Shown in pieces: positions 1 to 64,000 of a DNA stretch of 64,000 nt. The notes under the pieces are model-generated. The model was not told the origin of the DNA. It made no database searches and saw nothing but the letters and a program-made list of their open reading frames with translations. Where the stretch lies: NCBI GenBank assembly GCA_036785705.1, contig JAWUZG010000353.1:868001-932000 (forward strand), read 5' to 3'. Source of the DNA: Acanthornis magna. Its lineage: Eukaryota; Chordata; Aves; Passeriformes; Acanthizidae. How positions within the stretch are numbered: the stretch's first letter is position 1; each line of letters starts with the position of its first letter. The position numbers were made by a program, and so were the translations under genes.

Positions 1-500
1 AGCGCCTCTCTTGCCCTTTCCTCAGCTAGGGCCACAGGCCTCCTGTTGTGGCTCATGCCATCAACCTGGGGGACAGGCTGTGCAATAGGGAAGCGCTCTC
101 TCGCTCCCCAAGGCAGAACCGAGTCTGGCTAAGCGCGGCTGCAATGCCTGGTTCTGAGCTGACCAGAGCAGTTTGGTACTGAAAGGCCTGCAAAGGACTT
201 TGCGATCTTGGCATGCCAAAAGAATGAAGGCCCTTGAAGGGCTCCTCAGAGCAAGGGTTTGTCCAGCAAGCTGCAGAGCTCAACGTCGTCCGAAAGAGCA
301 GAGCTGAGGGAGGGAATGATTCATCCCCCTTTTCTTTTGGCAAAACATTCCTATGACAAATTCCCAATCTGCAGTACTGCTGAGGGAAAGGACGTCCTGC
401 CACTTGTGACAACCCCACCCTCTCCAGAAGGTCAAAGCACATTAAGAAAGGGCCCCATGAACTCTAGGGTCAAGACACTGCTGTTCCTTTGCAATCTTAC

Positions 501-978
501 CTTGCTCTCTTGTGCCAAGTGGGCCAGATTATCAAAGCTGGGCATCTCACTCCTGTTCATGATGGAAATGTAGCAGGTGTTCTGTTGCGTGACTTTGGTT
601 GCAATGACACCCTGTAAAACAGTTATGGACCACTCGCACTTCAGTCTATCAGCCCTTGGGATTGGAGAACACTCTTTGGTAAAACAGAAACAAATGCCCA
701 GAGTTGCTACCCCACATGGTGGACTCAAGATGGTCAGAATAACAAAACCAGCCCTGTCCCCGGGCCAGCTGTACCAGGAGACAGTCTCCTCACACGCTTT
801 GTGAACAAGCGCGCTCCCTGCCACTCACCGTGTTGTAGTTCCAGATGGTTTTCCAGGACCCGCTGCCGGTCTTTTTCTCAATAACTGCCACGCGCCATTG
901 CCAGTTGATGGTCACAATTTGGGACTGGCCACCAATGGTGACTTGTGTGCTGTTGGTGCCGCCGGGAATCTGCTGAGG
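501..978 (-). CDS. BRICHOS cassette 14 (exons 3 and 4 only, cut by window edge)
   Basis: Exon 3 at 829-978 and exon 4 at 501-611, both with good splice sites. Exon 3 has one replacement unique to this copy (STQVTIGG for STQVIIGG). Bases 1-500 match intron 4 of the other units, so the array continues leftwards beyond the window. The true C-terminus and stop are not visible. Confidence 0.78.
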
Positions 979-3900
979 CTGAAAAGCCAAGGGAAAGAAG
1001 ACGTTTCACCTTTGAAGGGCGTCGCTGATGACCCCAAAGCTTCTGAAAAACCCCTGCTACAAGACAAGAAGTGCTGCCCCCCGGCAAGTGCCGGCACTGC
1101 TCTCAGGCTTTTCAAAAGCACCCACAATCAAGGATGTGCCCTTGGGCAGAGCCCTAGGAAGTCTTTTGATGGATTCAATGAATCATTGCTGCATCTGACA
1201 GCTCTCATCTGGTGCCTTTAGAGGCTGATGCGTGCCAGAGGACTGGCCACAGTTAATCCACGCTCTGGGTCTCGGACGGAAAGCTCTGCTCACCCTTCCT
1301 CTCAAAAGAGGACATGCCAGGCAAGAAGGCCATCAGGCCTGCCTTTGGGCAGCACCTCTGGAGCCCCAGCACTTGGCTCAAGAAAGGTAAGGCCTCAGGT
1401 TTTCTCACCTGCTCATTGCCACTGCAGTACTTCAGATCCACAACTCTCAGGACATTGAGGGTAATGCACGATCCCAGGTTCACCTGGGGTCCTTGGAAAG
1501 CAAGAAAAGACAAGACAAAACCCCGTGAGTTAATTCCTATGACCTTGGCTGCCACTCTATAAGAGGGTGGTGGTGGTGGTGTTTCTCAGAGCGAGCCAGG
1601 TTTGAAGAATTGCTGCACTGGGAAGGGTTGAGATGTATGAGGCACAGATTCCCTTGCAGTCCCCAAAGAGCACCGGCTCTGTGGCTCGGCAGGGAATGGC
1701 CACCAAGCCGTGCTCTTGAACAGCCTTTGGGATTTCTCGTGCAGAAATTGGGGCTCTTTTGCACTCGCTCCTCTGAGTCCCCATGGGCATGCATTACACA
1801 GTTAGGCTGGTGTCACTTCATGGGCCCAGTCACATGGGCTCTGATATTCTGGAAGAATCCTAAGAAGGCTAGGTCATTAGCCACCTGTGGAACTTGATCA
1901 TTCCCCCTGGGAAAAACCTACAGGGAAGAAAGCTGCTTGGCCTAGTGTTGTGAAGCACAGGGTTGTGGTCACCACCTCGGTCAATTCATCTGCAAGCTCT
2001 GAGCTAAAGGCCAGCGGTTCTTAGGAAGACCCTTTTTCTTTGCCTGGGCATTGCACAGGAGCTCCATGTGGGCCAAAACACTCTGGGCCCAAACTTAAGC
2101 CTCCGTAAGATTCCCAGAAAGGAGCTGTAAGGCTTTGCATTGGGTCAAATATGGCGGCTGTGACACCAGCCTGTTCCAGTCCTGAGCTGAAGAAATGTCA
2201 AAGCCTTTGTGCCACTGCCGAAGACCTTCGGTTCTGTGCGCCTCAAGGTGGAATAGCAGCAGTCGCGCCTTAGTCATTCCCCAAGGGAAACAAATGTCGG
2301 GTCACTTAGAGACACAGTTCCTTTGCTCAAACTCACCATGAACTTCGTAAGCCATGTAGGTGGTGAATCCACTGCACATTGAGAAGACATCGGCTCCATA
2401 AGACCTGAGGTTGTTGACCAATCCACTGGCGACAAAGGTGATCTTCTTGGTAGGTCTTCCAAGGCCCATCTAAGCATCACACAAGAGCATTCAGCAAGAT
2501 CAGTGCCGTCACCTGTTGCATGCTAGGCATATTCCTGGCCAGCAATGACGACTCGGGGCTTGGGGTTTGACTCCCAACTGCCTCTGGGGACATCTTTTAA
2601 TCCCCTGGGGGCCTGTGGGACCACTAGCGAGCCTTGAAGGCAGCTCCAAAGGCAGATTGTTCTAAGGGAGTCAAGGTGCAGAGAGCCCGAGGGGACGTGG
2701 CACTGCAAGGGAAGCGCTGAAGTGGAGGAGCGCAGCCGCTCTGCTGAGCCAGAGCTCCTTCCAAAACTTTTGCTCAGTCCCTGCCCCCGCCCCTCAGAGG
2801 CACTCGGGCTGTTTGCTGGAAGGCTGGCAGGAGAAGGCTCTTCCTGCAGCCCGTGCTAAACTGCAAACAAAGAGGGCAGCAGTAAGCCTGGGCAGAGACA
2901 TTTGCTCTCAGACTATTTGCGAGTGGTGCTGAAAACCACACAGAGAGCCCTGGGCGCTCTAGTGGGACAGGTCTTTCTGAACGGCTCCAGAGGCCTTTGT
3001 TTCAAATGAATTGCCACTCTCTTTTCCTCCTGCAGTGCTTTCTCACCTGGCCCCAGTCCCTGCATGCCTGGCTTTGCTCCCATGCCCTCGGCTTCCAGCG
3101 CCTCTCTTGCCCTTTCCTCAGCTAGGGCCACAGGCCTCCTGTTGTGGCTCATGCCATCAACCTGGGGGACAGGCTGTGCAATAGGGAAGCGCTCTCTCGC
3201 TCCCCAAGGCAAAACCGAGTCTGGCTAAGCGCGGCTGCAATGCCTGGTTCTGAGCTGACCAGAGCAGTTTGGTACTGAAAGGCCTGCAAAGGACTTTGCG
3301 ATCTTGGCATGCCAAAAGAATGAAGGCCCTTGAAGGGCTCCTCAGAGCAAGGGTTTGTCCAGCAAGCTGCAGAGCTCAACGTCGTCCGAAAGAGCAGAGC
3401 TGAGGGAGGGAATGATTCATCCCCCTTTTCTTTTGGCAAAACATTCCTATGACAAATTCCCAATCTGCAGTACTGCTGAGGGAAAGGACGTCCTGCCACT
3501 TGTGACAACCCCACCCTCTCCAGAAGGTCAAAGCACATTAAGAAAGGGCCCCATGAACTCTAGGGTCAAGACACTGCTGTTCCTTTGCAATCTTACCTTG
3601 CTCTCTTGTGCCAAGTGGGCCAGATTATCAAAGCTGGGCATCTCACTCCTGTTCATGATGGAAATGTAGCAGGTGTTCTGTTGCGTGACTTTGGTTGCAA
3701 TGACGCCCTGTAAAACAGTTATGGACCACTCGCACTTCAGTCTATCAGCCCTTGGGATTGGAGAACACTCTTTGGTAAAACAGAAACAAATGCCCAGAGT
3801 TGCTACCCCACATGGTGGACTCAAGATGGTCAGAATAACAAAACCAGCCCTGTCCCCGGGCCAGCTGTACCGGGAGACAGTCTCCTCACACGCTTTGTGA

Positions 3901-6900
3901 ACAAGCGCGCTCCCTGCCACTCACCGTGTTGTAGTTCCAGATGGTTTTCCAGGACCCGCTGCCGGTCTTTTTCTCAATAACTGCCACGCGCCATTGCCAG
4001 TTGATGGTCACAATTTGGGACTGGCCACCAATGATGACTTGTGTGCTGTTGGTGCCGCCGGGAATCTGCTGAGGCTGAAAAGCCAAGGGAAAGAAGACGT
4101 TTCACCTTTGAAGGGCGTCGCTGATGACCCCAAAGCTTCTGAAAAACCCCTGCTACAAGACAAGAAGTGCTGCCCCCCGGCAAGTGCCGGCACTGCTCTC
4201 AGGCTTTTCAAAAGCACCCACAATCAAGGATGTGCCCTTGGGCAGAGCCCTAGGAAGTCTTTTGATGGATTCAATGAATCATTGCTGCATCTGACAGCTC
4301 TCATCTGGTGCCTTTAGAGGCTGATGCGTGCAAGAGGACTGGCCACAGTTAATCCACGCTCTGGGTCTCGGACGGAAAGCTCTGCTCACCCTTCCTCTCA
4401 AAAGAGGACATGCCAGGCAAGAAGGCCATCAGGCCTGCCTTTGGGCAGCACCTCTGGAGCCCCAGCACTTGGCTCAAGAAAGGTAAGGCCTCAGGTTTTC
4501 TCACCTGCTCATTGCCACTGCAGTACTTCAGATCCACAACTCTCAGGACATTGAGGGTAATGCACGATCCCAGGTTCACCTGGGGTCCTTGGAAAGCAAG
4601 AAAAGACAAGACAAAACCCCGTGAGTTAATTCCTATGACCTTGGCTGCCACTCTATAAGAGGGTGGTGGTGGTGGTGTTTCTCAGAGCGAGCCAGGTTTG
4701 AAGAATTGCTGCACTGGGAAGGGTTGAGATGTATGAGGCACAGATTCCCTTGCAGTCCCCAAAGAGCACCGGCTCTGTGGCTCGGCAGGGAATGGCCACC
4801 AAGCCGTGCTCTTGAACAGCCTTTGGGATTTCTCGTGCAGAAATTGGGGCTCTTTTGCACTCGCTCCTCTGAGTCCCCATGGGCATGCATTACACAGTTA
4901 GGCTGGTGTCACTTCATGGGCCCAGTCACATGGGCTCTGATATTCTGGAAGAATCCTAAGAAGGCTAGGTCATTAGCCACCTGTGGAACTTGATCATTCC
5001 CCCTGGGAAAAACCTACAGGGAAGAAAGCTGCTTGGCCTAGTGTTGTGAAGCACAGGGTTGTGGTCACCACCTCGGTCAATTCATCTGCAAGCTCTGAGC
5101 TAAAGGCCAGCGGTTCTTAGGAAGACCCTTTTTCTTTGCCTGGGCATTGCACAGGAGCTCCATGTGGGCCAAAACACTCTGGGCCCAAACTTAAGCCTCC
5201 GTAAGATTCCCAGAAAGGAGCTGTAAGGCTTTGCATTGGGTCAAATATGGCGGCTGTGACACCAGCCTGTTCCAGTCCTGAGCTGAAGAAATGTCAAAGC
5301 CTTTGTGCCACTGCCGAAGACCTTCGGTTCTGTGCGCCTCAAGGTGGAATAGCAGCAGTCGCGCCTTAGTCATTCCCCAAGGGAAACAAATGTCGGGTCA
5401 CTTAGAGACACAGTTCCTTTGCTCAAACTCACCATGAACTTCGTAAGCCATGTAGGTGGTGAATCCACTGCACATTGAGAAGACATCGGCTCCATAAGAC
5501 CTGAGGTTGTTGACCAATCCACTGGCGACAAAGGTGATCTTCTTGGTAGGTCTTCCAAGGCCCATCTAAGCATCACACAAGAGCATTCAGCAAGATCAGT
5601 GCCGTCACCTGTTGCATGCTAGGCATATTCCTGGCCAGCAATGACGACTCGGGGCTTGGGGTTTGACTCCCAACTGCCTCTGGGGACATCTTTTAATCCC
5701 CTGGGGGCCTGTGGGACCACTAGCGAGCCTTGAAGGCAGCTCCAAAGGCAGATTGTTCTAAGGGAGTCAAGGTGCAGAGAGCCCGAGGGGACGTGGCACT
5801 GCAAGGGAAGCGCTGAAGTGGAGGAGCGCAGCCGCTCTGCTGAGCCAGAGCTCCTTCCAAAACTTTTGCTCAGTCCCTGCCCCCGCCCCTCAGAGGCACT
5901 CGGGCTGTTTGCTGGAAGGCTGGCAGGAGAAGGCTCTTCCTGCAGCCCGTGCTAAACTGCAAACAAAGAGGGCAGCAGTAAGCCTGGGCAGAGACATTTG
6001 CTCTCAGACTATTTGCGAGTGGTGCTGAAAACCACACAGAGAGCCCTGGGCGCTCTAGTGGGACAGGTCTTTCTGAACGGCTCCAGAGGCCTTTGTTTCA
6101 AATGAATTGCCACTCTCTTTTCCTCCTGCAGTGCTTTCTCACCTGGCCCCAGTCCCTGCATGCCTGGCTTTGCTCCCATGCCCTCGGCTTCCAGCGCCTC
6201 TCTTGCCCTTTCCTCAGCTAGGGCCACAGGCCTCCTGTTGTGGCTCATGCCATCAACCTGGGGGACAGGCTGTGCAATAGGGAAGCGCTCTCTCGCTCCC
6301 CAAGGCAAAACCGAGTCTGGCTAAGCGCGGCTGCAATGCCTGGTTCTGAGCTGACCAGAGCAGTTTGGTACTGAAAGGCCTGCAAAGGACTTTGCGATCT
6401 TGGCATGCCAAAAGAATGAAGGCCCTTGAAGGGCTCCTCAGAGCAAGGGTTTGTCCAGCAAGCTGCAGAGCTCAACGTCGTCCGAAAGAGCAGAGCTGAG
6501 GGAGGGAATGATTCATCCCCCTTTTCTTTTGGCAAAACATTCCTATGACAAATTCCCAATCTGCAGTACTGCTGAGGGAAAGGACGTCCTGCCACTTGTG
6601 ACAACCCCACCCTCTCCAGAAGGTCAAAGCACATTAAGAAAGGGCCCCATGAACTCTAGGGTCAAGACACTGCTGTTCCTTTGCAATCTTACCTTGCTCT
6701 CTTGTGCCAAGTGGGCCAGATTATCAAAGCTGGGCATCTCACTCCTGTTCATGATGGAAATGTAGCAGGTGTTCTGTTGCGTGACTTTGGTTGCAATGAC
6801 GCCCTGTAAAACAGTTATGGACCACTCGCACTTCAGTCTATCAGCCCTTGGGATTGGAGAACACTCTTTGGTAAAACAGAAACAAATGCCCAGAGTTGCT

Positions 6901-9900
6901 ACCCCACATGGTGGACTCAAGATGGTCAGAATAACAAAACCAGCCCTGTCCCCGGGCCAGCTGTACCGGGAGACAGTCTCCTCACACGCTTTGTGAACAA
7001 GCGCGCTCCCTGCCACTCACCGTGTTGTAGTTCCAGATGGTTTTCCAGGACCCGCTGCCGGTCTTTTTCTCAATAACTGCCACGCGCCATTGCCAGTTGA
7101 TGGTCACAATTTGGGACTGGCCACCAATGATGACTTGTGTGCTGTTGGTGCCGCCGGGAATCTGCTGAGGCTGAAAAGCCAAGGGAAAGAAGACGTTTCA
7201 CCTTTGAAGGGCGTCGCTGATGACCCCAAAGCTTCTGAAAAACCCCTGCTACAAGACAAGAAGTGCTGCCCCCCGGCAAGTGCCGGCACTGCTCTCAGGC
7301 TTTTCAAAAGCACCCACAATCAAGGATGTGCCCTTGGGCAGAGCCCTAGGAAGTCTTTTGATGGATTCAATGAATCATTGCTGCATCTGACAGCTCTCAT
7401 CTGGTGCCTTTAGAGGCTGATGCGTGCCAGAGGACTGGCCACAGTTAATCCACGCTCTGGGTCTCGGACGGAAAGCTCTGCTCACCCTTCCTCTCAAAAG
7501 AGGACATGCCAGGCAAGAAGGCCATCAGGCCTGCCTTTGGGCAGCACCTCTGGAGCCCCAGCACTTGGCTCAAGAAAGGTAAGGCCTCAGGTTTTCTCAC
7601 CTGCTCATTGCCACTGCAGTACTTCAGATCCACAACTCCCAAGACATTGAGGGTAATGCACGATCCCAGGTTCACCTGGGGTCCTTGGAAAGCAAGAAAA
7701 GACAAGACAAAACCCCGTGAGTTAATTCCTATGACCTTGGCTGCCACTCTATAAGAGGGTGGTGGTGGTGGTGTTTCTCAGAGCGAGCCAGGTTTGAAGA
7801 ATTGCTGCACTGGGAAGGGTTGAGATGTATGAGGCACAGATTCCCTTGCAGTCCCCAAAGAGCACCGGCTCTGTGGCTCGGCAGGGAATGGCCACCAAGC
7901 CGTGCTCTTGAACAGCCTTTGGGATTTCTCGTGCAGAAATTGGGGCTCTTTTGCACTCGCTCCTCTGAGTCCCCATGGGCATGCATTACACAGTTAGGCT
8001 GGTGTCACTTCATGGGCCCAGTCACATGGGCTCTGATATTCTGGAAGAATCCTAAGAAGGGTAGGTCATTAGCCACCTGTGGAACTTGATCATTCCCCCT
8101 GGGAAAAACCTACAGGGAAGAAAGCTGCTTGGCCTAGTGTTGTGAAGCACAGCGTTGTGGTCACCACCTCGGTCAATTCATCTGCAAGCTCTGAGCTAAA
8201 GGCCAGCGGTTCTTAGGAAGACCCTTTTTCTTTGCCTGGGCATTGCACAGGAGCTCCATGTGGGCCAAAACACTCTGGGCCCAAACTTAAGCCTCCGTAA
8301 GATTCCCAGAAAGGAGCTGTAAGGCTTTGCATTGGGTCAAATATGGCGGCTGTGACACCAGCCTGTTCCAGTCCTGAGCTGAAGAAATGTCAAAGCCTTT
8401 GTGCCACTGCCGAAGACCTTCGGTTCTGTGCGCCTCAAGGTGGAACAGCAGCAGTCGCGCCTTAGTCATTCCCCAAGGGAAACAAATGTCGGGTCACTTA
8501 GAGACACAGTTCCTTTGCTCGAACTCACCATGAACTTCGTAAGCCATGTAGGTGGTGAATCCACTGCACATTGAGAAGACATCGGCTCCATAAGACCTGA
8601 GGTTGTTGACCAATCCACTGGCGACAAAGGTGATCTTCTTGGTAGGTCTTCCAAGGCCCATCTAAGCATCACACAAGAGCATTCAGCAAGATCAGTGCCG
8701 TCACCTGTTGCATGCTAGGCATATTCCTGGCCAGCAATGACGACTCGGGGCTTGGGGTTTGACTCCCAACTGCCTCTGGGGACATCTTTTAATCCCCTGG
8801 GGGCCTGTGGGACCACTAGCGAGCCTTGAAGGCAGCTCCAAAGGCAGATTGTTCTAAGGGAGTCAAGGTGCAGAGAGCCCGAGGGGACGTGGCACTGCAA
8901 GGGAAGCGCTGAAGTGGAGGAGCGCAGCCGCTCTGCTGAGCCAGAGCTCCTTCCAAAACTTTTGCTCAGTCCCTGCCCCCGCCCCTCAGAGGCACACAGG
9001 CTGTCGGCTGGAAGGCTGTCAGGAGAAGGCTCTTCCTGCAGCCCGTGCTAAACTGCAAACAAAGAGGGCAGCAGTAAGCCTGGGCAGAGACATTTGCTCT
9101 CAGACTATTTGCGAGTGGTGCTGAAAACCACACAGAGAGCCCTGGGCGCTCTAGTGGGACAGGTCTTTCTGAACGGCTCCAGAGGCCTTTGTTTCAAATG
9201 AATTGCCACTCTCTTTTCCTCCTGCAGTGCTTTCTCACCTGGCCCCAGTCCCTGCATGCCTGGCTTTGCTCCCATGCCCTCGGCTTCCAGCGCCTCTCTT
9301 GCCCTTTCCTCAGCTAGGGCCACAGGCCTCCTGTTGTGGCTCATGCCATCAACCTGGGGGACAGGCTGTGCAATAGGGAAGCGCTCTCTCGCTCCCCAAG
9401 GCAAAACCGAGTCTGGCTAAGCGCGGCTGCAATGCCTGGTTCTGAGCTGACCAGAGCAGTTTGGTACTGAAAGGCCTGCAAAGGACTTTGCGATCTTGGC
9501 ATGCCAAAAGAATGAAGGCCCTTGAAGGGCTCCTCAGAGCAAGGGTTTGTCCAGCAAGCTGCAGAGCTCAACGTCGTCCGAAAGAGCAGAGCTGAGGGAG
9601 GGAATGATTCATCCCCCTTTTCTTTTGGCAAAACATTCCTATGACAAATTCCCAATCTGCAGTACTGCTGAGGGAAAGGACGTCCTGCCACTTGTGACAA
9701 CCCCACCCTCTCCAGAAGGTCAAAGCACATTAAGAAAGGGCCCCATGAACTCTAGGGTCAAGACACTGCTGTTCCTTTGCAATCTTACCTTGCTCTCTTG
9801 TGCCAAGTGGGCCAGATTATCAAAGCTGGGCATCTCACTCCTGTTCATGATGGAAATGTAGCAGGTGTTCTGTTGCGTGACTTTGGTTGCAATGACGCCC

Positions 9901-12900
9901 TGTAAAACAGAGTTATGGACCACTCGCACTGCAGTCTATCAGCCCTTGGGATTGGAGAACACTCTTTGGTAAAACAGAAACAAATGCCCAGAGTTGCTAC
10001 CCCACATGGTGGACTCAAGATGGTCAGAATAACAAAACCAGCCCTGTCCCCGGGCCAGCTGTACCGGGAGACAGTCTCCTCACACGCTTTGTGAACAAGC
10101 GCGCTCCCTGCCACTCACCGTGTTGTAGTTCCAGATGGTTTTCCAGGACCCGCTGCCGGTCTTTTTCTCAATAACTGCCACGCGCCATTGCCAGTTGATG
10201 GTCACAATTTGGGACTGGCCACCAATGATGACTTGTGTGCTGTTGGTGCCGCCGGGAATCTGCTGAGGCTGAAAAGCCAAGGGAAAGAAGACGTTTCACC
10301 TTTGAAGGGCGTCGCTGATGACCCCAAAGCTTCTGAAAAACCCCTGCTACAAGAGAAGAAGTGCTGCCCCCCGGCAAGTGCCGGCACTGCTCTCAGGCTT
10401 TTCAAAAGCACCCACAATCAAGGATGTGCCCTTGGGCAGAGCCCTAGGAAGTCTTTTGATGGATTCAATGAATCATTGCTGCATCTGACAGCTCTCATCT
10501 GGTGCCTTTAGAGGCTGATGCGTGCAAGAGGACTGGCCACAGTTAATCCACGCTCTGGGTCTCGGACGGAAAGCTCTGCTCACCCTTCCTCTCAAAAGAG
10601 GACATGCCAGGCAAGAAGGCCATCAGGCCTGCCTTTGGGCAGCACCTCTGGAGCCCCAGCACTTGGCTCAAGAAAGGTAAGGCCTCAGGTTTTCTCACCT
10701 GCTCATTGCCACTGCAGTACTTCAGATCCACAACTCCCAAGACATTGAGGGTAATGCACGATCCCAGGTTCACCTGGGGTCCTTGGAAAGCAAGAAAAGA
10801 CAAGACAAAACCCCATGAGTTAATTCCTATGACCTTGGCTGCCACTCTATAAGAGGGTGGTGGTGGTGGTGTTTCTCAGAGCGAGCCAGGTTTGAAGAAT
10901 TGCTGCACTGGGAAGGGTTGAGATGTATGAGGCACAGATTCCCTTGCAGTCCCCAAAGAGCACCGGCTCTGTGGCTCGGCAGGGAATGGCCACCAAGCCG
11001 TGCTCTTGAACAGCCTTTGGGATTTCTCGTGCAGAAATTGGGGCTCTTTTGCACTCGCTCCTCTGAGTCCCCATGGGCATGCATTACACAGTTAGGCTGG
11101 TGTCACTTCATGGGCCCAGTCACATGGGCTCTGATATTCTGGAAGAATCCTAAGAAGGGTAGGTCATTAGCCACCTGTGGAACTTGATCATTCCCCCTGG
11201 GAAAAACCTACAGGGAAGAAAGCTGCTTGGCCTAGTGTTGTGAAGCACAGGGTTGTGGTCACCACCTCGGTCAATTCATCTGCAAGCTCTGAGCTAAAGG
11301 CCAGCGGTTCTTAGGAAGACCCTTTTTCTTTGCCTGGGCATTGCACAGGAGCTCCATGTGGGCCAAAACACTCTGGGCCCAAACTTAAGCCTCCGTAAGA
11401 TTCCCAGAAAGGAGCTCTAAGGCTTTGCATTGGGTCAAATATGGCGGCTGTGACACCAGCCTGTTCCAGTCCTGAGCTGAAGAAATGTCAAAGCCTTTGT
11501 GCCACTGCCGAAGACCTTCGGTTCTGTGCGCCTCAAGGTGGAATAGCAGCAGTCGCGCCTTAGTCATTCCCCAAGGGAAACAAATGTCGGGTCACTTAGA
11601 GACACAGTTCCTTTGCTCAAACTCACCATGAACTTCGTAAGCCATGTAGGTGGTGAATCCACTGCACATTGAGAAGACATCGGCTCCATAAGACCTGAGG
11701 TTGTTGACCAATCCACTGGCGACAAAGGTGATCTTCTTGGTAGGTCTTCCAAGGCCCATCTAAGCATCACACAAGAGCATTCAGCAAGATCAGTGCCGTC
11801 ACCTGTTGCATGCTAGGCATATTCCTGGCCAGCAATGACGACTCGGGGCTTGGGGTTTGACTCCCAACTGCCTCTGGGGACATCTTTTAATCCCCTGGGG
11901 GCCTGTGGGACCACTAGCGAGCCTTGAAGGCAGCTCCAAAGGCAGATTGTTCTAAGGGAGTCAAGGTGCAGAGAGCCCGAGGGGACGTGGCACTGCAAGG
12001 GAAGCGCTGAAGTGGAGGAGCGCAGCCGCTCTGCTGAGCCAGAGCTCCTTCCAAAACTTTTGCTCAGTCCCTGCCCCCGCCCCTCAGAGGCACTCGGGCT
12101 GTTTGCTGGAAGGCTGGCAGGAGAAGGCTCTTCCTGCAGCCCGTGCTAAACTGCAAACAAAGAGGGCAGCAGTAAGCCTGGGCAGAGACATTTGCTCTCA
12201 GACTATTTGCGAGTGGTGCTGAAAACCACACAGAGAGCCCTGGGCGCTCTAGTGGGACAGGTCTTTCTGAACGGCTCCAGAGGCCTTTGTTTCAAATGAA
12301 TTGCCACTCTCTTTTCCTCCTGCAGTGCTTTCTCACCTGGCCCCAGTCCCTGCATGCCTGGCTTTGCTCCCATGCCCTCGGCTTCCAGCGCCTCTCTTGC
12401 CCTTTCCTCAGCTAGGGCCACAGGCCTCCTGTTGTGGCTCATGCCATCAACCTGGGGGACAGGCTGTGCAATAGGGAAGCGCTCTCTCGCTCCCCAAGGC
12501 AAAACCGAGTCTGGCTAAGCGCGGCTGCAATGCCTGGTTCTGAGCTGACCAGAGCAGTTTGGTACTGAAAGGCCTGCAAAGGACTTTGCGATCTTGGCAT
12601 GCCAAAAGAATGAAGGCCCTTGAAGGGCTCCTCAGAGCAAGGGTTTGTCCAGCAAGCTGCAGAGCTCAACGTCGTCCGAAAGAGCAGAGCTGAGGGAGGG
12701 AATGATTCATCCCCCTTTTCTTTTGGCAAAACATTCCTATGACAAATTCCCAATCTGCAGTACTGCTGAGGGAAAGGACGTCCTGCCACTTGTGACAACC
12801 CCACCCTCTCCAGAAGGTCAAAGCACATTAAGAAAGGGCCCCATGAACTCTAGGGTCAAGACACTGCTGTTCCTTTGCAATCTTACCTTGCTCTCTTGTG

Positions 12901-15900
12901 CCAAGTGGGCCAGATTATCAAAGCTGGGCATCTCACTCCTGTTCATGATGGAAATGTAGCAGGTGTTCTGTTGCGTGACTTTGGTTGCAATGACGCCCTG
13001 TAAAACAGTTATGGACCACTCGCACTTCAGTCTATCAGCCCTTGGGATTGGAGAACACTCTTTGGTAAAACAGAAACAAATGCCCAGAGTTGCTACCCCA
13101 CATGGTGGACTCAAGATGGTCAGAATAACAAAACCAGCCCTGTCCCCGGGCCAGCTGTACCGGGAGACAGTCTCCTCACACGCTTTGTGAACAAGCGCGC
13201 TCCCTGCCACTCACCGTGTTGTAGTTCCAGATGGTTTTCCAGGACCCGCTGCCGGTCTTTTTCTCAATAACTGCCACGCGCCATTGCCAGTTGATGGTCA
13301 CAATTTGGGACTGGCCACCAATGATGACTTGTGTGCTGTTGGTGCCGCCGGGAATCTGCTGAGGCTGAAAAGCCAAGGGAAAGAAGACGTTTCACCTTTG
13401 AAGGGCGTCGCTGATGACCCCAAAGCTTCTGAAAAACCCCTGCTACAAGACAAGAAGTGCTGCCCCCCGGCAAGTGCCGGCACTGCTCTCAGGCTTTTCA
13501 AAAGCACCCACAATCAAGGATGTGCCCTTGGGCAGAGCCCTAGGAAGTCTTTTGATGGATTCAATGAATCATTGCTGCATCTGACAGCTCTCATCTGGTG
13601 CCTTTAGAGGCTGATGCGTGCCAGAGGACTGGCCACAGTTAATCCACGCTCTGGGTCTCGGACGGAAAGCTCTGCTCACCCTTCCTCTCAAAAGAGGACA
13701 TGCCAGGCAAGAAGGCCATCAGGCCTGCCTTTGGGCAGCACCTCTGGAGCCCCAGCACTTGGCTCAAGAAAGGTAAGGCCTCAGGTTTTCTCACCTGCTC
13801 ATTGCCACTGCAGTACTTCAGATCCACAACTCCCAAGACATTGAGGGTAATGCACGATCCCAGGTTCACCTGGGGTCCTTGGAAAGCAAGAAAAGACAAG
13901 ACAAAACCCCGTGAGTTAATTCCTATGACCTTGGCTGCCACTCTATAAGAGGGTGGTGGTGGTGGTGTTTCTCAGAGCGAGCCAGGTTTGAAGAATTGCT
14001 GCACTGGGAAGGGTTGAGATGTATGAGGCACAGATTCCCTTGCAGTCCCCAAAGAGCACCGGCTCTGTGGCTCGGCAGGGAATGGCCACCAAGCCGTGCT
14101 CTTGAACAGCCTTTGGGATTTCTCGTGCAGAAATTGGGGCTCTTTTGCACTCGCTCCTCTGAGTCCCCATGGGCATGCATTACACAGTTAGGCTGGTGTC
14201 ACTTCATGGGCCCAGTCACATGGGCTCTGATATTCTGGAAGAATCCTAAGAAGGGTAGGTCATTAGCCACCTGTGGAACTTGATCATTCCCCCTGGGAAA
14301 AACCTACAGGGAAGAAAGCTGCTTGGCCTAGTGTTGTGAAGCACAGCGTTGTGGTCACCACCTCGGTCAATTCATCTGCAAGCTCTGAGCTAAAGGCCAG
14401 CGGTTCTTAGGAAGACCCTTTTTCTTTGCCTGGGCATTGCACAGGAGCTCCATGTGGGCCAAAACACTCTGGGCCCAAACTTAAGCCTCCGTAAGATTCC
14501 CAGAAAGGAGCTGTAAGGCTTTGCATTGGGTCAAATATGGCGGCTGTGACACCAGCCTGTTCCAGTCCTGAGCTGAAGAAATGTCAAAGCCTTTGTGCCA
14601 CTGCCGAAGACCTTCGGTTCTGTGCGCCTCAAGGTGGAACAGCAGCAGTCGCGCCTTAGTCATTCCCCAAGGGAAACAAATGTCGGGTCACTTAGAGACA
14701 CAGTTCCTTTGCTCGAACTCACCATGAACTTCGTAAGCCATGTAGGTGGTGAATCCACTGCACATTGAGAAGACATCGGCTCCATAGGACCTGAGGTTGT
14801 TGACCAATCCACTGGCGACAAAGGTGATCTTCTTGGTAGGTCTTCCAAGGCCCATCTAAGCATCACACAAGAGCATTCAGCAAGATCAGTGCCGTCACCT
14901 GTTGCACGCTAGGCATATTCCTGGCCAGCAATGACGACTCGGGGCTTGGGGTTTGACTCCCAACTGCCTCTGGGGACATCTTTTAATCCCCTGGGGGCCT
15001 GTGGGACCACTAGCGAGCCTTGAAGGCAGCTCCAAAGGCAGATTGTTCTAAGGGAGTCAAGGTGCAGAGAGCCCGAGGGGACGTGGCACTGCAAGGGAAG
15101 CGCTGAAGTGGAGGAGCGCAGCCGCTCTGCTGAGCCAGAGCTCCTTCCAAAACTTTTGCTCAGTCCCTGCCCCCGCCCCTCAGAGGCACACAGGCTGTCG
15201 GCTGGAAGGCTGTCAGGAGAAGGCTCTTCCTGCAGCCCGTGCTAAACTGCAAACAAAGAGGGCAGCAGTAAGCCTGGGCAGAGACATTTGCTCTCAGACT
15301 ATTTGCGAGTGGTGCTGAAAACCACACAGAGAGCCCTGGGCGCTCTAGTGGGACAGGTCTTTCTGAACAGCTCCAGAGGCCTTTGTTTCAAATGAATTGC
15401 CACTCTCTTTTCCTCCTGCAGTGCTTTCTCACCTGGCCCCAGTCCCTGCATGCCTGGCTTTGCTCCCATGCCCTCGGCTTCCAGCGCCTCTCTTGCCCTT
15501 TCCTCAGCTAGGGCCACAGGCCTCCTGTTGTGGCTCATGCCATCAACCTGGGGGACAGGCTGTGCAATAGGGAAGCGCTCTCTCGCTCCCCAAGGCAAAA
15601 CCGAGTCTGGCTAAGCGCGGCTGCAATGCCTGGTTCTGAGCTGACCAGAGCAGTTTGGTACTGAAAGGCCTGCAAAGGACTTTGCGATCTTGGCATGCCA
15701 AAAGAATGAAGGCCCTTGAAGGGCTCCTCAGAGCAAGGGTTTGTCCAGCAAGCTGCAGAGCTCAACGTCGTCCGAAAGAGCAGAGCTGAGGGAGGGAATG
15801 ATTCATCCCCCTTTTCTTTTGGCAAAACATTCCTATGACAAATTCCCAATCTGCAGTACTGCTGAGGGAAAGGACGTCCTGCCACTTGTGACAACCCCAC

Positions 15901-18900
15901 CCTCTCCAGAAGGTCAAAGCACATTAAGAAAGGGCCCCATGAACTCTAGGGTCAAGACACTGCTGTTCCTTTGCAATCTTACCTTGCTCTCTTGTGCCAA
16001 GTGGGCCAGATTATCAAAGCTGGGCATCTCACTCCTGTTCATGATGGAAATGTAGCAGGTGTTCTGTTGCGTGACTTTGGTTGCAATGACGCCCTGTAAA
16101 ACAGAGTTATGGACCACTCGCACTGCAGTCTATCAGCCCTTGGGATTGGAGAACACTCTTTGGTAAAACAGAAACAAATGCCCAGAGTTGCTACCCCACA
16201 TGGTGGACTCAAGATGGTCAGAATAACAAAACCAGCCTTGTCCCCGGGCCAGCTGTACCGGGAGACAGTCTCCTCACACGCTTTGTGAACAAGCGCGCTC
16301 CCTGCCACTCACCGTGTTGTAGTTCCAGATGGTTTTCCAGGACCCGCTGCCGGTCTTTTTCTCAATAACTGCCACGCGCCATTGCCAGTTGATGGTCACA
16401 ATTTGGGACTGGCCACCAATGATGACTTGTGTGCTGTTGGTGCCGCCGGGAATCTGCTGAGGCTGAAAAGCCAAGGGAAAGAAGACGTTTCACCTTTGAA
16501 GGGCGTCGCTGATGACCCCAAAGCTTCTGAAAAACCCCTGCTACAAGAGAAGAAGTGCTGCCCCCCGGCAAGTGCCGGCACTGCTCTCAGGCTTTTCAAA
16601 AGCACCCACAATCAAGGATGTGCCCTTGGGCAGAGCCCTAGGAAGTCTTTTGATGGATTCAATGAATCATTGCTGCATCTGACAGCTCTCATCTGGTGCC
16701 TTTAGAGGCTGATGCGTGCCAGAGGACTGGCCACAGTTAATCCACGCTCTGGGTCTCGGACGGAAAGCTCTGCTCACCCTTCCTCTCAAAAGAGGACATG
16801 CCAGGCAAGAAGGCCATCAGGCCTGCCTTTGGGCAGCACCTCTGGAGCCCCAGCACTTGGCTCAAGAAAGGTAAGGCCTCAGGTTTTCTCACCTGCTCAT
16901 TGCCACTGCAGTACTTCAGATCCACAACTCCCAAGACATTGAGGGTAATGCACGATCCCAGGTTCACCTGGGGTCCTTGGAAAGCAAGAAAAGACAAGAC
17001 AAAACCCCATGAGTTAATTCCTATGACCTTGGCTGCCACTCTATAAGAGGGTGGTGGTGGTGGTGTTTCTCAGAGCGAGCCAGGTTTGAAGAATTGCTGC
17101 ACTGGGAAGGGTTGAGATGTATGAGGCACAGATTCCCTTGCAGTCCCCAAAGAGCACCGGCTCTGTGGCTCGGCAGGGAATGGCCACCAAGCCGTGCTCT
17201 TGAACAGCCTTTGGGATTTCTCGTGCAGAAATTGGGGCTCTTTTGCACTCGCTCCTCTGAGTCCCCATGGGCATGCATTACACAGTTAGGCTGGTGTCAC
17301 TTCATGGGCCCAGTCACATGGGCTCTGATATTCTGGAAGAATCCTAAGAAGGGTAGGTCATTAGCCACCTGTGGAACTTGATCATTCCCCCTGGGAAAAA
17401 CCTACAGGGAAGAAAGCTGCTTGGCCTAGTGTTGTGAAGCACAGGGTTGTGGTCACCACCTCGGTCAATTCATCTGCAAGCTCTGAGCTAAAGGCCAGCG
17501 GTTCTTAAGAAGACCCTTTTTCTTTGCCTGGGCATTGCACAGGAGCTCCATGTGGGCCAAAACACTCTGGGCCCAAACTTAAGCCTCCGTAAGATTCCCA
17601 GAAAGGAGCTCTAAGGCTTTGCATTGGGTCAAATATGGCGGCTGTGACACCAGCCTGTTCCAGTCCTGAGCTGAAGAAATGTCAAAGCCTTTGTGCCACT
17701 GCCGAAGACCTTCGGTTCTGTGCGCCTCAAGGTGGAACAGCAGCAGTCGCGCCTTAGTCATTCCCCAAGGGAAACAAATGTCGGGTCACTTAGAGACACA
17801 GTTCCTTTGCTCAAACTCACCATGAACTTCGTAAGCCATGTAGGTGGTGAATCCACTGCACATTGAGAAGACATCGGCTCCATAAGACCTGAGGTTGTTG
17901 ACCAATCCACTGGCGACAAAGGTGATCTTCTTGGTAGGTCTTCCAAGGCCCATCTAAGCATCACACAAGAGCATTCAGCAAGATCAGTGCCGTCACCTGT
18001 TGCATGCTAGGCATATTCCTGGCTAGCAATGACGACTCGGGGCTTGGGGTTTGACTCCCAACTGCCTCTGGGGACATCTTTTAATCCCCTGGGGGCCTGT
18101 GGGACCACTAGCGAGCCTTGAAGGCAGCTCCAAAGGCAGATTGTTCTAAGGGAGTCAAGGTGCAGAGAGCCCGAGGGGACGTGGCACTGCAAGGGAAGCG
18201 CTGAAGTGGAGGAGCGCAGCCGCTCTGCTGAGCCAGAGCTCCTTCCAAAACTTTTGCTCAGTCCCTGCCCCCGCCCCTCAGAGGCACTCGGGCTGTTTGC
18301 TGGAAGGCTGGCAGGAGAAGGCTCTTCCTGCAGCCCGTGCTAAACTGCAAACAAAGAGGGCAGCAGTAAGCCTGGGCAGAGACATTTGCTCTCAGACTAT
18401 TTGCGAGTGGTGCTGAAAACCACACAGAGAGCCCTGGGCGCTCTAGTGGGACAGGTCTTTCTGAACGGCTCCAGAGGCCTTTGTTTCAAATGAATTGCCA
18501 CTCTCTTTTCCTCCTGCAGTGCTTTCTCACCTGGCCCCAGTCCCTGCATGCCTGGCTTTGCTCCCATGCCCTCGGCTTCCAGCGCCTCTCTTGCCCTTTC
18601 CTCAGCTAGGGCCACAGGCCTCCTGTTGTGGCTCATGCCATCAACCTGGGGGACAGGCTGTGCAATAGGGAAGCGCTCTCTCGCTCCCCAAGGCAAAACC
18701 GAGTCTGGCTAAGCGCGGCTGCAATGCCTGGTTCTGAGCTGACCAGAGCAGTTTGGTACTGAAAGGCCTGCAAAGGACTTTGCGATCTTGGCATGCCAAA
18801 AGAATGAAGGCCCTTGAAGGGCTCCTCAGAGCAAGGGTTTGTCCAGCAAGCTGCAGAGCTCAACGTCGTCCGAAAGAGCAGAGCTGAGGGAGGGAATGAT

Positions 18901-21900
18901 TCATCCCCCTTTTCTTTTGGCAAAACATTCCTATGACAAATTCCCAATCTGCAGTACTGCTGAGGGAAAGGACGTCCTGCCACTTGTGACAACCCCACCC
19001 TCTCCAGAAGGTCAAAGCACATTAAGAAAGGGCCCCATGAACTCTAGGGTCAAGACACTGCTGTTCCTTTGCAATCTTACCTTGCTCTCTTGTGCCAAGT
19101 GGGCCAGATTATCAAAGCTGGGCATCTCACTCCTGTTCATGATGGAAATGTAGCAGGTGTTCTGTTGCGTGACTTTGGTTGCAATGACGCCCTGTAAAAC
19201 AGTTATGGACCACTCGCACTTCAGTCTATCAGCCCTTGGGATTGGAGAACACTCTTTGGTAAAACAGAAACAAATGCCCAGAGTTGCTACCCCACATGGT
19301 GGACTCAAGATGGTCAGAATAACAAAACCAGCCTTGTCCCCGGGCCAGCTGTACCGGGAGACAGTCTCCTCACACGCTTTGTGAACAAGCGCGCTCCCTG
19401 CCACTCACCGTGTTGTAGTTCCAGATGGTTTTCCAGGACCCGCTGCCGGTCTTTTTCTCAATAACTGCCACGCGCCATTGCCAGTTGATGGTCACAATTT
19501 GGGACTGGCCACCAATGATGACTTGTGTGCTGTTGGTGCCGCCGGGAATCTGCTGAGGCTGAAAAGCCAAGGGAAAGAAGACGTTTCACCTTTGAAGGGC
19601 GTCGCTGATGACCCCAAAGCTTCTGAAAAACCCCTGCTACAAGAGAAGAAGTGCTGCCCCCCGGCAAGTGCCGGCACTGCTCTCAGGCTTTTCAAAAGCA
19701 CCCACAATCAAGGATGTGCCCTTGGGCAGAGCCCTAGGAAGTCTTTTGATGGATTCAATGAATCATTGCTGCATCTGACAGCTCTCATCTGGTGCCTTTA
19801 GAGGCTGATGCGTGCCAGAGGACTGGCCACAGTTAATCCACGCTCTGGGTCTCGGACGGAAAGCTCTGCTCACCCTTCCTCTCAAAAGAGGACATGCCAG
19901 GCAAGAAGGCCATCAGGCCTGCCTTTGGGCAGCACCTCTGGAGCCCCAGCACTTGGCTCAAGAAAGGTAAGGCCTCAGGTTTTCTCACCTGCTCATTGCC
20001 ACTGCAGTACTTCAGATCCACAACTCTCAGGACATTGAGGGTAATGCACGATCCCAGGTTCACCTGGGGTCCTTGGAAAGCAAGAAAAGACAAGACAAAA
20101 CCCCATGAGTTAATTCCTATGACCTTGGCTGCCACTCTATAAGAGGGTGGTGGTGGTGGTGTTTCTCAGAGCGAGCCAGGTTTGAAGAATTGCTGCACTG
20201 GGAAGGGTTGAGATGTATGAGGCACAGATTCCCTTGCAGTCCCCAAAGAGCACCGGCTCTGTGGCTCGGCAGGGAATGGCCACCAAGCCGTGCTCTTGAA
20301 CAGCCTTTGGGATTTCTCCTGCAGAAATTGGGGCTCTTTTGCACTCGCTCCTCTGAGTCCCCATGGGCATGCATTACACAGTTAGGCTGGTGTCACTTCA
20401 TGGGCCCAGTCACATGGGCTCTGATATTCTGGAAGAATCCTAAGAAGGCTAGGTCATTAGCCACCTGTGGAACTTGATCATTCCCCCTGGGAAAAACCTA
20501 CAGGGAAGAAAGCTGCTTGGCCTAGTGTTGTGAAGCGCAGCGTTGTGGTCACCACCTCGGTCAATTCATCTGCAAGCTCTGAGCTAAAGGCCAGCGGTTC
20601 TTAGGAAGACCCTTTTTCTTTGCCTGGGCATTGCACAGGAGCTCCATGTGGGCCAAAACACTCTGGGCCCAAACTTAAGCCTCCGTAAGATTCCCAGAAA
20701 GGAGCTGTAAGGCTTTGCATTGGGTCAAATATGGCGGCTGTGACACCAGCCTGTTCCAGTCCTGAGCTGAAGAAATGTCAAAGCCTTTGTGCCACTGCCG
20801 AAGACCTTCGGTTCTGTGCGCCTCAAGGTGGAACAGCAGCAGTCGCGCCTTAGTCATTCCCCAAGGGAAACAAATGTCGGGTCACTTAGAGACACAGTTC
20901 CTTTGCTCAAACTCACCATGAACTTCGTAAGCCATGTAGGTGGTGAATCCACTGCACATTGAGAAGACATCGGCTCCATAAGACCTGAGGTTGTTGACCA
21001 ATCCACTGGCGACAAAGGTGATCTTCTTGGTAGGTCTTCCAAGGCCCATCTAAGCATCACACAAGAGCATTCAGCAAGATCAGTGCCGTCACCTGTTGCA
21101 CGCTAGGCATATTCCTGGCCAGCAATGACGACTCGGGGCTTGGGGTTTGACTCCCAACTGCCTCTGGGGACATCTTTTAATCTCCTGGGGGCCTGTGGGA
21201 CCACTAGCGAGCCTTGAAGGCAGCTCCAAAGGCAGATTGTTCTAAGGGAGTCAAGGTGCAGAGAGCCCGAGGGGACGTGGCACTGCAAGGGAAGCGCTGA
21301 AGTGGAGGAGCGCAGCCTCTCTGCTGAGCCAGAGCTCCTTCCAAAACTTTTGCTCAGTCCCTGCCCCCGCCCCTCAGAGGCACACAGGCTGTCGGCTGGA
21401 AGGCTGGCAGGAGAAGGCTCTTCCTGCAGCCCGTGCTAAACTGCAAACAAAGAGGGCAGCAGTAAGCCTGGGCAGAGACATTTGCTCTCAGACTATTTGC
21501 GAGTGGTGCTGAAAACCACACAGAGAGCCCTGGGCGCTCTAGTGGGACAGGTCTTTCTGAACGGCTCCAGAGGCCTTTGTTTCAAATGAATTGCCACTCT
21601 CTTTTCCTCCTGCAGTGCTTTCTCACCTGGCCCCAGTCCCTGCATGCCTGGCTTTGCTCCCATGCCCTCGGCTTCCAGCGCCTCTCTTGCCCTTTCCTCA
21701 GCTAGGGCCACAGGCCTCCTGTTGTGGCTCATGCCATCAACCTGGGGGACAGGCTGTGCAATAGGGAAGCGCTCTCTCGCTCCCCAAGGCAAAACCGAGT
21801 CTGGCTAAGCGCGGCTGCAATGCCTGGTTCTGAGCTGACCAGAGCAGTTTGGTACTGAAAGGCCTGCAAAGGACTTTGCGATCTTGGCATGCCAAAAGAA

Positions 21901-24900
21901 TGAAGGCCCTTGAAGGGCTCCTCAGAGCAAGGGTTTGTCCAGCAAGCTGCAGAGCTCAACGTCGTCCGAAAGAGCAGAGCTGAGGGAGGGAATGATTCAT
22001 CCCCCTTTTCTTTTGGCAAAACATTCCTATGACAAATTCCCAATCTGCAGTACTGCTGAGGGAAAGGACGTCCTGCCACTTGTGACAACCCCACCCTCTC
22101 CAGAAGGTCAAAGCACATTAAGAAAGGGCCCCATGAACTCTAGGGTCAAGACACTGCTGTTCCTTTGCAATCTTACCTTGCTCTCTTGTGCCAAGTGGGC
22201 CAGATTATCAAAGCTGGGCATCTCACTCCTGTTCATGATGGAAATGTAGCAGGTGTTCTGTTGCGTGACTTTGGTTGCAATGACGCCCTGTAAAACAGAG
22301 TTATGGACCACTCGCACTGCAGTCTATCAGCCCTTGGGATTGGAGAACACTCTTTGGTAAAACAGAAACAAATGCCCAGAGTTGCTACCCCACATGGTGG
22401 ACTCAAGATGGTCAGAATAACAAAACCAGCCCTGTCCCCGGGCCAGCTGTACCGGGAGACAGTCTCCTCACACGCTTTGTGAACAAGCGCGCTCCCTGCC
22501 ACTCACCGTGTTGTAGTTCCAGATGGTTTTCCAGGACCCGCTGCCGGTCTTTTTCTCAATAACTGCCACGCGCCATTGCCAGTTGATGGTCACAATTTGG
22601 GACTGGCCACCAATGATGACTTGTGTGCTGTTGGTGCCGCCGGGAATCTGCTGAGGCTGAAAAGCCAAGGGAAAGAAGACGTTTCACCTTTGAAGGGCGT
22701 CGCTGATGACCCCAAAGCTTCTGAAAAACCCCTGCTACAAGACAAGAAGTGCTGCCCCCCGGCAAGTGCCGGCACTGCTCTCAGGCTTTTCAAAAGCACC
22801 CACAATCAAGGATGTGCCCTTGGGCAGAGCCCTAGGAAGTCTTTTGATGGATTCAATGAATCATTGCTGCATCTGACAGCTCTCATCTGGTGCCTTTAGA
22901 GGCTGATGCGTGCAAGAGGACTGGCCACAGTTAATCCATGCTCTGGGTCTCGGACGGAAAGCTCTGCTCACCCTTCCTCTCAAAAGAGGACATGCCAGGC
23001 AAGAAGGCCATCAGGGCTGCCTTTGGCCAGCACCTCTGGAGCCCCAGCACTTGGCTCAAGAAAGGTAAGGCCTCAGGTTTTCTCACCTGCTCATTGCCAC
23101 TGCAGTACTTCAGATCCACAACTCTCAGGACATTGAGGGTAATGCACGATCCCAGGTTCACCTGGGGTCCTTGGAAAGCAAGAAAAGACAAGACAAAACC
23201 CCATGAGTTAATTCCTATGACCTTGGCTGCCACTCTATAAGAGGGTGGTGGTGGTGGTGTTTCTCAGAGCGAGCCAGGTTTGAAGAATTGCTGCACTGGG
23301 AAGGGTTGAGATGTATGAGGCACAGATTCCCTTGCAGTCCCCAAAGAGCACCGGCTCTGTGGCTCGGCAGGGAATGGCCACCAAGCCGTGCTCTTGAACA
23401 GCCTTTGGGATTTCTCCTGCAGAAATTGGGGCTCTTTTGCACTCGCTCCTCTGAGTCCCCATGGGCATGCATTACACAGTTAGGCTGGTGTCACTTCATG
23501 GGCCCAGTCACATGGGCTCTGATATTCTGGAAGAATCCTAAGAAGGGTAGGTCAGTAGCCACCTGTGGAACTTGATCATTCCCCCTGGGAAAAACCTACA
23601 GGGAAGAAAGCTGCTTGGCCTAGTGTTGTGAAGCACAGCGTTGTGGTCACCACCTCGGTCAATTCATCTGCAAGCTCTGAGCTAAAGGCCAGCGGTTCTT
23701 AGGAAGACCCTTTTTCTTTGCCTGGGCATTGCACAGGAGCTCCATGTGGGCCAAAACACTCTGGGCCCAAACTTAAGCCTCCGTAAGATTCCCAGAAAGG
23801 AGCTGTAAGGCTTTGCATTGGGTCAAATATGGCGGCTGTGACACCAGCCTGTTCCAGTCCTGAGCTGAAGAAATGTCAAAGCCTTTGTGCCACTGCCGAA
23901 GACCTTCGGTTCTGTGCGCCTCAAGGTGGAACAGCAGCAGTCGCGCCTTAGTCATTCCCCAAGGGAAACAAATGTCGGGTCACTTAGAGACACAGTTCCT
24001 TTGCTCGAACTCACCATGAACTTCGTAAGCCATGTAGGTGGTGAATCCACTGCACATTGAGAAGACATCGGCTCCATAAGACCTGAGGTTGTTGACCAAT
24101 CCACTGGCGACAAAGGTGATCTTCTTGGTAGGTCTTCCAAGGCCCATCTAAGCATCACACAAGAGCATTCAGCAAGATCAGTGCCGTCACCTGTTGCATG
24201 CTAGGCATATTCCTGGCCAGCAATGACGACTCGGGGCTTGGGGTTTGACTCCCAACTGCCTCTGGGGACATCTTTTAATCCCCTGGGGGCCTGTGGGACC
24301 ACTAGCGAGCCTTGAAGGCAGCTCCAAAGGCAGATTGTTCTAAGGGAGTCAAGGTGCAGAGAGCCCGAGGGGACGTGGCACTGCAAGGGAAGCGCTGAAG
24401 TGGAGGAGCGCAGCCGCTCTGCTGAGCCAGAGCTCCTTCCAAAACTTTTGCTCAGTCCCTGCCCCCGCCCCTCAGAGGCACTCGGGCTGTTTGCTGGAAG
24501 GCTGGCAGGAGAAGGCTCTTCCTGCAGCCCGTGCTAAACTGCAAACAAAGAGGGCAGCAGTAAGCCTGGGCAGAGACATTTGCTCTCAGACTATTTGCGA
24601 GTGGTGCTGAAAACCACACAGAGAGCCCTGGGCGCTCTAGTGGGACAGGTCTTTCTGAACGGCTCCAGAGGCCTTTGTTTCAAATGAATTGCCACTCTCT
24701 TTTCCTCCTGCAGTGCTTTCTCACCTGGCCCCAGTCCCTGCATGCCTGGCTTTGCTCCCATGCCCTCGGCTTCCAGCGCCTCTCTTGCCCTTTCCTCAGC
24801 TAGGGCCACAGGCCTCCTGTTGTGGCTCATGCCATCAACCTGGGGGACAGGCTGTGCAATAGGGAAGCGCTCTCTCGCTCCCCAAGGCAAAACCGAGTCT

Positions 24901-27900
24901 GGCTAAGCGCGGCTGCAATGCCTGGTTCTGAGCTGACCAGAGCAGTTTGGTACTGAAAGGCCTGCAAAGGACTTTGCGATCTTGGCATGCCAAAAGAATG
25001 AAGGCCCTTGAAGGGCTCCTCAGAGCAAGGGTTTGTCCAGCAAGCTGCAGAGCTCAACGTCGTCCGAAAGAGCAGAGCTGAGGGAGGGAATGATTCATCC
25101 CCCTTTTCTTTTGGCAAAACATTCCTATGACAAATTCCCAATCTGCAGTACTGCTGAGGGAAAGGACGTCCTGCCACTTGTGACAACCCCACCCTCTCCA
25201 GAAGGTCAAAGCACATTAAGAAAGGGCCCCATGAACTCTAGGGTCAAGACACTGCTGTTCCTTTGCAATCTTACCTTGCTCTCTTGTGCCAAGTGGGCCA
25301 GATTATCAAAGCTGGGCATCTCACTCCTGTTCATGATGGAAATGTAGCAGGTGTTCTGTTGCGTGACTTTGGTTGCAATGACGCCCTGTAAAACAGAGTT
25401 ATGGACCACTCGCACTTCAGTCTATCAGCCCTTGGGATTGGAGAACACTCTTTGGTAAAACAGACACAAATGCCCAGAGTTGCTACCCCACATGGTGGAC
25501 TCAAGATGGTCAGAATAACAAAACCAGCCCTGTCCCCGGGCCAGCTGTACCGGGAGACAGCCTCCTCACACGCTTTGTGAACAAGCGCGCTCCCTGCCAC
25601 TCACCGTGTTGTAGTTCCAGATGGTTTTCCAGGACCCGCTGCCGGTCTTTTTCTCAATAACTGCCACGCGCCATTGCCAGTTGATGGTCACAATTTGGGA
25701 CTGGCCACCAATGATGACTTGTGTGCTGTTGGTGCCGCCGGGAATCTGCTGAGGCTGAAAAGCCAAGGGAAAGAAGACGTTTCACCTTTGAAGGGCGTCG
25801 CTGATGACCCCAAAGCTTCTGAAAAACCCCTGCTACAAGAGAAGAAGTGCTGCCCCCCGGCAAGTGCCGGCACTGCTCTCAGGCTTTTCAAAAGCACCCA
25901 CAATCAAGGATGTGCCCTTGGGCAGAGCCCTAGGAAGTCTTTTGATGGATTCAATGAATCATTGCTGCATCTGACAGCTCTCATCTGGTGCCTTTAGAGG
26001 CTGATGTGTGCCAGAGGACTGGCCACAGTTAATCCACGCTCTGGGTCTCGGACGGAAAGCTCTGCTCACCCTTCCTCTCAAAAGAGGACATGCCAGGCAA
26101 GAAGGCCATCAGGGCTGCCTTTGGCCAGCACCTCTGGAGCCCCAGCACTTGGCTCAAGAAAGGTAAGGCCTCAGGTTTTCTCACCTGCTCATTGCCACTG
26201 CAGTACTTCAGATCCACAACTCCCAAGACATTGAGGGTAATGCACGATCCCAGGTTCACCTGGGGTCCTTGGAAAGCAAGAAAAGACAAGACAAAACCCC
26301 ATGAGTTAATTCCTATGACCTTGGCTGCCACTCTATAAGAGGGTGGTGGTGGTGGTGTTTCTCAGAGCGAGCCAGGTTTGAAGAATTGCTGCACTGGGAA
26401 GGGTTGAGATGTATGAGGCACAGATTCCCTTGCAGTCCCCAAAGAGCACCGGCTCTGTGGCTCTCCCCATTAAGCCGTGCTCTTGAACAGCCTTTGGGAT
26501 TTCTCGTGCAGAAATTGGGGCTCTATTCCACTCGCTCCCCTGAGACCCTATGGGCATGCATTACACAGTTAGGCCAATGTCACTTCATGTGCCCAAGTCA
26601 CATGGGCTGTGACATCCTGGATGGATCCTAAGAAGTGTAGGTTCTTAGCCACCTGTGGAACTTGATCATTCCCCCTGGGAAAAACCTACAGGGGAGAAAG
26701 CTGCTTAGCTTGGTGTTTTGAAGAACAAAGTATAGGTTGCTGCTTTGGTCAACTCGCTAGCTAGCTCTGAGCTGAATGACAATTGTTCTTAGGAAGACCC
26801 TTTTTCTTTGCCTGGGCATTGCACAGGAGCTCCATGTGGGCCAAAACACTCTGGGCCCAAACTTAAGCTTCCTTAAGATTCCCAATTCCCAGAAAGGAGT
26901 TTTAAGGGTTTGGATCGGCTCACACATGGCAGCTGGACACCAGCCTGTTCCAGTCCTGAGCTGAAGAAATGTCAAAGCCTTTGTGCCACTGCCGAAGACC
27001 TTCGGTTCTGTGCGCCTCAAGGTGGAACAGCAGCAGTCGCGCCTTAGTCATTCCCCAAGGGAAACAAATGTCGGGTCACTTAGAGACACAGTTCCTTTGC
27101 TCGAACTCACCATGAACTTCGTAAGCCATGTAGGTGGTGAATCCACTGCACATTGAGAAGACATCGGCTCCATAAGACCTGAGGTTGTTGACCAATCCAC
27201 TGGCGACAAAGGTGATCTTCTTGGTAGGTCTTCCAAGGCCCATCTAAGCATCACACAAGAGCATTCAGCAAGATCAGTGCCGTCACCTGTTGCATGCTAG
27301 GCATATTCCTGGCCAGCAATGACGACTCGGGGCTTGGGGTTTGACTCCCAACTGCCTCTGGGGACATCTTTTAATCCCCTGGGGGCCTGTGGGACCACTA
27401 GCGAGCCTTGAAGGCAGCTCCAAAGGCAGATTGTTCTAAGGGAGTCAAGGTGCAGAGAGCCCGAGGGGACGTGGCACTGCAAGGGAAGCGCTGAAGTGGA
27501 GGAGCGCAGCCGCTCTGCTGAGCCAGAGCTCCTTCCAAAACTTTTGCTCAGTCCCTGCCCCCGCCCCTCAGAGGCACTCGGGCTGTTTGCTGGAAGGCTG
27601 GCAGGAGAAGGCTCTTCCTGCAGCCCGTGCTAAACTGCAAACAAAGAGGGCAGCAGTAAGCCTGGGCAGAGACATTTGCTCTCAGACTATTTGCGAGTGG
27701 TGCTGAAAACCACACAGAGAGCCCTGGGCGCTCTAGTGGGACAGGTCTTTCTGAACGGCTCCAGAGGCCTTTGTTTCAAATGAATTGCCACTCTCTTTTC
27801 CTCCTGCAGTGCTTTCTCACCTGGCCCCAGTCCCTGCATGCCTGGCTTTGCTCCCATGCCCTCGGCTTCCAGCGCCTCTCTTGCCCTTTCCTCAGCTAGG

Positions 27901-30900
27901 GCCACAGGCCTCCTGTTGTGGCTCATGCCATCAACCTGGGGGACAGGCTGTGCAATAGGGAAGCGCTCTCTCGCTCCCCAAGGCAAAACCGAGTCTGGCT
28001 AAGCGCGGCTGCAATGCCTGGTTCTGAGCTGACCAGAGCAGTTTGGTACTGAAAGGCCTGCAAAGGACTTTGCGATCTTGGCATGCCAAAAGAATGAAGG
28101 CCCTTGAAGGGCTCCTCAGAGCAAGGGTTTGTCCAGCAAGCTGCAGAGCTCAACGTCGTCCGAAAGAGCAGAGCTGAGGGAGGGAATGATTCATCCCCCT
28201 TTTCTTTTGGCAAAACATTCCTATGACAAATTCCCAATCTGCAGTACTGCTGAGGGAAAGGACGTCCTGCCACTTGTGACAACCCCACCCTCTCCAGAAG
28301 GTCAAAGCACATTAAGAAAGGGCCCCATGAACTCTAGGGTCAAGACACTGCTGTTCCTTTGCAATCTTACCTTGCTCTCTTGTGCCAAGTGGGCCAGATT
28401 ATCAAAGCTGGGCATCTCACTCCTGTTCATGATGGAAATGTAGCAGGTGTTCTGTTGCGTGACTTTGGTTGCAATGACGCCCTGTAAAACAGAGTTATGG
28501 ACCACTCGCACTTCAGTCTATCAGCCCTTGGGATTGGAGAACACTCTTTGGTAAAACAGACACAAATGCCCAGAGTTGCTACCCCACATGGTGGACTCAA
28601 GATGGTCAGAATAACAAAACCAGCCCTGTCCCCGGGCCAGCTGTACCGGGAGACAGCCTCCTCACACGCTTTGTGAACAAGCGCGCTCCCTGCCACTCAC
28701 CGTGTTGTAGTTCCAGATGGTTTTCCAGGACCCGCTGCCGGTCTTTTTCTCAATAACTGCCACGCGCCATTGCCAGTTGATGGTCACAATTTGGGACTGG
28801 CCACCAATGATGACTTGTGTGCTGTTGGTGCCGCCGGGAATCTGCTGAGGCTGAAAAGCCAAGGGAAAGAAGACGTTTCACCTTTGAAGGGCGTCGCTGA
28901 TGACCCCAAAGCTTCTGAAAAACCCCTGCTACAAGAGAAGAAGTGCTGCCCCCCGGCAAGTGCCGGCACTGCTCTCAGGCTTTTCAAAAGCACCCACAAT
29001 CAAGGATGTGCCCTTGGGCAGAGCCCTAGGAAGTCTTTTGATGGATTCAATGAATCATTGCTGCATCTGACAGCTCTCATCTGGTGCCTTTAGAGGCTGA
29101 TGTGTGCAAGAGGACTGGCCACAGTTAATCCACGCTCTGGGTCTCGGACGGAAAGCTCTGCTCACCCTTCCTCTCAAAAGAGGACATGCCAGGCAAGAAG
29201 GCCATCAGGGCTGCCTTTGGCCAGCACCTCTGGAGCCCCAGCACTTGGCTCAAGAAAGGTAAGGCCTCAGGTTTTCTCACCTGCTCATTGCCACTGCAGT
29301 ACTTCAGATCCACAACTCCCAAGACATTGAGGGTAATGCACGATCCCAGGTTCACCTGGGGTCCTTGGAAAGCAAGAAAAGACAAGACAAAACCCCATGA
29401 GTTAATTCCTATGACCTTGGCTGCCACTCTATAAGAGGGTGGTGGTGGTGGTGTTTCTCAGAGCGAGCCAGGTTTGAAGAATTGCTGCACTGGGAAGGGT
29501 TGAGATGTATGAGGCACAGATTCCCTTGCAGTCCCCAAAGAGCACCGGCTCTGTGGCTCTCCCCATTAAGCCGTGCTCTTGAACAGCCTTTGGGATTTCT
29601 CGTGCAGAAATTGGGGCTCTATTCCACTCGCTCCCCTGAGACCCTATGGGCATGCATTACACAGTTAGGCCAATGTCACTTCATGTGCCCAAGTCACATG
29701 GGCTGTGACATCCTGGATGGATCCTAAGAAGTGTAGGTTCTTAGCCACCTGTGGAACTTGATCATTCCCCCTGGGAAAAACCTACAGGGGAGAAAGCTGC
29801 TTAGCTTGGTGTTTTGAAGAACAAAGTATAGGTTGCTGCTTTGGTCAACTCGCTAGCTAGCTCTGAGCTGAATGACAATTGTTCTTAGGAAGACCCTTTT
29901 TCTTTGCCTGGGCATTGCACAGGAGCTCCATGTGGGCCAAAACACTCTGGGCCCAAACTTAAGCTTCCTTAAGATTCCCAATTCCCAGAAAGGAGTTTTA
30001 AGGGTTTGGATCGGCTCACACATGGCAGCTGGACACCAGCCTGTTCCAGTCCTGAGCTGAAGAAATGTCAAAGCCTTTGTGCCACTGCCGAAGACCTTCG
30101 GTTCTGTGCGCCTCAAGGTGGAACAGCAGCAGTCGCGCCTTAGTCATTCCCCAAGGGAAACAAATGTCGGGTCACTTAGAGACACAGTTCCTTTGCTCAA
30201 ACTCACCATGAACTTCGTAAGCCATGTAGGTGGTGAATCCACTGCACATTGAGAAGACATCGGCTCCATAAGACCTGAGGTTGTTGACCAATCCACTGGC
30301 GACAAAGGTGATCTTCTTGGTAGGTCTTCCAAGGCCCATCTAAGCATCACACAAGAGCATTCAGCAAGATCAGTGCCGTCACCTGTTGCATGCTAGGCAT
30401 ATTCCTGGCCAGCAATGACGACTCGGGGCTTGGGGTTTGACTCCCAACTGCCTCTGGGGACATCTTTTAATCCCCTGGGGGCCTGTGGGACCACTAGCGA
30501 GCCTTGAAGGCAGCTCCAAAGGCAGATTGTTCTAAGGGAGTCAAGGTGCAGAGAGCCCGAGGGGACGTGGCACTGCAAGGGAAGCGCTGAAGTGGAGGAG
30601 CGCAGCCGCTCTGCTGAGCCAGAGCTCCTTCCAAAACTTTTGCTCAGTCCCTGCCCCCGCCCCTCAGAGGCACTCGGGCTGTTTGCTGGAAGGCTGGCAG
30701 GAGAAGGCTCTTCCTGCAGCCCGTGCTAAACTGCAAACAAAGAGGGCAGCAGTAAGCCTGGGCAGAGACATTTGCTCTCAGACTATTTGCGAGTGGTGCT
30801 GAAAACCACACAGAGAGCCCTGGGCGCTCTAGTGGGACAGGTCTTTCTGAACGGCTCCAGAGGCCTTTGTTTCAAATGAATTGCCACTCTCTTTTCCTCC

Positions 30901-33900
30901 TGCAGTGCTTTCTCACCTGGCCCCAGTCCCTGCATGCCTGGCTTTGCTCCCATGCCCTCGGCTTCCAGCGCCTCTCTTGCCCTTTCCTCAGCTAGGGCCA
31001 CAGGCCTCCTGTTGTGGCTCATGCCATCAACCTGGGGGACAGGCTGTGCAATAGGGAAGCGCTCTCTCGCTCCCCAAGGCAAAACCGAGTCTGGCTAAGC
31101 GCGGCTGCAATGCCTGGTTCTGAGCTGACCAGAGCAGTTTGGTACTGAAAGGCCTGCAAAGGACTTTGCGATCTTGGCATGCCAAAAGAATGAAGGCCCT
31201 TGAAGGGCTCCTCAGAGCAAGGGTTTGTCCAGCAAGCTGCAGAGCTCAACGTCGTCCGAAAGAGCAGAGCTGAGGGAGGGAATGATTCATCCCCCTTTTC
31301 TTTTGGCAAAACATTCCTATGACAAATTCCCAATCTGCAGTACTGCTGAGGGAAAGGACGTCCTGCCACTTGTGACAACCCCACCCTCTCCAGAAGGTCA
31401 AAGCACATTAAGAAAGGGCCCCATGAACTCTAGGGTCAAGACACTGCTGTTCCTTTGCAATCTTACCTTGCTCTCTTGTGCCAAGTGGGCCAGATTATCA
31501 AAGCTGGGCATCTCACTCCTGTTCATGATGGAAATGTAGCAGGTGTTCTGTTGCGTGACTTTGGTTGCAATGACGCCCTGTAAAACAGAGTTATGGACCA
31601 CTCGCACTTCAGTCTATCAGCCCTTGGGATTGGAGAACACTCTTTGGTAAAACAGACACAAATGCCCAGAGTTGCTACCCCACATGGTGGACTCAAGATG
31701 GTCAGAATAACAAAACCAGCCCTGTCCCCGGGCCAGCTGTACCGGGAGACAGCCTCCTCACACGCTTTGTGAACAAGCGCGCTCCCTGCCACTCACCGTG
31801 TTGTAGTTCCAGATGGTTTTCCAGGACCCGCTGCCGGTCTTTTTCTCAATAACTGCCACGCGCCATTGCCAGTTGATGGTCACAATTTGGGACTGGCCAC
31901 CAATGATGACTTGTGTGCTGTTGGTGCCGCCGGGAATCTGCTGAGGCTGAAAAGCCAAGGGAAAGAAGACGTTTCACCTTTGAAGGGCGTCGCTGATGAC
32001 CCCAAAGCTTCTGAAAAACCCCTGCTACAAGAGAAGAAGTGCTGCCCCCCGGCAAGTGCCGGCACTGCTCTCAGGCTTTTCAAAAGCACCCACAATCAAG
32101 GATGTGCCCTTGGGCAGAGCCCTAGGAAGTCTTTTGATGGATTCAATGAATCATTGCTGCATCTGACAGCTCTCATCTGGTGCCTTTAGAGGCTGATGCG
32201 TGCAAGAGGACTGGCCACAGTTAATCCACGCTCTGGGTCTCGGACGGAAAGCTCTGCTCACCCTTCCTCTCAAAAGAGGACATGCCAGGCAAGAAGGCCA
32301 TCAGGCCTGCCTTTGGGCAGCACCTCTGGAGCCCCAGCACTTGGCTCAAGAAAGGTAAGGCCTCAGGTTTTCTCACCTGCTCATTGCCACTGCAGTACTT
32401 CAGATCCACAACTCCCAAGACATTGAGGGTAATGCACGATCCCAGGTTCACCTGGGGTCCTTGGAAAGCAAGAAAAGACAAGACAAAACCCCATGAGTTA
32501 ATTCCTATGACCTTGGCTGCCACTCTATAAGAGGGTGGTGGTGGTGGTGTTTCTCAGAGCGAGCCAGGTTTGAAGAATTGCTGCACTGGGAAGGGTTGAG
32601 ATGTATGAGGCACAGATTCCCTTGCAGTCCCCAAAGAGCACCGGCTCTGTGGCTCTCCCCATTAAGCCGTGCTCTTGAACAGCCTTTGGGATTTCTCGTG
32701 CAGAAATTGGGGCTCTATTCCACTCGCTCCCCTGAGACCCTATGGGCATGCATTACACAGTTAGGCCAATGTCACTTCATGTGCCCAAGTCACATGGGCT
32801 GTGACATCCTGGATGGATCCTAAGAAGTGTAGGTTCTTAGCCACCTGTGGAACTTGATCATTCCCCCTGGGAAAAACCTACAGGGGAGAAAGCTGCTTAG
32901 CTTGGTGTTTTGAAGAACAAAGTATAGGTTGCTGCTTTGGTCAACTCGCTAGCTAGCTCTGAGCTGAATGACAATTGTTCTTAGGAAGACCCTTTTTCTT
33001 TGCCTGGGCATTGCACAGGAGCTCCATGTGGGCCAAAACACTCTGGGCCCAAACTTAAGCTTCCTTAAGATTCCCAATTCCCAGAAAGGAGTTTTAAGGG
33101 TTTGGATCGGCTCACACATGGCAGCTGGACACCAGCCTGTTCCAGTCCTGAGCTGAAGAAATGTCAAAGCCTTTGTGCCACTGCCGAAGACCTTCGGTTC
33201 TGTGCGCCTCAAGGTGGAACAGCAGCAGTCGCGCCTTAGTCATTCCCCAAGGGAAACAAATGTCGGGTCACTTAGAGACACAGTTCCTTTGCTCAAACTC
33301 ACCATGAACTTCGTAAGCCATGTAGGTGGTGAATCCACTGCACATTGAGAAGACATCGGCTCCATAAGACCTGAGGTTGTTGACCAATCCACTGGCGACA
33401 AAGGTGATCTTCTTGGTAGGTCTTCCAAGGCCCATCTAAGCATCACACAAGAGCATTCAGCAAGATCAGTGCCGTCACCTGTTGCATGCTAGGCATATTC
33501 CTGGCCAGCAATGACGACTCGGGGCTTGGGGTTTGACTCCCAACTGCCTCTGGGGACATCTTTTAATCCCCTGGGGGCCTGTGGGACCACTAGCGAGCCT
33601 TGAAGGCAGCTCCAAAGGCAGATTGTTCTAAGGGAGTCAAGGTGCAGAGAGCCCGAGGGGACGTGGCACTGCAAGGGAAGCGCTGAAGTGGAGGAGCGCA
33701 GCCGCTCTGCTGAGCCAGAGCTCCTTCCAAAACTTTTGCTCAGTCCCTGCCCCCGCCCCTCAGAGGCACTCGGGCTGTTTGCTGGAAGGCTGGCAGGAGA
33801 AGGCTCTTCCTGCAGCCCGTGCTAAACTGCAAACAAAGAGGGCAGCAGTAAGCCTGGGCAGAGACATTTGCTCTCAGACTATTTGCGAGTGGTGCTGAAA

Positions 33901-36900
33901 ACCACACAGAGAGCCCTGGGCGCTCTAGTGGGACAGGTCTTTCTGAACGGCTCCAGAGGCCTTTGTTTCCAATGAATTGCCACTCTCTTTTCCTCCTGCA
34001 GTGCTTTCTCACCTGGCCCCAGTCCCTGCATGCCTGGCTTTGCTCCCATGCCCTCGGCTTCCAGCGCCTCTCTTGCCCTTTCCTCAGCTAGGGCCACAGG
34101 CCTCCTGTTGTGGCTCATGCCATCAACCTGGGGGACAGGCTGTGCAATAGGGAAGCGCTCTCTCGCTCCCCAAGGCAAAACCGAGTCTGGCTAAGCGCGG
34201 CTGCAATGCCTGGTTCTGAGCTGACCAGAGCAGTTTGGTACTGAAAGGTCTGCAAAGGACTTTGCGATCTTGGCATGCCAAAAGAATGAAGGCCCTTGAA
34301 GGGCTCCTCAGAGCAAGGGTTTGTCCAGCAAGCTGCAGAGCTCAACGTCGTCCGAAAGAGCAGAGCTGAGGGAGGGAATGATTCATCCCCCTTTTCTTTT
34401 GGCAAAACATTCCTATGACAAATTCCCAATCTGCAGTACTGCTGAGGGAAAGGACGTCCTGCCACTTGTGACAACCCCACCCTCTCCAGAAGGTCAAAGC
34501 ACATTAAGAAAGGGCCCCATGAACTCTAGGGTCAAGACACTGCTGTTCCTTTGCAATCTTACCTTGCTCTCTTGTGCCAAGTGGGCCAGATTATCAAAGC
34601 TGGGCATCTCACTCCTGTTCATGATGGAAATGTAGCAGGTGTTCTGTTGCGTGACTTTGGTTGCAATGACGCCCTGTAAAACAGAGTTATGGACCACTCG
34701 CACTTCAGTCTATCAGCCCTTGGGATTGGAGAACACTCTTTGGTAAAACAGAAACAAATGCCCAGAGTTGCTACCCCACATGGTGGACTCAAGATGGTCA
34801 GAATAACAAAACCAGCCCTGTCCCCGGGCCAGCTGTACCGGGAGACAGTCTCCTCACACGCTTTGTGAACAAGCGCGCTCCCTGCCACTCACCGTGTTGT
34901 AGTTCCAGATGGTTTTCCAGGACCCGCTGCCGGTCTTTTTCTCAATAACTGCCACGCGCCATTGCCAGTTGATGGTCACAATTTGGGACTGGCCACCAAT
35001 GATGACTTGTGTGCTGTTGGTGCCGCCGGGAATCTGCTGAGGCTGAAAAGCCAAGGGAAAGAAGACGTTTCACCTTTGAAGGGCGTCGCTGATGACCCCA
35101 AAGCTTCTGAAAAACCCCTGCTACAAGACAAGAAGTGCTGCCCCCCGGCAAGTGCCGGCACTGCTCTCAGGCTTTTCAAAAGCACCCACAATCAAGGATG
35201 TGCCCTTGGGCAGAGCCCTAGGAAGTCTTTTGATGGATTCAATGAATCATTGCTGCATCTGACAGCTCTCATCTGGTGCCTTTAGAGGCTGATGCGTGCA
35301 AGAGGACTGGCCACAGTTAATCCACGCTCTGGGTCTCGGACGGAAAGCTCTGCTCACCCTTCCTCTCAAAAGAGGACATGCCAGGCAAGAAGGCCATCAG
35401 GCCTGCCTTTGGGCAGCACCTCTGGAGCCCCAGCACTTGGCTCAAGAAAGGTAAGGCCTCAGGTTTTCTCACCTGCTCATTGCCACTGCAGTACTTCAGA
35501 TCCACAACTCCCAAGACATTGAGGGTAATGCACGATCCCAGGTTCACCTGGGGTCCTTGGAAAGCAAGAAAAGACAAGACAAAACCCCATGAGTTAATTC
35601 CTATGACCTTGGCTGCCACTCTATAAGAGGGTGGTGGTGGTGGTGTTTCTCAGAGCGAGCCAGGTTTGAAGAATTGCTGCACTGGGAAGGGTTGAGATGT
35701 ATGAGGCACAGATTCCCTTGCAGTCCCCAAAGAGCACCGGCTCTGTGGCTCGGCAGGGAATGGCCACCAAGCCGTGCTCTTGAACAGCCTTTGGGATTTC
35801 TCGTGCAGAAATTGGGGCTCTTTTGCACTCGCTCCTCTGAGTCCCCATGGGCATGCATTACACAGTTAGGCTGGTGTCACTTCATGGGCCCAGTCACATG
35901 GGCTCTGATATTCTGGAAGAATCCTAAGAAGGGTAGGTCAGTAGCCACCTGTGGAACTTGATCATTCCCCCTGGGAAAAACCTACAGGGAAGAAAGCTGC
36001 TTGGCCTAGTGTTGTGAAGCACAGCGTTGTGGTCACCACCTCGGTCAATTCATCTGCAAGCTCTGAGCTAAAGGCCAGCGGTTCTTAGGAAGACCCTTTT
36101 TCTTTGCCTGGGCATTGCACAGGAGCTCCATGTGGGCCAAAACACTCTGGGCCCAAACTTAAGCCTCCGTAAGATTCCCAGAAAGGAGCTGTAAGGCTTT
36201 GCATCGGGTCAAATATGGCGGCTGTGACACCAGCCTGTTCCAGTCCTGAGCTGAAGAAATGTCAAAGCCTTTGTGCCACTGCCGAAGACCTTCGGTTCTG
36301 TGCGCCTCAAGGTGGAACAGCAGCAGTCGCGCCTTAGTCATTCCCCAAGGGAAACAAATGTCGGGTCACTTAGAGACACAGTTCCTTTGCTCGAACTCAC
36401 CATGAGCTTCGTAAGCCATGTAGGTGGTGAATCCACTGCACATTGAGAAGACATCGGCTCCATAAGACCTGAGGTTGTTGACCAATCCACTGGCGACAAA
36501 GGTGATCTTCTTGGTAGGTCTTCCAAGGCCCATCTAAGCATCACACAAGAGCATTCAGCAAGATCAGTGCCGTCACCTGTTGCATGCTAGGCATATTCCT
36601 GGCCAGCAATGACGACTCGGGGCTTGGGGTTTGACTCCCAACTGCCTCTGGGGACATCTTTTAATCCCCTGGGGGCCTGTGGGACCACTAGTGAGCCTTG
36701 AAGGCAGCTCCAAAGGCAGATTGTTCTAAGGGAGTCAAGGTGCAGAGAGCCCGAGGGGACGTGGCACTGCAAGGGAAGCGCTGAAGTGGAGGAGCGCAGC
36801 CGCTCTGCTGAGCCAGAGCTCCTTCCAAAACTTTTGCTCAGTCCCTGCCCCCGCCCCTCAGAGGCACTCGGGCTGTTTGCTGGAAGGCTGGCAGGAGAAG

Positions 36901-39900
36901 GCTCTTCCTGCAGCCCGTGCTAAACTGCAAACAAAGAGGGCAGCAGTAAGCCTGGGCAGAGACATTTGCTCTCAGACTATTTGCGAGTGGTGCTGAAAAC
37001 CACACAGAGAGCCCTGGGCGCTCTAGTGGGACAGGTCTTTCTGAACGGCTCCAGAGGCCTTTGTTTCAAATGAATTGCCACTCTCTTTTCCTCCTGCAGT
37101 GCTTTCTCACCTGGCCCCAGTCCCTGCATGCCTGGCTTTGCTCCCATGCCCTCGGCTTCCAGCGCCTCTCTTGCCCTTTCCTCAGCTAGGGCCACAGGCC
37201 TCCTGTTGTGGCTCATGCCATCAACCTGGGGGACAGGCTGTGCAATAGGGAAGCGCTCTCTCGCTCCCCAAGGCAAAACCGAGTCTGGCTAAGCGCGGCT
37301 GCAATGCCTGGTTCTGAGCTGACCAGAGCAGTTTGGTACTGAAAGGCCTGCAAAGGACTTTGCGATCTTGGCATGCCAAAAGAATGAAGGCCCTTGAAGG
37401 GCTCCTCAGAGCAAGGGTTTGTCCAGCAAGCTGCAGAGCTCAACGTCGTCCGAAAGAGCAGAGCTGAGGGAGGGAATGATTCATCCCCCTTTTCTTTTGG
37501 CAAAACATTCCTATGACAAATTCCCAATCTGCAGTACTGCTGAGGGAAAGGACGTCCTGCCACTTGTGACAACCCCACCCTCTCCAGAAGGTCAAAGCAC
37601 ATTAAGAAAGGGCCCCATGAACTCTAGGGTCAAGACACTGCTGTTCCTTTGCAATCTTACCTTGCTCTCTTGTGCCAAGTGGGCCAGATTATCAAAGCTG
37701 GGCATCTCACTCCTGTTCATGATGGAAATGTAGCAGGTGTTCTGTTGCGTGACTTTGGTTGCAATGACGCCCTGTAAAACAGAGTTATGGACCACTCGCA
37801 CTTCAGTCTATCAGCCCTTGGGACTGGAGAACACTCTTTGGTAAAACAGAAACAAATGCCCAGAGTTGCTACCCCACATGGTGGACTCAAGGTGGTCAGA
37901 ATAACAAAACCAGCCCTGTCCCCGGGCCAGCTGTACCGGGAGACAGTCTCCTCACACGCTTTGTGAACAAGCGCGCTCCCTGCCACTCACCGTGTTGTAG
38001 TTCCAGATGGTTTTCCAGGACCCGCTGCCGGTCTTTTTCTCAATAACTGCCACGCGCCATTGCCAGTTGATGGTCACAATTTGGGACTGGCCACCAATGA
38101 TGACTTGTGTGCTGTTGGTGCCGCCGGGAATCTGCTGAGGCTGAAAAGCCAAGGGAAAGAAGACGTTTCACCTTTGAAGGGCGTCGCTGATGACCCCAAA
38201 GCTTCTGAAAAACCCCTGCTACAAGAGAAGAAGTGCTGCCCCCCGGCAAGTGCCGGCACTGCTCTCAGGCTTTTCAAAAGCACCCACAATCAAGGATGTG
38301 CCCTTGGGCAGAGCCCTAGGAAGTCTTTTGATGGATTCAATGAATCATTGCTGCATCTGACAGCTCTCATCTGGTGCCTTTAGAGGCTGATGCGTGCAAG
38401 AGGACTGGCCACAGTTAATCCACGCTCTGGGTCTCGGACGGAAAGCTCTGCTCACCCTTCCTCTCAAAAGAGGACATGCCAGGCAAGAAGGCCATCAGGG
38501 CTGCCTTTGGCCAGCACCTCTGGAGCCCCAGCACTTGGCTCAAGAAAGGTAAGGCCTCAGGTTTTCTCACCTGCTCATTGCCACTGCAGTACTTCAGATC
38601 CACAACTCCCAAGACATTGAGGGTAATGCACGATCCCAGGCTCACCTGGGGTCCTTGGAAAGCAAGAAAAGACAAGACAAAACCCCATGAGTTAATTCCT
38701 ATGACCTTGGCTGCCACTCTATAAGAGGGTGGTGGTGGTGGTGTTTCTCAGAGCGAGCCAGGTTTGAAGAATTGCTGCACTGGGAAGGGTTGAGATGTAT
38801 GAGGCACAGATTCCCTTGCAGTCCCCAAAGAGCACTGGCTCTGTGGCTCGCCCCATCAAGCCGTGCTCTTGAACAGCCTTTGGAATTTCTCGTGCAGAAA
38901 TTGGGGCTCTATTCCACTCGCTCCCCTGAGACCCTATGGGCATGCATTACACAGTTAGGCCAATGTCACTTCATGTGCCCAAGTCACATGGGCTGTGACA
39001 TCCTGGATGGATCCTAAGAAGTGTAGGTTCTTAGCCACCTGTGGAACTTGATCATTCCCCCTGGGAAAAACCTACAGGGAAGAAAGCTGCTTAGCTTGGT
39101 GTTTTGAAGAACAAAGTATAGGTTGCTGCTTTGGTCAACTCGCTAGCTAGCTCTGAGCTGAATGACAATTGTTCTTAGGATGACCCTTTTTCTTTGCCTG
39201 GGCATTGGACAGGAGCTCCATGTGGGCCAAAACACTCTGGGCCCAAACTTAAGCTTCCTTAAGATTCCCAATTCCCAGAAAGGAGTTTTAAGGGTTTGGA
39301 TCGGCTCACACATGGCAGCTGGACACCAGCCTGTTCCAGTCCTGAGCTGAAGAAATGTCAAAGCCTTTGTGCCACTGCCGAAGACCTTCGGTTCTGTGCG
39401 CCTCAAGGTGGAACAGCAGCAGTCGCGCCTTAGTCATTCCCCAAGGGAAACAAATGTCGGGTCACTTAGAGACACAGTTCCTTTGCTCGAACTCACCATG
39501 AACTTCGTAAGCCATGTAGGTGGTGAATCCACTGCACATTGAGAAGACATCGGCCCCATAAGACCTGAGGTTGTTGACCAATCCACTGGCGACAAAGGTG
39601 ATCTTCTTGGTAGGTCTTCCAAGGCCCATCTGGTTCTAAGCATCACACAACAGCATTCAGCAAGATCAGTGTGGCCCCAACGCCAGGTTCAGAGCTGACC
39701 AAAGCAGTTTGGTACTGACAGGTCTTCGAATGACTTTGAGACCTTGGCATGCCAAAAGAATGAAGGCCCTTGAAGGCCTCCTCAGTGCAAGGGTTTGTCC
39801 AGCAAGCTGCAGAGCTCAACGTCCTCCAAGAAAGCAGTACTGAGAGTGGGGGGGATGAAGCATCCCCTTTTTTCTTTTGGCAAAGCATTCCTACAACAAA

Positions 39901-42457
39901 CTCCTAATCTGTAGTATTGTTGAGATAAAGAAAATTCTGCCGCTCATGGCAAACTTGTCCTCTCCAGAAAGGAAAAGCACAGTTAACAAATGGCCCTATG
40001 AACTGCTGTGTAAACTTTGGCTTGGCAGGAATGGCATCAATTGTTACCCATTCTTTACATTATACCGGACTTTGTTGATAGGGTTTCTTAAAGCCCACTG
40101 CACTGTTCTTCCTGCTTATTGGGCAGCACTGTGTTTCGATTCGTTTCCAGGGGCTCAGAGATGCACCTTAGGAATAGCATGCCTGGAATTATAGCTAAGG
40201 CTGTTTATTGTTTCTTTTGCCTTTAGCAGGGACACTCTCCTGATTTTTTTCTGCCCTACAGGTCTTCCTGCTTTTTAAAGTCTGGATTTTTTTAAGGACT
40301 CATTTCTCTGATTTCAAGTGAAGCCGCTGTCTACCAAAGGTGAATGCGCTGAATGCTGAGAGCGTTTTATAATGTCTGTCCTAATTTGGTGGCCTGAACT
40401 GAAGGAACATAGTGCAGAGTTCTGTTCAAAAAGTTTGAAAACTTTCTTTTTTTTCTTTAATACTGAAATTTTCTTTTCCCTTGTTAGATTTTCTGCAGAA
40501 AAATTAGTTTTTTAGACTTTGAGGATGAGAGATTCTGAAATGTACTAACAAAAAAAATCTAAACTCCTAAGATACTAAGACAGTAAGAAAACCAGTCAAT
40601 TATATAATAATTTAAAGCATTGTAATAATAATCTAACCACTCTTGGGCTTTGACTCAACATGATGAAGCTGCACTAAAGGCACCTGAATGAGGATATTGT
40701 AACTTTTGAAAGTTTTCAATTGATGTACCTGAAAAATATCACCAAAATAACACCAATAAAACATTTTTTTATTTACCCAGTGGTTAAGAAGGCTTGAAAA
40801 ATAGCTGTGTCTCCCTTAAAAAAATTAGTACCAAATACAGTACAATGTTCAAAGCAATTGCTTATTTTGAATCTTACCCTGTTCTGTGAAGCCATTTGGG
40901 CCAGATTTTCAAAGCTGGGCATCTGATTTTTTTTCATGGCAGAAATGTAGCAAGTTCTCTCTTGTATCACTTTGGTTGCAATGATGCCCTATAAGAAAAA
41001 GTTATTGACCACTTGCAATTCAGTTTTTCAACCCCGGGGACTGGAAAACACTCTTTGGTAAAACAGACACAAATGCCCAGAGTTGCTACCCCACATGGTG
41101 GACTCAAGATGGTCAGAATAACAAAACCAGCCCTGTCCCCGGGCCAGCTGTACCAGGAGACAGTCTCCTCACATGCTTTGTGAACAAGCATGCTCCCTGC
41201 CACTCACCGTGTTGTAGTTCCAGATGGTTTTCCAGGACAAATCGTCACTAATTTGCTCCATAATCACCACACGTGTTTGACTACTGAAAGTCATATTTTG
41301 GAAAACACCACCAACAGAGACCTGGCAGTTGTCATTGGGCTGCTGAGGCTAAAAAGCCAAGGGAAAGGAGATGTTTAGTCTTTGAAGGAAGTCAGTGATA
41401 TTCCCAAAATTTTAGAAAAATCCCTGCCACAGTAGAAGTGCTGCTCTCTTCTAAGTGCCATCACAATTCGGGATTGGACACTAGTGATAGGGACCTTGGT
41501 AATTACTCCAAGGATGACTTGCTGGTTTTCAATATTTTGCTGAGACTCAATAACAAAATGAGGCATTTGTCCATTTTCAAACTAATCAGTGATCTCATAA
41601 AATTTTTATTAACATCCTTGCTAGACTAGAGTAAGTTCTACCCCACAGTGAATGCCAGAGTTTCATCTATGTGAGAAGATTTCAATTTGTTTCCTCCAAA
41701 GGGGTGGTGAAAGAATCAAGGAGATCTCATGAATGGGGGGATCATAGAAAGAGCAGCCATTCATTCATGTGGAAATTGTTCACTGTACTCACGTAATCAG
41801 CAAGGGTTGGAGTCAGGACAAGTCCAAGAAGGACTGCAGTCAAAATCTGAAATGGAAATCAAATACAAAAGTGTTAACTGCAGCTCTGGCTGACAAATGT
41901 GGTCATGAGAATCCTCCTTCACTTTTCCTAATCTGATCTTTAACGGTCCTCCTTGGATCCTTTTTTGCTTTCATCCTGGGATTGCAACAGTGCCCTAAAA
42001 GGGAGCCACCCTTGCTTTACCCCAGCGTGCTGCAAAGAAGACACATTTCACACTTGCTCTTTCAAGAGCTGAATCTGGAGTTGTTTCTCAGACTTGCGCA
42101 GGCACACACAGGTATTTTACAAGAGTGAGCAGAATTTCTTCTGCTCTGGCATTACAGGGAAGGGGTTGATCCACTAGTGCAGTGCACCAGTTGTGCAAAA
42201 GCATTGACAAAAATGGACATGGAGTAGGCTTCCTGTTTTCTGAATAATGTACAGCCAAGCCATGAAAAAATCCTTACCTTGTCAGCTCATTTGGGTAATA
42301 ATGGTTGAGTTGCTTGTTCTGGAGGAGCAAAATGTCCCCAGAGAAAGCCTTTGTGCTCTAGAAAGGCAGAAGCACTTCTGGGGGATAAAGGAATGGGTTT
42401 GAATCAAAGTTTCAGTTCATAAGGAAGAAAAGCATGCATACTCACAGGGAGATTCAT
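501..42457 (-). CDS. Poly-BRICHOS gastrokine-like gene (partial, 3' end off window)
   Basis: Predicted secreted protein made of tandem gastrokine-type BRICHOS domains. Seen: exon 1 (MNLP), a hydrophobic signal exon, then 13 complete cassettes and one partial cassette of four exons each. Every exon has AG/GT borders, and each cassette is phase 0 at both ends, so the frame stays open from the ATG at 42,457 to 501 (6,525 coding bp, 2,175 codons). Each cassette carries a W-rich linker, a first BRICHOS Cys (NTCYISIM), a second (FSMCSGFTTY) and a C-terminal Cys pair (GSC...KYC), matching gastrokine order. Known of the family: gastrokines are secreted by gastric surface epithelium and BRICHOS acts as an anti-aggregation chaperone. 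Inferred: all cassettes are joined in one mRNA, because only the 5' end has a promoter and signal exon and no polyadenylation signal or stop lies between cassettes. The alternative, separate genes per cassette, would lack start and secretion signals. No cDNA evidence. Confidence 0.8.
979..1408 (-). other. Fusion intron joining one cassette to the next (example)
   Basis: 430 bp between exon 6 of cassette 13 and exon 3 of cassette 14; the same interval recurs 13 times. The part next to exon 3 (979 to about 1,080) resembles intron 2 of the founder gene beside cassette 1 (41,351-41,450). The part next to exon 6 (about 1,290-1,408) resembles the end of the terminal exon and 3' UTR of the right-hand gene (about 61,600-61,706). 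I see no ATTAAA or AATAAA signal, TATA box or signal exon inside it. Confidence 0.65.
1409..4074 (-). CDS. BRICHOS cassette 13
   Basis: Exons 3-6 at 3,925-4,074, 3,597-3,707, 2,337-2,469 and 1,409-1,491. Exon 6 is the R variant and ends SGNEQ, then donor GTGAGAAAACC. Last complete cassette in the window. Its intron sizes are typical: 217, 1,127, 845 and 430 bp (the last joins to cassette 14). Confidence 0.78.
1492..2336 (-). other. Intron 5, type A (example)
   Basis: The common form of the exon 5-6 intron (845 bp), found in cassettes 2 and 6-13. It differs from type B (843 bp; example 26,268-27,110) over about 26,460-26,930, where type B has for example CTCTCCCCATTAAGCC in place of CTCGGCAGGGAATGGCC. 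Both types keep the donor GTGAGTTTGAG or GTGAGTTCGAG and the acceptor TTTCCAAG. Confidence 0.7.
2506..3237. other. GC-rich intron 4 segment of about 730 bp, absent from cassette 1
   Basis: Present in intron 4 of cassettes 2-13, in the left-edge copy and in the right-hand gene (about 62,501-63,235), but missing from cassette 1, where flanking sequence joins at about 39,670-39,680. It contains a run CCCTGCCCCCGCCCCTC and a 99-codon minus-strand reading frame (2,913-3,212) open in every copy. That frame resembles nothing I know and is not bounded by splice signals in the right frame. No terminal repeats or target-site duplication were evident, so its origin is unknown. Confidence 0.6.
4505..7170 (-). 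CDS. BRICHOS cassette 12
   Basis: Exons 3-6 at 7,021-7,170, 6,693-6,803, 5,433-5,565 and 4,505-4,587. Exon 6 is the R variant. Very similar to cassette 13 in exons and introns; intron 3 lacks the 2-bp insertion. Confidence 0.78.
7601..10268 (-). CDS. BRICHOS cassette 11
   Basis: Exons 3-6 at 10,119-10,268, 9,789-9,899, 8,529-8,661 and 7,601-7,683. Exon 6 is the G variant. Intron 4 holds the variant GGCACACAGGCTGTCGGC, shared with cassette 9 and partly with cassette 7. Confidence 0.78.
10699..13364 (-). CDS. BRICHOS cassette 10
   Basis: Exons 3-6 at 13,215-13,364, 12,887-12,997, 11,627-11,759 and 10,699-10,781. Exon 6 is the G variant. Intron 3 lacks the 2-bp insertion. Intron 5 carries GAGCTCTAAGG, shared only with cassette 8. 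Confidence 0.78.
13795..16462 (-). CDS. BRICHOS cassette 9
   Basis: Exons 3-6 at 16,313-16,462, 15,983-16,093, 14,723-14,855 and 13,795-13,877. Exon 6 is the G variant; exon 5 has one synonymous change (TCC for TCT serine). Intron variants match those of cassette 11. Confidence 0.78.
16893..19558 (-). CDS. BRICHOS cassette 8
   Basis: Exons 3-6 at 19,409-19,558, 19,081-19,191, 17,821-17,953 and 16,893-16,975. Exon 6 is the G variant. Its intron variants (for example GAGCTCTAAGG in intron 5) repeat those of cassette 10, two units away, as expected of a two-unit duplication. Confidence 0.78.
19989..22656 (-). CDS. BRICHOS cassette 7
   Basis: Exons 3-6 at 22,507-22,656, 22,177-22,287, 20,917-21,049 and 19,989-20,071. 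Exon 6 is the R variant. Intron 3 has the 2-bp AG insertion next to the exon 4 acceptor, which makes this spacing 3,098 bp. Exon peptides follow the consensus. Confidence 0.78.
23087..25754 (-). CDS. BRICHOS cassette 6
   Basis: Exons 3-6 at 25,605-25,754, 25,275-25,385, 24,015-24,147 and 23,087-23,169. Exon 6 is the R variant (LNVLRVVDLKYC). The exon 5-6 intron is type A, while intron 3 has the cassette 4/5 variant, so the unit is a mosaic. Confidence 0.78.
26185..28850 (-). CDS. BRICHOS cassette 5
   Basis: Exons 3-6 at 28,701-28,850, 28,371-28,481, 27,111-27,243 and 26,185-26,267. It is nearly identical to cassette 4, introns included (type B intron 5, AAAACAGACAC in intron 3), so these two look like a recent single-unit duplication of 3,096 bp. 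Confidence 0.78.
29281..31946 (-). CDS. BRICHOS cassette 4
   Basis: Exons 3-6 at 31,797-31,946, 31,467-31,577, 30,207-30,339 and 29,281-29,363. Exon 6 is the G variant (LGVVDLKYC) and the exon 5-6 intron is type B. Intron 3 carries the variant AAAACAGACAC, also found in cassette 1, instead of AAAACAGAAAC. Confidence 0.78.
32377..35042 (-). CDS. BRICHOS cassette 3
   Basis: Exons 3-6 at 34,893-35,042, 34,563-34,673, 33,303-33,435 and 32,377-32,459. The protein matches the cassette consensus, with LGVVDLKYC in exon 6. The exon 5-6 intron is the rarer type B, shared with cassettes 1, 4 and 5. Confidence 0.78.
35473..38140 (-). CDS. BRICHOS cassette 2
   Basis: Exons 3-6 at 37,991-38,140, 37,661-37,771, 36,401-36,533 and 35,473-35,555. 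It is the first of the homogenised cassettes: exon 3 begins PQQIPGGTNSTQV (an N-S-T glycosylation sequon) and exon 4 GVIATKVTQQNTCYISIM. Exon 5 has one replacement near its end (YEAH for YEVH). Exon 6 reads LNVLGVVDLKYC. The exon 5-6 intron is the common type A. Confidence 0.78.
38571..41348 (-). CDS. BRICHOS cassette 1 (diverged founder copy)
   Basis: Exons: 3 at 41,208-41,348 (47 codons), 4 at 40,878-40,988, 5 at 39,497-39,635 (139 bp), 6 at 38,571-38,653. Exon 3 begins PQQPNDNCQVSVGG, which differs from the other cassettes and adds a Cys, but ends with the shared SWKTIWNYNT. Exon 4 reads GIIATKVIQERTCYISAM and then diverges. Exon 5 begins NQMGLGRP, two residues more than in later cassettes. 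Exon 6 has SLGSCITLN instead of NLGSCITLN. The intron between exons 4 and 5 is AT-rich and mostly unlike the array. The 3' half, from exon 5 on, is almost identical to other cassettes. It is the only cassette preceded by signal-peptide exons, so it is probably closest to the ancestral gene. Confidence 0.8.
39636..40877 (-). other. Unhomogenised intron 4 of cassette 1
   Basis: AT-rich intron of 1,242 bp. About 39,675-40,010 still resembles array intron 4. About 40,010-40,870 has no counterpart in cassettes 2-13 but resembles the intron of the right-hand gene (63,540 to the edge), so it is ancestral sequence deleted from the array unit. Confidence 0.6.
41793..41846 (-). CDS. Exon 2 of the poly-BRICHOS gene (signal peptide)
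   Basis: Acceptor CATTTCAG, 18 codons reading ILTAVLLGLVLTPTLADY, then donor GTGAGTACAG; phase 0 at both ends. With exon 1 it forms a classic secretory signal (hydrophobic core, cleavage probably after LTPTLA). The hydrophobic run and the closing A-D/N-Y resemble the gastrokine-1 signal exon. It occurs once in the array, upstream of cassette 1 only, a main reason for treating all cassettes as one gene. Confidence 0.8.
42446..42457 (-). CDS. Exon 1 of the poly-BRICHOS gene (start codon, MNLP)
   Basis: ATG AAT CTC CCT is followed directly by the donor GTGAGTATG. A tiny first coding exon of four residues, ending in phase 0, is the usual gastrokine arrangement, with the rest of the signal peptide in exon 2. 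The start is fixed by the TATA box upstream and by the in-frame join to the hydrophobic exon at 41,793-41,846. Confidence 0.75.
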
Positions 42458-42512
42458 CCTGACTGCAGAGCTGATGCTCCTGCAGGTAGAAAGAGCAATG
42501 TGAACCTCCCAC

Positions 42513-42520
42513 CTTTTATA
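42513..42520 (-). promoter_or_regulatory. TATA box of the poly-BRICHOS gene
   Basis: TATAAAAG on the minus strand, about 56 bp upstream of the ATG at 42,457. Transcription would start near 42,485-42,490, leaving a 5' UTR of about 30 nt. A second TATA box sits at the same distance from the related first exon at 51,348-51,359. I found no TATA box next to any internal cassette. Confidence 0.7.
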
Positions 42521-42940
42521 TGTTTTCAGAATTAGGTGTGGAAGGACTTAGTGTTGCAATAAAATTATTTTGTGATTTGTATCCCTGCTGCTTTTCACTG
42601 AAAATTATTTCCTGCTGTAACTACTTGATAAATATGGGGATTGTACTTCTGCAAACTTTGACCTAATAATTATCAGATAAGACTCCATTTCTAGTATAAA
42701 ATTAAATATGCTTTATAGTAACTTGCTGACATGTACTAATTACTTCTGAAAATTCACATCAAACTTATGATCAGAGATAACCTTGACTTTAAACAAACAA
42801 AAAAACCCGCTTTCAATTAGTCTGAATAAATAAAAGCATTTGCACTTTCCAAAATGCACTCCATGTTCTTTGTAACCATAGCACCCACTAAAATACATGC
42901 TCCAAGTACAACATGGTCACTGAACAACATTTTACAACAA
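42521..42940. other. AT-rich upstream region of the poly-BRICHOS gene
   Basis: Unique AT-rich DNA upstream of the TATA box, ending at the next CR1. It probably holds the proximal promoter. I recognise no specific factor site with confidence. Confidence 0.4.
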
Positions 42941-44090
42941 TCACAGAATCACAGAGAACCCATAAGAATCATTGAGTCTAACTCCTGGGCCTTCACAAGA
43001 ACCATCCCCACGAGTCCCACCCTGTACCTGACAGCATTGTCCAAACACTCCTTGAGCTCCATCAGCATTGGTGCTGTGACCACTTTTCTGGGGAGCCTGT
43101 TCCAGCTCCCCTGGGTGAACAACCCTCTGGGTGAAGAACCTTTTTCTAATATCCAATCTATACCTCCCCTGACAAAACTTCAGGTTATTTTCTCAGGTCT
43201 TGTCACTGGTCACCAAGACAAGTGATCAGTGTCTAACCCTCCTCTTCCCCTCACAAAAAAGCTTTAACTGCAATGATGTCTCTCCTCAGTCTCCTCCAGC
43301 TGAACACACCAAGTGACCTCAGCCACTCCTCACATGGCTTCCCCTCAAGGCCCTTCACCATCTTCACTGCCCTCCTTTGGAGGTCCTCTAATAGCTTAAT
43401 ATCTTGCTTCTATTGCAGTGATCAAAACTGCACCAAATATTCAAGGTGAGGCCACCCCAGTTCACTGCAGAGCAGAGCAGTGCAGAGCAGAGCAGAGCAG
43501 AGCAGAGCAGAGCAGAGCAGAGCAGAGCAGGACAATCCCCCACCTTGATCGGCTGGTGATGCTGTGTCTGATGCCACCCAGGACACGGATGTCTCTCCTG
43601 GCTGCCAGGGCAGCACTGACTCATATTCAACTTTCCATCAACCAGAACTCTGAGGTGCCTTGCTGTGGCACTGCTTCCCAGCACCTCATTCTTCATTCTG
43701 TAGTATGTTCAGGGTTACCCCATCCCAGGTGCAGAAACTGGCACTTTCTCTTGTTAAAATTCACACGGCTGGTGACGCCCCAGCCCTCTAATTTGTTGAG
43801 GTCTCTCTGCAGGGCCTCCCTAACTTCGAGGGAGTCAACTGCTCCTCCCAGTTTTGTACCATCTGCAAATTTGCTTAGCATCCCTTCCAGTCCTGTGGCC
43901 AAGTCATTTATTAAGGTCTTGAAGAGCACAGGGCCAAGGATGGAGCTCTGTGGAACTCCACTAGTGACCACTGCCAGCGTGATGTCACCCCATTCACTAC
44001 AGACCTTTGTGCCCGTCCAGTGAGCTAGTCACTCACCTATTGCACGATGTGTTTATCCAACTGTGGCCTGGACATTTTGCCATTGATACA
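42941..44090 (-). mobile_element. CR1 LINE, 3' fragment
   Basis: Starts at the left with TCACAGAATCACAGAG, the reversed CR1 3' end, followed by the typical CR1 tail and C-terminal reverse-transcriptase remnants (frame with FADGTKLGGAVDSLEVREAL at about 43,693-43,971). 5'-truncated. A GAGCA-type microsatellite has expanded inside it (about 43,470-43,530). Confidence 0.85.
43470..43530. repeat. GAGCA pentanucleotide microsatellite
   Basis: About eleven copies of a GAGCA-type 5-mer in CR1 sequence, one of the early copies imperfect (GTGCA). It keeps reading frames open on both strands, which explains the apparent 201-codon plus-strand frame there. Confidence 0.85.
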
Positions 44091-44295
44091 TTTAGAAAAA
44101 AAATTTTACTGTCCCTCACAGTTCTGGCCAGCTTCAATTCCAGTTCAAGCATGAAATGTTGCATATATATGGGCAGGTCTATGGAGGTCTCTTTGTTCTT
44201 TTCAGTAGCAACATTTTCTTTTCTGTGGTGATATAAATACTTATTGACACAGGCAGTACTTGCGACAGAAATTTTTGAATACTTCTTTTTATGTC

Positions 44296-44712
44296 ATAGA
44301 ATATTGGAATCTCCTGAGTGGGAAGGGACCCACAAGGATCATCCAGTCCAACTCCTGGCTCTGCACAGGACACCCTAACAATCCCACCTTGTGCCTGGGA
44401 GCATTGTCCAAACCCTCCTGGAGCTCTGGCAGGCTTGGGGCCATGACCATTCCCTTGGGGACCCTGTTCAGTGCCCGACCTTCCTCTGGGGGAAGAACCT
44501 TTCCAACCTAACCCTCCCCTAGCACAGCTCCAGCCGTTCCCTTGGGTCCTGTCACGGGTCACAGAGAGCAGAGTTTGGAGCTGCTTCTCCACTGCCCCTC
44601 GGGAGGATGTTGAAGAGCGCAATGAAGTCTCCCCTCAGCCTCCTCCAGCTGAACACACCTCAGCCCTCAGTTGTTCCTCCCATGGCCTCCCCTTGAGACC
44701 ATCTTCATAGCC
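44296..44712 (-). mobile_element. CR1 LINE, short 3' fragment
   Basis: About 415 bp with the CR1 tail pattern (GGGAAGGGACCCACAAGG...ATCCAGTCCAACTCC) in reverse orientation. No protein-coding potential remains. Confidence 0.8.
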
Positions 44713-46851
44713 CAGTGCCAAGTTTTCAGTTTCATCCTGATGGCATTTTGGTTATAGTCAAGTCATTCTCAAACTTTCTTTTGTTGATAGTTTTTCAGAT
44801 GTTTTTCATCTTCATATTCTGTCTGCTGCAGGAGGAGAAGAAAAACAGATTGAGGACTTTGGATAAAATCCTGCCACTTTGTTACACTGATGTGGAATGC
44901 TTATTGGTTGTGCTCACCATTTAGATTTAAATGAAGCTCAGGCCTCAGCCTTGTTGAGAAAGATCTTTTCTGGCAAGGGAAGTGACTCCAATCTTCTGCC
45001 CTGTTAAGTATATTTCTATACCTCTGTGCTTGAATGGACATTTTGAGAGTAACAGTGTTGATGTTCTTGGGGTTTACTGGAGTCTTTGCTAGCATGGCTC
45101 TATTTAGAAGTCTCTTTTTCAGTCTCATTCTCTTCCTGATCAATCAAAACCGGAATCAATTGAAATTTGACTAGTGAACATTGTGAAATGTAATGACATC
45201 CCAGTTGGAGCAACAAACCTACCAGGATGTCATATTGCAAGTACATTCCCTGGGTCTGGAAAGAGCAAATACTTTGCTTCATTGGTTCAGTGCTAGTTCT
45301 GTGTTATGTCTAAAGCTTGAAATGTTACTGCAGGACACATGGTGAAACAAGGCTTTTCATGAAATAAAAAAGGTTGGAGATGTATTAAGCATTACAACTT
45401 GTAATATTGTAATAAAACCAGGAATCTGTGTGAAGTTAAAGCAGTTTTGAGAGCAGGTGGGCCTTGCTGACAGTATTTTGCTCTCCTGTTGGAATTCTGG
45501 CTTTAAGCAGGACGGTATTGCAGCAACATTGTCCCTTGCCAGAAGCAGCTGTGCCCTGCTATTCCCTGCATGGAGACCTGGGAGGCTCTGGCTGGAGTGG
45601 GCAGCAGGCACCCCTGTTTGTCTGCGAGGCTGATGGGCTCTTTGCGCTGTGCGGTGACCGCGGGGCTGCGAGATCTGCACCACACACCCTGCTCAGCTCA
45701 CATCCCGGCTGCCTGGGGCGCATGGAATCATCATCTGTGACAGGGCTCTCCAGCTCCCAGAGAGACATTCCCAGTGACTCCCAATAGGATCAGGGAAGAG
45801 GGCTGTGCCTGTGTGTTCTCAGGGAAAATGCAATGCCAAGTTGGAAAAGGAGAGGAGTCTCTTCAGAAACCCCAGGCAAGCGAGACAGGAACTTTTGTTT
45901 AAATACTGCAACCCTGTGGTTGCTTTTTTTGGGGGGTGCTAAAAAATTCTTGGGTGCAGTTTTGCATTGGTTTTCACGTCAGTTGACACTTAGAGACCCC
46001 AAAAGGCTTTTTGTGAACAGAACAGGCTGCTGTGTCATTTCCTTAGCGTAACCCTGGGGTGTTCCTGAGTGGGTAAAGTGTCTCTTAGAGTAACTCCTTT
46101 CAAACAGCAAGGAAAGGGTCCCTGAGCGAGGAGGAAAGGTGAAGATGTAGTGGTTTCCAGACAGACTGTTAGTGATATTTTTTTATGAAGAAAGTAGGCT
46201 CAGGCGTTTTGCTTTACTTTTAGCCTAACTGTAATTTGACTCTTTCAAATTTCCAACTTGCAGTTGATTAGGGTATGCTTCTTTGCTTCCTGTGTTAAAC
46301 CTTTATGAAACATTGTTAAATAGCATCTGTTTTCAACTCCAGACTGCATTCAATACACTTCTTAATTCTGTTATTTGCACCTTGATTTCTGGGTTGATTG
46401 GAGTAATAGTACATCTGTCTTTTTGCAATTGGCCATATTGAATGTCAATTCTTATTTTTAAAATAAATCATTGCAATTCTTAGTATGTTGGTAAGATGTT
46501 AAAATTTAAAATAGTGTACTTATGTCGATCTCCATAAATCCAGACTTTACCTTATTTTAAATGGTTAATGTAGAAGATATAGCACAGTAATAGGCAATTA
46601 ATCTATCTTAACTTTCAAGAGTGAAATATCTTACTCTAAGAAGTTTGATCCTGATAAGAAGTTTGATCCTGAAAGAAAAACTGATTAGATTTAGAATGAG
46701 AAAATAAGAGAACATTGTACCTGAAAGTTTTCCAGGTTAGTGTTGGAAATGTACCAGGAAAAGTCACTTAAGAACTGAGTTGCTTCATTCTAAGTGTATA
46801 CTGCAAGCACTTGTTTATTTTGGAACACAAAGGCTGTCAGTAGTGACTCAC
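44713..46851. other. Unique DNA without a recognised gene
   Basis: Mostly AT-rich. A GC-richer patch at about 45,480-45,790 has overlapping open frames on both strands with no family resemblance or splice support. A faint resemblance to gastrokine exon 6 on the minus strand at about 45,015-45,085 (VTLKM where the array has ITLNV) is too weak to call. Confidence 0.4.
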
Positions 46852-46994
46852 TCAGGAGCTGCGTAAGCGAGGTAGGAGGGAATTCCTCTGCATAGAGCTT
46901 GGATGCATTTTCCAAATGGGCTCATGCTTTAGAGTCTGTTCCTTGAGATAATGAAGTGATTCTCTCTGGGTGGCAATTGGTAAAGCCCGGGTCC
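46852..46994 (-). pseudogene. Relic gastrokine exon 5
   Basis: The end CTCGCTTACGCAGCTCCTGA before GTGAGT aligns with array exon 5 (ATGGCTTACGAAGTTCATG before GTGAGT), and the alignment extends upstream through TTCCCTCCTAC / TTCACCACCTAC. In the homologous frame the BRICHOS Cys codon is lost and a TGA interrupts the exon. Acceptor GATGCTCAG is kept. Confidence 0.6.
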
Positions 46995-47253
46995 CTGAGC
47001 ATCAAAGAAACAAACCCAGAAAGCAGCATTTAGGAAACCCAAAACTGGAGTTCAGAACCAGTACACACACCTTTGGTATGGGGGAAAGGGTTATTTATGG
47101 GCAATGCAACTTTTGAAGGAACTTTCAAAGCAGCTCAGCCCTGCTGAGAAGGTTCTCTTCAGTTCTTGGAGACTTTTCTCCTGTGTGTGTAGTAACAAGT
47201 GCTTTTCACTGACAATCAATCGACTTTTGCCCCGCTTTCATCCACCCTCCCAC

Positions 47254-47353
47254 CTTGTCTCCTTGAGGTAGTGCAGGAAACCATTTGCCAAGCCAAAACC
47301 TTGTGCTCGTTCAAACAGTTGTTCTTTGAAAACACTTTGGTTGCAACATAGCC
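47254..47353 (-). pseudogene. Relic gastrokine exon 4
   Basis: Begins GGCTATGTTGCAACCAAAGT, close to the start of exon 4 in cassette 1 (GGCATCATTGCAACCAAAGT), directly after an AG. The first 13 codons read GYVATKVFSKNNC. A later part in another frame (LANGFLHYLKETR) resembles the end of gastrokine-2 exon 4, so an indel has broken the frame. It ends at a GTGGGA donor. Confidence 0.65.
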
Positions 47354-47712
47354 CTATTAAAATTAAACGAGAAACCCCTTTTTGTTGCAAACAATATACA
47401 GGGAAAGAGAAGTGGGTTGCTAGAGAGAGGCACTGGCTAAAAGAAAGGCTTTCTACAGTGCAAATAGTCATAGGGAAAGAAAAATACTGGTCCTTTAATT
47501 ATATTGGTTAAGTAAATGTGTCATGGAGGCTGACGAGAGACATTGGTAAAACGTCAACTGCCTCCTCCAGTAAGGCCACGTGTATGATGTGTTCTGCTTA
47601 GGGCAGGTGGAGGAATTTGCTGCTGAAAAGCTCAGTGCAGCACAGAGCACACCAGAAACAGTGCAATGGCTGAAGAAGGACGTTCTTAAGCACCTTCTCT
47701 GAAATCTGGTGA

Positions 47713-50380
47713 AGTTTTACAGAATCAGTCAGGTTGGAAAAGACCTTTGAGATCATCAAGTCCAACCTATGAACTTACACCTCCTTGCTAACTAGACCGT
47801 GTCACAGGTATTCTTAAACACCTCCAGGGACAGTGACTCCACCACCTCCCTGCGCAGCCCATTCCAATGACAAATCACGCTTTCTGTGAAGAAATTCTTC
47901 CTAATGTCCAGCCTGCACTTCTCCTGGTGGTTAAGACTGGGTCCTCTTTTCCTATTGCAAGTTGCCTGGGAGAAGAGTCTGACCCCCACCTGGCTGCACC
48001 CTCCTTTCTGGTAGTTGTAGGGAGTGATAAGTTCTCCCCTGAACCTCCTCCAGGCTAAACAACCCCAGATTCCTCAGCCGCTCCTCATAGGGCTTGTATT
48101 CCACACTCTTCACAGACTTGTTGCCCTTCTCTGAACACACTCCAGCATCTCAACATCCTTCCTAAACTGAGGGGCCCAGAACTGGACACAGCACTCTAAG
48201 TACCTCATATTGATGGATTAAGCCCATCTATTAAGCCTGCCCAGGTCCCTCTGCAGAGCCCTAATACCCTCCAGCAGATCAGCACTCACCTTCAACTTGG
48301 TGTCATATGCAAATTTGTTAATGGTAGACTTGATCCCCTCATCTAGATCATCAATAAAGATATAAAACACAACACTATTCACCACCACTTCTCTGAGCCC
48401 AGCTGTCCAGCCAGTTCTTAACCCAGAGACTAGTGCACCTGTCCAGGTCATGGGCTGCCAGCTTTTCCAGGAGGATGCTGTGTAAGATGGTGTCAAAGGC
48501 TTTGCCAAAGTCCCGATGGACAATGTCCACAGCCTTCCCCTTCATCCACCAGGTGGTTCACCTGATCATAAAAGGAGATCAGGTTGCTCAGGCAGGACCT
48601 GCTCCTCCTAATTCCATGCTGGCTGGCATGATCCTTTGGCCCTCCTGTAGCTGTTGTGGGGTGGCTCTCCAGATGATCTGTTCCAGAATCTTACCAGGCA
48701 CTGATGTCAGGCTGACAGGCCTGGAGTTTTCCAGATCTTCCTTCCGGCCATTCTTGTGGATAGGCGTCACCTTGTTGGCACCTCCAGTCATCTGGCTCCT
48801 CCCCAGTGAGCCAGGACTGATGGTAAAGGATGCAGAGCAGCTTTGCAAGCTCATCTGCCACTTCCCTCATCCCCCTAGGATGGATCCCAGCCACTCCTAT
48901 TGACTTGTGTGCCTCTAAGAGGCTCAGCAGTATACCAACTACTTCCTCCTGGATTACAGGGGGTCCATTCTGCTCCCTGTCCCTGTCTATCAGCTCAGGA
49001 GGCCATTTGTCCTGAGGATGACCTGTCTTATTATTAAAAAATGAGGCAAAGAAGGAGTTAAGTACCTCAGTCTTTTCCTCATCTTTGGTAACTATATTCC
49101 TGCCCTGCATCCAAGAATAGAGGTTTTCCCTGCCCGTCCTTTTGCTATTAGTGTATTTATGAATGCATTTTTTATTAGACTTTACAGAAGTGGCCAGATT
49201 AAGTTCTGAGTTTTCACCTCTCTAATTTCCTTTCTGCATGACCTAATGACATTCTTAAACACTTCCTGAGTAGCCTGCCCCTTTTTCCAAAGATGATACA
49301 CCCTCTATTTTCCCCTGAATTCCCTGAGTTCCTGCAAAAGCTCCCTCCCCATCCAGGCTGGTTGTCTTCCCTGTCATCTTTTGGCACATAGAGACAGGCT
49401 GCTCCTGCACCTTCATGATTTCTTTCTTGAAGTATGTCCATCCTCTCTGGACCCCCTTGTTTTTAAAGGCTGTTTCCCAAGGTACTCTCCAAATCTGCGT
49501 CCTGAATAGGTCAAAGTCTGCTTTCTGGAAGGCCAGTGTAGAAGTTGGTTTGGTCCCTCCTTGTTTCACTGAATATTGAGAACTCTATTATTTCATGGCC
49601 ACTGTGCCCCAGTTCCCCATCACATCTCCCACTAGTCCTTCTCTGTTCATAAACAGTAGGTCTAGAGAACCTCACTCCTGCTAGGCTCACTCACCAACTG
49701 GCACAAAAAGTATTCCTCTGTACACTCAAAGAACCTCCTCGACTGCTGCTTCTCTGTTGTGTTAAGTTCCCAGCAGATATCTGGAAGGTTAAAGTCTCAC
49801 ACAGGAACAAGTTGATCTTAAAACATCCTCCAGCTGCTTACAAAATAATTCATCCATCTCTCCATCCTGTTAGGGTGGTCTGTAACAGACTCCCACCAAG
49901 CCTTCCTCCTGATTCTTATCTTTAGGCACTTGACCTTTAGGTAAGAATCATTTGCTTCAAGTTCTGTGGTGTGAAGAGACTCCCTAATATATAGAAACAC
50001 CCCTCCACCTCTCCTACCTCACCTGTCTCTTCTGAAGAGCGTGTAGCCATACATTACTGTACTCCAGTCACGCAAGTCATGGCACCACGTTTCTGTCATG
50101 GCAACTATTTCAGAGCTTTCCTGCTGTACCCTGCTGTACCATGGCTTCCAGCTCCTCTAGTTTGTTACCCATGCTGCGTGCATTAGTGTACATGCACTCC
50201 AGCAGGGCTGCTGACTTCACCCCTAACTCTGGCTTACCAGCCTTAGGCTCATCTCTGGAGAGCCTGGTTTCACACCCTTCCCCCTTCAACCCTAGTATAA
50301 AGCCCTCTCAAACAGTGCTGCCAGTGCATGGGCTAGACTTCTTTTGCCCTTGCTAGATAGATGAAGCCCAGCCCCAATTT
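47713..50380 (-). mobile_element. CR1 LINE, long degenerate copy
   Basis: The reversed CR1 3' end at 47,713 (AGGTTGGAAAAGACC context) is followed by reverse-transcriptase remnants on the minus strand: YIFIDDLDEGI...FAYDTKL (48,218-48,523), RPVSLTSVPGKILEQI (48,588-48,854), HKSIGVAGIHPRGMRE (48,691-49,110), and endonuclease traces with LYIRESLHTTELEAND (49,818-50,000). Frameshifts and stops throughout, so inactive. The 5' limit near 50,380 is approximate. It interrupts the decayed gastrokine gene. Confidence 0.85.
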
Positions 50381-51341
50381 AGTAACTCCTTGGAAAAAGG
50401 TACTCTGAAATATTTGCTTTGCAAGTGTGAGCTTTTCACCTTGAGCTTTTGATGTCAGACATAGAGCAGATCTGAAAAAATGTCCATGTGCAACTGTTGT
50501 GAAGAGTTGCAATATGGTTGTGCAGTCCAGCTCTGTACTTGGAACACAGCAGCAAAGGAAACTCAGCATCCTTATAGTGATCTCCTCCTCTGAATACAAG
50601 ACTAATAGTCTAAGGGTAGGCACAAGCATTTCTGTTCAAAAAATTGGGACATCAAACATTTGTTACCCCTTTATAAACACATAGAGTTTCAACAACTCAC
50701 ATGCTTGCAGTTGCTCAGGTTTCTCTGAAATATTGCTGATACCTTTTGGAGAGATTTCCTATTGTTCTGATGCAAAATTCTTTTGGGATAACTATTGTGA
50801 ACAATTATTCTCTTGCAGGCAATCCCTTGAACATTGAATCAGTCCAAAATTTCATCTCCTTCAAAGGAGGATTTTGATGAAAAAGGTCCAAGTCGGACTC
50901 GGAGTACTTAACAGTAATGCTGGGGAATTTTTCCTGCACCAGTTTCCGGTTGCTGTAAATACCGCAGTGTCACCGTCCTGCACTTGGAGTCTCTCATGTC
51001 TCATGCTCTCAACATACAGCTGTGCCCTAGCTTCATGTGACTTGCTGAGACCGTTGATTTGCCCCTGATTCATGACAGAAAGGATATTGTCCTGTGGACA
51101 TCTCACGTGTGTGTGTGTGTCGCCCCTGGAACAGAGCACTTCTCTCTTTCACATTTGAGTAGGCATGTGGAGTTCCATCCCTGCCAAAAGGGAGATTTCA
51201 CCCCTGCAGTCCCCACCCCACTGGCATTTTCACTCTGTGAGCCCTGCAGAAATCACAATGAGTTTGCTTGGTGCCAAGAAAAGCTCAAAACCATTTAAAA
51301 GCTGCCCAGCCTTAAGAGTTTTATGAGAAAGTGATACGTAT
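50381..51341 (-). other. Intron-like region with an unidentified frame-broken coding-like stretch
   Basis: Between CR1 and the orphan first exon. On the minus strand 50,861-51,105 reads MNQGQINGLSKSHEARAQLY and onward, with a switch to another frame at about 50,945 that continues LVQEKFPSITVKYSESDL until a stop near 50,815. The residue mix looks more coding-like than chance, but I recognise no family. It could be a fragment of a processed pseudogene. Confidence 0.3.
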
Positions 51342-51347
51342 ACTTAC

Positions 51348-51359
51348 AGGCAACTTCAT
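51348..51359 (-). CDS. Orphan gastrokine first exon (MKLP)
   Basis: ATG AAG TTG CCT followed by GTAAGTATACG: same length, phase and final residues (LP) as exon 1 of the poly-BRICHOS gene. It most likely belongs to the decayed gene downstream. Because it ends in phase 0 it could also splice in frame to the signal exon at 41,793-41,846 as an alternative first exon. Which, if either, is expressed cannot be told from DNA. Confidence 0.55.
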
Positions 51360-51410
51360 TTGGATGGTAGGCCAGGCCAGCTCTGCTGGTAATTGATGTG
51401 TACTCTTACT

Positions 51411-51417
51411 TTTTATA
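51411..51417 (-). promoter_or_regulatory. TATA box upstream of the orphan first exon
   Basis: TATAAAA on the minus strand, 52 bp upstream of the ATG at 51,359, nearly the spacing seen for the poly-BRICHOS gene (56 bp). Surrounding sequence is not otherwise alike. Confidence 0.55.
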
Positions 51418-53929
51418 CATAATACGCGAAAGTTAAATCTGAAAATGGGTTTACCTTGTTGGCAGGTGCCCTGTGTTCACAGAAGCATGACGAGTTTCCT
51501 GGGGAAGTGCTCTGATAAGAGGAGGCTTTGATACCAGCCTGATTGAATTCATTGCATACAGGGAAATGAAAGAAGACTGGTCATGGTAAGTCCAAGGCAT
51601 TCAACAGTAACTTTTAAATGTAAAAAAATGACAATCAGAAGGAGAGCAGATTCCCAATAAACTTGTAGTGCTGCTTTGTGCTGATGTGGCAAAGGACTGC
51701 ACCTGAAGTTGGACCTATAACCAAAACCACTGTTCAAACCGAGGGAGGTGGCAATCTTGCTCTGTTAAAAATGTTAAGTGAGTTCCCAGAGATCATGAGG
51801 TTTGTTCTAAACCATAGGAATTCCTGAGTTCTTTTGCTGACCTTCCTTTCCATGGATCTGCTTTCTGGTTGTCAGACATGGCCCCTGTGTCTTCACTGAG
51901 CCTCTTCAGGAGAGGAGAAGCTGATTATGGAGTAAGGGCTGATTAGAGAAAGGGACCATAAAGTAGAGATAGCAAAACATGTGTGAGGGAGGCGCAGCAC
52001 CATGGGGCATTTTATGTCACCTGTTATTTAGGAAGTAGATTTTAGGATTTCTCTGAATTGGATAGTGATGTACGGTGCCATGGCCCAAGAGCCTGTGGTA
52101 ATTTGGATTTGTTTTTTTCGCTGTGCCTGTTCCAGGTTCCAGAAGCAGCACTCCCAGAGGAGTTCACTTCCTGACTCCCAAAGTGCTTTGTATTTGACAG
52201 CAGTTCTGCCAGTCCCTGTGTACTGATTGTGCCCTTGGCTGCAGTTCAGGGTGGGTTTGCACACTCAAGCTTCCTTTGCATTGCCAGAATGGTGTGATGA
52301 GGCCTCGGTGTCACTCTGAACTAATGTCTCAATGCTCTTCTCCTCTGCCATCCTCCTCTGATGAGGATCATCGTTGCAGCTGTTCCTGGCAAGGCCAGGG
52401 GATCTTACTTTCTTTGAGAAGGGGAGGCCCAATTCTCACTTGTGCTGCTCAGGGCCACACTCTGTCCTTCTGCTCCTGCCTGGGGCCTTGCTGGGGCTCC
52501 GTGAGTGCCGAGGAGTTGCAGCAGTCTGCCAGCGCTGTGAGCGGAATGCTTGGCTTTTCATCTGTTTCACATCTGCTTCGTACTTTGCTCAAGGTGTCAA
52601 ATGCAGAGAATGAAAGTGATAGACTACCAAGGGGAAAGATTTGTAGTTTGTCTAATCGGACTGATTTGTGGATGCCAAATGGAGAAAGGTTATGTCCTTA
52701 GCCTCCAAGATACCAAATACACATAGAAGTCTTATTTTGTATGTTAGAAAATCCTCTTAATAGCCTCTGGAGACTCTATTAATTGAGCTCTTCTGAAAAA
52801 AGGCAAGAGAACCTGAGCTGTGGAATCTTCATCCCTGCAGTGTTGTTAGCAGTGAGTTGGAAAGCAGCTTTGTCCCTGTCTTCCAACAATCCGAGCCAAG
52901 TTGGCCATTATAGAAATGCATCACACTTGGAGCCCTGAGCATCCACATCTTCCATCAGCTTCTGAGTGCTTGAGTAGTTTGTGTGGTGAACGCACAGCTC
53001 TAGCGGCAAAGGCCCTTGGCACTAAGCACCGCTTACGGAACTAGTGACAACCATAGAATAGCCAGGAGAAAGGGCACGGAATGGGGCTTTGTCTGCTTAA
53101 GACCCTGGCTTTTTTCCAGTACAAGTTTGTCTCTGTCCTCTTTAACGCTCTGCTCAAGGCATTCTGTTTCCATAGTGAATTCTTGTACTCCTGTGCAGCA
53201 GCCTCCCAAGGGTAAGCAACATTCCAGATTTTGCCCTTTCCTCAAATTGCTGTTTCATTTTGTGCACACACATTTTGTGTGCTTTTTGTGCTCTTTGCTG
53301 TCTAGAAAAAGTAACACTGATGAGATTATTTCTGGTTTCATCCTTGAAGCTGGAGCTTGAGGTGGTTTTGGTTTATTTTAACTATGGAATGTGATTGATT
53401 CTGCTTGACTTGTCCTTGAGCCACAGTTTTCTAGGCTATGTCACCTGCCTTTATCTAGAGCATGGCATGCCCACTGGAGTGCAAATGGGAGCATGGAGAG
53501 TTATGTTGATTTTTAGAGGTGTTGCTTCACTCTTTACCTTTTCTCCCACTACCTGCTGACTCCCTAATAAAGTAAATATTTATGAAAAGTACCTGGACAA
53601 AAACCCAATGAGTCACCATGACAGTTTACTGTGATCATATAATTTCACCATAACTAGATTGAATCCTTCTCCTTTGCATGTTTAAATTTGTGTTTGTTAA
53701 TCAGACTTGAAATGAAATGTTGCAATTTTAGTTTTTACTTGCTGCTCAGGGTTCTCCTGGTCACATAGTTTTTAGTGTATGACAGTGTCAAATAATGGGT
53801 CAAATTCTTCTAGCAATTTTGCTTACATAGACTAAGAGTAATTCTGTACCTGTTAGTAACAGAATTTTGGTTTTTTTCATCAGGGGTTAATTTATATGAG
53901 CCTGTGCCCACTAGCAACAAACAGGGTCC
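51418..53929. other. Unique DNA without a recognised gene
   Basis: No exon, RNA gene or repeat that I can name. The stretch 52,480-52,670 has a diverged partner at 57,930-58,130. Open frames on the plus strand at 52,276-52,701 and 53,016-53,360 have no family resemblance. Confidence 0.4.
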
Positions 53930-56900
53930 ACTTGTTTCAACCAGGGAATGTGATCTTAGCACAGGAGTTAGCAGGGATCATTGAGAGAGCTTTAAACAAG
54001 ATTTAAAGGGGGATGAAGAGCCAGGCTCAGCAGAGATTAAGTGTGGGAAGGAGAGAATTATTGTGACCACCCAAGTTGCAAAAGTAGGCTTAAGAGGGGA
54101 TACCTCCAGCAAGAAGAAGGATCCAAAGATGTAACTGGCAAGACAGGTCTGTGGGGCATCCCTTTGCACCTCTGCTGAGACATTGACACAGTCAAATAAT
54201 TCTGTATAACTCCTGTACACCAAGGCATGCAGCATGGGGAACAAACAGGGGGAACTAGAGAGCTGTGTGTCTTTGATCAGGTCTTTGATCTCATGGAGAT
54301 CATGGAGACATGGTGGGATAGCTCAGCTGACAAGAATGTTGTCAGGAAGTGATACATGTTGTTCAGGAGTGACAAACCAGGAAGGCATGGTGGTGGAGTT
54401 GCCCTGTCTTTGAGGGAGTTTTACCTCTACTTGGGGTTATTTGTCTTCTACTTGGAATGTACTGAGCTCTGTCTTCAGGTGGGTAATGAGCAATTGTAGA
54501 GCTTATGGGTTAGGATAAAAGGGAGAGCTAGTCAGAATAACATTGCTCTGGGTGTTTGCTACAGGCCACCTGAGCAGTAGGAGGAAGTGGATGAGGCCTT
54601 CTACAGGCAACTAGAAGCAGTCTCAAAGTGACAGACACTGGGTCTTGTGGGGGATTTCAGCTACCCTGACATTTGCTGGAGGAGCAACATAGCAAAGTGC
54701 AAACAGTCCATGGAAAACGTTGATGACAACTTCCTGTTGCAGGAGTGGAGGATCCCACAGGGAATGGTATGCTGCTCCACCTCATACTAACAAACAGGGA
54801 AAGCCTTGTTGGAGATGTAAAGGCTGGGGGCAGCCATGGCTGTAGTAACCGTGAGATTGTGGAGTTCAGTATTGGCCAAGGAGGAAGCAGAGCAACAACT
54901 AAGACTGTAACCATGGGCTTCAGGTAAGCCAATTTTAGCCTCTTTAGGGGTCATTTTGAAAAAATCCTTTGGGGTCCTGTGGGGAAGAAAGGTCCAAGAG
55001 AGTTGGTTGATATTCAAGGATCACTCCTCCAGGCTCAAGAACACTGCATCTCAATGAGTGAGAAATCAAGTGAAGAGGGCAAGAGACCTGCATGGATGAA
55101 TAAAGAACTCCTGTCATTACTCAAGTGTAAGCAGGAAATACACAGGAGCTGAAGCAGGGTCCGGCCACTTGGAATGAATATAGAAAGGTTGTCAGAGTAA
55201 GAAGAAAGAAAAAATAAGAAAATAAGGAAGACAAAAGCCCATCTGGAATTAAATCTGGCCAAGGATGTCAAGGACAACAAGAAGAGTTTCTTTAAATACA
55301 TCAACAACAAAAGAAAAACCAAGGACAGTGTGGGCCCATTAGTTAATGAAGAGGGGAGCCTGGTAAGAGAGGATGAAGAGAAGACAGAGTTACTGAATGC
55401 TTTTTTTTACCTTTGCACTGACAAGACCAGCCCTCAGGATCTCTGACCCAGGAAAACAGAGTAAAGGAATGTTGGAAGGAAGACTTTCCTTTGGTCAATA
55501 ACACCTGGACAAGCTTGACATCCACAAGTCCATGGACAGTGATGACATACATCCATGAGTGCCAAGAGAGCTGATAGACACCATAGCGATGCCACTCAGG
55601 ATCATCTTTGAAAGGTCTTGGTGATTAGGAGAGGTGCTCAGGGACTGCAAGAAAGCAAATGTCATTCCAGTCTTCAAAAAGGGCAATGAGGACCCAGGGA
55701 ACTACTGGCCAGTCAGCCCCACCTCAATCCCTGCAAAGGTGATGGAGCCTCATTCTGGAGGCCACCTCTATCCACATGGATGGCAAGAAGGTGATCAGGA
55801 ATAGTCAGCTTGGATTCAGCAAAGGTAAATTATGCTTGACCAATCTGATTCCCTTCTATGGTGAAACAACTACCTGAATGGGCGAGGGTTGGATATTATC
55901 AACAAACGGATTAGCAGTGGATACTGTTGACGTCAACTTCAGCCAGGCTTTCAACTCTATCTCTCACAATATCCTCATAGGCAAACTCTGGAAGTGTGGA
56001 CTGGATAGTGTGGGCAGTGATGTGGATTGAGAACTGGCTGAATGGCAGATTCTAGAGGGTCATAATTTGAGGCACAAGGTCTATAGTTGGAGGCCTGTCA
56101 CTAGTGGTGTCCCCCAGAGTTCAGTACTGGGCCCAGTATTGTTTAGCTCACTCATCAACTACTTGAATGAAGGGCTAGATGCCTCCTCAGTAAGTTTGCT
56201 GATGACGTGAAGTTGGGAGGAGTGGCCAATCCCCTAGAGTGCTGTGCAGCTCTTCAGAGGGACCTCAACAGGCTGGAGAGGTGGGCAGAGAAGAAATTGT
56301 CTGAAATTCAACAAGGCAAATGCAGGGTCCTGCACCTGAGGAAGGATAACCCAGAACACTGGTACAGGTGGGGGTGACCTGTGGGAGCAGTGCTGCAGTG
56401 AAGGAGCTGGTGTCCCACTGGACAACAAGCTGTCCCTGACCAGTAGTGTGCTCAGGAGGCCAATGGGCCAAGAGTATCCTGGGATGTAATAGAAAGATCA
56501 TTGCCAGCAGGTCAAGGAGCTGATCCTGCCCCTCTGCTCAGCGCTGGTAAGGTTACATCTGGAGTGCTGTGTCCAGTTCTGGGCTCCCCAGAACAGGAGA
56601 GCCATAGACGCCCTGGAGTGGGTCTAGCAGAGACTACAAAGATTATGGGAGTACTGGAGCATTTCTCTTATGAGAAAAGTCTGAGGGAGCTGGGCCTGTT
56701 GAGAGAGGACCTCATCAACATCTGTCAGTATCTGCAAGGAAGTGTCAGAGCATGGACTGCGCTCTGCTCCATGGGGCCCAGCAACAGGACAAGGGGAACA
56801 GGCCGGAACTGATGCACAGGAAGTTCAACCTGAACATGAGAAAGAACTTTCCTGTGTGGGTGATGGAGCACTGGAACAGGCTGCACAGAGAGGCTGTGGA

Positions 56901-57045
56901 GTGTCCCTCCCTGGAGATATTCCAGAACTGTTTGGATGTAAACCTGTGCCATATGCTCTGGAATGACACTGCTTGAGCAAGGAGGTTGGGCCACATAACC
57001 TACTGTGGTCCCTTCCAGCCTGACCCATTCTGTGATTCTGTGATT
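53930..57045 (+). mobile_element. CR1 LINE, near full-length but degenerate
   Basis: Plus-strand copy of about 3.1 kb. It starts in the 5' part (GATTTAAAGGGGGATGAAG), runs through endonuclease and reverse-transcriptase remnants and ends with the diagnostic TTCTGTGATTCTGTGATTC. Frames are broken many times. Orientation is opposite to the other CR1 copies here. Confidence 0.85.
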
Positions 57046-58134
57046 CATCACGGAAAATCAGAATGTATTTGAAAATATTTGGCCTTATTAAAATTACAGA
57101 GAAATTAGATTTCCTCTGACAATAAATATTGCTGTGTTGTAGCCTAATATTACCTGTTCTGCATGTTTCTCAAAGTGTAACAGTTGAGGAAAGAGTGATT
57201 TTATTTGGGGAAAGGTTTAAAAGGCTGCATTTAGATAAGAACTATGGAAAGTAAAAGGACTACTTTGAGAATGTGACATCATTGTGAAATATCACGTTCA
57301 CCAAAGGGTTCTGAGTCACGACTTCACAAGCTAAACATCACTCTGATTGAGGACTGGCCAAAGTGAAATTAGAGGGGTTTCAGCCCTTCTTAGGCAGCTC
57401 CTTCCTTCAGCTACTTCATATTGAAGGGTGCTTCTCGGATTCTGGTGCTTGGGTTCAAGCACATGTGTGCTGATTTCAGGTGTGTTCCTGGGAGATGTGT
57501 GATGAACTGTGGGGAAACAGTCTCCAAAAAGCAAGGCTTGCCTACTGGAAATATATCTAAGGCTTTGCCTGAGACAACAAACTCGGGCTGTGTTCTCTTG
57601 CAGACATGTTAATTAGTCAAATGCTTTTGAGAAATTCACCTTTAATTGAAAAATGGTCTGATGGGATCAGCAGAGTTCAGTCAGTGCAATGCAAGGTGCA
57701 AATCATGAGATTGTGGCTATTGTTGTAGTTCTTCATCAGTAAATAACTCTTGGTCTCCCTTGCCGCTCAGCCCTTACCTATGCCTAAGCACAGCAAGGCT
57801 GAGGAAAGCAGAAGCTGCTGTTTCTTGAGTGTTTTTCAAGCAAAATGAGTATATGAAGGCATAATGACTGAAGTTGAATTAAGCTTTACTTTAAAGGCAT
57901 TTAAATTAAACTATAGCTTTTTGCTACTAACTGATGCCTTGGTTGGACTATATGAATGCAGAGGAGGTGTAGTACTCTGCTGGCACAGCGAGCAGAGCAC
58001 TCTGCGTTTCAGTCTGTTCATTTTGCTCCCACCATGTGCAAGGTGTCAAATATGGTGCATGAAAGTAATAAACTACTAAAGGAAAAGACTTCTTGTTCCT
58101 CTAATCAGACTTCTGAGAACTTGTTTTAATTCAT
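57046..58134. other. Unique DNA with a diverged duplicate of 52.5 kb
   Basis: No gene recognised. 57,930-58,130 shares AAGGTGTCAAAT, a nearby GAAAGTRATA and an ACTACYAA motif with 52,480-52,670 in the same order and orientation. Confidence 0.4.
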
Positions 58135-59209
58135 GTGTTGGTTTTGCATGACTTCATTTTTGGTAGTGGGGGGCCACAGAGATGGCTTCTGTGAGAAGCT
58201 GCTGGAAGCTTCCACCATGTCCAGCAGAGCCAATCCCTGATGGCTCTGAAGATGGACATGCTGCTGGCCAAGCCTGGGCCAGTTAGAGACATTGGTTATG
58301 CCTCTGTGATAACATATTTAAGAAGAAAATCAAAACAAAGTGGGGCACAGTTTTTTCTAGCCAGAGAAGAGGAGGAGGTGAGAACATGTGGGGGAAACAA
58401 CATGGAGACACTGAGGTCAGTGGAGAAGGAGGGGAAAGAGGTGCTCCAAGTGCCAGAGCTGAGATTCCTCTGCAGGCTGCGGGGATGACCACGGTGAAGC
58501 AGCCGTGCCACTGCAGCCTATGGGGGTCCATGGAGGATGCAGAGATCCACTCACAGCCCATGGAGGAGGTGCCCCACGTTGGAGCAGGTGGATGCCTGGA
58601 GGAGGCTGTGGTCCAGTGGGAGACCCAGTGGAGAGAGGGGGCCCATGCTTCCAAGCTGGAGCAGCCTGTCCTTGGAGGACTGCACCCCGCAGATGAGTGA
58701 CCTATGCCGCAGCAGTTTTGGGAGGACTGTTTTCCCGTGGGAGGAGCTCATGTTTCAGCAGTTTTGGGAGGGCTGCTGCTTGTGAGATTGGAACCACACT
58801 GGAGAAATTCACGGATAACTGTCTCCCATGGGAGGGACCTCACGGCACAGCAGGGTAAGGACTCCTCTTTCTGAGCAGTGGAAGAAGATCTCGGTGATGA
58901 ACTGATAAAAATCCCCCATGTCCTGTCTCCCTGTGCTGTCGGTGGGAAGGAGGGAGGGGTTGGGGGAAAGAGGTGTTTTTAAGGGCATATTTTACTTCTC
59001 ATCCTTCTCTGACTTTGTTAGTAATAAATTAACTTTATAACTCTAAGTTGAGCCTGTTTTGCCCTTAGAGTATTTTCTCCCGGTCCTTACCTCAACTCAT
59101 GACCCTTTCATGAATTTTTTTTTCTCTTCTCTGCCCAGCTGTGGCAGTGGAGAGCGAGTGAGCGGCTGTCATGGGTGCCTGGTGTTTGGCCAGTATAAAA
59201 TCATGACAG
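58135..59209 (+). mobile_element. Solo LTR of an ERVL-type endogenous retrovirus
   Basis: Begins TGTGTTGGTTTTGCATG and ends CATGACA, with the recurrent GGAGCAG...CCCGTGG-type internal pattern, an AATAAA near 59,022 followed by GAGCCTGTTTTGCCC, and CAGCTGTGG...GAGCGAGTGAGCGG near the end. This matches a common avian ERVL LTR layout as I remember it. No internal viral genes adjoin it, so it is a solo LTR. Flanks ATTCA and GTTCA are only an imperfect candidate for a 5-bp target duplication. Confidence 0.7.
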
Positions 59210-59909
59210 TTCATTACATGACGTATGGAGGATCGGCCCAGGGTTGCCGCCCTATCCAGGGCAAGTTCTGCCTTCTCAGATCAGGGCAGCCTCGGTGGGC
59301 TGAAAACAGCAGCATAGAGCCACCCCTCGGGTGGGTCCAAGGAGTGGTTTCTGCCCTGGTTCCTCCCACCTTTCTGGCTAGTTCCCTGCCTGTCAGTGGC
59401 AGGGGCTGGCCCCGGGAGGGGTTTTTCCCTGGACTACGCGCCTTGTTCTGGCTCCTTCTGTCTGGTTGTCAAATTAATTGGTTACTATGTCTAGGGTCCG
59501 CCTATGTTCATATTTTATTGGATTTTATGCTTTTGTACCCTCTCCTCCACCCTTGCCTGATTGGTCGAGCCGCCCCATACTAAAACCCGTGCCAAGCCCA
59601 GCTCGTGGCTGGTTCTGCCCGGTTGGCTTGCGTGCCGGATCCGCCTGTCCTACCCCAATAAAACAAGCCTTGGCTAACCAGCGCCTCTCAGCCTCTCATT
59701 TCTTCGAGCCCCTTTCGACATCGGCACCCGACTGCCCTGGACCGCTGCGCCTCAAGGCGATCCATCCGCCCGTGACCCTGCGGGGAGAGCAGCGTGTCAG
59801 CGGCGGGGGCTGCCTGGCTGCCGGGCTTGAGCCGACCTGCTCCACAGCCACCGCGGGCACTGCTAGCCGGGGACCTACCGTGAAGCCGACCTAGCGGTCG
59901 GTAGCAATG
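59210..59909 (+). mobile_element. Probable second LTR fragment, class uncertain
   Basis: GC-rich block with a retroviral R/U5 look: CCAATAAAACAAGCC at about 59,655, then CAGCGCCTCTCAGCCTCTC and a C-rich stretch, ending near a perfect inverted repeat CCGACC-TAGC-GGTCGG. Boundaries are not resolved, and no viral coding sequence is attached. It may be nested with the neighbouring LTR. Confidence 0.45.
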
Positions 59910-61550
59910 ACTGAAGTTCTCTTTTCTTTCATTCATGTATGTTTGGTATTAAAACTGATACACAACTACTAAGAAGTTTCTTTCCAGTCCCTGCCGGAAA
60001 GCAAGTTAGAGAAATGCCAAGGAGAAAGCAAAGTAGGGCAAGACCCGAAAGGTTGTTGTAGGGTACTAAAATCTCCCCTAAACATTGTTTCTTGCCTATT
60101 TCTTTCATTCTTCAGTGTGCACAAAATGAGAGCTGATGGTCTATGAGGGAAGTAAAAGAACTTGAGTAATACCAAGAAGGAAGGAGATTGGCAGCAACAA
60201 AGCCCTGCCTGTGTCTCTCCTCTGCTGGGACTGATGTCAGCTCATCCAGGTAATTCAGATGCCTTTGCTTGGGAGGTGCCTCAGAGAACTCTGCAGCCTT
60301 TCAGCCTGCTACAGAATAAAGCCCCTGGGGCCAGTGAGAGGGCAGCAGAAAATGAGGGACGTTGCATGGCTGATATTGGTACTAAAGACAGATTTGTATT
60401 CACCTGGATAACCTGGGGCATCCTGCCATTTTTGTTAGAGAAGGGGAAATAATTTTGATTCAAAAATTCTGAGAAACAGGGACCATGCCTTGCTAAAAAA
60501 TAAAAAAAAAGTATTCTAATTTCCCTCTTAAATTCTCAACAGTCAAATGTTTGGAACTAACTTCTCACTCTCTTTGATTTTTCTCTATGACAGTGGCTTG
60601 ACCATTTAAAAGATCTAAATTCAGGAGACTAATGAATGATTGAGGATTGGAAAATTCTTGTTGGGTGACAAGAGCCCAAGATAATGGGATTCAAGTCCCA
60701 CTTGTTAAAAAAAAAAAAAAAAAATCCCAAAAAGCAAACTTTGGAACTACAGGTTTGGTGTTGGGTCACAGTAGATGGGGATTGACATTTTGTCAAGTGC
60801 TCTTCTTAGCTCAGCAGGAACATGACTGTATTCCTAGCTTGATTCCTGTCCAATTCACACTACTGAACACTGGGAGAATCTCAGAGAATCTGGATTTGTT
60901 ATCAGGAAAGATACACGTTCTTAATATGGCAGGAATGGAAGCAAAAATGGAAGAAATCTTTCATCTTCCTGTAGGTGCTATTACATCATTGAGGAAGATG
61001 TTTTGTTTTTTGGGGTTTTTTGCACATTCATGGCTGAACTAGAGGCATTTGGGAGGAGATGACTGGGAATCTTGCTCTGTCTCCTGTGATCAACAGTTGT
61101 GTTTATACTGTGTATGCGTCTTTGGAGCACATTTTCATCCACTTCAGTGTTCAATGGGATGCCCTGCAGCCAGTCCTTGCTATGCACTGGAAAACGGAGG
61201 GCTCTATAAGAACAACATGGTAAATCCCACAGAGACTCCCCTTTCCTTAAAGAAGGCAAATTCGTTGCTTTTCACTTCTTTCTTTCTGCCTTTTGTGCTG
61301 CCTGAATCAAGATTTTTGATGTGAGGCATCTTTCCCTGAATGGGAAAGGAAGGTCCTAACTCTGAATGCCTTGTTTGTACCATACACACCCTGGGGCTTG
61401 CCCAGCTCTCTGGCTGTGCCCTGCATTGAGAGCTGGCAATGAAAACAACATTTGAAGGGCTCAAATAGGGCAGAAGGGAGACAATCAAAATAATTCCATG
61501 GAAGATTCACAGATGATTGAGGGGTATAGTAATGAGAAACAAGCCAGAGG
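59910..61550. other. Intergenic DNA downstream of the right-hand gastrokine gene
   Basis: No gene recognised. Contains an A-run at about 60,707-60,724. Short open frames on both strands show no family resemblance. Confidence 0.4.
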
Positions 61551-61568
61551 TGATCTATGCTAAAGGTT

Positions 61569-61574
61569 TTTAAT
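61569..61574 (-). terminator. Candidate polyadenylation signal of the right-hand gene
   Basis: ATTAAA on the minus strand, about 133 bp past the TGA at 61,707-61,709. It is the commonest variant signal and the only plausible one close to the stop. The corresponding array sequence lacks it. Confidence 0.45.
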
Positions 61575-61706
61575 TGAAAGATCTAGTCAACAAATTATCT
61601 GTTTCAGTATCTGAACCATCAAGAGCAAAACTTGAAAGAGGAGACGTCAGGGAAGGATGGCATCAGGGTCGGCTTTGGGCAGCAGCTCTGAAGGCTGGAT
61701 CTTGGT

Positions 61707-64000
61707 TCAAGAAAGGTAAGGTTTTAAGACCTGGCCATTACCACTGCAGTACTTCAGCTGCACAAGTCTCAAGACATTAAGTGCAATGCATGATTGTTGA
61801 TTGTAGTTGGGTCCTTTAAAAAACAAACAAAAAAATACAATTAGTTCATAGGTAAGAGATTCTTAGATAATCTGTAACAGCTCATTTTTGGTGCTTGAAA
61901 TGAACAAGATTGTCGGTAATTGCTGTAATAGAAATTATTTAATAAATAAAAAAATCTTTTTGGAGTAATGAAACACTGTTGGGTCTACAATACAGAAATG
62001 AGAAAATAATGGTTTTCTTAGAGATACCCTTTCCCTTAGCATAGGCATTAGAGAGGATGTCAGTCTGTAAAATCCTAAACATTAAATTAAGCCACTTGAA
62101 ATTTCACAGAAAGGGGTAGTAATGGTATAGATCAGGTCGTTTATGGAGGCTGTGACTCAACCTTGTTTCAGTCCTGAGCTGCAGAGATGTCAAACCCTTT
62201 GCGCAACTGCTGAAGGCCTTGCTTTGTGTGCATCTCAAGGTGAAAGAGCAGCAATATTGCCTTAGTCCTTCCTCAAAGAAAAAAACTGCCAGGTCACTTA
62301 GAGAGAGAATTCCTTTGCTTGAACTCACCATGAACTTCGTAAGCCATGTAGGTGGTGAATCCACTGCACATTGAGAAGACATCGGCTCCATAAGACCTGA
62401 GGTTGTTGACCAATCCATTGGTGACAAAGGTGATGGTCCTGGCAGGTCTTCCAAGATCAACCATATTCTAAATATCAAACAACATTCAGCAAGATCAGTG
62501 CGGTCACCTGTTGCATGCTAGGCATATTCCTAGGTCAGGAATGACGACTCGGGGCTTGGGGTTTGACTCTCAACTGCCTTTGGGGACATCTTTTAATCCC
62601 CTGGGGGCCTGTGGGACCACTAGCAAGCCTTGAAGGCAGCTCCAAAGGCAGATTGTTCTAAGGGAGTCAAGGTGCAGAGAGCCCGAGGGGACGTGGCACT
62701 GCAAGGGAAGCGCTGAAGTGGAGGAGCGCAGCCGCTCTGCTGAGCCAGAGCTCCTTCCAAAACTTTTGCTCAGTCCCTGCCCCCGCCCCTCAGAGGCACT
62801 CGGGCTGTTTGCTAGAAGGCTGGCAGGAGAAGGCTCTTCCTGCAGCCCGTGCTAAACTGCAAACAAAGAGGGCAGCAGTAAGCCTGGGCAGAGACATTTG
62901 CTCTCAGACTATTTGCGAGTGGTGCTGAAAACCACACAGAGAGCCCTGGGTGCTCTAGTGGGACAGGTCTTTCTGAATGGCTCCAGAGGCCTTTGTTTCA
63001 AATGAATTGCCACTCTCTTTTCCTCCTGCAGTGCTTTCTCACCTGGCCCCAGTCCCTGCATGCCTGGCTTTGCTCCCATGCCCTCGGCTTCCAGCGCCTC
63101 TCTTGCCCTTTCCTCAGCTAGGGCCACAGGCCTCCTGTTGTGGCTCATGCCATCAACCTGGGGGACAGGCTGTGCAATAGGGAAGCTCTCTCTCGCTCCC
63201 CAAGGCAAAACCGAGTCTGGCTAAGCGCGGCTGCAATGCCTGGTTCTGAGCTGACCAGAGCAGGTTGGTACTGAAAGGCCTGCAAAGGACTTTGCGATCT
63301 TGGCATGCCAAAAGAAAGAAGGCCTTTGAAGAGCTCCTCAGAGCAAGGGTTTTTCCAGCAAGCTGCAGAGCTCAAGGTCCTTCAAGAAAGTGGAGTGGGG
63401 AATAGGAATGATGCAGCCTTTTTCTTCTTTTGGCAAAACATTCCTATGACAAATTCCCAATCTGCAGTACTGTTGAGGGAAAGGACGTCCTGCCACTTGT
63501 GACAACCTCACCCTCTCCAGAAGGTCAAAGCACATTAAGAAAGGGCCCCATTAACTGCAGTGTAAAGGCAGTGTTGGCAGCGATGGCTGTGATTGTTATA
63601 TATATAGGCCTTCAAAATAGTGGACTTTGATGAAAGGCATTCTGAAAGCCGACAGCACAGTGCTTCCCTCTCATTGTGGAGCAAGGAGGTGAGCTTAGCT
63701 TCAGGAGGACGCCCTTAGGACAAACAAGCCGTGAACTATAGCTAAAGCTGAACTTTTTTGCGTATGCCTTTACTGAGAACGCTCTGCTGGTTTTCTTCTC
63801 CCCCATAGATGCTCCTGCTCTTTAAAGACTCGATTTTTTTAAGGACTCCCTTCTGAGTCTTCAGCCAAAGCCATTGCCTGCCAAAGGTCAGTAGGCTAAA
63901 TGCTGCTATAGTTTTTGAAATGTCTGTGTTTATTTAGTGGGCGGAACTCATGCTAACATGGTACTTAATTATTTGAAAAGGTTTTGAGAGACGATTTAAA
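61707..64000 (-). CDS. Second gastrokine-like gene (exons 5 and 6 only, 5' part off window)
   Basis: Exon 5 at 62,329-62,467 (139 bp, acceptor TATTTAG, donor GTGAGT) reads NMVDLGRPARTITFVTNGL and then matches the array exactly through the BRICHOS Cys to YEVH. Exon 6 at 61,707-61,813 follows acceptor TTTAAAG, reads PNYNQQSCIALNVLRLVQL then KYCSGNGQVLKPYLS and stops with TGA, so this is a normal terminal exon. Phases match (exon 5 ends phase 1). Intron 4 runs from 62,468 to the edge and carries the same 730-bp GC-rich segment as the array. Exons 1-4 should lie to the right. Whether it has one BRICHOS domain or more cannot be seen. It would be secreted like other gastrokines if a signal exon is present. 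Confidence 0.75.
62468..64000 (-). other. Intron 4 of the right-hand gene, partly array-like
   Basis: From about 62,480 to 63,345 and again about 63,430-63,550 the sequence is nearly identical to array intron 4; beyond 63,550 it resembles only cassette 1's unhomogenised intron. Exon 4 should lie just past the window. Confidence 0.6.

Follow-up and report, generated by a model that had tools for sequence, protein, structure and literature searches.

Twin tandem arrays of gastrokine-type BRICHOS units in a passerine genome form two predicted giant genes

Organization of the locus

The window analyzed here is a stretch of 64,000 nucleotides from the genome of Acanthornis magna, positions 868001-932000 of a contig that we call C353. 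Its minus strand carries a gene, designated gene A, in which a four-exon cassette encoding one BRICHOS unit is repeated in tandem. An earlier note on this DNA had reported such a tandem-BRICHOS gene; the observation is confirmed, and it understated what is present. The parts of gene A are as follows, in window coordinates unless C353 is given.

42505-42520 (C353:910505-910520), minus strand: TATA-box promoter motif TATAAAAGGTGGGAGG, one of three occurrences across the 174 kb examined
42446-42457, minus strand: exon 1, with the start codon, encoding MNLP
41793-41846, minus strand: exon 2, encoding the remainder of the signal peptide (ILTAVLLGLVLTPTLADY)
38571-41348, minus strand: cassette 1, exons A-D, with divergent A and B exons
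1409-38140, minus strand: cassettes 2-13, near-identical, 477 nt of coding sequence each
501-978, minus strand: cassette 14, exons A and B
C353:857088-867373, minus strand, outside the window: the remaining two exons of cassette 14 (C and D), followed by cassettes 15-17

Re-derivation of the exons reproduced the previously given extent, 501-42457, exactly. The at least 13 tandem cassettes claimed at that time correspond to 13 full cassettes and half of a 14th within the window, and the gene model extends the array to 17; the repeat spacing, given as ≈3.1 kb, measures 3,096 or 3,098 bp. The coding part inside the window comprises 56 exons and 6,525 nt, and the frame is open, as had been stated, through all 2,175 codons without a stop. 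In cassettes 2-13 the four exons measure 150, 111, 133, and 83 nt, and the exon phases of gene A are A0, B0, C1, and D0. The uniform cassette length of 477 bp that had also been proposed holds for cassettes 2-13 but not for cassette 1: the coding sum is 477 nt in 12 of the 13 full cassettes and 474 nt in the first, whose A and B exons match the query units at 46% and 58% protein identity, respectively.

Adding the flanks (C353:838001-868000 and 932001-1012000) yielded three minus-strand gene models over 174 kb. Gene A spans C353:857088-910457, with 70 exons, 17 units (the exact number being uncertain), and 2,726 residues; its terminal exon ends HGSIKA-stop, followed by AATAAA 149 bases after the stop. 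Upstream of it lies gene B (C353:929707-986664; 74 exons, 18 units, 3,324 residues), and downstream gene C (C353:847516-850539; six exons, one unit, 182 residues). ATTAAA follows the stop after 133 bases in gene B and 162 bases in gene C. The GKN1 gene has the same six-exon layout as gene C, and chicken GKN1 resembles gene C in its signal exons, its BRICHOS domain, and its C-terminal part. The following parts of gene B fall within the window.

61707-61813, minus strand: terminal exon of gene B, with stop
62329-62467, minus strand: exon C of the last unit of gene B, whose body extends to C353:986664

The promoter motif, exon 1, and exon 2 each occur exactly three times in the 174 kb, once per gene, in keeping with the single TATA box, start codon, and signal exon that the earlier note had placed at the 5′ end. 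From ≈500 bases upstream through exon 2, the 5′ ends of the three genes are 88-90% identical. For the models we picked exon ends that give good GT/AG sites in phase, and part of the clean GT-AG record is therefore a product of construction; the weak acceptor of gene B's last A exon was placed by hand, and the acceptor position of the C exon is uncertain by six bases in some units. When the 1.48-Gb assembly was searched with a BRICHOS profile, 34 of the 36 matches fell on C353; the same search of 14 control genomes returned none.

Sequence and predicted structure of the units

Two units were compared with Pfam, one internal and the first of the array. The internal unit matches BRICHOS (PF04089) with E = 2e-20 and 73.2 bits (cut-off 25) across the full profile (1-91 of 91), covering unit residues 38-126, and the first unit matches with E = 2.5e-19. 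Internal units carry cysteine residues in QNTCYIS and FSMCSGF, which we take to be the conserved BRICHOS pair. The conserved aspartate is replaced by asparagine (WKT-I/V-WNY) in all 35 units of the two arrays, and likewise in gene C; because asparagine is a documented variant of the GKN1 family, the absence of Asp does not exclude membership in BRICHOS. Searched by sequence, the PDB gave no match, and the prokaryote library NCBIfam gave none either.

For the structure we turned to a one-unit relative, P0004, whose AlphaFold model has a mean pLDDT of 75.6, with values of 86-96 in 11 of the 13 blocks that make up residues 51-180. All of the Foldseek ranks 1-7 for this model are BRICHOS structures, with 2YAD (proSP-C) appearing five times at probabilities of 0.93-1.00 and 8RNU (0.60) and 8OVI (0.41) once each. 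The best match is 2YAD, with a probability of 0.99-1.00, a target TM of 0.63-0.67, and an E of 0.02; the rmsd to 2YAD is 7.0-9.8 Å, and none of the 365 matches reaches E 0.001. A BRICHOS fold is thereby predicted for the unit type from the model of the relative P0004. A five-unit model of P0060 proved unusable (mean pLDDT 38.3, pTM 0.25).

Internal units are nearly uniform within each array, being 98.7-100% identical in gene A (mean 99.5) and 98.9-100% in gene B (mean 99.9), and the end units are set apart from them: the best identity to an internal unit of the same gene is 74% for the first and 65% for the last unit of gene A, and 85% and 61% for those of gene B. Without the 21-residue signal peptide, the predicted products would have masses of 297 kDa (pI 9.1) for gene A and 365 kDa (pI 9.4) for gene B. 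Whole protein A contains 32 N-glycosylation sequons and 71 cysteines, and whole protein B 69 sequons and 72 cysteines. The internal exon D of gene B is enlarged by repeats of NGNWTG-like N-glycosylation sequons.

Across 12 comparisons among units of genes A, B, and C, dN/dS ranges from 0.39 to 0.74. Rough Fisher tests on four of them, which assume 24% synonymous sites, gave p = 0.03 for the internal pair A6-B6 (dN 0.107, dS 0.231), p = 0.01 for A6-C, p = 0.27 for A17-B18, and p = 0.87 for A1-A17. These values are compatible with weak to moderate constraint on the units, though as evidence of selection they are weak.

One gene or many products

We favor, at a probability of roughly 80%, the reading that the array is a single gene whose transcript would be spliced through all units, and the gene-level structure that the earlier note had proposed is supported by the sequence model. 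Separate promoters and signal exons for individual cassettes were sought over the 174 kb. Because the promoter motif and both signal exons are present in three copies only, one set per gene, the cassettes are by their sequence not separate genes, and we rejected that arrangement.

It is unlikely, in our estimate, that transcripts of a real array mostly end early or skip units, yielding gastrokines of one or a few units. Possible poly(A) signals do lie in the introns of most units: in gene A, the B-C introns contain ATTAAA in 16 of 17 cases and AATAAA in 2 of 17, and in gene B, AATAAA is found in 17 of 18 C-D introns (C353:933870-983417, about every 3.1 kb). AATAAA is also present in the intron that precedes the first A exon of gene A. 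Skipping would be permitted by the phase-0 unit ends, and predicted models elsewhere have 2 to 12 units. Against mostly truncated products, a terminal exon with a stop is found in the last unit of each array only, and AATAAA and ATTAAA are absent from the D-A introns of both arrays (0 of 33). An early end would thus fall either in a B-C intron, where it cuts the BRICHOS domain, or in a C-D intron, where only the exon D tail is lost. Read-through of an unspliced D exon would add 51-53 codons in gene A and 4 in gene B; with the intronic signals, these extra codons make shorter isoforms possible beside the spliced-through transcript that we prefer.

Inflation of a shorter array by the assembler is highly improbable. 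Over their 3.1 kb, units 2-13 agree at 97.4-99.97%, as such an error might produce, but 118 of the 3,106 columns of their alignment vary, with 1 to 98 differences per pair, and they vary in an ordered pattern. A divergent block in the C-D intron is common to units 3-5, and a set of variants found in units 7, 9, and 11 is absent from units 8, 10, and 12, as if a two-unit block had been multiplied. Such variable columns in an ordered pattern argue against an assembler having pasted one unit repeatedly; they look like the outcome of unequal exchange within a living array. An artefact is also disfavored by the presence, on a single 1.6-Mb contig, of two different arrays whose end units diverge, and by similar models in 17 other species. 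Equally remote is a nonfunctional amplification giving no protein product, which could draw on dN/dS values that are not low and on decayed gastrokine copies in the same cluster but is at odds with the lack of any stop in 2,726 + 3,324 codons, with usable splice sites in both arrays, and with the serial units in predicted proteins of the 17 other species.

Relatives and published precedent

A single internal unit, used as a query, retrieved 39 proteins, including one from the tropicbird Phaethon; 37 are bird-named, mostly gastrokine-1-like, and two are without a name. The nearest named proteins to the gene A unit are gastrokine-1-like. With the first seven cassettes as the query, scoring covered the 7,991 candidates that had the most words in common with it, and 23 proteins matched. 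Among them are 21 multi-unit models labeled "uncharacterized" (P0040-P0060), from 17 other species, with 683-1,963 residues, 5-12 units, and 58-79% identity to the query. They share with gene A the same unit, its serial order, and the asparagine but differ in having fewer units and, in 14 of 21 models, no recognizable signal peptide at the start; Aphelocoma P0044 begins with a nearly identical one. All 17 species are passerine by name, a placement verified for Pithys and Catharus and presumed for the remaining 15. We take Pithys, Pipra, and Manacus to be suboscines and the other multi-unit species to be oscines.

A profile built from seven multi-unit models found 30 proteins, one of which has a non-passerine name (gull, P0075, two units). 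We rejected P0075 as a multi-unit gastrokine: its units are unlike each other and the second has Asp (VWDVE), for which reason it looks like two neighboring gastrokines that gene prediction has merged. A word-based search reaches only relatives that share exact words, and absence outside passerines does not follow from it. Asparagine occupies the conserved aspartate position wherever the motif was matched, and in P0053, outside the motif match, it was seen by eye. We discarded the idea that this substitution is a consequence of multiplication, as asparagine is invariant in the 23 single-unit records aligned (of 39) and in gene C. Two further matches of the seven-cassette query, P0061 and P0062, are labeled anthrax toxin receptor 1 and have 2-3 units fused on; these gastrokine-ANTXR1 fusions are probably annotation errors in this cluster.

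The earlier note had doubted whether a poly-BRICHOS gastrokine was on record. The class is already published: Chen et al. (2022; PMC9627735), in a survey of predicted proteins in SMART, describe precursors of the GKN1 family in which there are as many as nineteen BRICHOS domains. The parts of that survey consulted give asparagine in 68% of multi-domain units, with the non-Asp units all in the GKN1 family, and its precursors resemble genes A and B in their serial BRICHOS domains, each with a β-prone tail, and in the non-Asp residue. Several units stand in one frame here too, 17 and 18 by the gene models. Unit identity within one precursor is 48-97% in the survey versus 98.7-100% for the internal units of gene A. 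By comparison with a gastrokine of the GKN1 type, defined by a signal peptide, one BRICHOS domain, and a short Cys tail, gene C fits, whereas gene A has 17 domains and gene B 18 in place of the one domain of the ≈20-kDa GKN1 (PMC2588339, as far as consulted).

The novelty is moderate because the class has already been published. What the present analysis adds is the anatomy of a full gene, a pair of giant genes, and the likely stop-to-donor origin; gene anatomy and twin loci are absent from the parts of PMC9627735 drawn on here, and its main text contains no instance of "bird," "songbird," or "passer." Our literature search, whose coverage lay outside most subscription journals, found no report on poly-gastrokines in birds, and a study of songbird gene gains (PMC4377847) does not mention gastrokine, GKN, or ANTXR1. 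For a class of proteins so far known from predicted sequences, the locus supplies the structure of a complete gene.

Origin of the arrays

The boundary of exon D suggests how such an array may have begun. In internal units it reads CAG|GTGAGA, a good splice donor, in 33 of 33 cases, and the aligned spot in the terminal exons reads GCC-TGA (gene A), GTC-TTA (gene B), and GTG-TGA (gene C). If the last exon of the ancestor had its end near GTG-TGA, like that of gene C, a single change of TGA to AGA would have removed the stop and created the GTGAGA donor. A tandem duplication running from the intron before exon A to a point past exon D would then have joined D to the next A, and growth by whole domains could have followed with the frame kept, since all unit boundaries are phase 0 and any number of units keeps the frame. 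Unequal exchange would keep the internal units alike and leave the end units different. From gene A, a pre-mRNA of ≈53 kb, spliced through, would give a secreted protein of ≈297 kDa before glycosylation. We regard this stop-to-donor origin and order of events, inferred from the sequence, as likely. It offers a simple, testable route from a small secreted protein to a giant repeat protein, in which the terminal exon gains a donor and cassettes multiply in frame.

In a tree of 183 units, the internal units form a species-exclusive clade in 9 of the 18 genes listed (genes A and B of the window, Aphelocoma, Pithys A and B, Anomalospiza, Vidua A, Catharus, and Motacilla) and mix with those of other species in the other 9. 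This count leaves out genes with fewer than three internal units (Vidua B and C, Pipra, Manacus, and gene C), partial units, the second Haemorhous isoform, and P0061 and later. Concerted evolution, as judged from these sequences, is partly borne out.

Possible function

What such a protein might do can be approached through its single-unit relative in chicken. GKN1 makes up 20-25% of gene counts in the gizzard, ≈1,000 times the jejunum level, and its level varies considerably between birds (PMC6293548, as far as consulted). In the parts of PMC2588339 consulted, GKN1 purified from gizzard has a trypsin-resistant core of 18 kDa and is sensitive to trypsin at its N terminus, and the protein is also placed in smooth muscle. 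We tentatively propose, by analogy, that the products of genes A and B may be bulk glycosylated, basic, disulfide-bonded proteins of the stomach surface, acting as a multivalent, protease-resistant protective layer or scaffold, plausibly as part of the lining of the gizzard. The predicted chain, which is basic, sequon-rich, and Cys-containing, would suit a layer that is tough, multivalent, and protective. The stomach role is extrapolated from single-unit chicken GKN1 and is the least certain part of our account.

A broader proposal, which we consider doubtful, is that in passerines a stomach gastrokine turned through one stop-to-donor change, and then in-frame growth by tandem cassettes, into giants of variable length that would be a main structural material of the gizzard lining (koilin), with repeat number tracking diet. 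Our literature search on koilin found no account of its protein make-up, and the parts of PMC11470792 consulted give its occurrence only. Poly-BRICHOS genes are easily missed in work on diet and digestion because they are labeled "uncharacterized" in the databases searched.

We think it quite improbable that the main site of action of the protein is the oviduct and eggshell, as for chicken ovocalyxin-21, or another place outside the stomach. Ovocalyxin-21 is an abundant eggshell protein for which the consulted parts of PMC4666066 use both gastrokine-1 and gastrokine-2 and those of PMC3999959 gastrokine 2. The former source did not find it in the eggshell of the zebra finch, despite a similar sequence in the database, and its absence from that shell weakens the eggshell reading relative to the stomach role proposed above.

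In the BRICHOS domains of proSP-C and Bri2, an Asp-to-Asn change gave a more compact form with better blocking of fibrils and less protection from toxicity (PMC9627735, parts consulted), and a 2023 review (PMC10182729, likewise) states that the functions of multi-BRICHOS precursors are unknown. The arrays raise the question of why birds chain a chaperone-like domain without its conserved Asp.

The surrounding cluster

Besides the three array-type genes, the cluster contains gastrokine exons of canonical type and an ANTXR1-like exon.

Window 46857-47353, minus strand: decayed canonical-type gastrokine exons with an in-frame stop and a frame change, part of the repeated module
C353:851801-852851: decayed canonical-type gastrokine exons beside an array-type gene
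C353:988629-990824: canonical-type gastrokine exons; two matched exons are open, and the final matched stretch contains a stop
C353:840480-840575: ANTXR1-like exon

The remnant at window 46857-47353 is a neighbor and lies outside the poly-BRICHOS gene. The copy at C353:988629-990824 has Asp in the motif (TIWDF). Intergenic blocks are common to all three modules at 82.7-98.5% identity, and a canonical-type gastrokine lies beside each array-type gene; together these sequence similarities suggest that a two-gene module was copied to three places. Gastrokine genes typically adjoin ANTXR1. An Rfam search of the window gave no match. Upstream of the gene A promoter, at about 43000-44000 of the window, there is a short tandem run of CTCTG, and retrotransposon-like remnants in the same interval look to us like CR1. 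Past the cluster, a gastrokine-like exon (GYIATRLF...) lies on the plus strand at C353:999402-999512.
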